Shown here: positions 1-64,000 of the stretch, piece by piece
How positions within the stretch are numbered: position 1 is the first letter of the stretch
Layout: the number at the start of each line of letters is the position of its first letter
Assembly (NCBI RefSeq): GCF_900129725.1
Contig: NZ_FQWQ01000003.1
Coordinates: 840,686-904,685, forward strand
DNA from: Chryseolinea serpens
Lineage (GTDB): Bacteria; Bacteroidota; Bacteroidia; Cytophagales; Cyclobacteriaceae
Length of the DNA stretch: 64,000 bases
Reading direction: 5' to 3'
Made by a program: the position numbers and the translations under genes
The notes under the pieces: model-generated
Databases searched by the model: none
What the model was told of the DNA's origin: nothing
What the model saw: the letters and a program-made list of their open reading frames with translations, nothing else

Positions 1-189
1 CGTCAGAATTTCTTTGTTCAGAATCTTGGCTTCCCCCACCATCAGCAGCCGCAGGTCGGCGATGATATAGTCGGCCAGGGCTTTGTCAGAAATAGTATCC
101 CCCTCGATGTCGAGGCGAAAATCTTCCCCCTTGATGTTGCCACCATTGGTGAAATAAATCTCAAAATCAAATTTTACGCGTCTATCCAT
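1..189 (-). CDS. Hypothetical protein, partial (C-terminus beyond the window)
   Basis: The complement of 1-189 is open from an ATG at 189 for 63 codons and runs off the left edge. The visible part begins MDRRVKFDFEIYFTNGG and continues with alternating beta-like and acidic stretches; there is no signal peptide. A short cytoplasmic protein or domain is plausible. I do not recognise the family with certainty. The downstream partner, which might reveal its role, is outside the window. Confidence 0.6.
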   Translation of the reverse strand, partial: MDRRVKFDFEIYFTNGGNIKGEDFRLDIEGDTISDKALADYIIADLRLLMVGEAKILNKEILT

Positions 190-271
190 GTCCACAGAAC
201 GAACAGGATCGCTTCAGGGTTGTTAGACAAAGGATGGAATTTGAAAAGAAAAATGTGACACACCCGCCACA

Positions 272-314
272 CGCCGTTGTTGGAGCGCCGTTGTTGGAGT
301 TCTTCTCCAACAAC
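272..314. repeat. TTCTT-loop hairpin repeat, copy A (GGAG stem variant)
   Basis: 290-314 is a perfect 10-bp stem (GTTGTTGGAG / CTCCAACAAC) around the loop TTCTT. A second left arm (CGCCGTTGTTGGAG) lies just upstream at 272-285. Compared with the other copies (GGTG/CACC), both arms have changed together, so the stem stays perfectly paired. Confidence 0.85.
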
Positions 315-381
315 ACCAGCTTCGTCACTCATTCCCAATACCAGCCAACGATACGTATCTTTACATCATAAACACACCACC

Positions 382-600
382 ATGAGCCAGGCATTTGTCA
401 GAGAAGGCGACGAACAATCGTTGTCGGAGATCGACCCAACCCTAAACGCCCTCATCCGTTTCCTCACCCTCGAGAACGGCGGCATACGCGTCTACGAAAA
501 ACGCGCCAACACCGACGCCGCCGGCAACACCTTACACACCATGAGCAACGGCCTCACCTACGGCAAAGACCAAAACGGCCGCTGGGAAATAAAGCAGTAG
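382..600 (+). CDS. Small hypothetical protein (72 aa)
   Basis: Start chosen at ATG 382 (MSQAFVREGDEQSLSEIDPT). The reading frame is open further upstream, but that part translates hairpin repeat copy A and is unlikely to be coding. The product is soluble and charged, with no signal peptide or membrane segment. The C-terminal half (NGLTYGKDQNGRWEIKQ) looks like a small beta-strand module. Family and function are not recognised. A TATCTTTA box at 356-363 resembles a Bacteroidota -7 element, but no good -33 partner is seen. Confidence 0.55.
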   Translation: MSQAFVREGDEQSLSEIDPTLNALIRFLTLENGGIRVYEKRANTDAAGNTLHTMSNGLTYGKDQNGRWEIKQ

Positions 601-619
601 CCACCACTCATCCGTCCCA

Positions 620-647
620 GCATAGTCTCCTGTCTCAGGGACTATGC
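620..647. repeat. GCATAGTC hairpin, single copy
   Basis: A 28-bp imperfect palindrome with arms GCATAGTC and GACTATGC. It lies between the end of the 382-600 gene and the end of the acidic-repeat gene. It belongs to the same family as the array at 1545-1716, so copies lie on both sides of the acidic-repeat gene. It could act as a bidirectional terminator for the two convergent genes. Confidence 0.75.
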
Positions 648-669
648 GTCCCCTTACCCACACGCACGA

Positions 670-1452
670 CTACTCATCCGCACGACTTCCTTTCGATTTA
701 CTCTTCTCCTTCTTAGCTGGCTTATACTTTTCTTTGGTATCGGATTTGTCCTTTTGCTTGTCTTTGTCTTTGTCTTTGACCTTGGTCTTATCCTTAGTCT
801 TTTCCTTAATCTTATCCTTATCCTTATCCTTGTCTTTATCCTTATCAGCCGATGAATTCAACTCGTCTTGTAAGATGGCTTCGTCATCATCATGATCATC
901 CCAATCGAAGCGATCATTATCCAGGTCAACGTCTACATCAACATCCATGTCGACATCAACTTCCACGGGTTCAACATCGATATCCACTTCCTCGATATCA
1001 ACTTCTACAGGCTCAACATCGATATCCATTTCCTCGACATCAACTTCAACGGGTTCAACATCAACGTCAATATCCTCGATATCAACTTCCACAGGTTCAA
1101 CATCAACGTCGATATCCTCGATATCAACCTCTACTGGCTCAACATCAATGTCCAGGTCTTCCAGCTCCTCCTCCATCGATTCCATGGCCAGTTCAATACT
1201 CGATTCAACCTCGTTTTCGATCTCCGCCTCGTCTATGTCAATATCAATATCCCATTCATTTGATCGGGTAGATACTTTCCTCAGACCCCTTGACCGGTCT
1301 GACTCGTCAGTAGGCTCATCTGTTTTGATCTTTTCTTTTTCAGGCTTCTTTTCCTGCTTTGCAGGTGCGGGGCCGACAGCCTGCGAAAAACCAGGCACAG
1401 CGATCATAAAAATCATCGCGAAAGCGACAAGGAAGCGGCTAAAAGGGCTCAT
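670..1452 (-). CDS. Secreted acidic 14-residue-repeat protein with Lys/Asp-rich tail
   Basis: 260 aa. Residues 1-24 form a signal peptide (MSPFSRFLVAFAMIFMIAVP, then GFSQA). Residues 66-190 are almost entirely Asp, Glu, Val and Ile. They contain a 14-residue repeat beginning EPVEV at residues 105, 119, 133, 147 and 161, encoded by 42-nt tandem repeats. Residues 203-256 are alternating Lys/Asp (KDKDKDKDK and variants), giving a polyampholyte tail. The alternating hydrophobic/acidic pattern (DIDVDV) suggests beta strands or a Ca2+-binding surface, but no catalytic domain is present. An envelope or extracellular role is inferred only from the signal peptide. Repeat number may vary between strains. 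The opposite strand is also open because of the low complexity; the signal peptide favours this strand. Confidence 0.75.
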   Translation of the reverse strand: MSPFSRFLVAFAMIFMIAVPGFSQAVGPAPAKQEKKPEKEKIKTDEPTDESDRSRGLRKVSTRSNEWDIDIDIDEAEIENEVESSIELAMESMEEELEDLDIDVEPVEVDIEDIDVDVEPVEVDIEDIDVDVEPVEVDVEEMDIDVEPVEVDIEEVDIDVEPVEVDVDMDVDVDVDLDNDRFDWDDHDDDEAILQDELNSSADKDKDKDKDKDKIKEKTKDKTKVKDKDKDKQKDKSDTKEKYKPAKKEKSKSKGSRADE

Positions 1453-1544
1453 AGCGAATTGGGAGTTTGGTACATAGCTACAATACCATCACTTTTAAAG
1501 AAGGTTACAGCGGCTGCCGACATATTCTTCCCAGCCAGCACGTC

Positions 1545-1716
1545 AGCACAGCACCCCCGTCTCAGGACCATGCGATCCCGGGGTAGCATAGTCTCCTGTC
1601 TCAGGGACTATGCGATCTCGTGGTAGCATAGTCCCCTGCCTCAGTGACTATGCGTTCTCCGCGGCAGCCTGGTCTCCTGCCTCAAGGTATGCGTTCTCCA
1701 GGGACTATGCGTTCTC
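1545..1716. repeat. 40-bp tandem hairpin array (GCATAGTC family)
   Basis: Four to five tandem units with a 40-bp period. The two best are the palindromes at 1586-1613 and 1626-1653 (arms GCATAGTC / GACTATGC); degenerate units flank them at about 1545-1574 and 1666-1716. There are no spacers and the units are too uniform for CRISPR. The last unit supplies the final codons and the stop codon (1705-1707) of the next minus-strand gene. Confidence 0.8.
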
Positions 1717-2100
1717 ATCCAACCACTTCTCCGCCTCCTCCGCGCTCCTGAAATTCTTCTTCGGAAACTGCGTAGTCTTCGCCACCGCATCCAACTGCAT
1801 CTCCGCCACATCATCTTTCACGAGCTCGGCCACTTTCCTGACACCGCCCTTCAACAACGTCGCCTGGGCCTGCTCATGAAGCTTGCGCACTTCCTGGGGA
1901 TGGGTTTTCATTTCACGCGCATCGGTCAGCAACGTGAAACCACTTTTTAATTTTGAAACGGCCTTGGTCCAGTCCGGCAAATAGTCGGGCACCACTTCCG
2001 GACTTCTCCAGAAACCAACGATGGTCAAATAGGCCCGGTTCTTTTCCGGTGACACGGCGATCTTGTACTGCTTGCTTTCGCGAATGATAGTGAGGGACAT
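1705..2100 (-). CDS. STAS/SpoIIAA-like domain protein
   Basis: 131 aa from ATG 2100. A single small alpha/beta domain is predicted. The N-terminal strands (YKIAVSPEKNRAYLTIVGFW), the 'GFTLLTDAREM' strand-turn and the helical C-terminus resemble the STAS/SEC14-like (SpoIIAA-like) family found in many Bacteroidota. No phosphorylatable Ser motif is obvious. It is soluble and cytoplasmic. Oddity: the last residues (ENA) and the stop lie inside the 40-bp repeat array, so the array has fixed the C-terminus. The family call is by fold pattern only. Confidence 0.65.
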   Translation of the reverse strand: MSLTIIRESKQYKIAVSPEKNRAYLTIVGFWRSPEVVPDYLPDWTKAVSKLKSGFTLLTDAREMKTHPQEVRKLHEQAQATLLKGGVRKVAELVKDDVAEMQLDAVAKTTQFPKKNFRSAEEAEKWLDENA

Positions 2101-2244
2101 ACAGAGGGTATTTGAAGTAACGCAAAGCTATTTGAAACCACGCAAATTCCCAAGAAGGCCCTCGCTCCAAAATTTCTTTTGCCTTTTGTTGTGACTTGCT
2201 TCGTGTAAGAGAATTATGAGGGGTGTTATCTAAACGTTAAAGCC

Positions 2245-3060
2245 ATGAAAGCAATTTGTTTTTCCCTGGCCGTCGTCACCTTGATGGCGTGTCATCCCCG
2301 TAGTGAAAAAGAACAAGAAAGTAAGGTTACGTATTCTGATTTGATCGTGGCAGCCGCAGATGAAGCTCCGGGGGCGCAGAATTATCTCACCCCACCCGCA
2401 GAAACCGATCGTAAACTCATCCGCGAGGCGCGACTGGAGATGGACGTTGCCTCGCTAAAAAATATCAGCGATTCCGTGAGCGTGCTCTTGCGCCAATACC
2501 AAGCCTATGCCTCCAACGAAGCGCAGGAAAATCAAAGGTATGATCTTCGAAAGACCATGACCATCCGCGTCGGCGAAGCGCAGTTTGAGCCCATGATGAA
2601 ACGACTGGAAACCTTGGCCACGCGCATCGTCGAACGGTCGGTCACCACGCAGGATGTCACCATGGAATACACCGACCTCCAGGCGCGTCTTCGCTCCAAA
2701 AAAGAATTGGAGGTCCGCTATCACGAAATACTCAAGCAAGCCAAGACCGTAAAAGACATGCTTGCCATCGAGGAACAGTTGGGCACGACCCGCGAAGAGA
2801 TCGAATCCATGGAAGCACGCTTCAAGCGCATGACCAACCTCACCACCTACTGCACGCTCGACGTTGTTTTCATTCAGCGCCTGCAAGCCCCGCCAACGGG
2901 CTTCGCCCAGGAGTTTAGTGTAGCCTTGAGAAACGGCTGGCGCAGCGTCATGAACGCCGTGCTGGCGTGTGTCAGCGTTTGGCCGTGGGCGTTCGTAGGC
3001 TTTGCGGTCATAGGTTTTGTGATCCGTTTCCGCAAACGGCGGATGGCCCAGGTTGGGTGA
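2245..3060 (+). CDS. DUF4349-family lipoprotein
   Basis: 271 aa. The N-terminus is a lipoprotein signal with the lipidated Cys at residue 16 (VVTLMAC). Residues about 50-225 match the DUF4349 pattern: a beta strand, then long amphipathic helices including VEYTDL-like 'TMEYTDLQARLRSKKELEVR' and a coiled-coil stretch 'LAIEEQLGTTREEIESMEAR'. A transmembrane helix at about 235-258 is followed by a basic tail (RFRKRR). The protein is therefore anchored at both ends, with the coiled coil outside the cytoplasm. DUF4349 proteins are common in Bacteroidota and their biochemical role is unknown. The gene appears monocistronic, followed about 200 bp later by a tonB-like gene. Confidence 0.85.
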   Translation: MKAICFSLAVVTLMACHPRSEKEQESKVTYSDLIVAAADEAPGAQNYLTPPAETDRKLIREARLEMDVASLKNISDSVSVLLRQYQAYASNEAQENQRYDLRKTMTIRVGEAQFEPMMKRLETLATRIVERSVTTQDVTMEYTDLQARLRSKKELEVRYHEILKQAKTVKDMLAIEEQLGTTREEIESMEARFKRMTNLTTYCTLDVVFIQRLQAPPTGFAQEFSVALRNGWRSVMNAVLACVSVWPWAFVGFAVIGFVIRFRKRRMAQVG

Positions 3061-3215
3061 AAATAAATTCTGATAAACCCCGTGACTTTTCCGTGACGCC
3101 GAACTTATAGGGGAAACAAGCTTCTAAGAATCACACTCTAATTGCCCGTGACAACACACAAATGGCAAAGCCGGTAGCGAAAAACGACCCGGACAGGAAC
3201 GACTTTGCCCCTGAT

Positions 3216-3265
3216 GTTCGTCGCGAAAACATATAGTTCATGTTCAACCTAAACCGTCTGTTTTT
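3216..3265 (+). promoter_or_regulatory. Conserved leader of first TonB paralogue
   Basis: The about 45 bp before the start codon (TCGCGAAAACAT..., ...CCTAAACCG.CTGT) are nearly repeated before the second paralogue at 4191-4239. Non-coding conservation right up to both ATGs indicates that the gene duplicated with its 5' untranslated region, and possibly retained a shared control element. Confidence 0.5.
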
Positions 3266-4051
3266 ATGAGAAACGAAAATGCAGAAGTTCCCAGCATGGA
3301 TGATCTGGTATTTGAAAACCGGAACAAAGAATACGGCGCCTACGTCATCCGTAAAGCCTACTACGACAATGTTCACAAGGCCCTGTTATATGTCATGGTC
3401 TTCTTCGCCGGCGTCATGCTGCTGACAATATTCTATCCGGGCGAGCCCCTGATCAAGGTGCCGGAAGTCGCCAAGAAAATCATTCAATTCAATATTCTTC
3501 CAACCATAGAAGCACCCCGTCCGGCGGCTCCTAGTGCTCCGGTGCGGCGAGCGGCCTCGCACGTAGCCCCCACGGTAACAACGGCCGTTGTCCCCGAGGA
3601 AATCACTCCGCCGGCAACGGACACAAACACGGGTGTGCCGGATGGCGCCGTCGATGGTGTGGCACCCATGGAAGGTACGGGACCTGCGACTGCCGAACCC
3701 GTTGTAGCCACGCCTGTGGAAACAGCACCTAAAGGACCGCTTGACATCGCTGAAGTCATGCCGCAATACAAAGGTGGCTTGCAAGCCATGGCAAGATTTG
3801 TGCAAAGAAATTTGAAGTATCCCGCCGTGGCACGGCGCATGGAGACGGAAGGCTTAGTTTACGTAAGCTTTATCATCGACACCAATGGCCGTGTCATCGA
3901 GGCCAAGGCAATAAAAGGCATCAGCAAGGAATGTGACGAAGAAGCCGTTCGCATGGTATCCGCCATGTCCGACTGGCTCGCCGGCCGCCAAGGCGGCGTA
4001 CCCGTCATGGTCCGCATGGTACTGCCCATCCGATTTCAATTGAATCGATAA
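3266..4051 (+). CDS. Energy transducer TonB family protein (paralogue 1)
   Basis: 261 aa. The cytoplasmic N-terminus has the Bacteroidota TonB signature 'FENRNKEYGAYVIRKAY' (residues 16-32). A transmembrane helix at about 38-58 follows, then an Ala/Pro/Val/Thr-rich periplasmic linker (about 80-160) and a TonB C-terminal domain (about 167-261, including NLKYPAVARRM and VYVSFIIDTNGRV). TonB proteins pass proton-motive force from ExbB/ExbD to outer-membrane receptors; no exbBD genes are in the window. The gene is followed by a paralogue of identical length with a similar leader. The linker contains runs of Ala-Pro and Pro-Val, as usual for spanning the periplasm. Confidence 0.9.
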   Translation: MRNENAEVPSMDDLVFENRNKEYGAYVIRKAYYDNVHKALLYVMVFFAGVMLLTIFYPGEPLIKVPEVAKKIIQFNILPTIEAPRPAAPSAPVRRAASHVAPTVTTAVVPEEITPPATDTNTGVPDGAVDGVAPMEGTGPATAEPVVATPVETAPKGPLDIAEVMPQYKGGLQAMARFVQRNLKYPAVARRMETEGLVYVSFIIDTNGRVIEAKAIKGISKECDEEAVRMVSAMSDWLAGRQGGVPVMVRMVLPIRFQLNR

Positions 4052-4190
4052 CCCCATCAGGCTTCCCCTGTGCGCCTTGCCTACCGCATCCCCGTTGTAT
4101 AGGCCATCTCCGTTGGTTCGGCGCACAGGGGCAAGATTGAGTTGACCGGGCTGGTGAAGTACACCAACCCCGGCAAACTCTGTCCGCTAC

Positions 4191-4239
4191 TTTCGTTGCG
4201 AAAACATTTACTCCCCGTTCATCCTAAACCGACTGTCTT
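4191..4239 (+). promoter_or_regulatory. Conserved leader of second TonB paralogue
   Basis: Matches the leader at 3216-3265 (GCGAAAACAT, GTTCA.CCTAAACCG). See the first copy for interpretation. Confidence 0.5.
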
Positions 4240-5025
4240 ATGAGAATCGAAAATGCAGAAATACAAAGCATGAATGACCTCGTCTTTGAAAACCGGAACA
4301 AAGCCTACGGTGCCTACTCCATCCGACAGGCCTACGCCAACAATGTTCAAAAAGCGTTGTTATTTGTGCTCGCCGCTCTCGCCGCCGCCCTGATCGTTAC
4401 GCTCTTTTTTCACGGCGAGCCCATGCTGGTAGACACGAAGCCCAACACGGGCATTGTATGGAATGATTTCCCGCAATTCAAATTAACACCACAGAAACGC
4501 GCTCCATCAGCGCCGGTGCGTCGCGCACAAAGCAACGTGGCACCTACCGTATCAACGCACCGCGACCCCGAGGAAGTAAAGGAACAACAAACCGACGCCA
4601 CTTCAGGAACTGCAGATGGCCCGCTCGTTGGCGAGGAACCCACAGACCCGGGAGCCATAGAAACAAAGACCGAGGTCGTTTCAATAGCTCCCCCGGAAAC
4701 ACATTCCGACCCGCTCACTTGGGTCAAGGCCATGCCCCAATTCGATGGCGGCCCGGAGGCCCTGGCGAGATACATGCGCAAAAACCTGAAGTATCCCGCC
4801 ATCGCGCGCCGCATGACGGTTGAAGGTGCCGTGTTCGTCAGCTTCGTCGTCAACACCGATGGTCGTGTCATCGATGTGAAAGTTATCAAGGGCATCATGA
4901 AAGAGTGCGACGAAGAAGCGGTACGGGTCGTGCAGAACATGCCGCCATGGATCGCCGGCCACCAAGACAACACACCCGTCATGGTCCGCATGGTGTTACC
5001 CATCCGGTTCCAGTTGAGTCATTAA
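4240..5025 (+). CDS. Energy transducer TonB family protein (paralogue 2)
   Basis: 261 aa, the same length and domain order as the upstream paralogue: N-terminal 'FENRNKAYGAYSIRQAY', a transmembrane helix at about 38-58, a Pro/Thr/Glu linker and a C-terminal TonB domain (NLKYPAIARRM, VFVSFVVNTDGRV). The ends are strongly conserved between the two and the linker has diverged, as expected for a tandem duplication in which only the anchor and the receptor-contact domain are constrained. The pair may serve different TonB-dependent receptors. A TTCTT-loop hairpin lies 15 bp past the stop and may terminate transcription. Confidence 0.9.
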   Translation: MRIENAEIQSMNDLVFENRNKAYGAYSIRQAYANNVQKALLFVLAALAAALIVTLFFHGEPMLVDTKPNTGIVWNDFPQFKLTPQKRAPSAPVRRAQSNVAPTVSTHRDPEEVKEQQTDATSGTADGPLVGEEPTDPGAIETKTEVVSIAPPETHSDPLTWVKAMPQFDGGPEALARYMRKNLKYPAIARRMTVEGAVFVSFVVNTDGRVIDVKVIKGIMKECDEEAVRVVQNMPPWIAGHQDNTPVMVRMVLPIRFQLSH

Positions 5026-5037
5026 TCCCACCCTACG

Positions 5038-5192
5038 CCGTTGTTGGTGTTCTTCACCAACAACATTTGATGGCAACGTACATTGACCGAACCAAATCAA
5101 TATTCGGGCAGGAATTGGATAACTACTGCCGTTCTCTTCCATCAACAATGATTCGCCGCATCTGTTGTTGGTGAAGAACACCAACAACGGCG
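5038..5192. repeat. Inverted pair of TTCTT-loop hairpins (copies B and C)
   Basis: Copy B at 5040-5064 (forward) and copy C at 5164-5188 (reverse) are the same perfect 10-bp stem with loop TTCTT. About 100 bp of unique sequence lies between them. The flank after the hairpin (CAGATGCGGCGAA, reading copy C on the minus strand) is shared with the copies at 5984, 6239 and the degenerate copy near 12994, so the unit is larger than the hairpin. The pair sits between the tonB-like gene and a convergent minus-strand gene. Confidence 0.8.
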
Positions 5193-5250
5193 GGTGGAGA
5201 TCATCTCCGTTGGCGCACAAGGGCAAGATGAATACCTGCTTTCTAAAGGT

Positions 5251-5610
5251 TCACTCTTTGGAAGGCGGGTTTCCTTTTTCTTTCAAGAACTCTTCCAGGT
5301 AGTGAAAGAGAAGATCCCAGGCTTTCTGCTCGTCGTCGTTTGCCAACGCAAGCACATGAGCGGTCCAAATAACATTGGATCCCCGCTGCACTTTCTTGCC
5401 CAGCCACCGCGATATTTCCCGGTTCCCTTCTTCGCCCGGACCCCACGCCAGGCCCGTGATAAAGCCCTCCATATAAAGCCTCAAATTGTTGAAGTTCACC
5501 GGATGAAAATACATTCCCGGCCGCTCCTTCATATGCGGAACCACCTCCGCCAGAATTTCATACGCATGCTTATTTTCCATAGGGATTCGCGAAAAAACAT
5601 TAACCTTCAT
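5251..5610 (-). CDS. Hypothetical soluble protein, translationally coupled to the gene before it
   Basis: 119 aa from ATG 5610. This start is preferred because it overlaps the stop of the upstream minus-strand gene as ATGA (5607-5610), the usual layout of coupled genes; a start at 5655 is possible but would overlap by 49 bp. The product (MKVNVFSRIPMENKHAYEIL...) is rich in Trp, Glu and Lys, has no signal peptide and is mostly helical in its second half. The family is not recognised. The coupling suggests that it works with the small membrane protein encoded upstream. Confidence 0.65.
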   Translation of the reverse strand: MKVNVFSRIPMENKHAYEILAEVVPHMKERPGMYFHPVNFNNLRLYMEGFITGLAWGPGEEGNREISRWLGKKVQRGSNVIWTAHVLALANDDEQKAWDLLFHYLEEFLKEKGNPPSKE

Positions 5611-5939
5611 TTCTTTCCAAATCGATTTCTTAAGGCATAATAACCAATAATGCATGCCATGGTGGGTACACCAACAACCAGTAAATTGATCGTGGCCAAA
5701 TTGTCGAGCAACGGCAGCGAATCGACTATGCTAAACGTCAGTACGATAGCGAACAGACAGATGGTCGCAAGTATTAGTGTGCCGATTCTATTCAGGGGCG
5801 CGCCAAGCACCACAACAGCAAGCACAATAACCGTCAATAACCCCAAGAACAAAGGTATCAACCCCTCTTCATGATCGGCATAGGCCGGCGTAGGTTGCGC
5901 TAGAAAAGCTAGCGCAAGAACATAGTGGAGTTTCTTCAT
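5607..5939 (-). CDS. Small membrane protein with signal peptide (110 aa)
   Basis: Start chosen at ATG 5939 (MKKLHYVLALAFLAQPTPAYA), which gives a clean signal peptide. The frame upstream translates a hairpin repeat and is not credible. After a short acidic segment (DHEEG) there are three hydrophobic helices: about residues 27-47, 52-72 and 80-100. It ends in a basic tail (RNRFGKK). The family is not recognised. It is first in a two-gene unit with an ATGA overlap into the next gene. Hairpin copy D lies about 45 bp upstream of the start. Confidence 0.65.
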   Translation of the reverse strand: MKKLHYVLALAFLAQPTPAYADHEEGLIPLFLGLLTVIVLAVVVLGAPLNRIGTLILATICLFAIVLTFSIVDSLPLLDNLATINLLVVGVPTMACIIGYYALRNRFGKK

Positions 5940-5960
5940 TCGCCAATTTAATAAAATCCC

Positions 5961-6008
5961 GCCGTTGTCGGTGTTCTCCCGCCGTTGTTGGTGTTCTTCA
6001 CCAACAAC
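5961..6008. repeat. TTCTT-loop hairpin repeat, copy D
   Basis: The perfect stem-loop at 5984-6008 is preceded by a partial extra left arm (GCCGTTGTCGGTGTTC, 5961-5976). It is followed by the shared flank AGACGCGGCGAAAG.CATTGTTGACAG, which recurs after copy E. Confidence 0.85.
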
Positions 6009-6057
6009 AGACGCGGCGAAAGTCATTGTTGACAGTGCCGAAACAGCAGTGCCCCAT

Positions 6058-6150
6058 GCGGCCCCCCCTCGTACCTCGGGGCCGGGCTATTCGTTCCAAG
6101 TCCGTCCACGCACGACCCACCCACTACGGGCTTTCCACTACTATCCCTGG
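6058..6150. repeat. Possible degenerate palindromic element
   Basis: GC-rich stretch with GGGCCGGGCTATTCGTTCCA in one half and GGGCTTTCCACTACTATCCC in the other. This layout (GGGCTATTCG...TCC, then GGGCTTTCCAC...TATCCC) resembles dispersed palindromic elements I associate with Bacteroidota genomes. No reading frame here is credible. Confidence 0.35.
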
Positions 6151-6217
6151 CCGGGCCACCGCCAAACACGTGCCCAATCACAAACCCTCACCAGCCGCAC
6201 AACCAACACCAGCTACC

Positions 6218-6263
6218 CCGTTGTTGGTGTCCCACGCCGTTGTTGGTGTTCTTCACCAACAAC
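6218..6263. repeat. TTCTT-loop hairpin repeat, copy E
   Basis: Perfect stem-loop at 6239-6263 with a partial extra left arm (CCGTTGTTGGTGTCC, 6218-6232). It is followed by AGACGCGACGAGGGGCATTG and then TTGACAGCGCCGAATAGCAAC, very similar to the flank of copy D about 255 bp upstream. The interval 5940-6461 holds only copies D and E and the degenerate element between them. Confidence 0.85.
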
Positions 6264-6461
6264 AGACGCGACGAGGGGCATTGTTGACAGCGCCGAATAG
6301 CAACAAAAAACTTCATGAATTAAGAGTCCAAAGAAGGGGAACACAAGTTAGATAAAGTGCCTCCATACCGGTATCGTTTTCGAGGATAACGGTGTACTGA
6401 AGCATGTTGTTGATGATTTAACTTTTTTTCTGATCTTGCATCCTCCAACGAAAACGTTATC

Positions 6462-7547
6462 ATGCAAACGCCATCCATCAAGGTACTGTTCGCCATCCTC
6501 ATCGCAGTGACTATTATTTTGGCAGGCTGCGGCCAAAAAGAAAAGGCCGAACGGCTCGCCCGTTTGCAGAAAGCCGATTCGACCATCACCGCGCTTCATG
6601 AATTGAAATACCTCTATCGGAATATATATTCGGGCATGTTGCACTGGGTATACACACAAACGGACACCCGCAGCAAAGATGCCCTCCGCAGCAGCACACA
6701 AATTGATTATGTGGTGTTGAAAGGTCAGTGGCAACATAAGTATGGCGATGTGAAGGAGGACGTCGGCTTTGTGGAGATGGACACGCTGGTCGATCTGGCA
6801 GCAAGCGCGATGGGTACGGTGTTGTCGTTCGAGGACTATGAAGATGATATGAAAATGGCCGAAGCCATCGCGTTCAGCGAAAGGGCCGGCGCCGTTTTTG
6901 ATGCATTGGAATTGCGCTACAACGACATCTTGTCAAGACAGGACTCGCTCTTTGAAGCGCAGACTGCGGGTAACGACGATGCCGATGTGCAAGCGATTGT
7001 TAACCGTCATAAACGGATGCGCAGCTACTATCAGGCCGAAGGCATGGCCTGGGAAATTCACACCCGGACACTGAGCTGGCTCTATCGCCCCGAAGACTTT
7101 CGATCGAAAGAGGCCCTTAAAAAAGACCTCGATGTCGAACTACCGGCTTTGTTGTCAACGCTACGCCAACGATTGGGATTAGAAGGTGAGCATGCCTCCC
7201 AAGCTTCCCTGCTAGCGGCCAGGCTGGACACGTTAGCCATGGTTTCCAAACAGACCATCGTTGCCAATCTGCAGTCGAAAGAGAACTATGACGACCCCCT
7301 CACCCTGCTGCTCGCCGAGGATGCATACGAAACCTACATGAATCCTGCCTATCAGGAGGCTACACAATACCTAGCGCACATCCGCGAACAAATTCAAAAT
7401 CCAAGCACTCCTTCAAACGATCAAGCAACCCCGGGCCGGACCACGGAAGCAGAAATGGAAGCACTCAGGCGAATCGTGGAAGAACAGAACGCCTACATCA
7501 AAGAACTGGAAGAAGAAAATAAGAAACTGAGATCGGCTGACCGGTAG
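6462..7547 (+). CDS. Lipoprotein with coiled-coil C-terminus, function unknown
   Basis: 361 aa. The signal peptide ends in a lipobox (ILAGC, Cys at residue 23). The remainder is almost wholly helical with two similar halves: each has a 'LxWxY' motif (HWVYTQTDTRSKDALRSS near residue 62 and LSWLYRPEDFRSKEALKKD near 205), followed by a TM-free helical bundle. This implies an internal duplication of about 140 residues. Residues about 328-358 are a heptad coiled coil (EMEALRRIVEEQNAYIKEL). The family is not recognised. The protein is anchored in the envelope, and the coiled coil suggests oligomers or a partner. It stands alone, between repeat clusters. Confidence 0.75.
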   Translation: MQTPSIKVLFAILIAVTIILAGCGQKEKAERLARLQKADSTITALHELKYLYRNIYSGMLHWVYTQTDTRSKDALRSSTQIDYVVLKGQWQHKYGDVKEDVGFVEMDTLVDLAASAMGTVLSFEDYEDDMKMAEAIAFSERAGAVFDALELRYNDILSRQDSLFEAQTAGNDDADVQAIVNRHKRMRSYYQAEGMAWEIHTRTLSWLYRPEDFRSKEALKKDLDVELPALLSTLRQRLGLEGEHASQASLLAARLDTLAMVSKQTIVANLQSKENYDDPLTLLLAEDAYETYMNPAYQEATQYLAHIREQIQNPSTPSNDQATPGRTTEAEMEALRRIVEEQNAYIKELEEENKKLRSADR

Positions 7548-7570
7548 CTGTCCGCCGTTCCGCCATTGTC

Positions 7571-7913
7571 CCGCCGTTGTTGGTGTTTTCACCAACAACA
7601 GATGCGACTCACAAACATTGTTACGCATTGCCTGTATTCTTAAACCCCGAATGGGGTTTAACGAACAATGGCCCCCCAGTGAAACTGGGGGAAACCAAAG
7701 ACAAAAACAATTGCGCCACGCTCGTGCTAAAATCGAAGAGCATCGCGTTCATGGCGCATCGTCGCAGCGCTCGGATGCAGAGCGCAGTTGCGTGCCAGAA
7801 CGCACGAAGCCAGATCCAATCGTTCCTGTGGCACTCCCTCGTGAAATTTTCGCTTTTTCCCCCGGGTTCACCGGGGGCCATTGTTCGTTAACCCCTTCGG
7901 GGTTGCAATGCGC
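7571..7913. repeat. Composite repeat unit 1: hairpin copy F plus complete MITE-like element
   Basis: Hairpin 7576-7599 (loop TTTT) is followed by about 40 bp and then a MITE-like element at about 7641-7907. The left end reads AACCCCGAATGGGGTT, CGAACAATGGCCCC, CAGTGAAACTGGGGG. The right end is its inverted counterpart (CCCCCGGGTTCACCGGGGGC, CATTGTTCG, AACCCCTTCGGGGTT), giving terminal inverted repeats of about 45 bp that each contain small hairpins. The core holds no transposase. Unit 2 repeats this arrangement 343 bp later. Confidence 0.8.
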
Positions 7914-8207
7914 CCGCCGTTGTTGGTGTTCTTCACCAACAACAGATATGGCAGCAAACATTACTATGCTTTGCCTGCATTAAACCCCGAATGGGGTTAC
8001 CGACCATAGCCCCCAGTGAAACTGGGGGAAACAAAGGCAGTAAAATAATTGCGCCACGCAGGAATTGAAATCGAAGCGCCCGCGTTCATGGCGCATCGTC
8101 GCAGCGCCTGGATGCAGGGCGCCGTTGCGGGCCAGAAAGCATGAAGCCTGATCCAGCCATTCCGCTGGCACACCATTGTGAATTTTCTTTTCGCTCGGTT
8201 TCACCCT
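7914..8207. repeat. Composite repeat unit 2: hairpin copy G plus truncated MITE-like element
   Basis: Hairpin 7919-7943 (loop TTCTT), the same 40-bp flank, then the left end AACCCCGAATGGGGTT at about 7984 and the CAGTGAAACTGGGGG hairpin. The core matches unit 1 (for example CGCGTTCATGGCGCATCGTC), but the right inverted end is missing, stopping at TCGGTTTCACCC near 8205. It is therefore a diverged tandem duplicate of unit 1. The two units fill the 679-bp gap between the lipoprotein and permease genes. Confidence 0.8.
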
Positions 8208-8226
8208 AATGTCAGGACGTATGCTG

Positions 8227-10686
8227 CTATTCGTAGCGCAAGGTGTCTGACGGGTTGGTGAGGGCTGCACGGAGAGTCTGCACGCTTACGGTGAGCAGGG
8301 CGACGAATACAGCGCCTATTGCTGCAAGCACATATACCAACACATTCATATCCACATGATATGCGAACGAATCCAGCCACTCGCTCATGACAAACCAGGC
8401 TACGGGCCAGGCGATGAAGCTGGCGACGAGGATAAGTGTGACGATCTCGCGCGACAGCAGCGCGAGGATGTTCGGTACCGACGCACCGAGCACTTTGCGA
8501 ATGCCGATCTCTTTGATGCGTTGCAGGGTATTGAACGTGGCGAGGCCGAACAGACCGAGGCACGCGATGAAGATCGCCATGCCGGAAAAGATGGTGAAGA
8601 GCTGGCTTTGTTTCTGATCGTCTTCATAGAGGAGGCGGTAGCGGTCGCTCATGATCTGGTATTCGAAAGGGCGCGTGGGGAGAAACGCTTTCCATTTCTT
8701 TTCGAGATCGGCGATGGCTTGCTGGAAGTTGGCGCCATCGATCCTGACAGAGAGGTTGTTGTTGGAACGGTCGCCGATGCGGAAAATCATGGGCACGATC
8801 TCCTGGTGGAGCGATTCGAAGTTGAAGTCTTTGACGATGCCGATGAGCTTTCCTTTCGCGTCGCCGGCTTCGAAGTCTTTGCCGATGCCATCGTCGATAT
8901 TTTTCCAGCCGATCTGGCGTGCGGCGGTTTCGTTGATGATGAAGGCGATGGTGTCGTCACTCGGTATGTTTCGCGAGAAGAGGCGGCCTGCGGCGACGTT
9001 GATGCCGTAGGTGGCGAAGAACTCGTAGTCTACTTGCAGGGACCTGAGCAATATGTCTGTGGATACGAGACTATCGCCTTTGACAACGGAAGCGTTGCCT
9101 TGCCAGTCGAGGAGGCGGCCTGTGGGGATGCGTGAGGAGCGGCCGATGTTTTGTATGGCGGAGGAGCCGGTGAGCTGGTTGTAGAAGGCGTCGTAGTTAT
9201 CGGCGAGCTCGGGGTAGCTGCGCAGGGTGATGATCTGGTCTTTGTTGTAGCCGATGTCGCGGGCGTTGAGGTATCCAAGCTGCTGGGAGGTGACGGCGGT
9301 GGCGATGATGAGCACGATGGAGATGGCGAATTGGGCGACGACGAGCACCCGGCGTATTCCGCCTTTACCGTTTACGGAAGCCTGCTGGCCTTTGAGTACG
9401 GCAGCGGGTCTGAAGGCGGCCATGATGAACGCGGGGTAGGTGCCTGCGAGAAGACCGACGATACAAGCGAACGCTATCGTGCCGATGACGACGGGCCAAT
9501 GGGTGGTGAGATGAAAGGCGATGGACTTGCCGGTGAAGTCATTCATCCACGGAAGCGCAATGCCAGCGAGGGCGGTGGCCAGTATGAGGGCAAACAGGGC
9601 GATGAGCACGGACTCGCTGAGGTACTGGCCGATGAGCTGGCTTTTCAACGCACCGGCTACCTTGCGCATGCCTACCTCTTTGGCGCGTTTGGTGGCGCGC
9701 GCGGTGGAGAGGTTTACGAAATTGAAACAGGCGATGAGGACGATGAATAGGCCGATGACGCCCATCATGTAGACGCTGTTGATGTTGCCGTTCACCTCGA
9801 TCTCATCATCGAGGTGAGAGCGGAGGTGGATGTCGGCTACGGGCTGGACATACAGCCGGGTGGTTTTTGAAGCTACCCAGTTTTGTGCTACGCCCCAGTT
9901 GGCGCGGGCGTGGGCGCCCATGTGCTTGTCGATGAAGGCGGGCATGGCGGCCTCGAGTTTTTTGGGATCGGCGCCGGGCTCGAGGAGGATGTAGGTGTAG
10001 AAACTGTTGCCGCCATAGTCGTTGTCGAACGCATTGGGGCCGAAGATGTTGTTGAGGGTGCTGAAGGCTACGAGCAGATCGGGGTGCCAGTGTGATTGAG
10101 TGGGGAGGTCTTTGTAGACACCGGTGACTTCGAGGTCGAGGTTGCCGTTGCCTTTGAGGTGCTTGCCCACAACGGCGGTGGTGCCGAAATATTTCCGGGC
10201 GGTACGTTCAGAGAGCATAACCGTGAGGGGACGCTCGAGTGCTTTGGCGGGGTTTCCGCTGAGCACGGGGATGTCGAATATTTTGAAGACGTCGGGTTCG
10301 GCGAAGAATAAGTCTTCTTCCTGGGCGGCTTTGGTGATTTCACCATTTTCTTCGACGGCCATGTCGAAGCCGTAGCGGCCGTAGGCGAGTGTGCGGGCCA
10401 TGGCCTGGATCTCGCCAAAGTCGTTTTTGAGGAAGGGGCCAAAGGGTGCGGCGATGCAGGGGAGGTTAAGGGTTGTTTCGCCGTTCTCGCCGAGGAATTC
10501 GCGGGTCACGCGATAGGTACGGTCTATTTTACTGTGATAGCGATCGTAGCTGAGCTCGTCGCTGATGAAAAAGTAGATGAGGAGGACGGCCGTCATGGCG
10601 ATGGCAAGGCCCGCGATGTTGATGAAGGCGGTGAGCTTGTTCCGGAAGATGGAGCGAAGTGCGATTTTGAAGTAGTTCCTGATCAT
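8227..10686 (-). CDS. FtsX/MacB-type ABC transporter permease
   Basis: 819 aa from ATG 10686 (MIRNYFKIALRSIFRNKLTA). The architecture is the Bacteroidota double MacB_PCD/FtsX type: a first transmembrane helix at about 20-42, a periplasmic domain to about 285, three helices at about 290-430 with the coupling motif 'KRAKEVGMRKVAGALKSQLI', a second periplasmic domain, and a C-terminal FtsX domain with 'RIKEIGIRKVLGASVPNILA' and two final helices. Such proteins are inner-membrane subunits that couple ATPases to extrusion of peptides or lipoproteins or to envelope mechanics, rather than classical import. No ATPase gene is adjacent, so the partner is elsewhere. A paralogue lies at 55532-57994. Confidence 0.92.
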   Translation of the reverse strand: MIRNYFKIALRSIFRNKLTAFINIAGLAIAMTAVLLIYFFISDELSYDRYHSKIDRTYRVTREFLGENGETTLNLPCIAAPFGPFLKNDFGEIQAMARTLAYGRYGFDMAVEENGEITKAAQEEDLFFAEPDVFKIFDIPVLSGNPAKALERPLTVMLSERTARKYFGTTAVVGKHLKGNGNLDLEVTGVYKDLPTQSHWHPDLLVAFSTLNNIFGPNAFDNDYGGNSFYTYILLEPGADPKKLEAAMPAFIDKHMGAHARANWGVAQNWVASKTTRLYVQPVADIHLRSHLDDEIEVNGNINSVYMMGVIGLFIVLIACFNFVNLSTARATKRAKEVGMRKVAGALKSQLIGQYLSESVLIALFALILATALAGIALPWMNDFTGKSIAFHLTTHWPVVIGTIAFACIVGLLAGTYPAFIMAAFRPAAVLKGQQASVNGKGGIRRVLVVAQFAISIVLIIATAVTSQQLGYLNARDIGYNKDQIITLRSYPELADNYDAFYNQLTGSSAIQNIGRSSRIPTGRLLDWQGNASVVKGDSLVSTDILLRSLQVDYEFFATYGINVAAGRLFSRNIPSDDTIAFIINETAARQIGWKNIDDGIGKDFEAGDAKGKLIGIVKDFNFESLHQEIVPMIFRIGDRSNNNLSVRIDGANFQQAIADLEKKWKAFLPTRPFEYQIMSDRYRLLYEDDQKQSQLFTIFSGMAIFIACLGLFGLATFNTLQRIKEIGIRKVLGASVPNILALLSREIVTLILVASFIAWPVAWFVMSEWLDSFAYHVDMNVLVYVLAAIGAVFVALLTVSVQTLRAALTNPSDTLRYE

Positions 10687-10960
10687 GGTGAATGTGCTAA
10701 AGGTCCACCGCCCGCGTCCACTATAAAGTTCAAGGGGGAGTTGACGGTTTGACGAAGGGCACTTAGCAAAGACTGTGCTAAAGGCGAAAAGATTGTATGG
10801 GTGCTGAAATTGAACGGCGTGTAGCGGAGAGGGTGGCCGGAATCGAAACGCTTGGGAACGGTTTTGGACACTGTTAATTTAACGTTATCTCAAGCAGACA
10901 AATACCGGGCTTTGGCCCTGACCTCTCCCGCGCTGCTCCGGGGATGGTTACATATTTCAA
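10687..10960. other. Intergenic region with one REP-like half-site
   Basis: The interval carries no credible gene. 10906-10922 (CGGGCTTTGGCCCTGAC) resembles the inner arms of the REP pair at 19696-19862 (GGGCTTTAGCCCTGAC), so it may be a solitary decayed REP. Confidence 0.4.
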
Positions 10961-11611
10961 TTAATCTGATCTGTCGAATTGGCGAAGCCTGGCAATCCCT
11001 TCTTCCTCGTTTTTCTGAGCGGACTTTAGAAAGAACGCCTTTGCGTTTTCGATGTCGCCTTGCTCAAGCAAAAATTCAGCGTAGTAATACTCCAGCAAAT
11101 CGACAGGAGTTCCTTCGTTGAAGGATCTTTGGAAAAATTGTTCGGCGAGGTGGAACGCTTTCTTGTGCTGATGATACAATGCAAAATTCCGGTATGTATA
11201 GGCCGGATCATTTTGTTCGTTTTGCATAGCTTTTTCAAGGCATAACACGCCTTCATTTGGCTCGCCTGTCATGATTAGCGCAAAGCCCAGATTATCATTG
11301 GTGTATGCATGGTCAGGATCGATAGTCAATGCCTTTCTGTAGTTCGATATGGCTTGCTGATAATCCTTTAGTCGTGCGTAGTAATAGCCAATGTTGTTGT
11401 ACACATCTGTCTTCAAAAGATCATCCTTGGTCAGGAAGAGTATTTTCTGCAACGTGGAGATAGCCGTTTCAAACTGATTGCTTTCGGAATATTTACAGGC
11501 TTCGTTGAACAGATCGTTGGCCTTTACTTCCTTTTCATCATAGATATCATTTGGATTGGCTTGGAGATAAGCAATTGCACCGTCGAACAGTTTTTTGAAA
11601 TCGGCCCTCAA
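10961..11611 (-). CDS. Tetratricopeptide-repeat protein
   Basis: About 216 aa. The frame opens at TTG 11644, but a second TTG at 11611 overlaps the stop of the previous gene (TTGA, 11608-11611) and is preferred as a coupled start; no in-frame ATG exists in the N-terminal half. TPR motifs are clear: 'VYNNIGYYYARLKDYQQAIS', 'ALTIDPDHAYTNDNLGFALI' and later helical pairs (HLAEQFFQRSF, YYAEFLLEQGDIENAKAFF). There is no signal peptide, so it is probably a cytoplasmic scaffold for a protein partner, perhaps the product of the coupled upstream gene. The region is visibly more A/T-rich than its surroundings. Confidence 0.75.
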   Translation of the reverse strand: MRADFKKLFDGAIAYLQANPNDIYDEKEVKANDLFNEACKYSESNQFETAISTLQKILFLTKDDLLKTDVYNNIGYYYARLKDYQQAISNYRKALTIDPDHAYTNDNLGFALIMTGEPNEGVLCLEKAMQNEQNDPAYTYRNFALYHQHKKAFHLAEQFFQRSFNEGTPVDLLEYYYAEFLLEQGDIENAKAFFLKSAQKNEEEGIARLRQFDRSD

Positions 11612-12279
11612 CTCATTTTTCCAGGAAGGATCGTTATCGCCCAAAAGGTTGGCATCGCGAGGCCGTAGGCCATCACAGGTTCCGCTATTTCAGAAACGTA
11701 GCCCCACTTGGATTGCCATCCCCCTTGACTGCTTCGCCCAACATCCGAAAGATTTTGTGAGAGAATAACTCCAAATCCAAAATAGATACCGGCGAGGTAG
11801 ATGAACGGACCAGCGTCGTCGTCGCCATCGAACTCAATTTTGCTTTCGGTGAGCCGAATGCGGATAAACTCGTAGATAAGTCGGTGAAGCAATCTCTGGG
11901 GACGTTTCTGCAAGTCGTTGGCGATTGAAATTTTATAGTGCCCTTTTGTTAAGTCGGTTTCGCATTCAAAAGGGGGGCCTTCCATCTGGTACGGAATGCC
12001 AAAGTCGCGGATGTCGGTCACGATTTCGAATGCTACGGCATTTCGGGCTAAGCCAAACAATTTGCAGAGATCGGTGACTATATTGTCGACGCTAACTGTT
12101 GTCACGGAATAGGTAGCCGGGAAAAATTTCGGCGTCAGCAACACCTGCTCCTGTCTCTTGTTAGGATAGCCAAATGCACTTTTTAACCACCTAAAGTTTT
12201 CTTCCAACCAAGTCCTGTCGTCTTCAATAATTTTAAAGTGATTGCTGCTGGAACCGAAATTGACGCCAAAGATTTTCAT
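11608..12279 (-). CDS. Hypothetical protein resembling a metalloprotease-like family with a lost zinc motif
   Basis: 223 aa from ATG 12279. The C-terminal half (about residues 115-210) follows a pattern I associate with HExxH-type hypothetical proteins: a helix normally carrying 'HELAH', an acidic stretch, a 'GFGVxLxxN' helix, then 'GYxS...AYxLA'. Here the helix reads LIYEFIRI (residues 134-141), so neither zinc-binding His is present; 'IYFGFGVILSQN' and 'GYVSEIAEPVMAYGLA' are retained. If the assignment is right this is a pseudo-enzyme. No signal peptide is seen. It is coupled to the downstream TPR gene through a TTGA overlap. The family link is from pattern memory only. Confidence 0.6.
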   Translation of the reverse strand: MKIFGVNFGSSSNHFKIIEDDRTWLEENFRWLKSAFGYPNKRQEQVLLTPKFFPATYSVTTVSVDNIVTDLCKLFGLARNAVAFEIVTDIRDFGIPYQMEGPPFECETDLTKGHYKISIANDLQKRPQRLLHRLIYEFIRIRLTESKIEFDGDDDAGPFIYLAGIYFGFGVILSQNLSDVGRSSQGGWQSKWGYVSEIAEPVMAYGLAMPTFWAITILPGKMS

Positions 12280-12394
12280 GATGGAAATTAAGGTACTAAT
12301 ATGATGGATTGCAAGCTGGCCCGCGCGGTAAACTCCTCATTCCAGATGGGGCCACGACGCCCCAGAATATGGCCCGAAATGCGGACGGCGCGGT

Positions 12395-12985
12395 TTATGC
12401 CTCAGACGCTTTCACTTGTATAATAGTCTTTACAACGGTAAACATGATGCTCGCGTCCCATTCAGTGAATCCCACGCGATAATGTAGGTTCGGATCATTC
12501 GCCTTGTAAAGGACAAAGTAACTATGATATTCGCGTATGGCAAGTTCATGCCAGGAGAGAACTAGGGTAGGGGTTTGTATGCCGGAGGGCCCAAGCGTTA
12601 ATGAGCCGAGCGTTAGCGAGTTTTCCTCAAAGAAGGTGTCCAGGTAGTGGCGGGCAAGTGGCATCAGGAAATATTTTTTCAGATCGGCGACGATGTCTTT
12701 GTGCAATGCATCAAAGTCCTTCCGTAGGCCAAAGTGATTTTTAATAACCACATGAATTTCTTTGCCATGTTTGTCTTTTAATGCGAAAGCGAACTTTTCC
12801 CCCACGCGCACATCGTACCAGAAGACTGCCTCCGTCTTGCATTTCAGGCCAATAATATCGGGTTGGAGAAGTTTGGTAAAGGTGTCACCGACTGTATCCT
12901 TGTTTTCATAGGCGATATGATCCGAAGCCATAATCAATTCCCGGGGTCTGTCCAGGAAACCGGAAACAAGTGTGTACTTATTCAT
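12395..12985 (-). CDS. Hypothetical protein (196 aa)
   Basis: 196 aa from ATG 12985. It is a mixed alpha/beta soluble protein without signal peptide or membrane helix. There is a strand-rich N-terminus, a Lys/His-rich centre (KHGKEIHVVIKNHFGLRKDF), and a segment with repeated GSLTLG (residues about 125-136). The family is not recognised. It is 115 bp upstream of the pseudo-metalloprotease/TPR pair on the same strand and shares their A/T-rich composition, so the three may be one acquired unit. Confidence 0.65.
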   Translation of the reverse strand: MNKYTLVSGFLDRPRELIMASDHIAYENKDTVGDTFTKLLQPDIIGLKCKTEAVFWYDVRVGEKFAFALKDKHGKEIHVVIKNHFGLRKDFDALHKDIVADLKKYFLMPLARHYLDTFFEENSLTLGSLTLGPSGIQTPTLVLSWHELAIREYHSYFVLYKANDPNLHYRVGFTEWDASIMFTVVKTIIQVKASEA

Positions 12986-12989
12986 AAAG

Positions 12990-13065
12990 CTCTACAGCGC
13001 TGTTGGCGTCTACAGCGATAACAGACGCGGCGAAAAATATTATTAATGCGTAGGAATAGCAACAA
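12990..13065. repeat. Degenerate TTCTT-family repeat (copy I)
   Basis: Keeps the downstream flank (ACAGACGCGGCGAAAAATAT, then TAGGAATAGCAAC), but the stem has decayed (GCTGTTGGCGTCTACAGCGATAACAG). This shows the conserved unit is about 65 bp and includes the flank. Confidence 0.6.
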
Positions 13066-13104
13066 GGTGTTCGTTGCCAATAACCTAGCAACATGGCCCC
13101 AACG

Positions 13105-13133
13105 AAAAAGACCGCCAGGTAAGCGGTCTTTTC
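13105..13133. terminator. Orphan intrinsic terminator between divergent genes
   Basis: Stem AAAAGACCGC / GCGGTCTTTT with a 7-nt loop and T-runs on both strands. It lies between genes that start at 12985 (minus) and 13278 (plus), where no coding transcript should end. It implies a short non-coding transcript or a decayed gene nearby. Confidence 0.65.
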
Positions 13134-13277
13134 ATTAGGTTAGGTTAGGTAGAGAGTTTTATCAAATTCTTCTTTTTGGTTACTGATATACAAGTATAAG
13201 GAAATTTCCGGAATCTAACCAAGCCCAGGGATCACCCCGGTTTCGGGAAATTGAAACCTTTAGTAAATTTAGGGCCT

Positions 13278-13520
13278 ATGAATACATTTCGCATTAAAGC
13301 CTTCGGCATCACGAAGGATTTCCTGGGGGGAAGGGACTCGGAAGTGACGATCGAAGGGAACACCGTGGGGGCTTTAAGGGCCGAATTAACGGCAAAATAC
13401 CCGCAATTGCTGGGTTTGCGCTCCCTCTACATCGCCGTCAACAACGACTATGCCGACGAAACCCGGGTACTCACCGCCGCCGACGAGATCGCCCTCATTC
13501 CGCCCGTGAGCGGGGGCTAA
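13278..13520 (+). CDS. moaD: MoaD, small subunit of molybdopterin synthase
   Basis: 80 aa from ATG 13278. The upstream in-frame start at 13251 would add a non-conserved leader. It has the ubiquitin-like beta-grasp fold and ends in the invariant Gly-Gly (PPVSGG), which is thiocarboxylated and donates sulfur to precursor Z. The partner MoaE is encoded 81 bp downstream. A TAAATTTA box at 13264-13271 resembles a -7 element but leaves almost no leader. The motif 'EIALIPPVSGG' is typical of the family. Confidence 0.9.
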   Translation: MNTFRIKAFGITKDFLGGRDSEVTIEGNTVGALRAELTAKYPQLLGLRSLYIAVNNDYADETRVLTAADEIALIPPVSGG

Positions 13521-13531
13521 AAGGGATTTGT

Positions 13532-13563
13532 TTTGTGATTTGGGTGGCATTTCGTTACCTTCA
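13532..13563 (+). promoter_or_regulatory. Candidate promoter of moaE
   Basis: TTTG at 13532-13535, exactly 20 bp, then TACCTTCA at 13556-13563 (6 of 8 to TAnnTTTG). The spacing equals the Bacteroidota -33/-7 arrangement. It would give moaE its own start in addition to read-through from moaD. Confidence 0.45.
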
Positions 13564-13601
13564 TCACCTCTTCCTTATTGTTCAATCCAACCCTATTAAA
13601 C

Positions 13602-14033
13602 ATGATTAAAATAACGGAAAAGCCCATTGACATTCAGAAGGTCATTGATACAGCTTCGTGCTTAGGTGCCGGAGCTGTAAATGTTTTTGTCGGTACCGTG
13701 CGCAATCAGGCGAACGGAAAGAACGTGGTTTGGCTGGAATATGAAGCTTACGAGACGATGGCCGTAGGCGAGATCAGGAAAATTATTGACGATGCGTCGC
13801 ACCGATGGCCCTTGTTAGGGTTTGCCGTCAGTCACCGCATTGGTACGTTGAAACCCGGGGAGGTAGCAGTAGCAGTGGCGGTTTCCACACCTCATCGTAA
13901 GGATTCTTTTGATGCGTGCGAATATATCATTGACAACGTAAAGATGAACGTGCCCATTTGGAAGAAGGAAGTTTTTGAAGATGGCGAAGAGTGGATCTCC
14001 GCGCGGCCTGCAGCCGTGGCGGAAAAAGCCTGA
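13602..14033 (+). CDS. moaE: MoaE, large subunit of molybdopterin synthase
   Basis: 143 aa from ATG 13602 (MIKITEKPIDIQKVIDTA). It shows 'VNVFVGTVRNQANGKNV', the 'LEYEAYETMA' motif, 'SHRIGTLKPGE' and the C-terminal 'PIWKKEVFEDGEEWI' carrying the catalytic Lys region. With MoaD it inserts two dithiolene sulfurs into cyclic pyranopterin monophosphate to form molybdopterin in the cytoplasm. Length is normal. moaC and moeA are 7 kb downstream; moaA and a MoaB/Mog-type protein are not in the window. Confidence 0.92.
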   Translation: MIKITEKPIDIQKVIDTASCLGAGAVNVFVGTVRNQANGKNVVWLEYEAYETMAVGEIRKIIDDASHRWPLLGFAVSHRIGTLKPGEVAVAVAVSTPHRKDSFDACEYIIDNVKMNVPIWKKEVFEDGEEWISARPAAVAEKA

Positions 14034-14060
14034 GCCGGGTTGGTCAAATAGCTGGCAATA

Positions 14061-14092
14061 AAAAAAAGGCTCCGGTGTCGGAGCCTTTTTCT
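14061..14092 (+). terminator. Intrinsic terminator after moaE
   Basis: Stem GGCTCCG / CGGAGCC with loop GTGT, preceded by a run of A and followed by TTTTT. It can also serve the small minus-strand gene that ends at 14096. Confidence 0.85.
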
Positions 14093-14095
14093 TTT

Positions 14096-14212
14096 TTATC
14101 CCATCGCGATCACGAGGGCCGAGACAATTAACACGGCCACCGAGAAACCTGCCAGCAAAGCGATGAACAAGTCGCGATGGATGGGATTGACGTGAAGTTT
14201 AAGCGTTTTCAT
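14096..14212 (-). CDS. Small single-pass membrane protein (38 aa)
   Basis: The minus strand encodes MKTLKLHVNPIHRDLFIALL followed by AGFSVAVLIVSALVIAMG and a stop. One hydrophobic helix (residues 15-37) follows a short basic N-terminus, a convincing N-in membrane topology. The gene ends at the terminator shared with moaE, which supports a real transcript from this strand. The family is not recognised; it is too short for most gene finders. Confidence 0.5.
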   Translation of the reverse strand: MKTLKLHVNPIHRDLFIALLAGFSVAVLIVSALVIAMG

Positions 14213-14307
14213 AACCAACTAGTTTTAAGTGTGAGAGGATTAGTTTTCACCCTCTAACGCTTAGATGCGCGAAAAAGTTGTTCCCGTAACCGGCCCCGTT
14301 GTAATAA

Positions 14308-14341
14308 TTTGCAAAAGAGTTTTGCTGTGCGTGTATCTTTT
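14308..14341 (+). promoter_or_regulatory. Candidate promoter of the sigma-factor operon
   Basis: TTTG at 14308-14311 and TATCTTTT at 14334-14341 (7 of 8 to TAnnTTTG), spaced 22 bp. It lies about 50 bp before the sigma gene. Confidence 0.35.
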
Positions 14342-14392
14342 TGGAAATTCTGCATTTAGAATTCAGAAACTTGAACCCATAAATTCACCAAG

Positions 14393-14968
14393 TTGTACGT
14401 GCACAAGGAAAACATCCAACCCCGCGAGGAAACGGCCGACGAAGCGTCGATGATCCGGCAAGCGCAAGCCAACCCCGAAGCATTCAGGCCTTTATATGAG
14501 AAGTATTTCAAGAAGATCTTCCTCTTCGTGCTGCACCGCGTGGGCGACAAAGCGCTCACGGCCGACATCACTTCCCAGGTCTTTCTTAAAGCTTTACTTC
14601 ACCTGGACAAGTATGCCTTCCGTGGTCTCCCGTTTTCGGCCTGGCTCTTCCGCATCGCGCTGAACGAGTGCCACGATTTCTTCCGCAAACACAAACGCCA
14701 CCGCGTGGTGAGCCTGGACGAACACACCATTCAAAACCTGCACGAAGAACTCACCGCCGCCGCGCGACAGGAAGACCTGGAGCAACAACTGCCCCTCATC
14801 CTGCAGCAACTGAGCGCCGACGACCTGCAGATCATCGAGCTCCGCTATTTCGATCAACGGCCCTTCCGCGAAGTGGCCGACATCCTGGGGATCAGTGAGA
14901 CCTATGCCAAAGTGAAAGTGTATCGCGCACTGGACAAAATGAAAAAGCTCTTTTTGAAAACGACTTGA
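14393..14968 (+). CDS. ECF-type RNA polymerase sigma factor
   Basis: About 191 aa. No in-frame ATG precedes region 2, so initiation is at TTG 14393 or, two codons later, GTG 14399. Sigma region 2 spans about residues 30-98 ('PLYEKYFKKIFLFVLHRV', 'ADITSQVFLKALLHL', 'FSAWLFRIALNECHDFFR'). Region 4 spans about 130-188 ('LSADDLQIIELRYFDQRPFR', 'EVADILGISETYAKVKVYRA'). It directs core polymerase to a specific promoter set. It heads a run of four plus-strand genes (14393-19688) with gaps of 2-12 bp from the second gene onward. The next gene occupies the position where an anti-sigma factor usually lies. Confidence 0.9.
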   Translation: MYVHKENIQPREETADEASMIRQAQANPEAFRPLYEKYFKKIFLFVLHRVGDKALTADITSQVFLKALLHLDKYAFRGLPFSAWLFRIALNECHDFFRKHKRHRVVSLDEHTIQNLHEELTAAARQEDLEQQLPLILQQLSADDLQIIELRYFDQRPFREVADILGISETYAKVKVYRALDKMKKLFLKTT

Positions 14969-14976
14969 GAACGACA

Positions 14977-15723
14977 ATGAAACAATCCCTTACGATAATG
15001 AAACACAAGCCTGAGCTCCCGGATGAAGAGATTCGAAGCTACATGGACTTCGACCGCCTCGTGGCCGATAAGCAACTGGCCGTGCGCATAAATAAAAAGT
15101 ATACGGTGGTGAAGTGGTCGCTGGCCGTGATAACGCTCATGGTTTTGGTGGGAGGCAGTCTGTATTTCTTCCGGGAAGAACAAAAGCCTGCCGTTGTTCC
15201 GCCGCAGGAAACCCTCCCGGCAGCTGAACCTGCAGAGACACCATCCAAGACCGACCCCAACGCGTTGGAAGTGAAGCCGGAGGCTACCGTTCCGTTGAGA
15301 AAGGAAGAGGGGCCGGCCCAAACTGAAGAAACCAAACCTGCCCGCGCAAAGAAAAATGATCCTAAGCCTGCCGGCAGCGCCATCTCTTCTACCAAAGTGG
15401 AGGATGTTTATGTGCAGGCCGAGCCGGTGCAGGGCTATGCTTTGTTGTATGCTTACTTTAATGATCACCTGGTCTACCCGCCGTCGGCTGTGAAAGATTC
15501 GGTTCAGGGGGTGGAGACGATCTCATTTGTGATCAATGCTGAAGGGAAGGCAGAGAAGGTGGAGGTGAAACAGTCACTGGGTGAAGCATTCGATAAGGAA
15601 GCGCGCCGCCTGGTGGCCGGTATGCCTGCCTGGAAACCGGCAACCCTCAATGGTCGCCCGGTGCCCAGCAGCATTGCGCTGCCCATTACCTTTCAAATTC
15701 AGAGAATCAAATCAAAGGAATAG
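14977..15723 (+). CDS. Membrane protein with TonB C-terminal domain, in anti-sigma position
   Basis: 248 aa from ATG 14977; a start at 14998 is possible. A short cytoplasmic part (about 1-40: DEEIRSYMDFDRLVADKQLA) is followed by a transmembrane helix (about 41-63) with a basic N-flank. A Pro/Glu/Ala linker and a TonB C-terminal domain (about 155-246: 'YFNDHLVYPPSAVKDSVQGV', 'PAWKPATLNGRPV') complete it. Unlike the pair at 3-5 kb it lacks the N-terminal FENRNK motif. Its 8-bp distance from the sigma gene and its cytoplasmic-TM-periplasmic layout resemble anti-sigma factors, so it may sequester the sigma factor and sense TonB-type contacts; this is inference. The next gene starts 2 bp past its stop. 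Confidence 0.8.
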   Translation: MKQSLTIMKHKPELPDEEIRSYMDFDRLVADKQLAVRINKKYTVVKWSLAVITLMVLVGGSLYFFREEQKPAVVPPQETLPAAEPAETPSKTDPNALEVKPEATVPLRKEEGPAQTEETKPARAKKNDPKPAGSAISSTKVEDVYVQAEPVQGYALLYAYFNDHLVYPPSAVKDSVQGVETISFVINAEGKAEKVEVKQSLGEAFDKEARRLVAGMPAWKPATLNGRPVPSSIALPITFQIQRIKSKE

Positions 15724-15725
15724 CT

Positions 15726-18131
15726 ATGAAACGCACGTGGACCTTATGGTGCTTCCTGCTGATGGTGGCCATGACAGCGACTGCGCAGCATTTTGCAAAG
15801 CAACCCGACATCGTGCTTCCCGATTCCATCGGCACGGCCTCCACCCAATGGGCCGACCTCGACAACGATGGTGTGTTGGACATCTTGTTGCTCACGAAGT
15901 CACAAGGGGGAAGGAGCTATCTTCAATTTGTGAAGGGCGACACGGTGAACACGCCGGTGTTGTCGGCACAGAAGACGCGGACCATGGAGGTATCAGCTTT
16001 CGTGGTGACCGATTATAATCGCGACAATCGTATGGACGTTGTGGTCAGTGGTTTGAAGAATGCAGTGCGCGTAACGGCGGTGTATGTGAACCAGGGAGGC
16101 TTTGGTTTTGCAGAGCAGCCGCTCTCTCTAAGGCCGTTCGCGATCTTAAAACGCGCCGACCTTGACAACAACGGCCGCGAGGAATGGATCGCCAGCGGCG
16201 AACCCTGGACCTGGGACTATCCCACCTCGCTTTACTCCCAACGCGATGACCTCTCGTTTACCGTATTCGACTCCCTGAAAATCAAAGCCACCGCCCTCGA
16301 AACCTTCGACGCCGACGGTGATGGCGACATCGACTTGTTCGTCAGCGGAAGCGTGAAACCCGATTCATTGTGCACAGGCTTTCTGAAGAACGACGGCAAT
16401 TCATATTTCAAGCCCTACCTCACGTCGTCCCGACAGGGCACAACCTCCATCGGCGACATGAATGGCGATGGCCTGTTCGATGTGTGGGTTGCCGGCAAGG
16501 ATAAAAACGGAACAGGGTTTACCAGCCTGTATCAAAGCAACAAAGGACTGTATGCCAGCGTGCCGTTGCCCATTACGTTGAACCATGCACAACTTTTTGT
16601 GGCCGACTTCAACTCCAACGGCGTGGCCGACGTCCAGTATCGTGGCACAAACGCAGAGGGTGATGCCGTAAACATCATCGAATATGCTGCAGGTGATTAT
16701 GACACATTGGAGTCTGTCAACCTAATCCAACAGGCCGTCGGCGACCTGGAGCACGACGGCGATCTGGATGTGGTCCAACTGGTACAAGAAACGGCTCTGC
16801 ATGTGGTGATCTATAAAAATACGGAGGCGCAAAAGAACAAAGCGCCCGGCACGCCTGCCAAGGGGCTGGCCCTGCCGGTATTCGGTCGCACCTTTTTGTA
16901 TTGGGAAAAGCCTGGCGACGACCACACGCCCAAGGCTTCACTAACCTTCGATGTGTTTTTGAATGGCGCACAGGAATATCAGACGGGTAGCTTCGACTTG
17001 CTGAATGAAAAGCGACTGGTATCGGCGCATGGCAACAATGGCACGAACAATTTCAAGTTGTTGAGAGACATTCCGGCAGGAGCCTTTAACTTCTCGGTGC
17101 AGGCGGTAGACAATGCGTTGCATGGAGGTGCGTTGTGTATCGGCGGCCGCACACCCTGTGCCGACGCCACCACCGAGGAATTGTCGCTTTGCAAAAACGA
17201 ACAAGCCGACCTCACCGCGCCACCCGAGACCCTGTGGTTTTCGTTTGCGAGCGGATTTTTAGGACAGGGTTCTACGTGGACTATAGGGGCGGATAAAACC
17301 GATACGGTATTCTCCTACACGCCGGCGCGCGGTGGCTGTGCGGCCTTGAAGCGCTACACATGGAAAATAAAGAACGATACCATAAAAACAGAGAGGTCGC
17401 AACGCTACGTATGTAAAGATGCGCCGATCACCTTCACCACCGAACCCGGTTGGCAAACCATCACCTGGATGAGCGACGTCAAAAAGGGGCTCGGGTCTGC
17501 GCCTTCCATCAACTACACGGCAACCCAGCCCGACACGGTAACGGTCGTCCTGACGAATGATGTGGGTTGCACGATCATCCGCAAAACAGGGTTGGGCATT
17601 AGCGTGCCGGATGTGAAGGTGACGCCGGAAGAAGTCAAGATCTTGAAAGGAAGTTCGGTGCAACTGACCGCCACCGGCGCCGCCAGTTATTCCTGGACGC
17701 CTACCACGGGGTTGATCGATGCCAATCTTTCGGGGCCGGTTGTATCTCCGACCGTGACCACGCTCTATACTGTCACGGGTTATGATTCGTTGGGATGTCA
17801 GGGCACAGCCCATGCCAACGTGATCGTGGAAGTGTCCGGGTTCATTCCCAACCTGTTCACACCAAACGAGGACGGTCAGAACGATGAGCTTAGAGTGTAT
17901 GGCCTTACCAGCGCCCAGAACTTCTCACTCAGCATCTACAACCGCGAAGGCAACCTGGTCTTCAAAACACAGGACGTGAACGACGCTGTACAGCGGGGTT
18001 GGGATGGAACACGGAACGGGTCGCGACAACCGGCGGGTGTCTACTTCTGGAAAGTGAAAGGCGTCCTGGCCGACGGAGAAAAGGTATTGTTAAATGGCAA
18101 AGAGAGCGGATCTATCGTGTTGGTGCGATAA
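15726..18131 (+). CDS. Secreted VCBS/FG-GAP repeat protein with T9SS type-B sorting domain
   Basis: 801 aa with a signal peptide (residues 1-20, ending TATAQ). Residues about 30-345 hold seven Asp-rich Ca2+-loop repeats, e.g. LDNDGVLDILLLT, FDADGDGDIDLFVSG and MNGDGLFDVWVAG, typical of a beta-propeller. A Cys-containing middle (about 480-640) and an Ig-like domain (about 630-700: 'SVQLTATGAASYSWTPTTGL') follow. The last about 90 residues are the gliding-motility-associated type-B sorting domain ('FIPNLFTPNEDGQNDELRVY', 'GWDGTRNG', 'GVYFWKVKG'). It should cross the outer membrane through the type IX system and stay attached to or near the cell. The PorP/SprF-type gene follows directly, the usual pairing for type-B substrates. 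Confidence 0.9.
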   Translation: MKRTWTLWCFLLMVAMTATAQHFAKQPDIVLPDSIGTASTQWADLDNDGVLDILLLTKSQGGRSYLQFVKGDTVNTPVLSAQKTRTMEVSAFVVTDYNRDNRMDVVVSGLKNAVRVTAVYVNQGGFGFAEQPLSLRPFAILKRADLDNNGREEWIASGEPWTWDYPTSLYSQRDDLSFTVFDSLKIKATALETFDADGDGDIDLFVSGSVKPDSLCTGFLKNDGNSYFKPYLTSSRQGTTSIGDMNGDGLFDVWVAGKDKNGTGFTSLYQSNKGLYASVPLPITLNHAQLFVADFNSNGVADVQYRGTNAEGDAVNIIEYAAGDYDTLESVNLIQQAVGDLEHDGDLDVVQLVQETALHVVIYKNTEAQKNKAPGTPAKGLALPVFGRTFLYWEKPGDDHTPKASLTFDVFLNGAQEYQTGSFDLLNEKRLVSAHGNNGTNNFKLLRDIPAGAFNFSVQAVDNALHGGALCIGGRTPCADATTEELSLCKNEQADLTAPPETLWFSFASGFLGQGSTWTIGADKTDTVFSYTPARGGCAALKRYTWKIKNDTIKTERSQRYVCKDAPITFTTEPGWQTITWMSDVKKGLGSAPSINYTATQPDTVTVVLTNDVGCTIIRKTGLGISVPDVKVTPEEVKILKGSSVQLTATGAASYSWTPTTGLIDANLSGPVVSPTVTTLYTVTGYDSLGCQGTAHANVIVEVSGFIPNLFTPNEDGQNDELRVYGLTSAQNFSLSIYNREGNLVFKTQDVNDAVQRGWDGTRNGSRQPAGVYFWKVKGVLADGEKVLLNGKESGSIVLVR

Positions 18132-18143
18132 GAACAAATAAAG

Positions 18144-19688
18144 ATGAGGAATTTCATACTGGCTGCAATTTGCTTAGGAGCATCAATAGGGTGCAGGGCA
18201 CAGTATTTTCAATTCAGCCAGTATAATTTCACCCCCCAACGCATCAACCCGGCCACCGTGGCCACGAGCGACTATGCTTCATTAAGTTTTGACTACAGGA
18301 ATCAATCGACGGCGGGAGGCTTTCATCTGAACAGCAACATCGTGAACGCGTCTTATCCCATCCTGTCGCGCAATGGAACGCGTTGGTCTGGGGTGGGCAT
18401 TTCATTGATGGACGATCGGTCCGGGCAAGCAGGCATCTTCAATACACAGGAAGCGGCCGTGTCGTATGCGATCAACATTCCCATGGCTAAATACCAGGTG
18501 CTGGCCATGGGCGTGAAGGTGCTGTATCAAACCCGCAAGATCAATCTCGACGGTTTGTACACCGGCTCGCAATATATTCCTGACCGCGGCTTTGACGAAT
18601 CGCTCGCATCCGGAGAGAACCTGGGACAACTCAACACCAGCTTCATGACCTTTAGCGCGGGCCTCTTCTGGCAACAAGAAGACCGCAAAGGAAACCGGCT
18701 GGCTTATGCCGGCTTTTCGTTCTTCGACTTCAACCATCCCGACGATGCCTTCCTCGATGCGGCGAGCACGCTGCACAGCACGTCGGTGGCCACGGTGGGC
18801 GTTCGTGTTTATCAAAAAGGAAACATCAGCATCTTCCCCGAGGCGCTGTTGACGATGGGTTCCGGAACAGCCGTTTTCAATGTGGGTGGCATCACGCGCT
18901 ATGATCTCAAGCCGGTGGCCAATCAACCGGCAACACATTTGGATCTCATCACAAAATATGTCATCGGTCGTTCGGGCATTGTGGGGTTGCAATTGCATCG
19001 CGAGAAGTTTGGTGTTGGCATCAGCTACGATTTTCCGGTGGTTACGCGGAACGTGGCCAACACAGGTGCGATAGAAGTCGGCGTGATATTTCGTAAGCTG
19101 GTCGTGTCCAAAAAACGCACCCGCGATGAAGCACAGCGCAAGACAACAGGAGGCAAGGGAGGAAAGAAACTGGGAGCGACCGTCGCCGTAAAAAAACCTC
19201 AGCCGCGTACGATCGCAAAGGACTCGCTTCAAATAAAAGACAAGAAGGCAAAAGAGGCCGCGCTCAGCGCACGTCTCAAACAGAAACAAGACTCCGTCCG
19301 CACGCAAGCGCAAGTGGGCGCCGTGAGCCACACCCCGCTGGTCCTGGAAAAAGCCACGCTCCATTTCAACTTCGAGTTCAACAGCACCGAACTCGATGAA
19401 CATTCCCGCGAATACCTCGACGATCTGGCCAAGGCCCTGCACGACAACCCTGAACTGAAGATCAAACTCACCGGGCACACCGATAACATCGGCTCCGAAA
19501 AATTCAACCTCAAGCTTTCACAATACAGGGCGCAAACGTTGAAAGACTACCTGCTGGAACGCGGCGTGGAGCCTTCGCGCATCACCGCCGATGGCAAAGG
19601 CATGAGCGAACCCATCCGCGACAACAAGACGGAAGAAGGCCGGTCACAGAACCGAAGAGTGGAGTTGACCATCCTATATCAGCAATAA
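18144..19688 (+). CDS. PorP/SprF-type T9SS membrane protein fused to an OmpA domain
   Basis: 514 aa. After a signal peptide (1-20) comes the PorP/SprF beta-barrel (about 21-315), recognised by 'YFQFSQYNFTPQRINPATVA' and the barrel strands. A Lys/Arg-rich linker (about 316-390) leads to an OmpA-like peptidoglycan-binding domain (about 395-514: 'LTGHTDNIGSEKFNLKLSQY', 'RAQTLKDYLLERGV', 'GRSQNRRVEL'). SprF-like proteins anchor or assist type-B sorted substrates; the OmpA domain would tie the barrel to the cell wall. Plain SprF proteins are about 300 aa, so the fusion adds about 200. It is last in the sigma/TonB/VCBS unit, 12 bp after the substrate gene. Confidence 0.9.
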   Translation: MRNFILAAICLGASIGCRAQYFQFSQYNFTPQRINPATVATSDYASLSFDYRNQSTAGGFHLNSNIVNASYPILSRNGTRWSGVGISLMDDRSGQAGIFNTQEAAVSYAINIPMAKYQVLAMGVKVLYQTRKINLDGLYTGSQYIPDRGFDESLASGENLGQLNTSFMTFSAGLFWQQEDRKGNRLAYAGFSFFDFNHPDDAFLDAASTLHSTSVATVGVRVYQKGNISIFPEALLTMGSGTAVFNVGGITRYDLKPVANQPATHLDLITKYVIGRSGIVGLQLHREKFGVGISYDFPVVTRNVANTGAIEVGVIFRKLVVSKKRTRDEAQRKTTGGKGGKKLGATVAVKKPQPRTIAKDSLQIKDKKAKEAALSARLKQKQDSVRTQAQVGAVSHTPLVLEKATLHFNFEFNSTELDEHSREYLDDLAKALHDNPELKIKLTGHTDNIGSEKFNLKLSQYRAQTLKDYLLERGVEPSRITADGKGMSEPIRDNKTEEGRSQNRRVELTILYQQ

Positions 19689-19695
19689 TGTCTTG

Positions 19696-19862
19696 AATAA
19701 CCCCGGACTTTAGTCCGGGGGACAGACACCCACTTATGACGGGCTTTAGCCCTGACTTTCCGTCTGTATGTATCGCTGTCCGCCCGATCATCGGCGTGGT
19801 CAGGGCTAAAGCCCGTGAGTAGATATGGCTTGTATTTCCCCGGACTAAAGTCCGGGGTTATT
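19696..19862. repeat. Nested inverted REP pair (BIME-like)
   Basis: Outer palindromes CCCCGGACTTTAGTCCGGGG (19701-19720) and CCCCGGACTAAAGTCCGGGG (19838-19857) are in inverted orientation. Inner arms GACGGGCTTTAGCCCTGAC (19738-19756) and GTCAGGGCTAAAGCCCGT (19799-19816) are nested within them, so the whole 167 bp can fold into one long structure. This is the form of REP doublets mobilised by RAYT transposases; no such transposase is in the window. It lies between convergent genes. Confidence 0.85.
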
Positions 19863-19982
19863 CACATTTCTCTTCGAAAGATGTGTGCATAGACCAGGTC
19901 TGAAGGCCAGAGTTACTCAGGTTGCATTTAACCATCCTGTATCGGCAATAGATCAACCCAAGTTGATTACTTGATACAAAGA

Positions 19983-20807
19983 TCATTCAGCTTTATGTTC
20001 CGTCCCTTCGTGAATATCCCGTCCGCAATGCGGGCAGATGGATGATCCTTTTTCCTTGATGGGTTCGTTGTGGAGCATTTCGAAAAAACCAGAAGAAAGA
20101 ATACCCGCAGGCAACGCGAGTAACCCAACACCGGCAATGGCAAACACGCCCCCAAGAAATTTCCCTAACGGAGTGATCGGCACCATGTCGCCATACCCCA
20201 CGGTGGTGATCGTAGCGATGCCCCACCACATGGTGGCCGGTATGCTGCTGAACTTATCCGGCTGCGCCTCGCGTTCGGCATAGAACATCATGAAGCTGAT
20301 GATCACCAAAATGAAAAGGATAAACAAGAAACTCAGCACCAATTGCTCCTTGCGCTTCGAAAGAACTTGTTTGAAAATGGTGAGGGCTTGCAGGTAGCGG
20401 GCAATTTTGAAGACGCGAAACAGGGCCATGAGCCGGAAGATCCGCAGGAACCTGAGGTCGAGGGGAAGAAAGATCAGATAGAAAGGGAGGAACGCCAGTA
20501 AATCGATGATCGCCATGGGCGTGACCATGTATTTCAGACGGCCTTTCATCGGTTCGCCATAGGTTGGATTCTCCACGATGGAATAGATCCGCGCCACATA
20601 TTCGACTGTGTAGAAAAAAATGGAGAACACTTCAATTTGACGGAACAGCGCGGAATATTGATGATCGATCTCCTTTACGGAATCCACCACAATGGCCAGG
20701 ATGTTCACAAGAATGATGGCGATCAGCGCCGTTTCGAAAATGCGTTCCCAGATGTCGCCCTTGGCTGTGGGGTCCAGGATGAGGTAGAGTCTTCGGCGTA
20801 AGGTCAT
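19983..20807 (-). CDS. Voltage-gated-type potassium channel (ion transporter family)
   Basis: 274 aa from ATG 20807 (MTLRRRLYLILDPTAKGD). A GTG at 20855 would overlap moaC by 26 bp and is less likely. Six membrane helices: S4 carries spaced arginines (residues about 119-135, DLRFLRIFRLMALFRVFK), and the pore loop has the K+ filter TTVGYGD (about 201-207). The C-terminal tail has CPHCGRDIHEGTEH, a possible zinc-ribbon-like knuckle (CxxC plus two His). Located in the inner membrane, it should conduct K+ in response to voltage. It follows moaC by 22 bp on the same strand, so the two may be co-transcribed although unrelated in function. Confidence 0.9.
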   Translation of the reverse strand: MTLRRRLYLILDPTAKGDIWERIFETALIAIILVNILAIVVDSVKEIDHQYSALFRQIEVFSIFFYTVEYVARIYSIVENPTYGEPMKGRLKYMVTPMAIIDLLAFLPFYLIFLPLDLRFLRIFRLMALFRVFKIARYLQALTIFKQVLSKRKEQLVLSFLFILFILVIISFMMFYAEREAQPDKFSSIPATMWWGIATITTVGYGDMVPITPLGKFLGGVFAIAGVGLLALPAGILSSGFFEMLHNEPIKEKGSSICPHCGRDIHEGTEHKAE

Positions 20808-20829
20808 AGGGTAAGGGGGCTTCGGGGGG

Positions 20830-21306
20830 TCAGCGGGTAAAGTCCTTTTTCCCACCGGTCTTGCTCATCAATTTTATTTCCTCGATCACAATATTATGCG
20901 ACAAAGCTTTACACATATCATAAACCGTTAAGGCAGCCACCGTAACCGCGGTCAGCGCCTCCATCTCGACACCGGTCTTCGCCGTGATGGTGACAACACT
21001 ATCGATAACAATCTTGTTATTCCGCACAGCGATGTGCACCTGGCAATCCTCCAACCCGAGGGGGTGACAAAAAGGGATGAGCGATGACGTTTGTTTGGCG
21101 CCCATCACACCGGCGATGATGGCGGTTTGAAAGACGGGCCCTTTTTTGGTGATCAGCTCGTCGCCCTGCAGGTGTTGCAGAATTTCCGGGCCAACCTGAA
21201 CCAGCGCCTGTGCTTTGGCGGTGCGGGTGGTGACCTTCTTTTCGGAAACATCGACCATCCGGGGATTGCCCGCGTCGTCGATGTGTGTAAATTGTTCTGT
21301 ACTCAT
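20830..21306 (-). CDS. moaC: MoaC, cyclic pyranopterin monophosphate synthase
   Basis: 158 aa from ATG 21306. Family motifs: 'FTHIDDAGNPRMVDVSEK', 'KGPVFQTAIIAGVMGAKQTS', 'IPFCHPLGLEDCQV', 'TGVEMEALTAVTVAALTVYD', and 'DMCKALSHNIVIEEIKLMSK', which carries the catalytic region (Asp-Met-Cys-Lys). It converts the GTP-derived 3',8-cyclo intermediate to cyclic pyranopterin monophosphate, the step after MoaA. Length is normal. It is divergent from moeA, with a 36-bp gap that must hold both promoters. Confidence 0.95.
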   Translation of the reverse strand: MSTEQFTHIDDAGNPRMVDVSEKKVTTRTAKAQALVQVGPEILQHLQGDELITKKGPVFQTAIIAGVMGAKQTSSLIPFCHPLGLEDCQVHIAVRNNKIVIDSVVTITAKTGVEMEALTAVTVAALTVYDMCKALSHNIVIEEIKLMSKTGGKKDFTR

Positions 21307-21342
21307 GTATCTTGGGTGCCAGTAAAGGTAAAAAGAATTAAC

Positions 21343-22536
21343 ATGGTAAGCGTAGCAGAAGCCACCTCGGTCGTTTTTTCAAATCTCTTCCAACCCACCA
21401 CCATGTCCGTTTCCCTCACGGACGCCGTGAACAAGGTGCTGGCCGAACGCATCACGGCCGACCGCGACTTCCCACCCTTCGACCGCGTGGCCATGGACGG
21501 CATCGCCATCCGCCGCGACGCTTGGAAAATGGGACAGCGCGCCTTTAAGTTGGAGGCCGTGCAAGCCGCGGGCGAACCGCGCAAAACATTAAAAAATAAA
21601 ACAAACGCCATCGAAGTAATGACCGGCGCCCCCATGCCGGACGGAGCCGATGTGGTGATCCGGTATGAAGATCTTCGCATAGAGGAGGCGACAGCGCACA
21701 TCACCTCGGAGATGGCCGCCGACAACGCGTTCATTCACCGGCAGGCCGTCGACGCCGCGAAAGACAGCGTGCTGCTCGAACCCGGCATCCTTTTGTCATC
21801 CGCTGAAATTGCGTTGCTGGCTTCGGTCGGCAAAAGCCGGGTGAAGGTTTATGTGTTCCCCAAGGCCGCGGTGGTTTCCACGGGCGATGAGTTGGTGCAC
21901 ATCGACGACATACCCCTTCCACACCAGATCCGCCGGTCAAATACCTACGCGCTGCAAGCCGCCATGAAGACGCTGGGTTGGGAGGGAGCGATCCATCATT
22001 TGAAAGATGATAAAGCATCGATGATCGAAGGCTTGAAGAAAATAGCGCAGACGGCCGAGGTCATTATTTTGTCGGGAGGTGTCTCCAAAGGGAAATTTGA
22101 TTTTGTGCCCGATGCTCTGGAGGCATTGGGTGTTAAGAAACTCTTTCACCAGGTGAGTCAGCGGCCGGGCAAACCTTTTTGGTTTGGTGTTTCCCCTGCA
22201 GGGTTAACGGTGTTTGCGTTGCCCGGTAACCCGGTGTCCACCTACATGTGTTTTTATCGCTACATCCGGCCGTGGGTGATGAAGAGTTTGAAAACGTCCG
22301 TCGATCCGTCCTATGCGGTATTGGCATCGGATTTCGCTTTCGCTCCCTCGCTTACTTACTTCCTGCAGGTGACCGTAAAAAATGAAAATGGAAAACTCAT
22401 GGCCTACCCCGAAGCCGGTGGCGGTTCGGGTGATTTTGCAAACTTGAAAAACGTTACCGGGTTCCTGGAATTGCCGGCCACCGCATCCACCTTTAAGGCG
22501 GGCGAAACTTTTCCGTATATTCCCTTCCGGCAATAA
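21343..22536 (+). CDS. moeA: MoeA, molybdopterin molybdotransferase
   Basis: 397 aa from ATG 21343 (MVSVAEATSVVFSNLFQPTT). The frame is open further upstream, but that part lies antisense to moaC. Motifs: 'FDRVAMDGIAIRRD', 'IEVMTGAPMPDGADVVIRYE', 'VSTGDELV', 'RRSNTYALQAAMKTLGWEGA', 'ILSGGVSKGKFDFVPDALE' and 'ALPGNPVSTYMCFYRYIRP'. It inserts molybdate into adenylylated molybdopterin. Its partner (MogA/MoaB adenylyltransferase) is not in the window. The glycerate kinase gene follows 31 bp later. Confidence 0.95.
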   Translation: MVSVAEATSVVFSNLFQPTTMSVSLTDAVNKVLAERITADRDFPPFDRVAMDGIAIRRDAWKMGQRAFKLEAVQAAGEPRKTLKNKTNAIEVMTGAPMPDGADVVIRYEDLRIEEATAHITSEMAADNAFIHRQAVDAAKDSVLLEPGILLSSAEIALLASVGKSRVKVYVFPKAAVVSTGDELVHIDDIPLPHQIRRSNTYALQAAMKTLGWEGAIHHLKDDKASMIEGLKKIAQTAEVIILSGGVSKGKFDFVPDALEALGVKKLFHQVSQRPGKPFWFGVSPAGLTVFALPGNPVSTYMCFYRYIRPWVMKSLKTSVDPSYAVLASDFAFAPSLTYFLQVTVKNENGKLMAYPEAGGGSGDFANLKNVTGFLELPATASTFKAGETFPYIPFRQ

Positions 22537-22567
22537 CCGACCAACCCTCTCTTTACCCGCATCGGCT

Positions 22568-23695
22568 ATGATGACGATCCTTTTCGCGCCCGATAAATTT
22601 AAAGGCTCACTCAACGCCGCGCAGGTTTGCCAGGCCATGGAAGAGGGCATGCATGAAGGCGGCTTCAATTTCCACGCGCTCCATTTGCCCATGGCCGATG
22701 GCGGCGAGGGAACGTGCGACATGCTCACCCATTTCAGCCACGGCCAAAAGATCAGCGTACCCGTTTCCGGCCCGCGTCTCCAACCCATGCCTGCAACGTA
22801 TGGCATATCCGGCGACGGCACCACGGCCTTCATCGAGATGGCCGCTGCATCGGGTTTGCAATGGCTCAAGCCGGGCGAGCGAAACCCGCTGGAAACTTCC
22901 ACGCGGGGCACGGGCCAGTTGATCCATCATGCGATCGGGGAGGGCGTGGAAGAGGTGATCCTCGGCATCGGCGGCAGCGCCACCAACGATGCGGGCATGG
23001 GCATGCTGGATGCACTGGGTGTTGTCTTCCTGAATGCGCAAGGCGAACCGTTGCTGCCCGTGGGAAAAAACCTGGTGCATGTCGACCGCATCGATGCGTC
23101 ACACCTGGATACGGCCCTAAAGAAAATCACATTCACGGCGCTGTGCGACGTGAACAATCCCTTGTATGGTCCGGAAGGTGCGGCCCAGATTTTTGGTCCC
23201 CAGAAAGGCGCCGACGCCGGGGCCGTGGCTTGCCTGGACGATGGTCTGCGCAACTTTGCCGCGGTGGTGGAACGCCAGTTTGGGGTGGACATTAACTTCC
23301 CCGGGGCTGGGGCGGGCGGCGGGATCGGGGCGGGCGCCCGGGCGTTTTTGAACATCACCTTTCAGCCGGGCATCGACTTTTTGAAATCCTTTGTGAAATT
23401 GGAAGAGAAGGTAGCTCAAAGTCATATCATTTTTACGGGAGAAGGAAGGGTCGACCACCAGACGCTGTATGGCAAAGTGGTGAAAGGCGTCTCGGAACTG
23501 GCCGTAAAACACAGTAAGCCCCTGTTCATTGTGGCGGGAACGTCCGACCTAACCTCGGCCGAACTGCTGGAACTGGGGGCCGTGAAAGTGGTGGACCTGG
23601 TCAATCAAACGACCTCCGAAAAGGAGGCCATGCATCACGCCTTTTCCCTGATCCGGCAGCGGATCAAAGAAGAAATTATTCCGCTTTTTCTTTAG
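22568..23695 (+). CDS. Glycerate kinase (GckA/GlxK-type family)
   Basis: 375 aa from ATG 22568; the next codon is also ATG. It has the family start 'ILFAPDKFKGSLNAAQVCQA', the Gly-rich 'PMADGGEGTCDML', 'GTGQLIHHAIGEGVEEVILG', 'GIGGSATNDAGMGMLDALG' and the C-terminal 'FTGEGRVDHQTLYGKVVKGV'. It phosphorylates D-glycerate with ATP in the cytoplasm, feeding glycolysis. It probably shares a transcript with moeA. Confidence 0.93.
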   Translation: MMTILFAPDKFKGSLNAAQVCQAMEEGMHEGGFNFHALHLPMADGGEGTCDMLTHFSHGQKISVPVSGPRLQPMPATYGISGDGTTAFIEMAAASGLQWLKPGERNPLETSTRGTGQLIHHAIGEGVEEVILGIGGSATNDAGMGMLDALGVVFLNAQGEPLLPVGKNLVHVDRIDASHLDTALKKITFTALCDVNNPLYGPEGAAQIFGPQKGADAGAVACLDDGLRNFAAVVERQFGVDINFPGAGAGGGIGAGARAFLNITFQPGIDFLKSFVKLEEKVAQSHIIFTGEGRVDHQTLYGKVVKGVSELAVKHSKPLFIVAGTSDLTSAELLELGAVKVVDLVNQTTSEKEAMHHAFSLIRQRIKEEIIPLFL

Positions 23696-23715
23696 CCCTC
23701 AGCGCCTTAACTTTG
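23685..23715 (+). promoter_or_regulatory. Candidate promoter of ffh
   Basis: TAACTTTG at 23708-23715 is a perfect match to TAnnTTTG. TTTT at 23685-23688 is a weak -33 element at 19-bp spacing. The resulting leader would be about 75 nt. Confidence 0.5.
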
Positions 23716-23796
23716 GCCCCTTATCCCACAGGGAGAGGACGGAAAACCCCGTTTTTAAGCATCTGAATTCATTTTTAAAAAATAATACAACGATCC

Positions 23797-25128
23797 ATGT
23801 TCGATAATTTAAGTCTTAAGCTGGATAAAGCCTTTCAGAGCCTGAAAGGACAGGGAAGGATCACCGAAATTAACGTGGCCACCACGGTCAAGGAAATCCG
23901 CAAGGCGCTCATCGACGCCGACGTGAACTATAAGGTCGCCAAGGAAGTCACCGACGACATCCGCGACAAGGCCATGGGCCAGGATGTGCTCACGGCCATT
24001 TCGCCCGGCCAGTTGCTGGTGAAGATCACCAACGATGAGCTGACGTCCCTCATGGGCGGTCAAAGTGAAGACATCAAGATCGAAGGAAGCCCGGCCGTCA
24101 TTCTTATCGCCGGCTTGCAAGGTTCCGGTAAAACCACATTCTCCGGAAAACTGGCCAACTATCTCAAAAAACAAGGCCGCTCGGTGTTGCTCACCGCCTG
24201 CGATATCTATCGTCCCGCTGCCATCGACCAGTTGAAAGTATTGGGCGAGCAAGTGGGTGTGGAGGTTTATGCCGAGCCCGAAAACAAAGACGCCGTAAAG
24301 ATAGCGAAGGCCGCCATTGAGCACGCCAAGAAAAATAACCACCGCATCGTGATCGTCGATACCGCCGGCCGTTTGGCGGTGGATGAAGAGATGATGGATG
24401 AGATCGCCCGCCTGAAGGCCGCCCTCAATCCATCCGAAACCTTGTTCGTGGTCGACTCCATGACCGGTCAGGATGCCGTGAACACGGCCAAGGCCTTTAA
24501 CGACCGCCTCAATTTTGATGGCGTGGTGCTCACGAAATTGGATGGCGATACCCGCGGGGGTGCTGCGCTTTCTATTCGCCGTGTGGTGGACAAGCCCATC
24601 AAGTTCATGAGCCTCGGGGAGAAAATGGAAGCCATCGACCGGTTCTATCCCGAACGTATGGCGAGCCGGATCCTGGGCATGGGTGACGTGGTGTCGCTGG
24701 TGGAAAAAGCACAGGAAGTATTCGACCAGGAAGAAGCCGCCCGCCTCAACAAAAAGATCCGCAAAAATCAGTTCGACTTCAACGACTTCCTGTCACAGTT
24801 GGAACAGGTGAAGAAGATGGGGAACATGAAAGACCTGCTGGGCATGATCCCCGGCATGGGCAAGGCCATCAAAGACGTGGACATCGATGATAATTCCTTC
24901 AAACCCATCGAGGCCATCATTCGCTCGATGACTTTGCAGGAGCGCGAAAACCCGGACATGCTCAACAGCAGTCGCAAGAATCGTATTGCCGCGGGCAGTG
25001 GCACGTCGGTGCAACAAGTCAATCAGCTGTTAAAGCAGTTTGGTGACATGCGCAAACTGATGAAGACCATGAATAAAATGGGCGGCGGCAAACGTGCGCT
25101 TTCAGCATTGAATCCGTTTGGACGATAA
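23797..25128 (+). CDS. ffh: Ffh, signal recognition particle GTPase
   Basis: 443 aa. N domain (1-90), G domain with P-loop GLQGSGKT (106-113), 'DTAGRLAVDEEMMDEI' (G3) and 'VVLTKLDGDTRGGAALS' (G4 region), and a Met-rich M domain from about 300 ('MGNMKDLLGMIPGMGKAI', 'KLMKTMNKMGGGKRALSALN') that binds SRP RNA and signal sequences. It delivers nascent membrane proteins to FtsY. It is full length with normal motifs. The transcript has its own promoter and terminator. Confidence 0.97.
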   Translation: MFDNLSLKLDKAFQSLKGQGRITEINVATTVKEIRKALIDADVNYKVAKEVTDDIRDKAMGQDVLTAISPGQLLVKITNDELTSLMGGQSEDIKIEGSPAVILIAGLQGSGKTTFSGKLANYLKKQGRSVLLTACDIYRPAAIDQLKVLGEQVGVEVYAEPENKDAVKIAKAAIEHAKKNNHRIVIVDTAGRLAVDEEMMDEIARLKAALNPSETLFVVDSMTGQDAVNTAKAFNDRLNFDGVVLTKLDGDTRGGAALSIRRVVDKPIKFMSLGEKMEAIDRFYPERMASRILGMGDVVSLVEKAQEVFDQEEAARLNKKIRKNQFDFNDFLSQLEQVKKMGNMKDLLGMIPGMGKAIKDVDIDDNSFKPIEAIIRSMTLQERENPDMLNSSRKNRIAAGSGTSVQQVNQLLKQFGDMRKLMKTMNKMGGGKRALSALNPFGR

Positions 25129-25148
25129 TCGCAGGCTTTTCTCAGATG

Positions 25149-25184
25149 ATGATCCTAAACCCAAGGCTTAGGATCATTTTTTTT
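25149..25184 (+). terminator. Intrinsic terminator of ffh
   Basis: Stem ATGATCCTAA / TTAGGATCAT with a 9-nt loop and eight T's. Confidence 0.9.
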
Positions 25185-25284
25185 GTTGTGCAATGCATGG
25201 TTTCCTGCCGGTAGCAGTGAAGCTACTGCCGTTCAATACGTTAGAAAGAAGCCGGATAACGGCCGGGTTGCGGTGCTAATTTTT

Positions 25285-25398
25285 CTGAAAAATTTAGGGG
25301 AATGAGACAAACCAAACGGGCAATATCACCGTTCTTACAGTAGTTTACAGGTTGTTATATAAATTAGAGAAAATGCCCCGACTACTCGGGGCATTTTT
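25285..25398 (+). ncRNA. Possible small RNA or attenuated leader ahead of DUF2911 gene
   Basis: The 318 bp between ffh and the DUF2911 gene contain a second strong terminator (25371-25398, stem AAATGCCCCGA / TCGGGGCATTT, loop CTAC, T-run) that ends only 48 bp before ATG 25447. As ffh already has its own terminator, this one must end another transcript: a small RNA, or a leader with conditional termination. A perfect 8-1-8 palindrome (AATTTTTCTGAAAAATT) begins at 25278. The start position is a guess. Confidence 0.35.
25371..25398 (+). terminator. Terminator upstream of the DUF2911 gene
   Basis: 11-bp stem with a 4-nt loop and five T's; see the putative RNA entry for context. Confidence 0.85.
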
Positions 25399-25446
25399 AC
25401 GTATATACAACATCGTAAAAACACTTAAACCAAACTCAAACAACGT

Positions 25447-25950
25447 ATGAAAAGAATTACATTTCTGATGGTGGCCCTGGCAACCGTATTGACCACTGCA
25501 TTTGCCCAGGACAAACCCGCCAGCCCCCAGGCCACTGTGGAAGGCAAGATCGGAGCCACCAATGTAAAAATCGTTTATTGTCAACCTTCAGCCCGCGGTC
25601 GCAAGATCATGGGTGGCCTTGTTCCTTATGGTGAAGTGTGGAGAACGGGTGCGAACGATGCTACGACCATCGAATTCGACAAGCCCGTAAAGATCGAAGG
25701 CAAAGACCTGGCAGCCGGCAAATACGCCCTCTTCACCATCCCCGGTGAAAATGAGTGGACCATCATCATCAACAAAGACGCAAAACAGTGGGGCGCCTAC
25801 AGCTACAAGGACAAAGACGACGTGCTGCGCGTGACCGTGAAACCCACCAAAACTTCCGCTGCCGTGGAAACCTTCAACATTGCACTCGGCAAAGACGACG
25901 TGCAATTGAAATGGGAGAACACCGCTGTAGCATTCAAAATAAAAGGTTAA
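25447..25950 (+). CDS. DUF2911 secreted protein
   Basis: 167 aa. A signal peptide (1-21, ending TTAFAQ) precedes a single beta-sandwich-like domain with family motifs 'KIVYCQPSARGRKIMGGLVP', 'YGEVWRTGANDATTIEFD', 'LAAGKYALFTIPGENEWT' and 'NKDAKQWGAYSYKDKDDVLR'. DUF2911 proteins are abundant in Bacteroidota and lack a known function. The product should be periplasmic. It is monocistronic: a terminator follows 17 bp after the stop. Confidence 0.92.
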   Translation: MKRITFLMVALATVLTTAFAQDKPASPQATVEGKIGATNVKIVYCQPSARGRKIMGGLVPYGEVWRTGANDATTIEFDKPVKIEGKDLAAGKYALFTIPGENEWTIIINKDAKQWGAYSYKDKDDVLRVTVKPTKTSAAVETFNIALGKDDVQLKWENTAVAFKIKG

Positions 25951-25966
25951 TCTTCTTATAAATAAT

Positions 25967-25996
25967 AAAAAAGCCCTGCACTGGCAGGGCTTTTTT
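25967..25996 (+). terminator. Intrinsic terminator of the DUF2911 gene
   Basis: Stem GCCCTGC / GCAGGGC extended by A6/T6, loop ACTG. Confidence 0.9.
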
Positions 25997-26031
25997 ATTT
26001 TCCGCATATTGGCATCCCTTACCATGCCACC

Positions 26032-26481
26032 ATGTATATTCTAGGACGTTACGACCGGGTTGACTTACCCTTGCTGGGGCTGAAAAATATTCATGCGAAG
26101 GTGGATACGGGAGCCTTCACTTCCAGCCTCCATTGCCACCGGGCCGAAGTGATCGACGGTGTACTTGAATTTATTTTATTGGATGAAGAGCATCCGGAAT
26201 TTACGGGGATGAAGTTTCAGTTCCGCGAATTCGAAGAGCGCCTCATCAAAAATTCGTTTGGTGAAGTGGAGCGCCGGTTTGTGATCCACACCACGCTAAA
26301 AATTTTTAACGAAGACATAACGACCGAGTTCTCGCTCAGCAACCGGGGTTCGCTTAAATTTCCGATCCTGATCGGGCGAAAGATCCTGCGAAACCGCTTT
26401 CTCATCGACGTCACAAAAAAGAACCTTTCCTACCAGGAAAAACGCCGGCAGCGCCGGGCGCAGAAGAGTAAAAATCGATAA
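26032..26481 (+). CDS. RimB-like retropepsin-fold protease
   Basis: 149 aa. This is the COG4067 family, usually named 'ATP-dependent zinc protease' or RimB. The sequence shows [13 protein letters not shown] with D25-T-G-A28, the catalytic motif of retropepsin-like aspartic proteases. No HExxH zinc site and no ATP-binding motif is visible. A further typical block is '[18 protein letters not shown]'. rimK begins 23 bp downstream; in characterised systems the partner protease acts on the glutamate tails added by RimK. It is cytoplasmic and first of a three-gene unit. Confidence 0.85.
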
Positions 26482-26504
26482 CGCGTAAAGCAAACCAGTC
26501 CCTC

Positions 26505-27413
26505 ATGAACATCGCCATATTGTCGAGAAACGCCAAGCTATATTCTACCCGCCGTCTCAAAGCGGCCGGGGAGGCGCGTGGCCATAAGGTTGAGATCATC
26601 GACCACATGAAGTGCGTTCTTTTTATCGAGAAGCGAAACCCAGTGGTCCTTTACCAGGGCCGACGCCTCGACTATTTCGACGCCATCATCCCGCGCATCG
26701 GTGCGTCGGTCACCTTCTATGGTGCGGCCGTCGTGCGGCAGTTTGAAATGATGAAGGTGTTCACCGCCGTGGAGTCGCAGGCGCTCATCCGCTCGCGTGA
26801 CAAGCTGCGCAGCCTGCAGATCCTTTCGCGCGCAGGGTTGGGGTTGCCCAAGACGATCTTCATGGACTACTCGCGCGAAACCGAAGGCATCATCGAGGCC
26901 GTGGGCGGTGCGCCGGTCGTGATCAAATTGCTGGAAGGCACGCAGGGTTTGGGTGTGGTGCTGGCCGAGAACAAGAAGGCCGCCAAGTCGGTGATCGAGG
27001 CCTTTCATGGATTGCATGCCCGCATCATCGTACAGGAATTTATCAAAGAAGCCAAGGGTGCCGACATCCGTGCATTCGTCGTGAACGGCGAAGTGGTGGG
27101 TGCCATGCGCCGGCAGGCCAAGGAAGGGGAATTCCGTTCCAACCTGCATCGCGGCGGCACCGCCAAGGTGGTGAGACTGAGCCGTGCCGAAAAAGTGGCG
27201 GCCATCACTGCCGCTAAAAAAATGGGTCTTGACGTGGCCGGTGTGGATATGCTACCTTCGGCTCGCGGGCCGCTCATCCTGGAGGTGAACTCGTCACCCG
27301 GACTGGAGGGCATCGAAGGGGCCACCAAGGTGGACATCGCGGGGAAGATTTTTCAGTATATTGAGAAAAATGCGGGGAAGAAAAAGATCCAGAAGGATAA
27401 AATTAACGCGTGA
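26505..27413 (+). CDS. rimK: RimK, ATP-grasp glutamate ligase
   Basis: 302 aa. An N-terminal pre-ATP-grasp domain ([18 protein letters not shown]) is followed by an ATP-grasp core: '[20 protein letters not shown]', '[20 protein letters not shown]', '[16 protein letters not shown]' and '[20 protein letters not shown]'. It adds glutamates to the C-terminus of ribosomal protein S6 in characterised bacteria. Length matches the family. It lies in tandem with the RimB-like protease and an aspartoacylase-like gene. Confidence 0.93.
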
Positions 27414-27434
27414 TTTCACATACCCATATCACCA

Positions 27435-28409
27435 TTGCGTAAGATCGTCATAGCCGGGCAAGAGATCCTGCCCGGGGAATTCAAGGAAATAGACATCAAC
27501 ATTGCAAGGCTTCCTTCGCATACGGTGATCGACACGCCCATCTATGTGTCGCGGGGCGAAGAAGAAGGGCCGGTGCTCGCCCTCACCGCCGGTATGCACG
27601 GCGACGAGATCAACGGCATGGAGATCGTGCGCCGCATGCTCGACAGCGGCCTGCACAAACCCAAGCGCGGCGTGACCATCTGCATGCCCATCGTGAACAT
27701 GTACGGCTTCCTCAACTATTCACGCGACGTGCCCGATGGCAAGGACATCAACCGGTCTTTCCCCGGCAACAAATCGGGGTCGCTGGCCAGCCGGGTGGCC
27801 TATCACCTCATGCACGATGTGATCCCCCTCATCGACATCGGCATCGACTTTCATACCGGGGGCGCCATGCGCGCCAACTATCCCCAGGTGCGGGCCGTGT
27901 TGAGACACGAAACCAACCTGAAACTTGCCGAAGCCTTTCATGCCCCCTTCACCATCGATGCACCGTATCGCCCTAACTCCCTGCGCAAGGAGGCAGCACG
28001 CCGGGGTAAATATATTATCGTGTATGAAGGCGGCGAGTCGCTGCGCTTTGACCAGCAGGCGATCGAAATCGGCATTGCCGGCACACTGCGCGTTATGAAA
28101 CACCTGAACATGATCGACGTGGCGCCCGAAGCAACGGACGAAAACCGGATCGTCTGGAACACCAGCTGGATCCGCGCGCACCACGCCGGCCTGTTTCAGC
28201 CCAATGTGAAGTGCGGACAACTGGTGCACAAAGGCGAGTGGGTGGGGACCATTACCGACCCTTTCGGGGAATTCAAAGAAGAAGTGATGGCACCGGAGAC
28301 AGCGTTTGTCATCGGCCTCAACAACATACCCGTCATCAACGCGGGAGATGCCCTCATGCACCTGGGCATGGACAATTTTTGTAAGCTCGACCAGCCTGCC
28401 GAAGACTAA
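27435..28409 (+). CDS. Succinylglutamate desuccinylase/aspartoacylase family zinc hydrolase
   Basis: 324 aa, initiated at TTG 27435 (no ATG precedes the conserved N-terminus). The zinc ligands of the M14-like fold are visible: H55 and E58 in 'GMHGDEINGMEI', and H140 in 'DIGIDFHTGG'. A C-terminal beta domain (about 230-320) contains 'HKGEWVGTITDPFGE'. Family members cleave an acyl group from an amino acid. Its position 21 bp after rimK suggests action on glutamate-modified or N-acyl-glutamyl substrates, but the true substrate is unknown. Confidence 0.88.
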   Translation: MRKIVIAGQEILPGEFKEIDINIARLPSHTVIDTPIYVSRGEEEGPVLALTAGMHGDEINGMEIVRRMLDSGLHKPKRGVTICMPIVNMYGFLNYSRDVPDGKDINRSFPGNKSGSLASRVAYHLMHDVIPLIDIGIDFHTGGAMRANYPQVRAVLRHETNLKLAEAFHAPFTIDAPYRPNSLRKEAARRGKYIIVYEGGESLRFDQQAIEIGIAGTLRVMKHLNMIDVAPEATDENRIVWNTSWIRAHHAGLFQPNVKCGQLVHKGEWVGTITDPFGEFKEEVMAPETAFVIGLNNIPVINAGDALMHLGMDNFCKLDQPAED

Positions 28410-28463
28410 GGTAACTTTCGTTACGCCCGGCGGTTTTTAGGATAGTGAAGTAAATGAAACAGC

Positions 28464-29033
28464 GTGGAAAATTTTCTGGATCAATACGGATACATCGCTC
28501 TAATCATTGGGACCTTCTTTGAAGGCGAAACCGCCATCCTGGTAGCGTCGTCGCTCATTCACCAGGGGTTGTTCGAAGCGCCCTACACGATCCTCTTTGG
28601 GTTTGCCGGATCGTTTGTGAGCGACTGGCTCTATTACACCATCGGGCGGCTGAATGGAAAATACTTTGTTGAGAAACGCCCGGCCCTAAAAGAAAAGCTC
28701 GCCCCCGTGCGACAGTTCTTCGACACGCATAAAATACAGATCTTGTTTTCGTACCGCTTCCTCTATGGTTTCAGGGTCATCATTCCCCTGGTGATCGGCA
28801 TGAGCAACATCCGCCCCATGCAATATCTGTTCTATAGTTTGCTGAGTGGGCTCATCTGGTCGTCGACCGTGAATGCGGTGGGCTATTCCATCGGCCGGTT
28901 CCTGGACCTCAAGACGTCTGTCTTTGAAGACAACCTCCTGTTCATCGTGCTGGGCTTTGCTTGCTTTGGGTTGATGATCGGTTTTGCCGTGAAGCATTTC
29001 GCGGAGCGGAAAATGCACGTCAGCGAAAAATAA
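28464..29033 (+). CDS. DedA-family (VTT domain) membrane protein
   Basis: 189 aa from GTG 28464; an ATG ten bases upstream is out of frame. The DedA pattern is clear: 'YIALIIGTFFEGETAILVAS', a re-entrant 'FAGSFVSDWLYYTIGRLNGK', 'SYRFLYGFRVIIPLVIGMSN', 'FLSGLIWSSTVNAVGYSIGR'-like segment and a last helix. DedA proteins are inner-membrane lipid flippases or transporters needed for envelope homeostasis. The gene stands alone and ends convergently to a glutaminyl cyclase gene. Confidence 0.9.
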   Translation: MENFLDQYGYIALIIGTFFEGETAILVASSLIHQGLFEAPYTILFGFAGSFVSDWLYYTIGRLNGKYFVEKRPALKEKLAPVRQFFDTHKIQILFSYRFLYGFRVIIPLVIGMSNIRPMQYLFYSLLSGLIWSSTVNAVGYSIGRFLDLKTSVFEDNLLFIVLGFACFGLMIGFAVKHFAERKMHVSEK

Positions 29034-29035
29034 GA

Positions 29036-29065
29036 AAGGATTCAAGTGTCTATACCTGAATCCTT
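29036..29065. terminator. Hairpin between convergent genes
   Basis: Stem AAGGATTCA / TGAATCCTT with a 12-nt loop directly after the DedA stop and before the end of the minus-strand gene. There is no strong T-run, so it may work in both directions or with Rho. Confidence 0.5.
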
Positions 29066-29088
29066 ATGGATGACGGTTACGCATTGCA

Positions 29089-29901
29089 CTAAGGATTTGC
29101 TACAGCAGGCTTTTGGATCCGGATCAAAAAGGCCTTTGGCCAATTCTTTCCCGTAACCAAAAATGCCTTGGAGTTCACATCGTAGGCGATGCCATTCAAA
29201 TAGTCAATGTTGGGATACATGCGCCGCACTTCTTCGGTGAGGGGTGAAAGGTCCACTCTCCCTACTACTTTTCCTGAAGTGGCGTCGATCTTCACGATCC
29301 AGGAGGTTTCATAAACGTTGGCGTAGATGTAGCCGTCAACATACTCCAGCTCGTTCACATTCTTCAGCTTCTGGCCTTCGTTGGTCACGGTCAACGTACG
29401 CACTACGCTCAGGTTGGCGGTGTCGAGGTAGGTCAATTTTTCGGTGCCGTCGCTCATGATCAGGTTTTTGTTGTCATGCGTCATGCCCCAGCCCTCGGCG
29501 TTGCTGAACTTGAACTCACCGATCTGTTTGTAGGTTGTGGCGTTGTAGATGAACCCGACCCCGGTGCGATAGGTGAGCTGATACAGTTTATTGTTGATGA
29601 CCGAAATGCCCTCACCAAAATACTGCTGATCGAGCATGATCTTTTTGGTGTGGACGCCCGAGCCCGGATCCACCTCGGCGACCCATGATTTCCCGTTCAG
29701 CCCGGTGCTTTCCAGCACCTTCCCTTTGTAGATCAGCAACCCTTCCGTATAAGCTTCCTGGTCGTGGGGCAGCGTTTTCAGGACACTGTAGGTCAAGGCC
29801 AGGGTGTCTGCGGGCGTTTCGGTGTTGGAGTCTGAATTTTTCGTGCACGAAGCGAGCAGGAAAAGGAGGGCGGCAACCGGTACAAAGAGAGAATGCTTCA
29901 T
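29089..29901 (-). CDS. Glutaminyl-peptide cyclotransferase (plant-type fold), lipoprotein
   Basis: 270 aa from ATG 29901, chosen because it gives a clear lipoprotein signal (MKHSLFVPVAALLFLLASC, Cys 19). The domain is the five-bladed propeller of the plant/bacterial type ('FTQGL'-like 'DQEAYTEGLLIYKGKVLEST', 'FSNAEGWGMTHDNKNLIMSD', 'VNELEYVDGYIYANVYETSW', 'IDYLNGIAYDVNSKAFLVTG'). It cyclises N-terminal Gln to pyroglutamate. In Bacteroidota many exported proteins expose Gln after signal cleavage, so a periplasmic enzyme of this kind fits. It is divergent from the PhnD-like gene. Confidence 0.92.
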   Translation of the reverse strand: MKHSLFVPVAALLFLLASCTKNSDSNTETPADTLALTYSVLKTLPHDQEAYTEGLLIYKGKVLESTGLNGKSWVAEVDPGSGVHTKKIMLDQQYFGEGISVINNKLYQLTYRTGVGFIYNATTYKQIGEFKFSNAEGWGMTHDNKNLIMSDGTEKLTYLDTANLSVVRTLTVTNEGQKLKNVNELEYVDGYIYANVYETSWIVKIDATSGKVVGRVDLSPLTEEVRRMYPNIDYLNGIAYDVNSKAFLVTGKNWPKAFLIRIQKPAVANP

Positions 29902-30038
29902 GAGGAACACGGATAAATAAAGCCCGAAAAAACTAAAATTATCACACATCCCCAAAACGCCTTTTCCGGCCTGTTCGGTGGACAGCCTTATCCTGCTGAC
30001 CATACGCCGGAAATTCCTTCCAGAACGGTCTTTCCCGG

Positions 30039-30069
30039 TTTCCACTGTTTGGAAAGCTGCCTATATTTG
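30039..30069 (+). promoter_or_regulatory. Candidate promoter of the PhnD-like gene
   Basis: TATATTTG at 30062-30069 is a perfect TAnnTTTG. TTTC at 30039-30042 sits 19 bp upstream in the -33 position. It gives a leader of about 120 nt before ATG 30195. Confidence 0.5.
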
Positions 30070-30194
30070 GAATTGCTGCAGGAAGCTCAATAGGGTTGCG
30101 AAAGTGTTGTTGGGTAGTATGGCTTATAAAGGCTTCCAGCAGGTGTCCCTGTAAATCGTTAGTAAAACTTTAAAAACCCTCTAAATCCCTCATC

Positions 30195-31076
30195 ATGCGA
30201 AAATCAAAATTGGTTGTGCTGGTCGTTTCGATCGTAGCATCTGTTCTTTTCTATGGCCTTCCCGCGAAAGGACAGACGCAGCCGGTCATCTATTTCTATC
30301 TCACGCCCTCTGTATCCGTCGAATCCATGGAGAAGAGTGGCAACTTCATCAAGGATTTCCTGGAGAAGGAAACCGGCATGACCATCAAGCTGGGGGTGCC
30401 ACCTAGCTACGACGAGTTGGTCGACAAGTTCGGGCAAAAGGAGCCTTGCTTCTCCATCATGAGTAGCCAAAGCTATGTGCTGGCCCACGAAAAATTCGGA
30501 GCCCAGGTAAAGCTCCGGTCGCTGCGCTATGGCCAGTCGGTATACTACGGCCAGATCATTTGTCGCGCCGGCTCAGGCATCAAGACCATCAAAGACCTGC
30601 AAGGAAAAAGCATCGCCTACACCGACGAGCTCTCCACATCCGGCTACTTATATCCCAAACAGATCCTGGACAAGAACAACATCAAACCGGCCAAGGTGGT
30701 GTTTGCCAAAAAGCACGATGAAGTCGTGCGCATGGTATACGAAGGCAAAGTAGACGCCGGCGCCGCCTTCTACTCCCCTCCCGGCCCCGACGGCGAAATG
30801 CACGACGCCCGCGCCCGCATCAAAGACAAATATCCCGATGTGGAAAAGAAAGTGATCACCCTCGTTAAGACCGAAGCCATTCCAAACGATCCCATCGTGT
30901 TCTCCAAAGCCTTTGATCCCGAAGCTGCCCGAAAGCTGTACGTCGCGTTGGTGAAACTCACGACGGAACAAAAGGGCAAGGAAATTCTTCGGGAATTGTA
31001 TGGATCGGAAGGATTTGTGAAAGCTTCGGATGCGGATTATAATTCGTTGCGCCAGGTGATGGGGGTGGTGAAATGA
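30195..31076 (+). CDS. PhnD-like phosphate/phosphonate-type periplasmic binding protein (orphan)
   Basis: 293 aa with a signal peptide (1-26, ending LPAKGQ). Two-lobe type II binding-protein fold: 'LTPSVSVESMEKSGNFIKDF', 'GQIICRAGSGIKTIKDLQGK', 'DELSTSGYLYPKQILDKN', 'GKVDAGAAFYSPPG'. This matches the PhnD/PtxB/AioX family, which binds phosphonate, phosphite or arsenite. No ABC permease, ATPase or sensor kinase is adjacent, so import by this locus alone is unlikely; a sensory or shared-transporter role is possible. A heptanucleotide repeat array begins directly at its stop codon. Confidence 0.88.
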   Translation: MRKSKLVVLVVSIVASVLFYGLPAKGQTQPVIYFYLTPSVSVESMEKSGNFIKDFLEKETGMTIKLGVPPSYDELVDKFGQKEPCFSIMSSQSYVLAHEKFGAQVKLRSLRYGQSVYYGQIICRAGSGIKTIKDLQGKSIAYTDELSTSGYLYPKQILDKNNIKPAKVVFAKKHDEVVRMVYEGKVDAGAAFYSPPGPDGEMHDARARIKDKYPDVEKKVITLVKTEAIPNDPIVFSKAFDPEAARKLYVALVKLTTEQKGKEILRELYGSEGFVKASDADYNSLRQVMGVVK

Positions 31077-31341
31077 GGAGCCAGAAGCCAGGAGCCAGGA
31101 GCCAGAATCTTTTGAATCGGAGATCAGTAGTCAGTAGCCAGTAGTCAGTAGTCAGTAGCGAGAAGTCAGTCATCGTGCACCAGCAGAAAGTAGTCATCAT
31201 ATGCCAAGTAGTTGCCAGCCAATACCCAATCAGCTGCCCATAAACAAAATAGCCAGTGTCTATTGCTTCTTAAAACAACAGACACCGGCTACTGACTACT
31301 GAATGCCGAGAACAAGCTCCTGGCTTCTGGCTCCTGAATCC
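31076..31341. repeat. Heptanucleotide-repeat element, copy 1
   Basis: Starts with tandem GGAGCCA-type heptamers (31076-31109) and CAGTAGT/CAGTAGC heptamers (31124-31170). After about 110 bp of unique sequence it ends with their inverted counterparts (GGCTACTGACTACTG at 31287-31301, then GCTCCTGGCTTCTGGCTCCTG at 31316-31336). The ends can pair as nested inverted repeats. It fills the space between two convergent genes, from stop to stop. Confidence 0.85.
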
Positions 31342-32115
31342 CTAGATATCCGAATACTCCACGGGCCGCAGAAAATAAATGTTGATTTTCGAGACGTTGT
31401 GCTGATACTCGCTCATACCCGAAAGCGTCTTCCACTCGGGGTCCGCGGAAAATGCTTTCCAATGCTCGTCGCGGGAAGCCTGGTTGGCGAAGGTGGTCAT
31501 GTACATGAGGTTGGGCATGCGGCTGCCGGAGAGCACTTCGGCATAGAAGACGGCGTTGAAGCCGAGGCGTTTGAACAGGGCGACTTCGTTGCCGTCGTTG
31601 AACATCTTTACTTTGTTCCGGTAGATCTTTTCCGTATATCCTTCATAGCTGCGCAACTCGTAGACGCGCTCGTTCACCGGCGTGGACAATTTGGGAACTT
31701 CCAGTTGTGTCATCTTTACGAAGGCCTGGAGCACGATGGTCTCGATGCGCGCATAGGGTGGATTATCGTAGGGGGCATTGAGATAGTCCGTACCCGACGA
31801 CTCATATTGTTTGTCCTTTAACAAGGTTTCGGGAAGCTTCACAAACTGATCCATCGAGGAAAACGGGGTAAGCACATAGATGCGTTTGCCAAACGTGGTG
31901 TCGGTTTCAACGGGTTTGAAAACACCCACCTTGGTGATGCCCGCCCGGTGTAAGGCGGGCAGATAGGCCTCCTTCAAAAATTTCTCCACCCGTTGTTCCT
32001 GGGTGCTGTTGGCAACATGGTAGATCTTGATCTCGTAGAATTCACGCTTTGGAGCCGCCACCACCACAGTGGCAAGGCCCAACACAAAAAAGATAAAGGA
32101 TAATGCTCGTTTCAT
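31342..32115 (-). CDS. NIPSNAP family protein
   Basis: 257 aa with a signal peptide (about 1-21). Two NIPSNAP-type ferredoxin-like domains: 'FYEIKIYHVANSTQEQRVEK' then 'YLPALHRAGITKVGVFKPVE'; and 'VYELRSYEGYTEKIYRNKVK' then 'LFKRLGFNAVFYAEVLSGSR'. Bacterial members are of unknown function, often exported in Bacteroidota. The gene is bracketed on both sides by inverted copies of the heptanucleotide element, and its stop codon lies 1 bp past copy 1. Confidence 0.9.
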   Translation of the reverse strand: MKRALSFIFFVLGLATVVVAAPKREFYEIKIYHVANSTQEQRVEKFLKEAYLPALHRAGITKVGVFKPVETDTTFGKRIYVLTPFSSMDQFVKLPETLLKDKQYESSGTDYLNAPYDNPPYARIETIVLQAFVKMTQLEVPKLSTPVNERVYELRSYEGYTEKIYRNKVKMFNDGNEVALFKRLGFNAVFYAEVLSGSRMPNLMYMTTFANQASRDEHWKAFSADPEWKTLSGMSEYQHNVSKINIYFLRPVEYSDI

Positions 32116-32191
32116 ATAGGGATAAATAATAGTGCAGTGAAGGTACGGTAAGAATCTAAATTTAGCTTACGGTTAGGTTGCCGCCAGTGTA

Positions 32192-32512
32192 AAAGAATCA
32201 GGAGCCAGGAGTCAGGAGCTTGTGCTCGGCATTCAGTAGTCAGTAGCTAGTAGTCAGTATTCAGTAGCTAGTAGCCAGTATTTAGAAGTCAATAGCCAAT
32301 CGATTGGCAGTCGGTATGCTATGGGCCAAAGTAGTTAATGGTCAATGCCCTGGTCGGTGACCGGTAGAATATACGTAATGATGTTTGTTCTCAAACAACT
32401 CGCGTGGCCAATTGCTTACCGAATCATTGGCTACTGGCTACTGACTACTGGCTACTGGCTACTGGCTACTGGCTACTGAAGGCCGCCTGCTGACTCCTGG
32501 CTCCTGGCTCCT
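32192..32512. repeat. Heptanucleotide-repeat element, copy 2 (inverted relative to copy 1)
   Basis: Begins CAGGAGCCAGGAGTCAGGAG followed by CTTGTGCTCGGCATTCAGTAG, which is the reverse complement of the right end of copy 1. Heptamers GTAGTCA/GTAGCTA follow, then about 100 bp of unique sequence, then at least six tandem GGCTACT heptamers (32429-32478) and GGCTCCT heptamers up to the stop of the mtgA gene. It occupies nearly all of the 395-bp gap. Confidence 0.85.
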
Positions 32513-33224
32513 AAGATTGCTTCCCCTTCGTCACAGGCATTAACGCCCTAATATCCTCATCCCCATCCAAGAAATTCATTTGCTGTATCACCCAAGGATA
32601 GCGCCTGGCGATGTATTTAGACACCGGCTTCACGGTATATTTCTTGGGATTAGGTAGCGAGGCCGCAATCATGGCAGCTTCGGTACGGGTGAGCTTCTTG
32701 GCGGGCTTATTAAAGAATTTTCGGGATGCGGCCTCAATGCCGAACACCCCCTTGCCCATCTCGGCCACGTTGAGGTACATCTCCAAAATGCGTTTCTTTC
32801 CCCACACGGCCTCGATCATGAACGTGAAGTATACCTCCAGGCCCTTGCGCAGCCAGCTGCGGCCTTGCCACAGAAAAACATTCTTTGCCACCTGCTGGCT
32901 AATGGTGGAGGCGCCGCGCAGGCGGTTTGGTTTTTTCTTGTTGATCTCCATGGCCTTCTTGATGCTCTTCACATCGAAGCCGTTGTGGTCGGGAAAGAGC
33001 TGGTCTTCCGAGGCCATGACGGCGAGACAGGCGTTGGGCGACATCTCGTTCAGGTGGATGTAGTCGCGTTTCAGGCCGTCGCCCTTTACCCAACTGATGA
33101 GTTGTGTGGCCGTGACGGGTGGGTCAACCCATTTCAGGATGATGATGTAGATGAGTTGGGCGGCAAACAGGAACAGGAAAACGTTTTTGATTTTATTTCC
33201 TACAGAAAGAAGCCATGCCTTCAT
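32511..33224 (-). CDS. mtgA: MtgA, monofunctional peptidoglycan glycosyltransferase
   Basis: 237 aa from ATG 33224; an in-frame GTG at 33260 is less likely. N-terminal membrane anchor (about 13-30), then a GT51 domain with motif 1 'ASEDQLFPDHNGFDVKSI' (catalytic Glu), motif 2 'RGASTISQQVAKNVFLW', motif 3 'KKRILEMYLNVAEMGKGVFG', and 'KLTRTEAAMIAASLPNPKKY'. It polymerises lipid II glycan strands at the periplasmic face and lacks a transpeptidase domain. The last codons overlap the end of a heptamer array (TCCTAAGATTGC). Confidence 0.95.
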   Translation of the reverse strand: MKAWLLSVGNKIKNVFLFLFAAQLIYIIILKWVDPPVTATQLISWVKGDGLKRDYIHLNEMSPNACLAVMASEDQLFPDHNGFDVKSIKKAMEINKKKPNRLRGASTISQQVAKNVFLWQGRSWLRKGLEVYFTFMIEAVWGKKRILEMYLNVAEMGKGVFGIEAASRKFFNKPAKKLTRTEAAMIAASLPNPKKYTVKPVSKYIARRYPWVIQQMNFLDGDEDIRALMPVTKGKQS

Positions 33225-33320
33225 GTCGTGCGCGTTTCGTTTTTGCCTCTGGAAAGGCACGGGCGAAAATACGAAAATGCTTTTTTGTGATGCGCTGTCC
33301 CGGATGGGAAATAAGATAAA

Positions 33321-33352
33321 TTGTTTGTGTTGCCGGAATCCTACTATATTTA
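33321..33352 (+). promoter_or_regulatory. Candidate promoter of the deoxyhexose operon
   Basis: TATATTTA at 33345-33352 (7 of 8 to TAnnTTTG) with TTG at 33321-33323 (21 bp) or TTTG at 33324-33327 (17 bp) upstream. The leader would be about 90 nt. Confidence 0.45.
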
Positions 33353-33448
33353 AGGACTACACACGATTGTAAAAAATTAAAGAATGACGGATCGGAAAGA
33401 TATCTTTCGATCCCCACGAAAGCCACCGATAAAAATGGAAAGCGTATT

Positions 33449-33778
33449 ATGAAACGTTTTTGCTTTGCCCTGGACTTGCAGGACGACCCCGCCCTGATCT
33501 CTGAATACGAATTCTGGCACCGCAATGTGTGGCCCGAGATACGGAAAAGCATCTTGGATGCCGGCATCACCAACATGGAGATCTACCGCATCCTGAACCG
33601 GCTCTTCATGATCATGGAAACCACCGACAGCTTCGATCCACAAGCCAAGGCCGCACAAGATGCCGCCAACCCCAAAGTGCAGCAATGGGAGGAGCTGATG
33701 TGGAACTATCAGAAACCGCTTCCGCACGCCAAGCCCGGCGAGAAGTGGATACCCATGGAAAAGATCTTTCAACTCTAA
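33449..33778 (+). CDS. L-rhamnose/L-fucose mutarotase-type protein
   Basis: 109 aa, a single ferredoxin-like domain of the L-rhamnose mutarotase family. 'ISEYEFWHRNVWPEIRKSIL' holds the usual His, 'ITNMEIYRILNRLFMIMETT' the central strands, and 'QQWEELMWNYQKPLP' the typical C-terminal Trp motif. It interconverts the anomers of a 6-deoxyhexose in the cytoplasm. It is first of three tightly spaced genes (gaps of 9 and 12 bp), with lactonase-like and dehydrogenase partners. That context fits an oxidative L-fucose or L-rhamnose route. Confidence 0.9.
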   Translation: MKRFCFALDLQDDPALISEYEFWHRNVWPEIRKSILDAGITNMEIYRILNRLFMIMETTDSFDPQAKAAQDAANPKVQQWEELMWNYQKPLPHAKPGEKWIPMEKIFQL

Positions 33779-33787
33779 CTTCTCGGC

Positions 33788-34615
33788 ATGCGCATCGACG
33801 CTCACCAACATTTCTGGAAGTTCGATCCCGTGCGCGACAGCTGGATCGACGCCACCATGGCCACCATCCAACGCGACTTTTTCCCCGGCGACCTGAAGCC
33901 GTTGCTGGATGCCCAGGGGATCGACGGGTGTGTAGTCGTGCAGTCGGATCAATCGGAGGCGGAGAATGTTTTTCAGTTAAAGCATTCCGAAGGTCATGAT
34001 TTTATAAAAGGTGTGGTGGGCTGGGTCGATCTGCAGGCGGAGGACGTGGAGGATCAACTGGCGCACTACAAATCCTTTCCAAAAATGAAAGGCTTCCGCC
34101 ACGTATTGCAAGGCGAACCGAAGCGCGACTATATGCTGAACCCGGCGTTCATGCGCGGCGTTGGGAAATTGAAGAAATTCGGGTACACCTACGATATACT
34201 GATCCACCAGGATCAATTGGCATACGCTGAAAAATTCGCAAAAGCATTTCCCGATCAACCCTTTGTGCTGGATCATATCGCCAAGCCCTCCATTCGCACA
34301 GGCGACTTGTCGTCGTGGAAGAAAGGGATTCAGGCCTTGGCGGCGCACGACAACGTCTGGTGTAAAGTCTCCGGCATGGTGACCGAAGCCGACTGGAAAC
34401 ATTGGAAGCCCGCCGATTTTGTTCCCTATCTCGACACGGTCGTGGAAGCCTTTGAAACCCATCGGCTCATGTTTGGCAGCGATTGGCCCGTGTGCCTGGT
34501 AGCAGCCTCCTATGCGGAAGTGCATGACCTGGCGAAGAAATATTTTTCGCCCTTCAGCACATCCGAGCAAGCCGCGATCTTTGGAACCAACGCAATGAAA
34601 TTCTATAACCTATAA
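33788..34615 (+). CDS. Amidohydrolase (L-fucono/L-rhamnono-lactonase-like)
   Basis: 275 aa. The COG3618-type TIM barrel has HxH at the N-terminus (RIDAHQHFWKFDP), 'GVVGWVDLQAEDVEDQLAHY', 'FPKMKGFRHVLQGEP', 'QPFVLDHIAKPSI' (metal His), 'WCKVSGMVTEADW' and 'HRLMFGSDWPVCL' (metal Asp). Family members hydrolyse sugar lactones. With the flanking mutarotase and SDR genes it would open the lactone formed by the dehydrogenase. Substrate is inferred from neighbours only. Confidence 0.88.
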   Translation: MRIDAHQHFWKFDPVRDSWIDATMATIQRDFFPGDLKPLLDAQGIDGCVVVQSDQSEAENVFQLKHSEGHDFIKGVVGWVDLQAEDVEDQLAHYKSFPKMKGFRHVLQGEPKRDYMLNPAFMRGVGKLKKFGYTYDILIHQDQLAYAEKFAKAFPDQPFVLDHIAKPSIRTGDLSSWKKGIQALAAHDNVWCKVSGMVTEADWKHWKPADFVPYLDTVVEAFETHRLMFGSDWPVCLVAASYAEVHDLAKKYFSPFSTSEQAAIFGTNAMKFYNL

Positions 34616-34627
34616 AAATATTTATAT

Positions 34628-35416
34628 ATGGACTTACTCCTGAAAGATAAAGTGATCATCGTCACGGGCGGTGCGAAAGGGATCGGCGAAGGCATCGTGA
34701 GAGTGCTGGCCGGCGAAGGTGCCATTCCTGTGGTGGTTGGCCGCAGCGAAGAAGACAACCTGAAGATCGTCAACGAAGTCGTGGCCGCGGGGGGCAAAGC
34801 TTCGCAGATCGTAGCCGAGCTCACAGACCCCGAAGCTTCGGAACAGGCCGTGAAAGCCACCTTGCAAAAATATGGTAAGATCCACGGTCTCGTGAACAAC
34901 GCCGGCGTGAACGATGGCGTGGGTTTGGAGAATGGCTCCTACGAAAAATTTGTGGCCTCCCTGCATAAGAACCTCATCCACTACTACCTCATGGCGCACT
35001 ACGCGCTGCCTGCCTTGAAAGAGACCCGGGGTGCCATTGTAAACATCGGCTCAAAGACCGCCGAGACGGGTCAAGGCGGCACCTCGGCGTATGCCGCCTC
35101 CAACGGTGGCCGCAACGCACTCACCCGCGAGTGGGCGGTCGAGTTGTTGAAATACAACATCCGGGTCAACGCCATCATCGTCGCGGAATGCTATACGCCG
35201 CTCTATGAAAAATGGATCCAAACGCTGCCCAATCCCAAAGAAAAATTAGCCGAGATCGAATCCAAGATCCCGCTTGGCCAGCGCATGACCACCGCCGAGG
35301 AAATCGCCAACGCCGTGGCCTTCCTGCTCTCCGAACGCTCCAGCCACACCACAGGACAACTTGTCTACGTGGACGGTGGATATGTTCATCTCGATAGGGG
35401 ACTGGCCAACGCGTAG
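34628..35416 (+). CDS. SDR oxidoreductase, probable L-fucose-type dehydrogenase, with atypical Asn at the catalytic Lys
   Basis: 262 aa with a Rossmann fold: cofactor motif 'VTGGAKGIGEGI' (12-23), 'NNAGVND' (90-96), catalytic Ser142 and Tyr155. The residue four after Tyr, normally Lys, is Asn159 (YAASN, from codon AAC). The C-terminus ('VAECYTPLYEKWIQTLPNPK', 'SERSSHTTGQLVYVDGGY') resembles L-fucose dehydrogenases, which oxidise the sugar to its 1,5-lactone. If Asn replaces Lys, activity could be altered, or the proton relay rearranged. It is third of the operon. A short GGCCAGGGGTC tandem repeat follows the stop. Confidence 0.85.
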   Translation: MDLLLKDKVIIVTGGAKGIGEGIVRVLAGEGAIPVVVGRSEEDNLKIVNEVVAAGGKASQIVAELTDPEASEQAVKATLQKYGKIHGLVNNAGVNDGVGLENGSYEKFVASLHKNLIHYYLMAHYALPALKETRGAIVNIGSKTAETGQGGTSAYAASNGGRNALTREWAVELLKYNIRVNAIIVAECYTPLYEKWIQTLPNPKEKLAEIESKIPLGQRMTTAEEIANAVAFLLSERSSHTTGQLVYVDGGYVHLDRGLANA

Positions 35417-35451
35417 CGGGCCAGGGGTCCGGCCAGGGGTCGGGCCAGGGT
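35417..35451. repeat. Short GC-rich tandem repeat
   Basis: Three near-identical 11-13-bp units (GGCCAGGGGTC) fill the gap between the SDR stop and the convergent PHP-gene stop. Possible slippage product. Confidence 0.7.
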
Positions 35452-35452
35452 A

Positions 35453-36679
35453 TCAGAAGTTCGGGTCGAAGTTGAAACAGATCGGGTTCGACAACCCAAC
35501 CATGTGCTCACTCAACGCCATGGATTCGGGAACCTGCGGATAGGCCGTGGGTGTGCCCTCGACCACGACGCGGTAATAGGTGCGACCCAAGGCTGCCGGT
35601 GTATCTGTAAACTCGACAAAAGGTGTTTTGCCACTGATCTGATAGGTGCCGAACGTACCACCATTCTTCACCACGTTCACCGTGTACTCGCCATCCGCAG
35701 CGCTTCCCGAGAGCTGCACGCGGAAGGTGACGAGCTTTCCGGCAGCCTTGGCGTTGTCGCCCATCATCATGTCCATCTTGCCATCCTGGTTGAGGTCTGC
35801 ATAAAATTCAACGCGGGGTGCATAAGGATTTGCACTGACCGAAACCCGCCCATTGGTGAGCGCATCGATGATCGCTTGTGAAGTCCTTGCCGTGGCAAAC
35901 ACCCAGGTGGTGGGCGTTCCGATGTAGTTGGCCTTTGCCTGGGGCGTATTTTTTGTTGCCTGTTCAGGTGTGTCAGGAGTGCCATGATGCACGTCGCTGC
36001 CCCCGCGGCCGGTGAGCTTGCGGCCCGACGAAAGCATGTCATCCCAAATCATGATCGCGTTGGCATTCTTGGACCAGATGGCCGAGTTCCAGACTTCGAT
36101 GGACTCGATCATATCATACGAATATCCAAAATGGTCTTTCCCACTCGGGTGATTGGCCGAAAGATGAATGCCCAATTCCTTCTTCACCGCACCCACCGTT
36201 GCATCGCGCTGATCGCGGACATCATAGAGCCGCTGGTGATCATAAGGCTTCGCCGAGAACGTGTTGCCATGACCGCGGGTGGTAGTCCACTCCGCACCAT
36301 ATAAAAGCAACACCGGCGATGACTTGAACTCAGGATCTGCCCACGTGTTGTGCGCAACATCGCCATTCACATGATTGTCGTGATCGGTGATGCAGAGATA
36401 GTCTATACCAACGGATTTTGCGAAGGCTGTGATTTTTGAAATCGGATGATTCGAAGACTCTTTGCTATGCCGCGAGTGCACATGAAGATCACCCTTTAGC
36501 CACACGCCATCGGTAAGACTGGCAACCGGCGGCAATGTGCCCACATCTTTTATCGCCCACGGATTAACGTAGCCTGTCTGCGCCAAGGAAACACCACGGA
36601 TACAAATCGCCAGACTCAACAGTAATCCCACACGGACAATGTTCATTCGTTGCGTTCTTCTTCTCTTCATGAATAGCAT
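35453..36679 (-). CDS. CehA/McbA-family PHP-domain metallohydrolase, exported
   Basis: 408 aa from ATG 36679 (ATGs at 36670 and 36646 are alternatives). The signal peptide ends near SLAQ (about residue 34). The PHP metal site is visible: 'LKGDLHVHSRHSKESSN', 'CITDHDNHVNGD', 'HLSANHPSGKDHFGY' and 'GGSDVHHGTPDTPEQ'. A C-terminal beta domain (about 310-400) follows. CehA/McbA proteins are metal-dependent hydrolases of esters and carbamates; here it is probably a periplasmic phosphoesterase or esterase. It lies convergent to the deoxyhexose operon, not in it. Confidence 0.88.
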   Translation of the reverse strand: MLFMKRRRTQRMNIVRVGLLLSLAICIRGVSLAQTGYVNPWAIKDVGTLPPVASLTDGVWLKGDLHVHSRHSKESSNHPISKITAFAKSVGIDYLCITDHDNHVNGDVAHNTWADPEFKSSPVLLLYGAEWTTTRGHGNTFSAKPYDHQRLYDVRDQRDATVGAVKKELGIHLSANHPSGKDHFGYSYDMIESIEVWNSAIWSKNANAIMIWDDMLSSGRKLTGRGGSDVHHGTPDTPEQATKNTPQAKANYIGTPTTWVFATARTSQAIIDALTNGRVSVSANPYAPRVEFYADLNQDGKMDMMMGDNAKAAGKLVTFRVQLSGSAADGEYTVNVVKNGGTFGTYQISGKTPFVEFTDTPAALGRTYYRVVVEGTPTAYPQVPESMALSEHMVGLSNPICFNFDPNF

Positions 36680-37076
36680 ATGACAAGTATTAAGTATTGA
36701 TTATTATTTCGTTAAGATTATTCTTATGATAAAAAATAAAATTCTCCTCTGCGGATAAAGGTATAGGCACGATGAAGCGCCGATCATATTAACTTTTACT
36801 AACGGACTGTGCAGATGATCCCTGGTGTCACGATCGCATCGTGAGGTCTATTGCTTACATGAAGGATATTAAGGAACGTTTTCGAAGATGGCTGACCACT
36901 TACGGAGGACTAGACCCTTTGTGATCAGGGAGCCAGAATCCAGAATCCAGAATCCAGGAGCCAGAGTCAGAATGTGGGAGTCGGGAGCTAGAATTCAGGT
37001 GTTAGTAATCGGTTGGAAATGTGAGAGGAACATCGCGGCTAAAGTTCGTTGTAATTCGACACCAAGGGCATAATAA
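36680..37076. other. Intergenic region with a heptanucleotide-repeat remnant
   Basis: An A/T-rich upstream region of the PHP gene (36680-36780). At 36927-36966 there are CCAGAAT/CCAGGAG heptamers (GAGCCAGAATCCAGAATCC and so on), related to the arrays at 31.1 and 32.2 kb but without the inverted partner. No credible gene. Confidence 0.6.
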
Positions 37077-37078
37077 AG

Positions 37079-37128
37079 GTAAATTTTTATTTACTTATTT
37101 GTTGTGTTGTAGGTAAACTTTTATTTAC
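37079..37128 (+). promoter_or_regulatory. Two palindromic operators in the hicAB promoter
   Basis: GTAAATTTTTATTTAC (37079-37094) and GTAAACTTTTATTTAC (37113-37128) are inverted repeats (arms of 5-6 bp, spacer 4-6) lying 34 bp apart, about three helical turns, on one face of the DNA. Both are preceded by AG and followed by TT. They end 33 bp before the hicA start. They are the natural binding sites for a dimeric HicB repressor; autoregulation is known for this family. Confidence 0.7.
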
Positions 37129-37161
37129 TTTGTTGTAAACGTTGGGGGCAAATGAAAAAGC

Positions 37162-37347
37162 ATGAAAGCGAGTGAATTGCTGCGCAGGCTTCAGCGTGCG
37201 GGGTGGTACGTGGACAGGCAAAGCGGATCGCACGTCATCATGAAGCATCCGGAAAAAGAAAAGGCGTTTATCTCCGTGCCCAATCATGGCAGTGCGGAGA
37301 TCGGTAAAGGGCTTCTCCGGAATATTCAAAAAAGAGCAGGCCTTTAG
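37162..37347 (+). CDS. hicA: HicA-family mRNA interferase toxin
   Basis: 61 aa, the normal length, with a dsRBD-like fold. 'ASELLRRLQRAGWYVDRQSG' is followed by 'SHVIMKHPEKEKAFISVPNH' with the catalytic His in 'GSH', then 'EIGKGLLRNIQKRAGL'. It cleaves mRNA when free of HicB. It is the first gene of the pair, 47 bp upstream of hicB, behind the two palindromic operators. Confidence 0.93.
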   Translation: MKASELLRRLQRAGWYVDRQSGSHVIMKHPEKEKAFISVPNHGSAEIGKGLLRNIQKRAGL

Positions 37348-37394
37348 AAACAGAATAGTGACCCTAATTTTTTAAGACCCTAAAAAAGAACAAC

Positions 37395-37775
37395 ATGAAG
37401 AAGTTGGTTGTAAAAATTGAGAAAACAGGAACAGGTTTTTCCGCCTATTGCGAAAAGTATCCAGCCTTTACCACGGGAAAAACGTTGACAGAACTCTCCA
37501 CCAATATGATCGAATCCTTAAATCTCTATTTGGAGGAGGAGGGAAAAGGGCGGGAGGTGACGGCGCGCGACCTTGACTTTCAGCTTGACATGAGCAACCT
37601 GTTTGAAATTTTTCCCATCAATGTGAAGGCGTTCTCAAACCGTGTGGGGATGAACTACACGCTTTTGATCCAATATGTGAAAGGCGTGAAAAAACCTTCG
37701 CCAAAACAAACCGAGAAAATTCTGGAAGGCATGCAAGCCATAGGGAAGGAGTTGTCGGAGATTAGTCTGATCTGA
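37395..37775 (+). CDS. hicB: HicB-family antitoxin with C-terminal helix-turn-helix
   Basis: 126 aa. The degenerate RNase-H-like N-terminal domain ('VVKIEKTGTGFSAYCEKYPA', 'GKTLTELSTNMIESLNLYLE') binds the toxin. The C-terminal HTH (about 75-120: 'AFSNRVGMNYTLLIQYVKGV', 'SPKQTEKILEGMQAIGKEL') should bind the operators at 37079-37128. It is full length, so the module appears intact. Confidence 0.92.
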   Translation: MKKLVVKIEKTGTGFSAYCEKYPAFTTGKTLTELSTNMIESLNLYLEEEGKGREVTARDLDFQLDMSNLFEIFPINVKAFSNRVGMNYTLLIQYVKGVKKPSPKQTEKILEGMQAIGKELSEISLI

Positions 37776-37797
37776 ATTCTGCACCACTATCCCGGCG

Positions 37798-38520
37798 TTA
37801 CAAGGCCTCGCCGGCTTCCGCATCGACCATGACCACACCGTGTTCCAATTGTTGAAAGATACTTGCCGGCAGTGCTTCGGATGGAGGAAGGCCTAGGGCT
37901 TTTTTCAGGATGGCGTTCTTTGTATAGCCATTGGCAATGAGGATGGGCAGCCTGGCTTCGCGAACGTGTCGTAGCCCCAGGGTGATGCCTTTGTCGAGCT
38001 TGGTGGATTGGGAGAAATATTTTTGTCCGACCGTCTTGGTTTCTTCGGCCAGCGTGCTCACATGGGCCGGTGTGTCAAACGGTGTTCCCGGCTCGTTCAT
38101 GGCGATGTGACCGTTGGTGCCAACGCCCACCAGCATAATATCCAGGCCGTGGTGCTTGTTGATCAGTGCGTTGATGCGCTCGGCTTCGTGTTGCAGGTTG
38201 GTCGCCAATCCATCAAAGAAATGAATTTGCTCCGGCAGAATGCTGGCGGGGATAAAAAAGGAATCGTCCATCATGGCGCGACAAGAGCCATCGTCTTGCG
38301 GGCCTAAGCCTACCCATTCGTCTAGGCCGACAAAGGTGCATTGACTCACATCCAGTCTTTTGTCCAAAATATCCGTCACCATACATTGGAACACACCCAT
38401 TGGCGTATGCCCGGAAGCGAGGCAAACCAGCGATTTTGGTTTTTTGGAAATATACAGACCGACCACATCCGCCACGGCGCGGCTCAGGGTTTTATAGTCG
38501 GGGTAAATGTGAAGCTTCAT
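37798..38520 (-). CDS. NagB/6-phosphogluconolactonase-family sugar-phosphate isomerase
   Basis: 240 aa from ATG 38520; a GTG at 38550 is less likely. Glucosamine-6-phosphate deaminase signatures: 'LVCLASGHTPMGVFQCM', 'FVGLDEWVGLGPQDDGSCRA' and 'LDIMLVGVGTNGHIAMNEPG'. At 240 aa it is slightly shorter than classical NagB (about 266). The likely reaction is deamination and isomerisation of glucosamine-6-phosphate to fructose-6-phosphate, but a related hexosamine is possible. It is not in an operon with known amino-sugar genes. Confidence 0.87.
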   Translation of the reverse strand: MKLHIYPDYKTLSRAVADVVGLYISKKPKSLVCLASGHTPMGVFQCMVTDILDKRLDVSQCTFVGLDEWVGLGPQDDGSCRAMMDDSFFIPASILPEQIHFFDGLATNLQHEAERINALINKHHGLDIMLVGVGTNGHIAMNEPGTPFDTPAHVSTLAEETKTVGQKYFSQSTKLDKGITLGLRHVREARLPILIANGYTKNAILKKALGLPPSEALPASIFQQLEHGVVMVDAEAGEAL

Positions 38521-38657
38521 AATTCCTGAAATGTACTTTAAAAATTTCACTTCCGGGTTATTTCAGGATGGCGCGTTGTTGTGTAACTTTCATGAACACG
38601 CGGAACGCCATGTTGCCCGACAGCACAGGATAGCCACTCCTGTGATACCCGATACTT

Positions 38658-41441
38658 TTGAACATCTCCCTAAATCGTACGCCTTTGAAAACGCTCATCT
38701 CATTTCTGCTTGCCCTCGTCCTCGTTCCCGCTTCCTTTGCACAACGCACTTCTTTCCTTCAACCCGCACACCTTACCTGCGAATACCAAAGTAATCCGCT
38801 GGGCATCGATACGGACACACCACGGCTGGGATGGAATTTTGAGACGGCGGCAAAAGACCAGTACCAGTCAGCCTATGAGATCGAGGTTCGCCAGGAAGGC
38901 GGGCCATCAACGGTCTGGTCGACCGGCAAGGTGATCAGCAATAGAAACACACAGATCGACTACAAGGGCGAACCCTTGCGCTCATTCACCCGCTACTATT
39001 GGAAAGTGCGCACCTACCACGAACACGATCCTCCCTCTTCCTGGAGCAGTGAAGCTTGGTTTGAAACGGCTATGTTGAAACCATCCGACTGGCGGGCCAA
39101 GTGGATCGACAACGGAAGCACGCTGCCCGCACGCGACGAGGATTTTTACAAAGACGACCCGATGCCTTTGTTTAGAAAAACGCTGAACGTCCAAAAGAAA
39201 CTCGCCTCTGCGCGTCTCTACATTTCGGGGTTAGGCTACTACGAAGCCTATCTCAATGAAAAGAAGATCGGCGACCACGTGCTGGATCCTGGGTGGACCA
39301 CCTATAAAAAAGAAGCCCTTTATGTCGTGCACGACATCACCCCAACGCTAAAGGCCGGCCCGAACGTCATCGGCATCATGTTGGGCAATGGCTGGTGGGA
39401 TCCGCTGCCCCTGAAACTATTTGGCCGTTTCAATCTCCGCACGGTGCAGCAGACGGGCCGGCCTTGCGTGAAGGCAGAGATCCATCTGAATTATACCGAC
39501 GGCACGAGCGACGTGATCGGCACCGATGCCTCGTGGCAAACCGCCAACGGCCCCATCGTGCGCAACAACGTTTACCTGGGCGAGCACTATGACGCCCGCC
39601 TGGAAATAAAGGGCTGGAATGGGTTGAAACCCTCAGGCAACGCGTGGAAAAATGCATCCCTTGCCGAGGGCCCGGCGGGCGCGCTACACGCCCAAATGCA
39701 GCCCCCCATCCGGATCACCCGCACGCTAAAGCCCACCCGAATCCTTGAAATAAAACCCGGCGTCTACATCGCGGACATGGGACAGAATTTTGCCGGCGTG
39801 GCACGCATCACGGTCAAAGGAAAGAAAGGAACCCGGGTCAGCCTGCGCTATGGAGAGGCCTTGCTCCCCGATGGCACTTTGAATTATCTCACCACAGTAG
39901 CGGGCCAGTTGAAAGCCCTATGGAACATGAACGGCGGTCCGGGTGCGCCGGCCACGGCCTGGCAGGAAGACAGCTACACGCTGAAAGGGGAAGGCACCGA
40001 AACGTGGTCGCCCCGCTTCACCTTTCACGGCTTTCGTTACGTAGAGATCACCGGGTGGCCTGGCAAGCCCACGGTTGACAACATCGAAGGCCTGCGCATG
40101 AACGCCGACCTGACCCGCAACGGCGAGTTTGCTTGTTCCAATGCCATGTTCAACAAAATCCACGAAGCCATCCAGTGGACTTTTTTGAGCAACGTGTTTA
40201 GCGTTCAGTCCGATTGTCCCGGTCGGGAGAAGATGGGCTATGGTGCCGACATGGTGGTGACCGCCGATGCCTTTATGTACAACTTCGACATGAGCACCTT
40301 CTACACCAAGGCCGTGCGCGATTTCGCCAACGAACAACGACCCGGCGGCGGCATCACAGAAACCGCGCCCTACACGGGCATCGCCGACAAAGGCCTGGGC
40401 GACGAATCGGGTCCGTTGGGATGGCAGCTGGGGTTCCCTTACCTGCAGGAACAACTCTATGAATTTTATGGCGACGAACGCATCATCGCCACACAATACG
40501 ACAACGTGGTCCGGCAACTGGCCTTCCTCCAATCCAAAGCCATCGACGGCCTCTTTCATTGGGACATTAGCGACCACGTGGCGATCGATCCAAAACCGGA
40601 AGCCTTGAGCGCGTCTGCGTTCTATTATCACCATGCGTTGCTGGCGGCGAAGTTTGCGGGCATCTTGAAGAAGCCGGAAGATTCCGTGAAGTATGCCAAG
40701 CTGGCCAGTCAGACCCGGCAGCGCATCGCGGAGAAATACCTGGTGCCGCATACGGGCCGCTTCGACAACGGCACGCAGTCGGCACAACTGTTTGCGCTGT
40801 GGTATGACCTGTCGCCGGAAAAAGACAAAACGTGGGCGGTGTTGATGAGCGAGTTTGCGCGTCATAAGGATCACGTGGCGTCGGGCATCTTTGGTGTTAA
40901 AATGATGTTTGATGTGCTGCGACAAAGCGGGCAGAATGAAGTGGCCTATCGCATCGCCAATCAAAAGGACTATCCCGGGTGGGGATTTATGCTGAATGAA
41001 GGCGCCACCACCTTGTGGGAGTCGTGGGAATATCCCGACAACGCGCCCTCGCAAAACCATCCGATGTTCGGTTCTATCGACGAATGGTTCTACCGCTCGT
41101 TGCTGGGCATCAACCCGCTGGCCCCTGGATTCCGCAAAATACAGATCAAGCCACAGCCCGCCGGTGACCTGACGTGGGCAAAAGGCAGTTATACGTCTAT
41201 CCAGGGCAAGATCGTGAGCGACTGGAAAAAAGAGGAGAACCGCTTTCTGCTCACGGTGTCCATACCCGCCAACACCCGCGGCGAAGTGTGGGTCCCGTTG
41301 ACGCCGGGCGGCGACTTGAAAGAGAATGGCACCATCATCGGCAAGGAGGGCATGTCGAAGCATGTGCGCTATGTGGACGGCTACGGTGTGGTAGAGATCA
41401 GCAGCGGCGACTACACCTTTGAAGCGACAACCCATAATTAA
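38658..41441 (+). CDS. GH78 alpha-L-rhamnosidase
   Basis: About 927 aa. A stop at 38643 precedes the frame and no ATG lies before the signal peptide, so translation starts at TTG 38658 or TTG 38685. The signal peptide ends near SFAQ (about residue 29). Domain order: an N-terminal Bac_rhamnosid_N-type domain (from 'EYQSNPLGIDTDTPRLGWNF'), beta domains ('MPLFRKTLNVQKKLASARLY', 'ISGLGYYEAYLNEKKIGDHV'), an (alpha/alpha)6 catalytic barrel ('SDCPGREKMGYGADMVVTAD', 'GWMLNEGATTLWESWE'-like), and a C-terminal beta domain. It removes terminal L-rhamnose from glycans in the periplasm. The deoxyhexose oxidation genes lie 3-5 kb upstream, and a deacetylase follows 23 bp later. Confidence 0.93.
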   Translation: MNISLNRTPLKTLISFLLALVLVPASFAQRTSFLQPAHLTCEYQSNPLGIDTDTPRLGWNFETAAKDQYQSAYEIEVRQEGGPSTVWSTGKVISNRNTQIDYKGEPLRSFTRYYWKVRTYHEHDPPSSWSSEAWFETAMLKPSDWRAKWIDNGSTLPARDEDFYKDDPMPLFRKTLNVQKKLASARLYISGLGYYEAYLNEKKIGDHVLDPGWTTYKKEALYVVHDITPTLKAGPNVIGIMLGNGWWDPLPLKLFGRFNLRTVQQTGRPCVKAEIHLNYTDGTSDVIGTDASWQTANGPIVRNNVYLGEHYDARLEIKGWNGLKPSGNAWKNASLAEGPAGALHAQMQPPIRITRTLKPTRILEIKPGVYIADMGQNFAGVARITVKGKKGTRVSLRYGEALLPDGTLNYLTTVAGQLKALWNMNGGPGAPATAWQEDSYTLKGEGTETWSPRFTFHGFRYVEITGWPGKPTVDNIEGLRMNADLTRNGEFACSNAMFNKIHEAIQWTFLSNVFSVQSDCPGREKMGYGADMVVTADAFMYNFDMSTFYTKAVRDFANEQRPGGGITETAPYTGIADKGLGDESGPLGWQLGFPYLQEQLYEFYGDERIIATQYDNVVRQLAFLQSKAIDGLFHWDISDHVAIDPKPEALSASAFYYHHALLAAKFAGILKKPEDSVKYAKLASQTRQRIAEKYLVPHTGRFDNGTQSAQLFALWYDLSPEKDKTWAVLMSEFARHKDHVASGIFGVKMMFDVLRQSGQNEVAYRIANQKDYPGWGFMLNEGATTLWESWEYPDNAPSQNHPMFGSIDEWFYRSLLGINPLAPGFRKIQIKPQPAGDLTWAKGSYTSIQGKIVSDWKKEENRFLLTVSIPANTRGEVWVPLTPGGDLKENGTIIGKEGMSKHVRYVDGYGVVEISSGDYTFEATTHN

Positions 41442-41464
41442 TATCCACCCAAAGCAAAGAACGC

Positions 41465-42304
41465 ATGAAAAGCATGTTCCCCATCCTGCTCCTGGCCGCC
41501 GCCACGCTCCAGGCCCAAACACCGCCCCGGCTCATTGTGCGTGGTGATGACATGGGATTTTCACACGCCGGCAACGAGGCCTTGATCAAGAGTTATAAGG
41601 ACGGCATCGAAACGTCCATCGAAGTGATCGTGCCCTCGCCGTGGTTCCCGGAGGCGGTGAAGCTGCTGCGCGATAACCCGGGCATCGACGTCGGCATTCA
41701 CATTGCGTTGACCAGCGAATGGGAGAACATCAAGTACCGCCCCGTTTCGGCGTGTCCCAGTCTGACGGACGCCGATGGCTATTTCTATCCCATGATCTGG
41801 CCCAACAAGAACTACCCAGGCCAATCGCTCACCGAAAACAAATGGACGTTGGCCGACATCGAAAAAGAGATGCGCGCACAGATCGGGCTGGCGCTGAAAA
41901 AGATCCCGCGCATAAGTCACATCAGTGCCCACATGGGGTGCTACGACATGGATCCGGCCGTGAAGGCACTAGCCAAACGGTTGGCCGTAGAATACAAGAT
42001 CGACATCGACCCGGCCGAGCGAGGGGTGAAGGGAGTGGGCTACAAGGGCCCTCACCAAACCGTTGAAGAGAAGGTGAGCAGCTTCCTGGCGATGCTGGAG
42101 ACGCTAAAGCCCGGAGAAACCTACTTGTTTGTAGACCACCCCGGTCTGGATACGCCCGAGCTACAGGCCATCTTCCACATTGGCTATGAGAATGTGGCCA
42201 CGGACCGGCAGGGGGTAACGGATTTGTTCACCGACAATCGTATACGGGAGGCTATACGCCGAAAGGGCGTCCAGTTGGTCAGTTATGCCGACCTGAAGAA
42301 ATAG
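41465..42304 (+). CDS. ChbG/YdjC-family carbohydrate deacetylase, exported
   Basis: 279 aa with a signal peptide (1-18, ending LQAQ). YdjC motifs: 'LIVRGDDMGFSHAGNEALI' (metal Asp), 'GIDVGIHIALTSEW' (metal His), 'ISHISAHMGCYDMDPAV' and a C-terminal 'LFVDHPGLDTPE'. It probably deacetylates N- or O-acetylated oligosaccharides. It follows the GH78 gene closely, so the two may act on the same polysaccharide. Confidence 0.9.
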   Translation: MKSMFPILLLAAATLQAQTPPRLIVRGDDMGFSHAGNEALIKSYKDGIETSIEVIVPSPWFPEAVKLLRDNPGIDVGIHIALTSEWENIKYRPVSACPSLTDADGYFYPMIWPNKNYPGQSLTENKWTLADIEKEMRAQIGLALKKIPRISHISAHMGCYDMDPAVKALAKRLAVEYKIDIDPAERGVKGVGYKGPHQTVEEKVSSFLAMLETLKPGETYLFVDHPGLDTPELQAIFHIGYENVATDRQGVTDLFTDNRIREAIRRKGVQLVSYADLKK

Positions 42305-42481
42305 ACCACCCTAACCCTACTGCTCTAACTGGTTTAAGGGACAAGACCACGCTGAATTTCTGGAAAAGGAAGGGAATTATTACGTGGTAACACGAATCCT
42401 GCATAATATCTTAATATTTGCCCTGGAGAAAGTATGGGTAAGTCCCCGTATCTTTCGACTTGTGTACCTAAAACCTTATCT

Positions 42482-43213
42482 ATGAGAAAAATCATTTTAT
42501 CTGCATCCCTCATCCTTAGTTTGATCTTGACCGGCTTTAGCCAGGAAAAGAAAGTAGCGCTCGTCACGTTTTATGGCGACAAAAAAATTGGTGGCACCGG
42601 CATGAGCACCATAGGCGAATCGTTGATGAAAGATCCCAACTTCAACCTTCAACCCCTGGTAGACAAAGCCTACGAGCGTTTCGTGAACGAGTTTGCCAAA
42701 GACTTCCCCTTCAAGTTGATCGATCAGAATGAGATCAGCAGCAACCCGGACTATCAGAACTTCAAGTCGTCTATGTTGGCCGACACCTCCAGCGGCTTCA
42801 ACAAGTCGATGGGTATCCAATACGCGATGGTAAAAGGCATGATCTGGGCCTATGGCGATATCCAGGGCTTGCTGAAAGAAGAAAAGCGCGACCCTTGCAA
42901 CCTGGCCAAGATCTTCCCCCAGGCTGACGGCATTTTGTTTGTGACCATGGACTACGAGTTCAAAGGACGCAGCATGGGCTTTGCGGCAGGAGCCGTAGCC
43001 TACCTCAACATGTTTTTGTATGATAAGAAATGCGACAAGGTTTTCCGCATCCGCGAATTCGGCGAATCGAAAGGAAAAGTGCCCGCAGTAGGCAATATTC
43101 CGATCATGGACGTAAACAAAATCCAACCCCTTTGCCAGGACGCCACCGATGCATTGTTCGAAGAACTGAAAGGCAAGTTGGGTAAGATCGTAAAGAAATC
43201 AGCTAAGTTCTAA
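42482..43213 (+). CDS. Secreted hypothetical protein (243 aa)
   Basis: Start at ATG 42482 (MRKIILSASLILSLILTGFS). The signal peptide ends at FSQ. The mature part begins EKKVALVTFYGDKKIGGTGM and contains long amphipathic helices, Lys-rich segments, one Gly/Ala-rich hydrophobic stretch (GFAAGAVAYLNMFLYDKK) and a lysine-rich C-terminus. The family is not recognised; an FAS1 or enzyme domain is not apparent. A strong terminator follows. Confidence 0.8.
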   Translation: MRKIILSASLILSLILTGFSQEKKVALVTFYGDKKIGGTGMSTIGESLMKDPNFNLQPLVDKAYERFVNEFAKDFPFKLIDQNEISSNPDYQNFKSSMLADTSSGFNKSMGIQYAMVKGMIWAYGDIQGLLKEEKRDPCNLAKIFPQADGILFVTMDYEFKGRSMGFAAGAVAYLNMFLYDKKCDKVFRIREFGESKGKVPAVGNIPIMDVNKIQPLCQDATDALFEELKGKLGKIVKKSAKF

Positions 43214-43255
43214 GCAGTCAACAGCGAAGCTGACGGCTTCTACATACCCTTAAAT

Positions 43256-43290
43256 AAAAAAAACGTCCTGGATCACAGGACGTTTTTTTT
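43256..43290. terminator. Bidirectional intrinsic terminator
   Basis: Stem CGTCCTG / CAGGACG extended by A8/T8, loop GATCA. It separates convergent genes ending at 43213 and 43312. Confidence 0.9.
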
Positions 43291-43311
43291 GTGTCGGTCG
43301 GTCGATTCGTA

Positions 43312-43725
43312 CTAGGGTTGTTCCTGCTCCTTTTCGGCTTTAGCCATATCGCGCGTGTTCTTCTGTACGGCGATGGCGGCAAACATGCTCAGCAAAAAGG
43401 ACATGGCGTAAAATCCTTTTTCGCTCAGCGTCAGCGTTGCATTCCAGAGACCGACCACGAGCAACAGGATGGCGAGAATGGTCGAGAACCAGCTGAGGCC
43501 ATAATAGATGTTGGTGACGGGGATGCCTTCCAGTTGGTCGCGCACACTTTTCTGAAGCGACACGGCAGAGAACAATCCGTACATGAGCACGGTAAAGTAA
43601 TATCCTTTTTCGTTCAGCATCATTTCAGCATTCCAGAGCCCGATGTTGAAGGAGACCATGCCCGCGAGGAGTGCGATCCAGGATGCGGCGATAAAAGCAT
43701 TGGATGGTTTCTGTGTTTGTGTCAT
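43312..43725 (-). CDS. YiaA/YiaB-family inner-membrane protein
   Basis: 137 aa with two tandem copies of a two-helix unit. '[20 protein letters not shown]' then '[20 protein letters not shown]' is echoed by '[20 protein letters not shown]' then '[20 protein letters not shown]'. Four membrane helices are predicted with a charged C-terminus. The family is widespread and of unknown function. Monocistronic. Confidence 0.9.
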
Positions 43726-43817
43726 AAGATATAAGGTTGGTTAAGGTTTGAATTTCATATGAGCGGGACGAACTTGTTCAATTGAATATTTTTTTGATGA
43801 TGGTCTATACATGAGCT

Positions 43818-44993
43818 TTAAAAGATCTTGTACCCCAAGATGAAAGATAGCTTCTGAAAATTTAACCAAGTGTCTGATCCGTCGGTAAGCAGTCTCCGGG
43901 TGCCGTATTGGCGCGCCTCAAGGCTAAACTTTTTATATTGAAAGCCGCCGCCGCCCGCGAAACTTATGCTGACTCCCGATGCGTTGAAATCGCGAGCTTG
44001 GTAGGTAAGGGCCAGATCGCCGACTATCCCTGCGTTGAGGAACAAGGACGTGTTTTTACCCAGGAAAAAATAATACCGTGCACCAATAGTAGTTTCGATG
44101 GATTGATAGGTGACGGCGTTCTTTCCGGTCGTCTTAAAAGAATGATATCCCGGTTCCAAAAAGATGGACCACTTGTTTCTATTGAAGGGCAAAACAAATT
44201 CCAGTTCGGCTCCCAACCGGTAGTCGGTTCCTTTGCCGTAATCAATATGCGTAACGGTCCCGGTCCGGGTCTGTGAACCTGTGCCGATGCCGGGTGCGAT
44301 CTTGAGATGGACCTTTTGTTTAGAATGCTTTTCGCGATCCACCGCCACGATGCCATGACAGGTATTGTAGTCGGTGAAATATTTGGCGAGGGGTTTCCGT
44401 TCGTATTTGACCTGCTTTACTTTTTCGATGGAAAACGAAGCGCAATACACATAGGTTTGAAGTTGATTGATGTATTCACGGTTCTCGCCATAGTTGGTAT
44501 TGGTGTTATAATACACGTTGCTCCTCATCTCCTCGTAGGTGAGCAGGTACAGTTTGTATACCAGTTGTTTGATGTCACCATTGTCGATGGAAAAGAAGAA
44601 GTAGTCAAAACCTTTTGTGCGGTGATGGTACAAGTTGGCTTTGCCCTCAACCAGAACGCGTAGAAAGAGCGTCTGTTCCTTCCACTCCGGATTTTTATTG
44701 ACCGAGATCTTCCGGATATCCCGGGTCGCGAGTTCTGCCATCAAGGTTGTTCGGATAAACCTGGCGTTGCCAACGCCCAACTCTTTGATCTCGGAAACAC
44801 TCAGGGAAACGGGGTCGGAACTCTCTGAATTCTTATACCGGATCTTGTCGGGACTACCAAACCAATCGCTATTCTTGATCAGGCAGTCGGTTCGAACGCC
44901 GTCGTTGTTGATGAAATAACCTTTCTCGTATTCAATTTGACTAAAAGCGTGCAAAAAGGAACAGGACAAAACAATAACAAACAAAATTCTCAT
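43818..44993 (-). CDS. Exported protein with C-terminal beta-barrel-like domain, unknown function
   Basis: 391 aa with a signal peptide (1-18, ending HAFSQ). The N-terminal about 200 residues start with 'EYEKGYFINNDGVRTDCLIK', a pattern shared by many uncharacterised Bacteroidota envelope proteins. From about residue 225 to the end there are alternating amphipathic strands ('APGIGTGSQTRTGTV', 'GAELEFVLPFNRNKWSIFLE', 'GYHSFKTTGKN') resembling a PorT/OMP beta-barrel and ending in Phe (GYKIF), as outer-membrane proteins do. Probably outer membrane. Confidence 0.8.
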   Translation of the reverse strand: MRILFVIVLSCSFLHAFSQIEYEKGYFINNDGVRTDCLIKNSDWFGSPDKIRYKNSESSDPVSLSVSEIKELGVGNARFIRTTLMAELATRDIRKISVNKNPEWKEQTLFLRVLVEGKANLYHHRTKGFDYFFFSIDNGDIKQLVYKLYLLTYEEMRSNVYYNTNTNYGENREYINQLQTYVYCASFSIEKVKQVKYERKPLAKYFTDYNTCHGIVAVDREKHSKQKVHLKIAPGIGTGSQTRTGTVTHIDYGKGTDYRLGAELEFVLPFNRNKWSIFLEPGYHSFKTTGKNAVTYQSIETTIGARYYFFLGKNTSLFLNAGIVGDLALTYQARDFNASGVSISFAGGGGFQYKKFSLEARQYGTRRLLTDGSDTWLNFQKLSFILGYKIF

Positions 44994-44999
44994 AGCTAA

Positions 45000-45468
45000 A
45001 AGGACTAGGGGGTTAGGGGGTTAACAGAACAAAGTTTTGGGCAGGGTAATGATGTCTCTGGGTAAAACAGGACAACGTGATAACCGTCAAAAATCTCATA
45101 CAAATAACAAGGTAAAGGCCCGGGGCAATGCGGGATCCGTAAAACAAACTTGTGGCAAGGTAAAGACCTTTGCCGTAAATAAAAAAGTGTGTTGGGCACA
45201 CACTATCGCAAGCGTTACCCATGTTGTTTTTGGTCTCGAAACGCTTTTTTCACTTCCTGACCCGGCCGAGTTAGCAATGGAAGCCTCACCCGGAGGCAGG
45301 TTTTCGAGCCCAAAAAATGACTTCGTGTTCACAGAGGAGGCCGCCGTCTTTGCATCCTCAAACAAACCTGAATGGCCACCCGTAAAAGATATAGCCGAAG
45401 ACTACCGTTGTGCAATAAATTTATAGCGATAAAACCCGTAATTTGACCTACGTAAAAAACCCTACTGC
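45000..45468. other. 469-bp interval without a supported gene
   Basis: Frames are open on both strands (plus 45037-45426, minus 45096-45365), but neither has a recognisable domain, signal peptide or family motif. Two TTTACCTTG blocks occur on the minus strand near 45106-45165. The stretch could hold the promoters of the flanking divergent genes plus a dispersed repeat; I cannot assign more. Confidence 0.4.
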
Positions 45469-46272
45469 ATGAGACGTAAACTGGAAGGACAAACCGCCAT
45501 CGTCACGGGCGCCAGCTCGGGCATTGGCGCGGGAGTGGCCAAAGCCCTGGCGGCCGAAGGAGCCGCAGTCGTGATCAACCACTCCGCCAGCGCCGACAAG
45601 GCCATGGCCGTTCTGAACGAGATAAAACACGCTGGGGGCAACGGCCTCGTCGTAAAGGCCGACGTGAGCAACGAAGCCGACGTGCAGGCCATGTTCCAGG
45701 AAACCATCAAACAATTTGGCACCGTCGACATCCTGGTGAACAACGCCGGATTGCAGAAGGACGCCAAATTTCACGACATGACGCTGGACGAATGGAACCG
45801 CGTCATCGCCATCAACCTCACGGGCCAGTTCCTCTGCGCCCGCGAAGCCATAAAAGAATTCCTGCGCCGCGGTGTGGTGCCCGAACGTTCGAGGGCCGCG
45901 GGCAAGATCATCTGCATGAGCTCGGTACACGAAGTCATTCCCTGGGCAGGCCACGCCAACTATGCAGCCTCCAAGGGCGGCATCATGATGCTGATGAAAA
46001 CCATCGCCCAGGAATATGCACCGCAAAAGATCCGCGTCAACAGCATCGGCCCCGGCGCCATCCGCACCCCCATCAATCACGCGGCCTGGCAAACGCCGGA
46101 GTCGTACAACCAGTTGCTAAAACTCATCCCCCAAAAACGTATCGGCGAAGCGGAAGACATCGGCGGCGCAGCCGTGTGGCTGGCTTCCGACGACTCGGAC
46201 TATGTGAACGGCATCACGCTGTTTGTCGACGGCGGCATGTTGCTCTATCCCGGCTTTGAAGACAACGGCTAA
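45469..46272 (+). CDS. SDR-family dehydrogenase (glucose 1-dehydrogenase-like)
   Basis: 267 aa, classical SDR: 'AIVTGASSGIGAGVAKALAA', 'ILVNNAGLQKDAKF', catalytic Ser in 'IICMSSVHEVIPWAGHAN', then YAASKGG with the normal Tyr/Lys pair, and 'RVNSIGPGAIRTPINH'. Closest in pattern to glucose 1-dehydrogenases. It precedes a GH63 glucosidase (88-bp gap) and a debranching enzyme, so it could oxidise glucose released by them; the substrate is inferred. Confidence 0.88.
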   Translation: MRRKLEGQTAIVTGASSGIGAGVAKALAAEGAAVVINHSASADKAMAVLNEIKHAGGNGLVVKADVSNEADVQAMFQETIKQFGTVDILVNNAGLQKDAKFHDMTLDEWNRVIAINLTGQFLCAREAIKEFLRRGVVPERSRAAGKIICMSSVHEVIPWAGHANYAASKGGIMMLMKTIAQEYAPQKIRVNSIGPGAIRTPINHAAWQTPESYNQLLKLIPQKRIGEAEDIGGAAVWLASDDSDYVNGITLFVDGGMLLYPGFEDNG

Positions 46273-46360
46273 CGGAAACTTCTATCTGCAGAAGCTTCCC
46301 TTATAAAAATTCATTCCTGAAAAAATAATACTCAGCGTAAACTGCGCAAGCACCACCACG

Positions 46361-48985
46361 ATGACGCCAACTGCCGAAGAACAACGCCTGCTGGACGACC
46401 GCGACAAGAAAGCGAACTGGCGCTTTCTGGGACCTTACCTCACCGAACGGCAATGGGGCACCGTCCGCGAAGACTACAGTCCGGGTGGCACCGCCTGGGA
46501 ATATGTGTCGCACGATGCTGCCCGAAGCAAGGCCTACCGCTGGGGCGAAGAAGGCATTGGCGGCATAAGCGATGAGAAACAGCGCATCTGTTTTTCGGTT
46601 GCGCTGTGGAACACAAAAGACCCCATTCTGAAAGAGAGATTCTTCGGCCTCACCGGGCACGAAGGAAACCACGGCGAAGACGTTAAGGAGATCTATTACT
46701 ATCTCGACAGCACGCCGACGCACTCCTACATGAAGATGCTGTACAAATACCCGCAGCAAGCATACCCCTACAGCCAGTTGGTAGACGAAAATCGCCGTCG
46801 CGGCAAGCTCGATCCCGAATATGAACTGATCGACACCGGCATCTTCGACGATGATCGCTACTTCGACGTATTCATGGAATACGCCAAAGCCGACGTGGAC
46901 GATTTGCTGATCCGCATCACCGTGCACAACCGCGGACCCCAAAAAGCATCGCTCCGCGTGTTGCCGCAGATCTGGTTTAGAAACACATGGGCGTGGGGTT
47001 ATGACAACTATAAGCCCGAAGCGTCCCGCGACGAAGACGGCGTGATCGAGATCAATCACCGCGATCTTGGCAATTACTACCTGGTGGGTGCCGGCAAGCC
47101 CGAAGTGTTGTTCTGCGAGAACGAAACCAACCTCAAGCGCCTCTACAACGTCGAGGGTAGTGGTCCTTTTAAAGATGGCATAAACGACTTTGTCGTGCAC
47201 GGCAACCGCGAGGCCATCAGCAGCGTGCACCGCGGAACAAAGGGCGCCTTCGATTACAACCTTTCCATCGCTGCCGGAAAATCCAGCACCATCACCCTGC
47301 GATTGTCGGCAAAATACTTAGTCGATCCCTTCCAGGATTTCGATGCTTTGTTTGAGCAACGCCTGCAGGAAGCGAATGCCTTCTACGACAGGGTGCAGAC
47401 CGGCATTGCCGACGACGACAAGAAGAACATCCAACGCCAGGCCATTGCCGGCATGCTGTGGAGCAAGCAGTTCTATTTCTACGATGTATCGGAATGGCTA
47501 AAAGGCGACCCGGCGCAACCGCCGCCACCCGAACAACGAGAGCATGGCCGCAACCACGACTGGACACACCTGAGCAACTGCGACATCATTTCCATGCCCG
47601 ACACCTGGGAATACCCGTGGTATGCCGCCTGGGATTTGGCCTTTCACTGTCTTCCCATCGCCATGGTGGACCCCGAGTTTGCCAAACACCAATTGGTGCT
47701 GCTCACCAAGGAGTGGTATATGCACCCCAACGGACAACTGCCGGCCTACGAGTGGGCATTGGGCGACGTGAACCCACCCGTGCACGCCTGGGCTACCTGG
47801 CGGGTCTACAAAATGGACGAGAAGCTGCAAGGTGGAAAAGGCGACCGGAAATTCCTGGAAGAAGTGTTTCACAAGCTGCTGCTCAATTTCACGTGGTGGG
47901 TGAATCGGAAAGATTATAACGGCAACAATATTTTTCAAGGCGGCTTCCTGGGAATGGACAATATCGGCGTGTTCGATCGCAGTTCGCAGCTCCCCACCGG
48001 AGGATACATCGAGCAGTCGGATGGCACCAGTTGGATGGCGATGTTCACGTTGAACATGTTGCGCATCTCGCTGGAGTTGGCAAAAGAGAACCCCATCTAT
48101 CAAAGCCTGGCCACCAAGTTCTTTGAACACTTCCTCTACATTGCCGGGGCCATGGCCAATGAAAAGATCGACTTGTGGGATGAAGAAGATGAATTTTTTT
48201 ATGATGTGTTGCGCACCCCCGACAACCAGCGCACGATGATGAAGATCCACTCCATGGTGGGCCTCATCCCCTTGTTTGCCGTGGAGGTGCTGGACCAGGA
48301 GCTTTACGACGCGATGCCGGCCTTTTATGAACGCGCCCGGTGGTTCCTGCAAAATCGTCCCGACCTGGCCAACCTCATTTCGCGGTGGACCGTGAAAGGC
48401 AAGGGCGCGCGTCACTTGTTGTCGCTGTTGCGCGGCCACCGCATGAAACGGCTGTTGAAGCGCATGCTGGACGAAAGCGAGTTCCTGTCAGGCTATGGCA
48501 TCCGCGCTTTGTCGCGCTATCACCTCGATCATCCGTATGTGTTGCACGCCAACGGCAACGAGTTCAAGGTGAAGTACACGCCCGGCGAAGGCGACTCCTC
48601 CCTGTTTGGAGGAAACTCCAATTGGCGTGGCCCCATTTGGTTTCCCGTAAACTTTTTGTTGATCGAGTCACTGCAACGCTTTCACCACTACTATGGCGAC
48701 GACTTCAAAGTGGAGCACCCCACCGGCTCCGGTAACATGCGGACACTGAAACAGATTGCCGACGATCTGTCGGAACGCATGATCAGTATTTTCCGCAGGG
48801 ATGCCAATGGCCATCGCGCGGTGTTCGGAGAATCTAAGAAATTTCAGAACGACCCCCACTTCCGGGATTATATACCCTTCTATGAATACTTTCACGGCGA
48901 CACGGGACGGGGCGCGGGTGCCATGCACCAAACGGGCTGGACGGGTCTCGTTGCCAAATTGATACAACCGCGGAGAAAGAATTAG
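46361..48985 (+). CDS. GH63-family glucosidase
   Basis: 874 aa, no signal peptide. The N-terminal beta domain ('[20 protein letters not shown]') is followed by an (alpha/alpha)6 barrel of the GH63 (mannosyl-oligosaccharide glucosidase-like) type: '[20 protein letters not shown]', '[20 protein letters not shown]', '[20 protein letters not shown]', '[20 protein letters not shown]', '[20 protein letters not shown]'. Bacterial members hydrolyse alpha-glucosides in the cytoplasm. It lies in tandem with the debranching enzyme. Confidence 0.92.
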
Positions 48986-49047
48986 GAACTATTTCATCCC
49001 GTTTCTTTTTTAGTGAGGAAGCTAAACGTCCACAAAAGGATGAGGCC

Positions 49048-51012
49048 ATGAAGTTTGACAAGAAAACGCTTTCAGATTTTGATCAGTCCCTTCGTTTGGA
49101 GTGGCTGGAGACCAACGGTATAGGAGGGTACGCCAGCGGTACGGTCTCCGGGGCAAATTCGCGCAAGTATCACGGCTTGCTGGTGTCGGCACAACATCCA
49201 CCCGTGGGTCGCGTGGTGGCGTTGTCGAAGTTGGAAGAGACGTTGGTGGTGAAAGGGCCTGGCAACACGGAAGAGCGTTTCGAGCTGGGCGCCAACCAAT
49301 ATCCCGGTGCTGTGCACCCAAAAGGATTTCAATATCTGAAAAATTTTGAACGGCAGCTTTTCCCCGTGTTCACCTACGAGGCCGGTGGTGTCGAGATCCG
49401 GAAAACCATTGCTGCCGTGCACGGCGAAAACACAACGCTCGTGATATACGAAGTGATCCGCGCCCGGCGGCCCTTCACGTTGGAGTTGCTGCCATTGAGT
49501 TCTTGCCGCGATTTTCACAGCCTCACGTTTGCCAACGATGCCATTGGTACCCAGTATATTTTTGATGAAGGTATTTTTCGAACGTTGAATTATCTGACGT
49601 GCCCGGAGATTTTTATCGCGGTGCCCGGTTCAAGCTTCACCGAAAATCAAACCTGGTATCGCAATTTTGAATATGCCGTAGAGCAGGAGCGAGGGTTGGA
49701 CTATCGCGAGGATCTTTATACGCTCGGCAACTTTTCCGTCACCCTAAAGAAAGGCGACACCTTGGGTGTGATCATTTCTACAGACGATCCTACCGGAAAG
49801 GATGCGGCCAAACTGTTTGCCCGGGAAACCAAAAGAAGGGAAGGCCTGGTCGGTAAATTTTCCAGCAACGAAAATCTGAAGCGCCTCGCACTCGCGGCCG
49901 ATCAGTTTATTGTGAAGCGGGGAGCGCTCAGCACCGTCCTCGCCGGCTATCCGTGGTTTGCCGACTGGGGCCGCGACACCATGATCGCGCTGCCCGGGCT
50001 ATGCCTGGTCACCGGCCGTTTTGATGAAGCCAAGAAAATCCTGCTTCAGTTTGCGGGCATCGTCAGCGAAGGCATGCTGCCCAACCGTTTCTCCGACCGC
50101 GACGAACCACCCGAATACAACACCATCGACGCCACACTCTGGTTTTTTCAAGCCATCTATCACTACTACAACAGCACAACAGACAAGGCCTTCCTGAAAA
50201 AGATCCTTCCCATCCTGGAAGACATCATGATGTGGCACGAAAAGGGTACGCGCTACAACATCAAAGCCGACGAAGCGGACGGCCTCCTCTCCGGTGGACA
50301 AGAGGGCGTGCAACTCACCTGGATGGACGCCAAGGTTGCCGATTGGGTGGTGACGCCACGGCGCGGAAAAGCCGTAGAGATCAACGCCCTTTGGTACAAT
50401 GCACATTGTATCATGAATTTCCTGCTCACCGAAAGCGGCAAAGCCGACCTGGGAAAACCCTATGCTGTCAAAGCTGCAAAAGTAAAAGAGCAATTCAACA
50501 TCCTGTTCTGGAATGAAGACCAGCAAGCGCTGTTTGATTATATAACGGAAACAGAAAAAAACAGCGCGCTCCGCCCCAACCAGGTTTTCGCCATAAGCCT
50601 GCCGTTTCCTTTGCTCACCAAGGAACGTGCAAAAAAAGTATTGGCGACCATTAGCAGTCATTTGCTGACACCAAGAGGATTGCGCAGCCTGTCGCCCACC
50701 GACAGCGAATATAAACCCGTGTACATGGGCAACCTCTGGTACCGCGACGGTGCCTATCACCAGGGCACGGTGTGGAGCTTCCTGCTGGGGCCGTATATCG
50801 ACGCCGTGATGTATGTGAAAGAAGACAAAGGCAAAGCGGAAGCGACGCGCCTCCTTTTGAAATTCTTCCATCATCTGGACGAAGCCTGCATTGGATCGGT
50901 CTCTGAAATATTTGATGGGGAAGCTCCTCATACCCCAAGAGGCTGCATAGCACAGGCCTGGGGTGTGGCGGAGGTGTTACGTGTAGCGGTCAAACATGAC
51001 TTGGTGCTCTAA
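49048..51012 (+). CDS. Glycogen debranching enzyme (amylo-alpha-1,6-glucosidase)
   Basis: 654 aa. N-terminal GDE_N domain (about 15-235: 'LEWLETNGIGGYASGTVSGA', 'NSRKYHGLLVSA') and a C-terminal GH133-type (alpha/alpha)6 catalytic domain (about 280-645: 'YPWFADWGRDTMIALPGLCL', 'RDEPPEYNTIDATLWFFQAI', 'QLTWMDAKVADWVVTPR', 'GAYHQGTVWSFLLGPYID'). It removes alpha-1,6 branch glucose from glycogen-type glucan in the cytoplasm. It is 62 bp downstream of the GH63 gene and ends convergently to a T9SS gene, across a repeat element. Confidence 0.93.
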   Translation: MKFDKKTLSDFDQSLRLEWLETNGIGGYASGTVSGANSRKYHGLLVSAQHPPVGRVVALSKLEETLVVKGPGNTEERFELGANQYPGAVHPKGFQYLKNFERQLFPVFTYEAGGVEIRKTIAAVHGENTTLVIYEVIRARRPFTLELLPLSSCRDFHSLTFANDAIGTQYIFDEGIFRTLNYLTCPEIFIAVPGSSFTENQTWYRNFEYAVEQERGLDYREDLYTLGNFSVTLKKGDTLGVIISTDDPTGKDAAKLFARETKRREGLVGKFSSNENLKRLALAADQFIVKRGALSTVLAGYPWFADWGRDTMIALPGLCLVTGRFDEAKKILLQFAGIVSEGMLPNRFSDRDEPPEYNTIDATLWFFQAIYHYYNSTTDKAFLKKILPILEDIMMWHEKGTRYNIKADEADGLLSGGQEGVQLTWMDAKVADWVVTPRRGKAVEINALWYNAHCIMNFLLTESGKADLGKPYAVKAAKVKEQFNILFWNEDQQALFDYITETEKNSALRPNQVFAISLPFPLLTKERAKKVLATISSHLLTPRGLRSLSPTDSEYKPVYMGNLWYRDGAYHQGTVWSFLLGPYIDAVMYVKEDKGKAEATRLLLKFFHHLDEACIGSVSEIFDGEAPHTPRGCIAQAWGVAEVLRVAVKHDLVL

Positions 51013-51035
51013 TCTTTTGCTGTACGAAAGACGGA

Positions 51036-51283
51036 CGCACGTCATGTCGCAGGCACGAACGATTTAAAACCTACGCGCGCAATTCAAGACATCCCGAATT
51101 TCGAGAGCACAAAACTCGGATGTACTGCACACGGGTTAAAACGAAAACCGGCAAACACCGATAGTGTCCCGCCCGATTAGAAATGCATCACCACACAGAT
51201 TCCATTGTGCTCTCCACGGGGTTCCTTGAACACGTGCGAAGCACGGGGAACGTGCGTGCCTGCGGAACGACGAGCGTTGTCGG
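51036..51283 (-). repeat. Convergent-gene element with inverted ends, copy 1
   Basis: A contiguous P-Q-R copy read on the minus strand. Its ends carry GTCGTTCCGCAGGCAC and CGTGCCTGCGACATGACG, which are inverted versions of one another. It contains GTTCAAGGAACCCCGTGGA and CTCTCGAAATTCGGGATGTC, both shared with copies at 58 and 59.5 kb. It lies between the stops of two convergent genes (51012 and 51348). No frame codes for a recognisable protein. Confidence 0.8.
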
Positions 51284-51347
51284 AAAACCGGCAGTACTTC
51301 ATCATTCTGCGGACACGCACTAGTCACTCCAGCGCGATGGGCTCCTT

Positions 51348-53267
51348 TTATTTAATTACAATAGTCTGCTTATACGCACTACCCACTCCGCTTGTAACGG
51401 TAACGATATACAAACCGGGTGTCGCCAACGAAAGATCGGGGTGGTCAATGATCGGGGCAGTGAGATTTTTCTGGTAGACCGTCTTGCCGTTAAAGTTCGT
51501 GATCGTCACCGTGGCCGGTACCTTCGTACCGTTGGTCGCGATGTTGATGGCTGGTGCGCCCACGGCCGGGTTAGGGAAAATGGATACGGAGGTTATTCCC
51601 TTCAGTGCCTCGGCCAGCGTAAAGCGCAACGTCACGCCGCGTTGGGAACTCACCGCGTTGACTTGAGTATTGAGCGGTGCCACAAATTTTTCTTGCCATA
51701 ATGTTTTCCCTTTGCTATCCAGCAAGGCCATGACGATCGGGACTGTCTGACCTTTTTGGGTTTCCACGACGAGCTGAACCTTGTTTTGCTTTGGCTTCAT
51801 CGACAGACCGATGGTCTGAATGCCGCCGGGAACAAGATCCTTGTCGAAGATGAGCGCGTCCTGGAAGGTTTTGTCTTTTTGTCCCAAGGCAACGACTTCC
51901 GTTAGCGGCTGCTTGTCTTCCACGGGAAAGACGGTGCTGAAGGGTTTCTGATAAGTCTCCGACCACACCGTCTTGGAATCTTTGTCAAGCAGCGACAGGC
52001 GGACGAGCGGGTCGATGCAATCGGGCAATGTGCACGGCGTAATCGACCAATCGATTTCGGGCCCGGTCCAGCACCAGTCGCGCTCCCGGCGATAGTTCCG
52101 GATGTCAAACCCGTCGAACCGTTCGAAGGGCAGGGGTATTATAGAACATGCTGCGATATCACTGTAGGTATAGAGCGCATGAATGAGCGTGCCGGCATAG
52201 ATGCCGATTTGCAGGTTGATGTACAGCTTGCATTGGAAGACTTGCTGATCGCCAGCCGGGTGGATGGCGGTTCCGGAGGGTGTGGGAACCAGGGTGAACG
52301 TTGTGCCATCATAGGCATACCACCGCGGCGCGACACTGGCATCGTGCATGGCGCCAAATAATTTTCCGCCGTATTCCGCTAGTGTTGTTTTGGCATAACT
52401 GAGGCTGGCAGGTATAGTCACCGCCGTGATGGCCGTGCCGTTATAGCGGTCCAGTTTGCCGGCAAAGGGTCGGTCGGGTGAGGTTGGGGTCGACGTGGGT
52501 ATGTAGAGATTTCCGTTGTAGACCTCCATGTCGCATCCACCGGGAAGCGCGATTTCATCCGGGTGCATCGTCTCGACACTAACGGTGGTGCCGTCAAAGC
52601 TGATCAGCTCGCGTCTGCCCGTGATGTGGTCCTGGTAACGCATATAGATCTTGCCTTGATAGATCCTCTTGTCGCTGGGTCTCGCCGGTTCGCCTACGGG
52701 CTGGCACGTGAACCGATAGGGCACCTGCATCCGGGAGAAGGTGGTGCCATCATATTTTATCCAAACGGTCTGTGTGAAAAGATCGAATGTGATGGAATCC
52801 AGGTGCACGGCTTCGATATAGAGCGTGTTCCCAAAGGCAAACGGGTGGTGCCCTGAAAGTTGCAGGATGTCGCTGGGAATGATGGCATCGGGAATGTCGA
52901 TGGCCGTCAGGGTGGTGCCGTCATAGCGCATCAGCTCGGCGGTGTTGACCAAATCGCCGGCGGTGTGGTCGGGCATGAAATAGAGTTGGCCGTTCACTTC
53001 TTCAAACTGGGTGTTGGGATAAAGTTTGTAGCTGGCCGGCAGCGGCACAGCCGTGAACACGCTGCCGTTGTATTTGTGAAGCGAGAAGCTGTCGTGCGTC
53101 GCATTCTGCAGCACCAGGTACAGGTTGTTCTGGTAAACGACCATCTCGGATTCGGTCGGCTGAAGGCCGAGGGGCAATGCAACGGGGCTAAACTGGCCTG
53201 CAGCACGCAAGGTTACAAAGAGCGCAAGGAGGAGCATCCTCCACGACGTGAGTGAGGGTGTTTTCAT
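51348..53267 (-). CDS. Secreted protein with T9SS type-A sorting domain
   Basis: 639 aa with a signal peptide (1-24). The N-terminal half (about 25-370) is built of repeated about 55-residue units, each with 'YDGTTF.....P'-like strands (MRYDGTTLTAIDIPDAI, IKYDGTTFSRMQVPY, AYDGTTFTLVPTPSG), probably a propeller. A short Trp/Cys-rich module (about 385-425) follows. The C-terminus (about 560-639) is the type-A sorting domain: 'SVSIFPNPAVGAPAINIATN', 'VTITNFNGKTVYQKNL', 'GLYIVTVTSG'. It should be exported by the type IX system and anchored or released. Confidence 0.88.
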   Translation of the reverse strand: MKTPSLTSWRMLLLALFVTLRAAGQFSPVALPLGLQPTESEMVVYQNNLYLVLQNATHDSFSLHKYNGSVFTAVPLPASYKLYPNTQFEEVNGQLYFMPDHTAGDLVNTAELMRYDGTTLTAIDIPDAIIPSDILQLSGHHPFAFGNTLYIEAVHLDSITFDLFTQTVWIKYDGTTFSRMQVPYRFTCQPVGEPARPSDKRIYQGKIYMRYQDHITGRRELISFDGTTVSVETMHPDEIALPGGCDMEVYNGNLYIPTSTPTSPDRPFAGKLDRYNGTAITAVTIPASLSYAKTTLAEYGGKLFGAMHDASVAPRWYAYDGTTFTLVPTPSGTAIHPAGDQQVFQCKLYINLQIGIYAGTLIHALYTYSDIAACSIIPLPFERFDGFDIRNYRRERDWCWTGPEIDWSITPCTLPDCIDPLVRLSLLDKDSKTVWSETYQKPFSTVFPVEDKQPLTEVVALGQKDKTFQDALIFDKDLVPGGIQTIGLSMKPKQNKVQLVVETQKGQTVPIVMALLDSKGKTLWQEKFVAPLNTQVNAVSSQRGVTLRFTLAEALKGITSVSIFPNPAVGAPAINIATNGTKVPATVTITNFNGKTVYQKNLTAPIIDHPDLSLATPGLYIVTVTSGVGSAYKQTIVIK

Positions 53268-53599
53268 AAGGGTACTTTTTTGGTTGTCCTAACTTGTTGT
53301 CTGATCCAAATTAATGGGACATGAAGTTCGTTTTGTCACTTGTGCGCCGATAGCAGGTTTGTTCCATTTGCTGTGCATTTTGTTACAGAAATGTGATGCG
53401 ATAGGGACGCGCACAGCAGGAGGAATGCATGATGCTTGGCGCGTCCCTGAAAACGGTTAAGGATGTCATGACCGGCATGCGGGAATTCTGTGAAGCGCGG
53501 ATGGTCACTGGTTTTTCTTGTCCCTACAATATCCGCAACCGTTGCATTGACCTGCGTCGACCGATCTGAATGGCAACCGTCGAACGCAAGGAATGTGTA
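53268..53599. other. 332-bp interval without a gene
   Basis: One inverted repeat is visible: AGGGACGCGC (53403-53412) pairs with GCGCGTCCCT (about 53440-53449) across a 27-nt loop. No coding frame of note. The promoter of the T9SS substrate gene should lie at the left end. Confidence 0.5.
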
Positions 53600-54025
53600 C
53601 TAATAAGGCAGATTGGCTTGCACTGCTGCGCCGAGTTCTGCATTGGTATACGCCTTCCCATGGATCCCCCACGACCCATCCACGGCATGAACAACATTTA
53701 CAAAGACATTCTTCTTTGATAGTTTTCCGTCCGAGAGCTCCACTGCCGCTTCGGTAGCTTCTTTAACATAGTCATTCAGAATTTGCTGGCTGGCAAAACC
53801 AAAGGACGGCACCTTCCATTCGATAAAAACGGAAGTGACGGGAACGCCTCCTGAAAAGATCAGGTCCGGAGCGACCACCTCCAGGTGACCGATCACCACC
53901 GGGGTCATGAATTTGTTGCCGGTCAGACCATGCACGCGAAGCATCAATGCAGATAGCTGGGGCACGATTTTCTTTTCGTTGGCAGGTGAGAAGACACCTT
54001 GTGTTGCAATTACTGTAAGTGGCAT
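53600..54025 (-). CDS. Tautomerase-superfamily-like protein
   Basis: 141 aa. It begins MPLTVIATQGVFSP, so after Met removal Pro would be N-terminal, as in 4-oxalocrotonate tautomerase-type enzymes. A second strand-helix unit ('VTSVFIEWKVPSFGFASQQI', 'EATEAAVELSDGKL') fits a two-motif member; the C-terminus has 'VNVVHAVDGSWGIHGKAYTN'. It probably catalyses keto-enol tautomerisation or a related Pro-1 reaction. A perfect 24-bp palindrome and a Crp-family gene lie directly upstream on the same strand. Confidence 0.75.
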   Translation of the reverse strand: MPLTVIATQGVFSPANEKKIVPQLSALMLRVHGLTGNKFMTPVVIGHLEVVAPDLIFSGGVPVTSVFIEWKVPSFGFASQQILNDYVKEATEAAVELSDGKLSKKNVFVNVVHAVDGSWGIHGKAYTNAELGAAVQANLPY

Positions 54026-54088
54026 AATGAATAATTTTTAAGGATGAAACTTAAATCACTATGCAAAGATGCCGGGGCGATCATTCCT

Positions 54089-54112
54089 AAACGTTGTCAT
54101 ATGACAACGTTT
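54089..54112. promoter_or_regulatory. Perfect 24-bp palindromic operator
   Basis: AAACGTTGTCATATGACAACGTTT reads the same on both strands; its core TTGTCA-N2-TGACAA resembles Crp/Fnr half-sites. It lies between the Crp-family gene and the tautomerase-like gene, 64 bp before the latter's start and overlapping the first base of the former's stop codon. It has no T-run, so an operator is more likely than a terminator. Confidence 0.65.
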
Positions 54113-54690
54113 TAGAGCTTTGCTTTTAATTTACTCAGCGTGGAGTTGGTCATGCCCAGATAAGAGGCAACGGCCTTGCTCGAAATACGGGTCAAAAGCT
54201 TGGGCTCGTGTTCCATGACCCATTTAAGTCTGTCGATGCCTTCCATTCCAAGAAATATATAAACCCGCATTTGCGAATGGACAAAGGCAAACTCCATAAA
54301 CTTATGGTAGAGCGCCTCCACCGCGGGAAAGGTTTGAAAGGCTTTGTAGAAATCCTCCCGGTTGATGATCAGAAGCTCCGAGGGCTCATGCGCAGCCAAA
54401 AAATCGCGTGACTTTTTCTGGGTGATGAAACTGGTGATGGCACTGATGATACTGTCCTCCAGCGCAAACTTGCCCGTGATCTCATTTCCCTTTTTATCGA
54501 TTTCATAAAGCCGCAGGCAACCCGTGGCCACGAAATAAAAATGCTTGCACACCTTTCCCTCTTGCTCCAGCATGTGATGACGCTTCACCTTTTTATAATG
54601 GAACAGCGAAATCACGGCTTCAATATCGGCCTCGCTCAATGCCGTGTTTTCCTGGAAATACCTGGCAAGACGTAAATAAGCTTTATCCAT
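54112..54690 (-). CDS. Crp/Fnr-family transcriptional regulator
   Basis: 192 aa. The N-terminal cyclic-nucleotide-binding-type beta-roll (about 15-120: 'HHMLEQEGKVCKHFYFVATG', 'NEITGKFALEDSIISAITSF') leads to a long dimerisation helix and a C-terminal winged helix ('LLTRISSKAVASYLGMTNST', 'LSKLKAKL'). The recognition helix is typical of Bacteroidota members. No Fe-S Cys cluster is seen. It probably binds the palindrome at its 3' end and controls the tautomerase-like gene. Confidence 0.9.
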   Translation of the reverse strand: MDKAYLRLARYFQENTALSEADIEAVISLFHYKKVKRHHMLEQEGKVCKHFYFVATGCLRLYEIDKKGNEITGKFALEDSIISAITSFITQKKSRDFLAAHEPSELLIINREDFYKAFQTFPAVEALYHKFMEFAFVHSQMRVYIFLGMEGIDRLKWVMEHEPKLLTRISSKAVASYLGMTNSTLSKLKAKL

Positions 54691-55062
54691 AGACCAACTG
54701 AATCAAAAAATGTGTAATCCGAAAATTCCAATCGTCGAATATAGCGAATTTAAAACGGGCGCTCGCCGAAGAAGGTTCTGTCTTACAACGCCACTTTCTT
54801 TATTGTACTATTGCCGGGACTGGATTATAACATCGTTTGGTGGAACGCCCGCCTTGTGTCTTAAAAATATTTGAGAAAGCCATCACGAATTTACAGGCTG
54901 CAAAATCCTTTCAGTGATGGATGCTAACATTGTGTTGGTGTCCGGAGAGCGATCGCGTTAGGTAATTCTTTCAAAATGTTAGCCATGGAAATGTCTCATT
55001 GATGATTTTCAATCATCTAAAAAAAAATTCAAATCTATTTTCCGATCTATGGACTAACAAGA
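54691..55062. other. 372-bp A/T-rich upstream interval
   Basis: No gene seen. It presumably contains the promoter of the Crp-family gene. A run of A's at 55020-55028 and an A/T-rich stretch precede the small gene at 55063. Confidence 0.45.
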
Positions 55063-55209
55063 ATGAAGGTGGAGGTTTTTCGTAAAAATCAAGAGGCGAG
55101 AGAATACCTTAACAGCGTAGACTGGAACGAGTGGGAAAAAGTATTTGAGCAAACGGAAGCGGACGAAAGAAAGCGGGGAGATCAGCAAGCCGGACACAAC
55201 CCGTTATAG
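55063..55209 (+). CDS. Possible small acidic protein (48 aa)
   Basis: Frame MKVEVFRKNQEAREYLNSVD and then WNEWEKVFEQTEADERKRGD. Amphipathic helix pattern, balanced Glu/Lys/Arg, no hydrophobic segment. The amino-acid composition is protein-like, unlike the overlapping plus frame 55145-55459. Function unknown. Confidence 0.4.
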   Translation: MKVEVFRKNQEAREYLNSVDWNEWEKVFEQTEADERKRGDQQAGHNPL

Positions 55210-55531
55210 TTATCAGTCGGTAAGAGAAAAAGCTCTTCTTCTTCACTTGGTCTTTTTCGTTGCCTGCAAAGCCCCCAGCAGATCAATCTCAACACGGGAT
55301 ACGATCATACGCCAATCAAAATTCCACGACTTGAAGTGTAAGCGGCATCGCGCCAGTGCCATGGGCGGAGAGGTCTGGATCACACCCGCGCCGCTGCCCG
55401 ATTCCGAACCCCCCATTTTCAAAAACGGATACAACGCACCCGGCATGGGCGCAAAATGACCTCAAAATGAGCCTTTCGACCCGTTTGAAAGGTGGAACGA
55501 ATTTGGTAACGCCAACCAAAACTTTTAGCGC
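55210..55531. other. 322-bp interval without a supported gene
   Basis: Weak open frames on both strands have no domain signals. It contains the probable promoter region of the permease gene. Confidence 0.4.
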
Positions 55532-57994
55532 ATGATCCGGAATTATTTAATTGTAGCCTGGCGCAACCTTGTAAGGAATCGCGTGTTTTCAACCATCAAC
55601 ATTGCCGGGCTCGCCATCGGCCTGTCCATTTGTGGTCTGATCTATCAATACATTCAATTCGAACGCAGCTACGACCGGTTCAATGCCAACGCCGACCGGC
55701 TCTATCGCGTCACCCTGAGCAACATTGACGCCGACCATTCCCAACACGAGTCCGCTACGAACCACCCGGCTGTGGCCCCGGCCATGAAGGCCGATTTCCC
55801 CGAAGTGGAGGCGTTTTCGCGTTTGGCGCGGACCAATTTCTTCGTCAGCTCCGTCACCCTCTCCACGCAGGATAAAAAGGGAAATGCACTGGCGTTCAAC
55901 GAAGAGAAAATGTTTCTGGCCGACGCGCCGTTTCTTACCATGTTTTCCTATCCGCTGTTGCAAGGCAACCCGGCCACGGCGCTGAAGGAGCCGAACTCCA
56001 TCGTTATCTCCGAGACCATCAGCAAAAAATTCTTTGGCGATGAACCCGCACTGGGAAAACAATTGAGCCTGAACCGTGAAGTCAGCCTCACAGTAACAGG
56101 CGTGTTAAAAGATGTTCCTCAAAATTCACACCTGTCGTTCAACGTGCTCGTCTCCTTCTCTTCCCTCAGCGAAAAGTGGGGCTATGATCAATGGCGCTGG
56201 CCGGAATTCTACAACTACATTTTGCTCAAACCAGGAGCAAGCCGCACCGCGTTAGAAAGCAAACTGCCGGCCTTTGTCGATAAATACCTGGGCGACGTGA
56301 AGCGCGAGTACAAGTGGGACATCCGCATGTTCCTGCAACCCGTGTCTTCCATTCACCTCACCTCCAACCTGGCCCTGGAACAAGATACCAACGGAAGCGA
56401 ACGGGTGGTCTACTTCCTGGGCTTGCTGGGCATTTTCATCCTGGTGGTGGCGTGGATCAACTACATCAACTTGTCTACGGCCAAGTCACTGGAACGCAGC
56501 AAGGAAGTAGGACTGCGCAAAGTGGTTGGGGCGAGCAAACAGCAATTGGTCATCCAATTCTTCTTCGATGCTTTCCTGGTGAACTTCCTGGCGATGGTGG
56601 TGTCGGCCGGCGTGCTGGTGGTGGCGATGCCGTTCTTTGAGCAGATCGTTGAAAAGGATATCAGTGGTGTATTGTATGAGCATGGCTTGTGGGCAAACCC
56701 CGGCATTTTGATCCTGGCCCTCCTCATTCTTTTTATCGGAACGCTTTTGGTGGGCGCTTATCCCGCATTATTGCTGTCGTCGTTCAATCCGGCGCAGGTG
56801 TTGAAAGGAAAATTCTATAAATCGGCGTCGGGTCAATGGCTGCGACAAGGTTTGGTTTCCTTTCAATATATGTTGTCAATTTTTCTGATCGCGGGCACGA
56901 TCGCCATGTACCGTCAATTGTCGTTCATGCAGAAACAGGATCTGGGCTATGCGAAAGACCAGGTGCTGGTGCTAAAGACACCGGCCGTGTTCGACTCCAC
57001 GATCATGACCCATATTTCATGGTTCAAAGATGCCGTGACCCAATTGGCTTCCGTAAAAAATGCCACCGTCTCCAATGGCGTTCCGGGCAAAGTGCTACTG
57101 GCCCGCAACGGAGCCCGCAGGATCAGCCAGGCGCCCGACGCAAACTTCAACTGCTACCAGAAATCAATCGATGAAAATTTTCTTTCCACCTTCGGCATCA
57201 CGCTGCTGGCCGGCCACGATCTGACCAAGCAAGATTTGTTTGTCTATGATAAGGAAGCGCCGATCCTCATCAACGAAGTCATGAGCCAAAAGTTAGGCTT
57301 TGCCAAACCGGAGGATGCGCTCCACGAAAAAATATCCTTTGGCATGGGACCGAACGAGCAACACGGAGAGATCGTGGGCGTCATCAAAAACTATCACCAG
57401 GTTTCACTGCACGAGAGCTATGAGCCGATGATGTTCATCAACCCCGATTTCTTTTCCTGGAATTATATTTCCATCCACCTGGGCACCGGCAACATGACCG
57501 CATCGATCGACGCCGTAAAAAAAGTATATGACGAAGCTTTCCCCAACAACGCATTCGAGTACTTTTTCCTCGACGAATACTTCAACCGTCAGTACAATTC
57601 CGACGTCCGCCTCGGCAGTGTCTTTGGCATCTTCACCGTCCTGGCGATCATCATTGCCTGCATGGGCTTGCTGGGGCTTTCGATTTTTGCCGTGGTCCAT
57701 CGCACCAAAGAAGTCGGCATCCGCAAAGTGCTGGGAGCGTCGGTAACGACCATCCTGGCTTTGTTCTCCCGCGATTTTATAAAGCTCCTGCTGGTGGCCT
57801 ATTTCATCGCCATGCCCCTTGTATATTTTGCTGTGAACCGCTGGCTCTCGAGCTTTGCCTTCCACATCTCTCCGGGATGGGATGTGTACGTAGCGCCCCT
57901 GATCATCTTGCTGATCATCTCCATTTCAACGGTAGGGTTCATCTGTTTCCGCGCCGCCACCGCCAACCCAACAAACTCATTGCGACAGGAATAA
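55532..57994 (+). CDS. FtsX/MacB-type ABC transporter permease (paralogue)
   Basis: 820 aa, the same architecture as the gene at 8227-10686: 'MIRNYLIVAWRNLVRNRVFS', first helix about 20-40, a large MacB_PCD periplasmic domain, 'RSKEVGLRKVVGASKQQLVI' coupling helix, a second periplasmic domain, and a C-terminal FtsX unit with 'RTKEVGIRKVLGASVTTILA' and two helices. Inner membrane. No ATPase is adjacent. The 3' end abuts a repeat element and a convergent gene. Confidence 0.92.
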   Translation: MIRNYLIVAWRNLVRNRVFSTINIAGLAIGLSICGLIYQYIQFERSYDRFNANADRLYRVTLSNIDADHSQHESATNHPAVAPAMKADFPEVEAFSRLARTNFFVSSVTLSTQDKKGNALAFNEEKMFLADAPFLTMFSYPLLQGNPATALKEPNSIVISETISKKFFGDEPALGKQLSLNREVSLTVTGVLKDVPQNSHLSFNVLVSFSSLSEKWGYDQWRWPEFYNYILLKPGASRTALESKLPAFVDKYLGDVKREYKWDIRMFLQPVSSIHLTSNLALEQDTNGSERVVYFLGLLGIFILVVAWINYINLSTAKSLERSKEVGLRKVVGASKQQLVIQFFFDAFLVNFLAMVVSAGVLVVAMPFFEQIVEKDISGVLYEHGLWANPGILILALLILFIGTLLVGAYPALLLSSFNPAQVLKGKFYKSASGQWLRQGLVSFQYMLSIFLIAGTIAMYRQLSFMQKQDLGYAKDQVLVLKTPAVFDSTIMTHISWFKDAVTQLASVKNATVSNGVPGKVLLARNGARRISQAPDANFNCYQKSIDENFLSTFGITLLAGHDLTKQDLFVYDKEAPILINEVMSQKLGFAKPEDALHEKISFGMGPNEQHGEIVGVIKNYHQVSLHESYEPMMFINPDFFSWNYISIHLGTGNMTASIDAVKKVYDEAFPNNAFEYFFLDEYFNRQYNSDVRLGSVFGIFTVLAIIIACMGLLGLSIFAVVHRTKEVGIRKVLGASVTTILALFSRDFIKLLLVAYFIAMPLVYFAVNRWLSSFAFHISPGWDVYVAPLIILLIISISTVGFICFRAATANPTNSLRQE

Positions 57995-57995
57995 G

Positions 57996-58110
57996 GAAGG
58001 CCTACAAGTTTGCCGACAGAGCACGTCGTCCCGCAGGCACAAACTGCCTCGAACTTCGCACTTGTTCAAGGGACCCCGTGGATAGCGCAATGAAATTCGT
58101 GTGGTGATGC
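57996..58110 (+). repeat. P module of the convergent-gene element, extra tandem copy
   Basis: About 115 bp beginning GAAGGCCTACAAGTTTGCCG, repeated 122 bp later at 58118 (GAAGCCCTACAGATTTGCCG). Shared blocks include ACCCCGTGGATAGCGCAATG and GTGTGGTGATGCA. It starts 2 bp past the permease stop. Confidence 0.8.
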
Positions 58111-58117
58111 AATTAAA

Positions 58118-58490
58118 GAAGCCCTACAGATTTGCCGACAGCGCATGTCGTTCCGCAGGCACAAACTGCCTCGAGCCTCGCACGCGTTCAAGGAACCCCG
58201 TGGATAGCGCAATGAAATCCGTGTGGTGATGCATTTCGAAGGGGGCGGAACGCTTTCGGTGTGCGCTTGGCATTATTCAACGTGGAGCACATCTCATGTC
58301 ATATAAAACAAAACGAATCCCTGGATCTGCAGGGTGACGCGTTCTGAACGAGCGGCGCGCTATCTGTACTTGCCGGGTTTCGTTTTATTTCTCGTGCAGT
58401 GCTTCCGGATTCACTGCTCTCGAAACTCGGGATGTCTTGAATTACGAGCGTGCGTTTTTAAACCATTCGTGCCTGCGACATGACGTGCGG
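58118..58490 (+). repeat. Convergent-gene element with inverted ends, copy 2
   Basis: P module (58118-58235), a variable middle containing GGGCGGAACGCTTTCGGTGT, and R module (58340-58490) with CTCTCGAAACTCGGGATGTC and CCATTCGTGCCTGCGACATG. The outer ends (ATGTCGTTCCGCAGGCAC and GTGCCTGCGACATGACG) are inverted repeats. Located between convergent gene stops at 57994 and 58515. Confidence 0.8.
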
Positions 58491-58514
58491 GCCCTGCGAC
58501 ATATCGATAGGGTG

Positions 58515-59345
58515 TCACCTCAACAAATTAGCTGGTATTTTACTAATGGACTGAATCTCAATATTCCGGTAATAAACCTCAGCGCCTTCGCTTTGCAACT
58601 GGATCTTCCCCTCCTGCAATGGCGTCAGCTTGCCGTTGTCGAGCTGACTGGAATGTTGCAGCACCATGACCACTTTCCCATTCATCACGTGCACCGCCGT
58701 GCCACCATAACAATAGAGCTCCACCACGTTCCATTCGCCAGACGGTTTCTCGGCGTCGGGATTTTTTATGCAGTGTCTTCCCTGGGGCGATTTCTCGTTG
58801 AACAGGAGTAGTTTTTCTTTGGGGTTGTAAATGTAGTTAGCAGAATCTCCCTTGGCGGTCACTTCAAACGATCCGCCGGCAACACCCCAATAGTCGCCGC
58901 AGTCGCCTTCCTGGAGTTGAAATTCCTGTGAGCGCATCCAGAATCCGAAGTCGGCCCCGTGCTCGCCAACGGCATGGTAGAGCAAGCCGCTGTCGCGCTT
59001 GTTGTTTTTCTTGGGATGTGATTTGGACTGGCCCCATTTGAACTCCAGCCGCAGGTGATAGTTCTTGAACGCCCGTTGTGTGGAAATGCCGCCGAAACGT
59101 TCACCGGATATTCGCAGTGCCGCGCGGCCATCGATGGTCACGATAGAGAAGACTTTCAGGGGATCGGTGTTCAGACCGAGGGGAGTGTGGTCCCACACGT
59201 TTAAGATCGTGTCGTAGGAGGGACCCAAATACGTATCCCAGCCGGCCAGATCTTTTTCAGTCAATAGTTTTGTCCAGGGAGGATCTTGCGAGATGCCTTT
59301 GGTTGAAAGAAGGACCGAAAACAAAAGTAAGATTGATTGGCGCAT
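58515..59345 (-). CDS. DUF1080 (3-keto-disaccharide hydrolase-like) exported protein
   Basis: 276 aa with a signal peptide (1-19, ending KGISQ). One laminin-G/concanavalin-like beta-sandwich of the DUF1080 family: 'PPWTKLLTEKDLAGWDTYLG', 'NYHLRLEFKWGQSKSHPKKN', 'RDSGLLYHAVGEHGADFGFW', 'MRSQEFQLQEGDCGDYWGVA' and 'EWNVVELYCYGGTAVHVMNG'. Members bind or hydrolyse glycans, and some cleave 3-keto-glycosides. Probably periplasmic or extracellular. Confidence 0.92.
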   Translation of the reverse strand: MRQSILLLFSVLLSTKGISQDPPWTKLLTEKDLAGWDTYLGPSYDTILNVWDHTPLGLNTDPLKVFSIVTIDGRAALRISGERFGGISTQRAFKNYHLRLEFKWGQSKSHPKKNNKRDSGLLYHAVGEHGADFGFWMRSQEFQLQEGDCGDYWGVAGGSFEVTAKGDSANYIYNPKEKLLLFNEKSPQGRHCIKNPDAEKPSGEWNVVELYCYGGTAVHVMNGKVVMVLQHSSQLDNGKLTPLQEGKIQLQSEGAEVYYRNIEIQSISKIPANLLR

Positions 59346-59411
59346 GATGATTTTTGATAATGATTATCCACCCGATGATATATAAGGTACGAATTCTTAT
59401 TGAAATTTGCC

Positions 59412-59436
59412 CATGTTGGTGTTCTTCACCAACATG
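59412..59436. repeat. TTCTT-loop hairpin repeat, copy H (CATG stem variant)
   Basis: CATGTTGGTG / CACCAACATG with loop TTCTT. Relative to the main form both outer trinucleotides have changed together (GTT to CAT and AAC to ATG), keeping all ten pairs. It lies more than 46 kb from the other copies, in a 345-bp gap that otherwise holds only the R module at its right end. Confidence 0.85.
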
Positions 59437-59539
59437 AGTTTGGAGGGAACACGCCGACCGTTCATAGACACAATTGATAGCGGATATTTAGATCAAGACA
59501 TTTAAAATGTTGATAAAATAAATCACCCCGGAATCTGCG

Positions 59540-59688
59540 TGGTACCCATTTCTGAACGGGTGGCGCGCTTTCTGAATTTGCCGGGTTTCGTTTTATCTCT
59601 TTTGTAGTGCTTCCGGATTTCGTGCTCTCGAAACTCGGGATGTCTTGAATTGCATGCGGTTTTAAACCATTCGTGCCTGCGACATGAC
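59540..59688 (+). repeat. R module of the convergent-gene element, copy 3
   Basis: Contains TTCTGAACGGGTGGCGCGC, CTTCCGGATTTCGTGCTCTC, AAACTCGGGATGTCTTGAATT and CCATTCGTGCCTGCGACATG, matching 58340-58490. The P module is absent. It ends at the stop codon of the L,D-transpeptidase gene (59691). Confidence 0.8.
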
Positions 59689-59690
59689 GA

Positions 59691-61298
59691 TTATTGAAAC
59701 ATCATTTGTCCGAGTCGCGTGTCCATGTTGTATACATCCTTGCGCAAATTCAGTTTTCCGTCGCGGCCGACAAACGCGGTGAGGTAGGCAATGAGCACGG
59801 GGACTGTTTTTTTGAGTGTTACATATTTTTCCTGGCCCGCATTCATGGCGGCATCTATTTTCGTTGTTGTCCACTCTGGATTGTTTCGCAAAAGATATTG
59901 AGCCAGTTTTTTGGGCTCGGCCAACCGGATACAACCATGGCTGAAGGCACGGTTGTCTTTGTCGAACAGGCTTTTGGAGGGTGTGTCGTGAAAATAAATG
60001 CTGTAGCTGTTGGGGAAGAGAAACTTCACCAGGCCCAGCGAATTTCGTGGACCCGGTTTTTGGCGCACCATGTTGTCTACGCGCTCCATGTTATGCTTCT
60101 CCAGGTAGTCCGGATCTTTTTGAATGCCCGGCATGATCTCGTTTTGCAGGATGCTCGTGGGCACGTTCCAATACGGGCTGAATACAATATACTTCAGGTC
60201 GCCCGTAAAGATCACCGTCTGGTGAAGCACCTGCCCCGCCACGATATTCATATCCCAAACCAGCGAATCGGACTGATACACATACAGCTTAAAAGAAGGA
60301 ATATTTACCACCATATAATCGCCATCCATCCGCTCGGGCACCCACCGGCACCGTTCCATGTTGACCACAATCTTCTCGATGAGATCGCCCACCGGTATAT
60401 TCATTTCACGGATCACGCCCGTGCCCACCACGCCATCGGTCATGGCACCCCGGCTTTCCTGGAAACTTTTGACAGCGGTTTCAAGATCTTGGGTGAAAAG
60501 CAGCGAGGTCGTATCTCCGGCATACTCTCCCGTGGCGAACAGTCGCTTGCGGATCTGGAGAACGACCAACGACGAATCGCCTTTTTGATAGGATTTCTTT
60601 TCCGGTGAGATGGGTTTCCATCCACCGGCCGATTCGATCTCCTTGTATTTTTTTAGATACGATTTCAGCAATGCGTATTGGCGGTAAACGGGTTCGCGCG
60701 CCACAAACGCATGCCCCGACGGCAGGAGGAGGGAGTCCATAAGTGTTTTGAGATCGAGTTTTTTGCGGGGCAGATACCATTCGAGTTTACGCGTCTCGTC
60801 TTCGCCGATGCCTTGCCAGACGTGACGGGCAAAACTGAAGTATTGCGAGGTGAGCATCAGTTCGGCCTCGGCGTTCATGGGCTCGCGTTGCAACAGCGTG
60901 TCCCGGTCGTCCATCAGGGCCTGGAACAAACGGATGTAGGGTAATGTCTTGGTGAGGCCGTCTTCGTCTAGATTTCGGATCCGGTTGAACAACCCTGTGG
61001 CCTGCTCGATCAGTCCGCGGCGGTCATACCAGGCATAGGAGTAGCTGCGTGCGCGATAGAATTTCTCGAGGTCGTCGGTGTAGGAAGCAAAGTCGGGGTA
61101 CTTTTTCACAAACGAGAGCAAGGCACTGCTGTCGAAATGAAAGGAGGTTTGGTCGCTGAAATTGCCGGCCACGAGTTGGGCTTCCTGCATTTTTTGTTCG
61201 CGCAGGGAATCGGCGCCGGCCTGGTCGGTGAGATGGGAGGTCTCTTTACAACCACAAAAACAAGCCACCAGGAAAACCAAGAGGGGGATTTTTTTCAT
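59691..61298 (-). CDS. L,D-transpeptidase (YcbB-like), lipoprotein
   Basis: 535 aa with a lipoprotein signal (Cys in VACFCGC, about residues 13-18). A helical N-terminal region (about 60-250) precedes a peptidoglycan-binding-like helix bundle ('YQKGDSSLVVLQIRKRLFAT', 'LETAVKSFQESRGAMTDGVV') and the YkuD catalytic domain (about 320-490) with 'YSIYFHDTPSKSLFDKDNRA' and then 'SHGCIRLAEP' (catalytic Cys). It forms 3-3 cross-links or attaches proteins to peptidoglycan in the periplasm. Length is typical of YcbB-type enzymes. The stop abuts the R repeat. Confidence 0.93.
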   Translation of the reverse strand: MKKIPLLVFLVACFCGCKETSHLTDQAGADSLREQKMQEAQLVAGNFSDQTSFHFDSSALLSFVKKYPDFASYTDDLEKFYRARSYSYAWYDRRGLIEQATGLFNRIRNLDEDGLTKTLPYIRLFQALMDDRDTLLQREPMNAEAELMLTSQYFSFARHVWQGIGEDETRKLEWYLPRKKLDLKTLMDSLLLPSGHAFVAREPVYRQYALLKSYLKKYKEIESAGGWKPISPEKKSYQKGDSSLVVLQIRKRLFATGEYAGDTTSLLFTQDLETAVKSFQESRGAMTDGVVGTGVIREMNIPVGDLIEKIVVNMERCRWVPERMDGDYMVVNIPSFKLYVYQSDSLVWDMNIVAGQVLHQTVIFTGDLKYIVFSPYWNVPTSILQNEIMPGIQKDPDYLEKHNMERVDNMVRQKPGPRNSLGLVKFLFPNSYSIYFHDTPSKSLFDKDNRAFSHGCIRLAEPKKLAQYLLRNNPEWTTTKIDAAMNAGQEKYVTLKKTVPVLIAYLTAFVGRDGKLNLRKDVYNMDTRLGQMMFQ

Positions 61299-61461
61299 AT
61301 GGAAAAATTACGCAGAAATGACGACGAAACAGAGAAATAAGCATAAAACCGGGGAACATTGGAGGGCCTTGCCCTGGGTCCGTGACCCGGGACGCTAGGG
61401 TCAGCCCCCACGACTATAAACGTGATTATTTTGATTTCTCAAATCCGCTCGGTATATTTAT

Positions 61462-61473
61462 GTAACTGGTTAC
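61462..61473. promoter_or_regulatory. Candidate MarR operator
   Basis: GTAACTGGTTAC (arms GTAAC / GTTAC) lies 28 bp before the MarR-GNAT start, partly overlapped by GTTACGTAATTGATTAAC. MarR-type regulators usually repress their own gene from such palindromes. Confidence 0.4.
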
Positions 61474-61501
61474 GTAATTGATTAACATAAAAGGGATCAC
61501 C

Positions 61502-62452
61502 ATGGATTTCTACAACAAAACCGGCAAAATGGCCATCGGCAGCCGATTGAGGTTGCTCACTGACAAAGTCACTACCGACGCGGCGGAGATCTACAAATTG
61601 TATGACGTGGACCTGCAACCCAAGTGGTTCCCGGTATTCTACACCCTGTGCAGTGGGGATTCGACGATCACGGAGATCGCCCAGCAAATCGGCCACTCGC
61701 ATCCTTCCGTAAGCAAGATCGTGGGCGAAATGCTGCGGAAAGGCGTGGTCTCGGAGAAGAAGGACAAAGCCGACAAGCGCCGGAATGTGATCAGCCTTTC
61801 AAAAAAAGGGAAAGCCATTGCCACGAGCATTCAGGATCAGTATAAAGACGTGAACGAGGCCATCGAGGAAATGCTGACGCAAACCACAAACGATCTTTGG
61901 AAAGCCATCGAGGAATGGGAAATCCTTTTGGATCAGAAAAACCTGCTGCGCCGCGTGCACGAAAAAAAGAAGCTTCGCGAGAGCAAGAAAGTGAAGATCG
62001 TCGACTACACGCCGGCTTACGCAAAGGCCTTTAAGGAATTGAATAAGGAATGGATCTCCACCTACTTCAAGATGGAAGCCGCGGATTTTAAGTCGCTCGA
62101 AAATCCGAAGGGATATATTCTCGACAAAGGGGGTGCTATTTTAGTGGCGCTATACGAAGGGGAACCCGTTGGCGTTTGCGCCCTCATCAAGATGAACCAT
62201 CCGGAATACAGCTACGAACTGGCCAAGATGGCGGTCTCCCCAAAAGCGCAAGGGAAGAACATCGGCTATCTGCTGGGCAAGGCCATCCTGAAAAAAGCAA
62301 AGGCACTGGGCGGGTCGTCGGTGTACCTCGAGAGCAATACTATTCTCAAGCCCGCCATCAGCCTATACTATAAACTCGGCTTTCAAAAAACATTTGGAGA
62401 ACCAAGCCCCTATGAACGCTGCAATATTCAGATGGCTTTGAAATTGAAGTAG
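61502..62452 (+). CDS. MarR-type regulator fused to a GNAT acetyltransferase
   Basis: 316 aa from ATG 61502; the upstream TTG at 61478 is less likely. The MarR winged helix occupies about 30-140 ('WFPVFYTLCSGDSTITEIAQ', 'QIGHSHPSVSKIVGEMLRKG', 'VVSEKKDKADKRRNVISLSK'). The GNAT domain spans about 160-316 with 'YELAKMAVSPKAQGKNIGYL' (acetyl-CoA pyrophosphate loop) and 'GGSSVYLESNTILKPAISLY', 'YKLGFQKT'. DNA binding could thus be tied to acetyl-CoA or to a small molecule acetylated by the C-terminal domain. It is monocistronic, followed by a lipoprotein amidohydrolase. Confidence 0.9.
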   Translation: MDFYNKTGKMAIGSRLRLLTDKVTTDAAEIYKLYDVDLQPKWFPVFYTLCSGDSTITEIAQQIGHSHPSVSKIVGEMLRKGVVSEKKDKADKRRNVISLSKKGKAIATSIQDQYKDVNEAIEEMLTQTTNDLWKAIEEWEILLDQKNLLRRVHEKKKLRESKKVKIVDYTPAYAKAFKELNKEWISTYFKMEAADFKSLENPKGYILDKGGAILVALYEGEPVGVCALIKMNHPEYSYELAKMAVSPKAQGKNIGYLLGKAILKKAKALGGSSVYLESNTILKPAISLYYKLGFQKTFGEPSPYERCNIQMALKLK

Positions 62453-62620
62453 CCTGACATCGTGGAGGTGCCGATTTTTTGTGGTTGGATTTTTCATCCT
62501 TTCTTCCGGCCTTTAAAATGTCTATTTGGCTATCCGCCACAACGCCGTTTGATGGCGTGGTATGTTTTAGCAGATTAGGTTGTGAACCGGTTGTCTACCG
62601 GAAACCTGATCAGCCTAACC

Positions 62621-63745
62621 ATGAAAAACTTCTCAAGCCTTAAGAATCATCGCTTTCTAATTTTTTGCCTTCTCGTTTCACAAAGTTGTACGCAAGCAAA
62701 ACGCACCGAATCAACCGCAGCGCCGGTTTCGGATTTTTATCAGGTAAGCGATTTTGCGGCGGTTGAAAAATTCGATACCCACATTCATTTGAACACGGAC
62801 GCTCCTGCTTTCATACACCAATCGGCCGAAGACAATTTTCGTTTCCTCGACATTGTCGATGACCGGCCTTTCGGTCTGCCGATGGAAGACCAGGAAATGA
62901 TTGCGCAGAAGCAAGTGGAGACATTCCCCGGCCGTGTGGCATACGCTACTACGTTTTCGGTGAAGCACTGGAACAGCGATCGTTGGGAGCAAGAAACGAT
63001 CGACCACCTGAAGAATGCATTCGCTCACGGGGCGGTGGCCGTTAAAGTTTGGAAGAATGTGGGGATGAGCTTGCGCGACAGGGACGGGAAGTTTGTCATG
63101 ATCGACCATCCCAGGTTTGACTCCCTGTTGAACTACCTGGCTAAAAATAAGATCACACTCATCGGTCACCTGGGCGAACCCAAAGATTGCTGGCTGCCCC
63201 TCGACAAAATGACGATGAAGGGAAACCGTGCTTACTACGCCGAGCACCCCGACTATCACATGTATCTGCACCCGGAGTTCCCATCCTATGACGACCAGAT
63301 CGCAGCACGGGATCATATGCTGGAGAAACACCGTGACCTGTTTTTCATTGGGGCGCACTTGGGCAGCCTGGAATGGAGCCTGGATGAGCTGGCGAAACGA
63401 CTCGACCGGTTTCCCAACATGGCGGTAGACCTGGCGCGCATGTCCAACCTGCAGCATCATGCCATGACGGACTGGCAAAAGACACACGATTTTTTTGTGA
63501 AATACCAGGATCGCCTGCTCTACGCAACCGACCGTGCGGTGAATCCGGATAAAGATTCCGTCGAAATGAAAACGCTCGTGCACGAAGCCAGGCTGCGCGA
63601 TTGGGAATTTTTTACAACCGAAAACAAAATGACATCGAATGGCTTTGATGGCGAATTCAAAGGACTGAAGTTGCCCCGTACGGTGGTGGACAAACTATAT
63701 TTCAAGAATGCTGCAAAGTGGCTGCCGGGGACGAGCTTGAAGTAA
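62621..63745 (+). CDS. Amidohydrolase-family lipoprotein
   Basis: 374 aa from ATG 62621 (a GTG at 62582 is the alternative). The lipoprotein signal contains LLVSQSC. TIM-barrel metal ligands are visible: HxH in 'EKFDTHIHLNTDAPAF', His in 'LIGHLGEPKDCWLP', His in 'FIGAHLGSLEWSLDELAKRL' and Asp in 'LLYATDRAVNPD'. Substrate unknown. It is anchored at the envelope, unlike the cytoplasmic amidohydrolase at 33788. Possible metallo-hydrolase of small cyclic compounds. Confidence 0.85.
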   Translation: MKNFSSLKNHRFLIFCLLVSQSCTQAKRTESTAAPVSDFYQVSDFAAVEKFDTHIHLNTDAPAFIHQSAEDNFRFLDIVDDRPFGLPMEDQEMIAQKQVETFPGRVAYATTFSVKHWNSDRWEQETIDHLKNAFAHGAVAVKVWKNVGMSLRDRDGKFVMIDHPRFDSLLNYLAKNKITLIGHLGEPKDCWLPLDKMTMKGNRAYYAEHPDYHMYLHPEFPSYDDQIAARDHMLEKHRDLFFIGAHLGSLEWSLDELAKRLDRFPNMAVDLARMSNLQHHAMTDWQKTHDFFVKYQDRLLYATDRAVNPDKDSVEMKTLVHEARLRDWEFFTTENKMTSNGFDGEFKGLKLPRTVVDKLYFKNAAKWLPGTSLK

Positions 63746-63780
63746 ATCTGGCAACGTCACGTACAAATAACGCGTAGGAT

Positions 63781-63810
63781 AAAAAAAATCCCCTGGCGAA
63801 ACCAGGGGAT
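63781..63810 (-). terminator. Intrinsic terminator of the right-edge gene
   Basis: Stem ATCCCCTGG / CCAGGGGAT with loop CGAAA and an A8 run on the left, giving a U-run for minus-strand transcripts. It follows the stop at 63839. Confidence 0.85.
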
Positions 63811-63838
63811 AAATTACTTGATGGCGATTGGAGCGTGC

Positions 63839-64000
63839 TTACAATGCCTTCTTAAAGGTCACCTTGTTGCGTTCTTCCAACTCTTGCGAAGCCAGGAATT
63901 TTTTCAGCTCTTCCTGCGACTGGCCGTAGGGCAACAAGTCTACCTTTTCGGCAAACAGGTCGGAGAAGAACCAGATGGAGCCGGCGAGCATGCTGCTGGC
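63839..64000 (-). CDS. Hypothetical protein, partial (C-terminal 53 residues)
   Basis: The minus strand is open from the right edge to a TAA at 63839-63841. Visible residues include 'GSIWFFSDLFAEKVDLLPYG' and end 'ERNKVTFKKAL'. There is one hydrophobic/aromatic helix followed by charged helices. The family cannot be told from this fragment. A terminator follows it. Confidence 0.65.
   Translation of the reverse strand, partial: ASSMLAGSIWFFSDLFAEKVDLLPYGQSQEELKKFLASQELEERNKVTFKKAL

Follow-up and report, generated by a model that had tools for sequence, protein, structure and literature searches.

REP biology is based mostly on the GTAG elements of Proteobacteria. The palindromes analysed here resemble those of E. 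coli, Pseudomonas and Stenotrophomonas in combining an unpaired 5' tag with a palindrome, in forming inverted dimers, in flanking a RAYT and in being extragenic, but carry the tag xCC rather than GTAG/GTGG. No xCC-tagged REP was found in the literature by titles and abstract openings; Bacteroidetes REPs are treated in PMC6006769 and PMC3733652. Searches with the hairpin letters returned unrelated topics only, judging by titles (on rats or drugs), and the accessible part of PMC2817692 does not mention Bacteroidetes.

In the accessible part of its text, Quentin 2018 (PMC6006769) places Bacteroidetes RAYTs with 'atypical' structures and no GT[AG]G in TnpA_REP subclass 2.6, said there to contain RAYT group 5 of Bertels 2017. 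Those structures are described as weaker and found by manual inspection, and that part of the text gives no tag or rule. Shared with the subclass as described there are the Bacteroidetes hosts, non-GT[AG]G structures both near the gene and at other genomic sites, serines following the catalytic tyrosine and an unconserved guide-contact region. Compared by description, the hairpins here differ in their mostly perfect 10-bp stems, xCC tag and GTG/CAC apex; by motif description only, the RAYT family reads NH[MFIL]H, W[EQ] and YIHxNP, against NH[LIV]H, WQ and YIH[QN]NP in subclass 2.6. Among the GTAG-contact residues given in the same portion of PMC6006769, W94 is kept in 10 of the 12 RAYTs here (the motif is unmatched in two), Q95 is either E or Q, other residues take the place of E100 and H101, and R104 is variable. 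The CGTC REPs of Di Nocera 2013 (PMC3733652) likewise have a C-rich tag and 4-5 nt loops and occur in Bacteroidetes too, but differ at the third tag base, and their authors report no RAYT flanked by them. CGTC was found in only 2 of 122 Chryseolinea serpens copies, which places the family outside that superfamily, and the CCA tail was not seen in the column frequencies of the same copies. The ends of IS200/IS605 elements (IS608, ISDra2) share the HUH/Y1 fold and the hairpin with 5' guide; the hairpins here, however, are spread without the gene, and the protein passes a REP-family model. Integron attC sites were considered and set aside, as inverted pairs and the RAYT association do not fit them.

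The analysed window is a 64,000-nt stretch of the C. serpens genome (Table 1). All eight hairpins listed in the initial annotation were located, each with 10 paired stem bases, and the loop reads TTCTT with TTTT at 7576 as the sole exception. The stem variants it described (GGTG/CACC to GGAG/CTCC, outer GTT/AAC to CAT/ATG) and the partial left arms are likewise present in the sequence. A loose hairpin motif matched 44 times in the window compared with 19.5 +/- 4.1 after shuffling, and 0 of 100 shuffles reached 44. Five copies folded alone with DNA parameters (29-30 nt, two identical) gave the same hairpin with an unpaired tag (z -4.5 to -6.6); in a single 70-nt fold (6231-6300) the tag was partly paired with the 3' flank.

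Table 1. Hairpins and hairpin fragments located in the window
Position	Strand	Feature	Basis or remark
272..285	+	Orphan tag and left arm (CGCC GTTGTTGGAG)	Directly abuts the next copy's tag
286..314	+	TTCTT-type REP, tag CGCC 286-289, stem GTTGTTGGAG/CTCCAACAAC	Sequence, fold
4147..4171	-	Probable ninth copy, diverged (TACTT loop, a single T-G pair)	Between two similar genes; weak
5036..5064	+	TTCTT-type REP forming the left half of an inverted pair	Sequence, fold
5164..5192	-	TTCTT-type REP forming the right half of this pair; tag at 5189-5192	Sequence, fold
5960..5979	+	Orphan tag, left arm and part of loop	Sequence
5980..6008	+	TTCTT-type REP, then local AGACGCGGCGAAA..GACAG extension	Sequence
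6216..6233	+	TCC-type hairpin lacking a right arm of its own; tag, left arm and loop present	G001 comparison
6235..6263	+	TTCTT-type REP, attached at the apex of the TCC-type hairpin	Sequence, G001 comparison
7572..7599	+	REP with TTTT loop	Sequence, fold
7915..7943	+	TTCTT-type REP	Sequence
59408..59436	+	TTCTT-type REP with TGCC tag and CA/TG outer pairs	Sequence, fold

The initial annotation had made its reading depend on copies outside the window, and more than 100 exist genome-wide, with at least 100 places listed. With ≤3 mismatches allowed, the TTCTT-type hairpin gave 118 strand matches (57+61) across the 8.36-Mb genome and the backwards-read control gave 0. A sister hairpin with loop TCC is also dispersed in this genome. 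The tag occupies the four nucleotides 5' of the stem: each base of CGCC is found in 90-96% of the 122 genome copies, and 103 carry it complete. Neither GTAG nor GTGG takes this place in relatives, whose tags are GCC, TCC and CCC. The 3' flank shows no base above 55% across the same copies. A 35-bp extension beyond the hairpin (AGACGCGGCGAAA..CATTGTTGACAG), initially taken as part of the conserved unit, occurs with the 5984 and 6239 copies, in part also with 5164(-), but not family-wide; the 65-bp unit is local and not the unit of the family. Compensatory change, initially read as selection on the folded form, holds at the outermost pair (column frequencies of the 122 copies and the unfiltered copy set) and across RAYT lineages, but at the other nine stem pairs (2-10) in this genome the 16 two-sided changes are roughly balanced by 17 broken ones.

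The genome encodes a single close RAYT, on another contig than the window (G000 C8:32095-32604, minus strand). Four same-strand hairpins lie upstream of it and one inverted hairpin lies 58 nt beyond its stop. With 90.4 bits the protein exceeds the cut-off of 80 set for the NCBIfam model NF047646, 'REP-associated tyrosine transposase'; two relatives score 78.8 and 62.6, under that cut-off. The HUH motif and catalytic tyrosine (H60, H62, Y136) are invariant in 9/9 aligned RAYTs. The predicted structure (pLDDT 85.5) best matches 4er8 (E 2.1e-8), a RAYT in complex with its REP hairpin DNA. A Pfam Y1_Tnp search of the genome missed this cognate, whose score lies below the Pfam cut-off; the two other genes it detected (L031, L032) were set aside, with no TTCTT- or TCC-type hairpin within the surrounding 3.2-3.3 kb.

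Related RAYTs show the same arrangement. Among 64 with ≥150 bits to the profile of A1, 47 have a flanking hairpin of ≥9 bp, 44 with a CC tag and 23 on both sides; 30 shuffles gave means of 1.07 with a hairpin, 0.03 tagged and 0 on both sides. With hairpin-fetched loci left out, 31 of 53 RAYTs were tagged (17 on both sides), and below 150 bits the counts were 2/15 and 0. In an 80-RAYT tree, 40 of the 43 rows with xCC-tagged flank hairpins, mostly GCC, fall within one 60-row clade (99/98). By the strict rule no tagged hairpin was seen in the other 20 rows of this clade, some of which have imperfect hairpins. At least 14 changes are required to explain the tagged label on this tree, against a shuffled mean of 26.9, so the label is clustered but patchy. 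The tagged hairpins end in GTG/CAC (50/56) or GTC/GAC (6/56) and comprise 22 distinct 10-nt stems, paired though differing. The TTGTTGGTG/TCC hairpin was absent from the flanks of all 80 RAYTs, and the TCC type is therefore without a RAYT of its own found. Two or more hairpin matches occurred in 11 of the 31 genomes whose RAYT match is strong (E<=1e-50) compared with 5 of 115 others (Fisher p 1.6e-5, tallied by hand and uncorrected for phylogeny). The exceptions are G004, G005, G056, G069 and G140, with at least two hairpin matches and no strong RAYT match, and G003, with a 260-bit RAYT and no TTCTT-type match.

Comparison with a second genome of the genus (G001) revealed differences in hairpin content. 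The inverted pair at 5036-5192 is absent at the orthologous G001 site, which holds other bases and is not a clean empty site. At the 6216 site G001 has an intact TCC-type hairpin with loop TCT, the left arm of which is joined to a TTCTT hairpin in the window; this supports the earlier suggestion that copies insert into or beside one another. One TCC-type hairpin is present only in G001 (L047 site) and another only in C. serpens (C8:670.6k). Such presence and absence can be movement or turnover, by loss as well as gain. An attempt to read insertion ends from an apparently interrupted RAYT copy (L143/L222) was abandoned, the locus being a cluster of RAYT fragments.

The elements have the traits of REPs: short dispersed palindromes, extragenic, with an unpaired 5' tetranucleotide and inverted dimers, and a RAYT flanked by the same REP. 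We consider it very probable that they are non-autonomous REP elements with an xCC tag (mostly CGCC/GCC) that depend on an HUH/Y1-family RAYT for mobilisation. This reading draws on anatomy, tag, the RAYT with its flanking hairpins here and in other Bacteroidota, clade association, extragenic placement and the two-genome presence/absence, and agrees with the REP-like option of the initial annotation. With ORFs defined by a length rule and no gene caller, 159 of 181 hairpins lie between predicted ORFs, 21 inside and 1 at an edge, compared with 16% of random places between ORFs. The hairpins form 109 clusters, 59 of them singletons and 50 with 2-7 copies; both strands are present in 27 of these 50 and, in addition, at one degenerate site that reads either way.

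An element acting in RNA, where the transcribed hairpin would stabilise, process or terminate mRNA and its spread would be incidental, is improbable. It would suit the stable fold (DNA parameters) and the placement, as the hairpins between ORFs (61 in convergent, 88 in tandem and 10 in divergent gaps; all gaps >40 bp: 63, 151, 66) are mostly in convergent and tandem positions and avoid divergent, promoter-containing ones. However, strand bias relative to neighbouring genes in tandem gaps is not significant for either the TTCTT type (35 same, 24 opposite; p 0.19) or the TCC type (17 and 12; p 0.46), Rfam gave no match to the hairpins, and the tag and RAYT association would be left unexplained. 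T-runs are few, as first noticed (TTTT within 8 nt 3' in 9/110 TTCTT-type and 17/71 TCC-type copies), and the hairpin followed by a T-run on the gene's strand that marks an intrinsic terminator was not found. The RNA-processing option of the initial annotation is thus unsupported.

Protein-binding palindromes under selection (nucleoid, gyrase or replication-fork sites), with the RAYT a domesticated housekeeper, could account for a 21-nt hairpin core that is exact in several Bacteroidota families and adjoins 12 RAYTs of median 47% identity. Within-genus turnover speaks against such a role, as do the 122 of 146 searched genomes without a match at ≤2 mismatches, and we regard it as very unlikely. 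Inverted pairs with spacers also resemble MITEs with terminal repeats, and the hairpins might be transposon ends moved by an unrelated transposase with the RAYT a bystander. This is extremely unlikely: when the 2920 ORFs lying up to 1.5 kb from hairpins are grouped by family, the RAYT is present at the most loci (22 groups, some stretches fetched twice) and the next, ABC permease-like by eye, at 7; more than half of the clusters are single hairpins; and next to other RAYTs the hairpin sequence changes but the tag is kept.

For REP elements mobilised by a RAYT, we infer binding, cutting, a guide rule, a lagging-strand route and a spread driven by the genome's own RAYT. The RAYT would bind the hairpin and 5' tag in single-stranded DNA, probably on the template of the lagging strand; the tag would act as guide, a nearby cleavage dinucleotide being chosen by cross-complementarity, and the RAYT tyrosine would cut and rejoin the DNA. 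Hairpins, whether single, in tandem or as inverted pairs, may thereby be copied or moved to intergenic DNA, at times into an older hairpin. Any host role is probably secondary. For a CC-ending tag the guide rule predicts GG or GC. Within 15 nt 3', GC was present in 89 of 115 copies (57-68 further 3', 57-72 further 5') and GG in 64 of 115 (33-49 further 3', 41-61 on the 5' side), lending the rule weak support; in the search for a conserved 3' motif, C[AG]GC was only weakly enriched (39/115 vs 10-14 further 3').

The chances are about even that these elements represent a third REP superfamily, in which a Bacteroidota-wide RAYT clade would read xCC and not GTAG, cut and insert at GG/GC and not CT, and keep one hairpin sequence (21 nt exact) while its RAYTs diverged to ~47% identity and crossed families. 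With this core kept during such divergence, tag, loop and protein contacts might be deduced by comparing lineages. The tag-and-hairpin rule, its spread and the predicted, weakly supported GG/GC cutting code seem to be new here. A tag other than GTAG that has a RAYT clade to itself would provide a natural test of the guide model and a testable rule for where the hairpins jump; if xCC predicts GG/GC cutting, choice of the cleavage site by base-pairing would be general. For Bacteroidota genomes this would add a small mobile element that can be diagnosed by xCC followed by a ~10-bp stem, usually ending GTG/CAC.

All eight hairpins that the initial annotation had placed in the window were borne out. 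Each carries the tag CGCC (TGCC at 59408) and a perfect 10-bp stem, closed by the loop TTCTT or, in one copy, TTTT. Folded singly, five copies formed this same hairpin, with z between -4.5 and -6.6; within a folded 70-nt stretch the tag was partly paired with the 3' flank. Across the genome (8.36 Mb, 10 contigs), a 25-nt pattern allowing ≤3 mismatches gave 118 strand matches, against 0 for the control. A free-loop pattern found 171 palindromic sites, the first 50 of which revealed a sister type with the loop TCC and the identical TTGTTGGTG stem, preceded less strictly by CCC plus one base. Copies were sampled in 528 kb (the window and 78 stretches around listed matches), giving for the genome at least 133 matches of the TTCTT type (up to 4 mismatches allowed over 21 nt, and including chance matches inside genes) and at least 73 of the TCC type. 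At least eight of ten pairs were Watson-Crick or G-U in 122 of the 133; among these, the loop was TTCTT in 110 and the tag CGCC in 103. TCC-type matches occurred in 5 of 146 genomes, being numerous only in this genome and in G001, a comparison genome of the same genus; the remaining three held one or two imperfect matches each.

Compensatory stem change, as initially claimed, held for the outermost pair (GT/AC 46, CT/AG 35, TT/AA 24 and CA/TG 6; n = 122), where most covariation lay. Over all 133 matches, 69 stem cells were broken and 89 were changed on both sides yet still paired, where shuffles gave 26.1 and at most 39; such cells are not events, because copies share descent. Only 24 of 1150 cells were unpaired in the 115 copies tagged ..CC (22 counted as broken and two G-G at pair 1). 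For pairs 2–10 of this tagged set the claim fared poorly: two-sided changes (16) about equalled broken ones (17), close to the parity of paired and unpaired change that the annotation had named as counting against it. Hairpins beside related RAYTs (REP-associated tyrosine transposases) in other genomes comprised 22 distinct 10-nt stems, variable at eight of ten positions. Since these were found by pairing, shuffled flanks are their control; they are the stronger evidence of covariation.

When 2920 ORFs from the surroundings of hairpins were compared all against all, one outstanding family emerged, present in 22 groups (some being one stretch fetched twice) and recognisable as RAYT. The own-genome member is accepted by NCBIfam NF047646, and its AlphaFold model best matched 4er8, a RAYT bound to a REP hairpin. 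In alignment with 4er8 the W is kept and followed by E or Q, with replacements at the E100 and H101 positions (residue roles from PMC6006769). A further, weaker profile match was counted in this genome. Two other RAYT-like frames, each fetched twice (L122 = L191; L124 = L180), terminate inside a TTCTT hairpin (peptide LLVFFTN), which suggests REP insertion into RAYT genes.

Coordinates of the own-genome RAYT and of other repeats in the window
Feature	Position	Strand	Remarks
RAYT	C8:32095-32604 (own genome)	minus	hairpins on both sides
Dispersed repeat, ~100 bp	window 6056-6157		adjoins hairpins; at least 22 further matches in G001 (among 40 of 215 candidates scored); overlaps sub-threshold Rfam Flavo-1 RNA match (31.3 bits, gathering 42, E 0.0016, minus)
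Longer repeat, two copies	window 7619-7895 and 7970-8200		arms hold AACCCCGAATGGGGTT and CCCCCAGTGAAACTGGGGG-like palindromes; possibly a further family of REP type
Perfect 27-nt inverted repeat	window 19694-19864		arm TGAATAACCCCGGACTTTAGTCCGGGG; 117 nt between arms
Low-complexity tracts	window 31060-32512	both orientations	AGTAGTCAGT / GGCTACTGACTACTG type units

A nine-RAYT profile matched in 101 of 146 genomes. Flanks of 80 distinct RAYTs were examined without any sequence rule; this sample covers the window's order and hairpin-carrying contigs, part of the phylum. A CC-tagged hairpin (≥9 bp) flanked 44 of the 64 RAYTs scoring ≥150 bits (shuffles 0.03); after exclusion of loci retrieved by way of the hairpin, the count was 31 of 53. 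Tags ended in GCC (32), TCC (9), CCC (6), CCT (4), ACC (3) or otherwise (2; n = 56). In the midpoint-rooted tree, one 60-row clade (support 99/98) held 40 tagged rows; the three outside comprised two near-identical RAYTs and one that is maybe chance. The tag label required a minimum of 14 changes on the tree, fewer than in any of 500 shuffles (mean 26.9). Some rows called untagged carry imperfect tagged hairpins. A different RAYT group (stretches L323 and L324) is flanked by hairpins of AATCG, stem and GTTTGCAAC apex; these may form a further class of REP tag.

The exact 21-nt core was found in at least 105 stretches. Among Bacteroidota these include numerous MAGs as well as Ohtaekwangia koreensis, Chryseosolibacter histidini, Roseivirga, Ilyomonas limi and Segetibacter aerophilus; one stretch is from a Zixiibacteriota MAG. 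In one match, from Serratia oryzae, no CC immediately precedes the stem, and this match may have arisen by chance. Twelve RAYTs flanked by the exact core had a median pairwise identity of 47% (22–97%).

In the own genome, 195 hairpins formed 109 clusters, 59 single and 50 with 2–7 copies. Both strands were present in 27, spaced mostly about 100–170 bp start to start (a few 34–44). Of 181 well-paired copies, 159 lay between predicted ORFs and 21 within one, compared to 83% inside for random places; divergent gaps were avoided, and no significant strand bias was seen in tandem gaps. The pair at 5036-5192 is missing from G001, which has about 60 other bases in its place although both flanks align. 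At 6216, G001 carries an intact TCC-type hairpin (loop TCT), and the window a TCC-type tag, left arm and loop running directly into a TTCTT-type unit. An additional TCC-type hairpin is present in G001 at stretch L047, and an additional unit in the own genome at C8:670.6k; the own genome has a single copy and a remnant at C8:663k, where G001 carries a tandem array. These differences, taken as turnover, could reflect change in either direction.

PMC8266576 (Nucleic Acids Res. 2021) reports that altering GTAG positions moves cleavage to the dinucleotide expected from cross-complementarity. For a CC-ending tag, this rule would predict cleavage at GG, or at GC via the second base. GC was somewhat enriched directly 3' of hairpins; GG near hairpins was enriched against the 3' side only. 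Quentin 2018 (PMC6006769) had already described subclass 2.6 RAYTs from Bacteroidetes whose structures are atypical and lack GT[AG]G, and Di Nocera 2013 (PMC3733652) defines GTAG and CGTC families. The hairpin system thus belongs to an already-known kind, to which the present analysis adds the tag, the hairpin rule, the spread and the clade.
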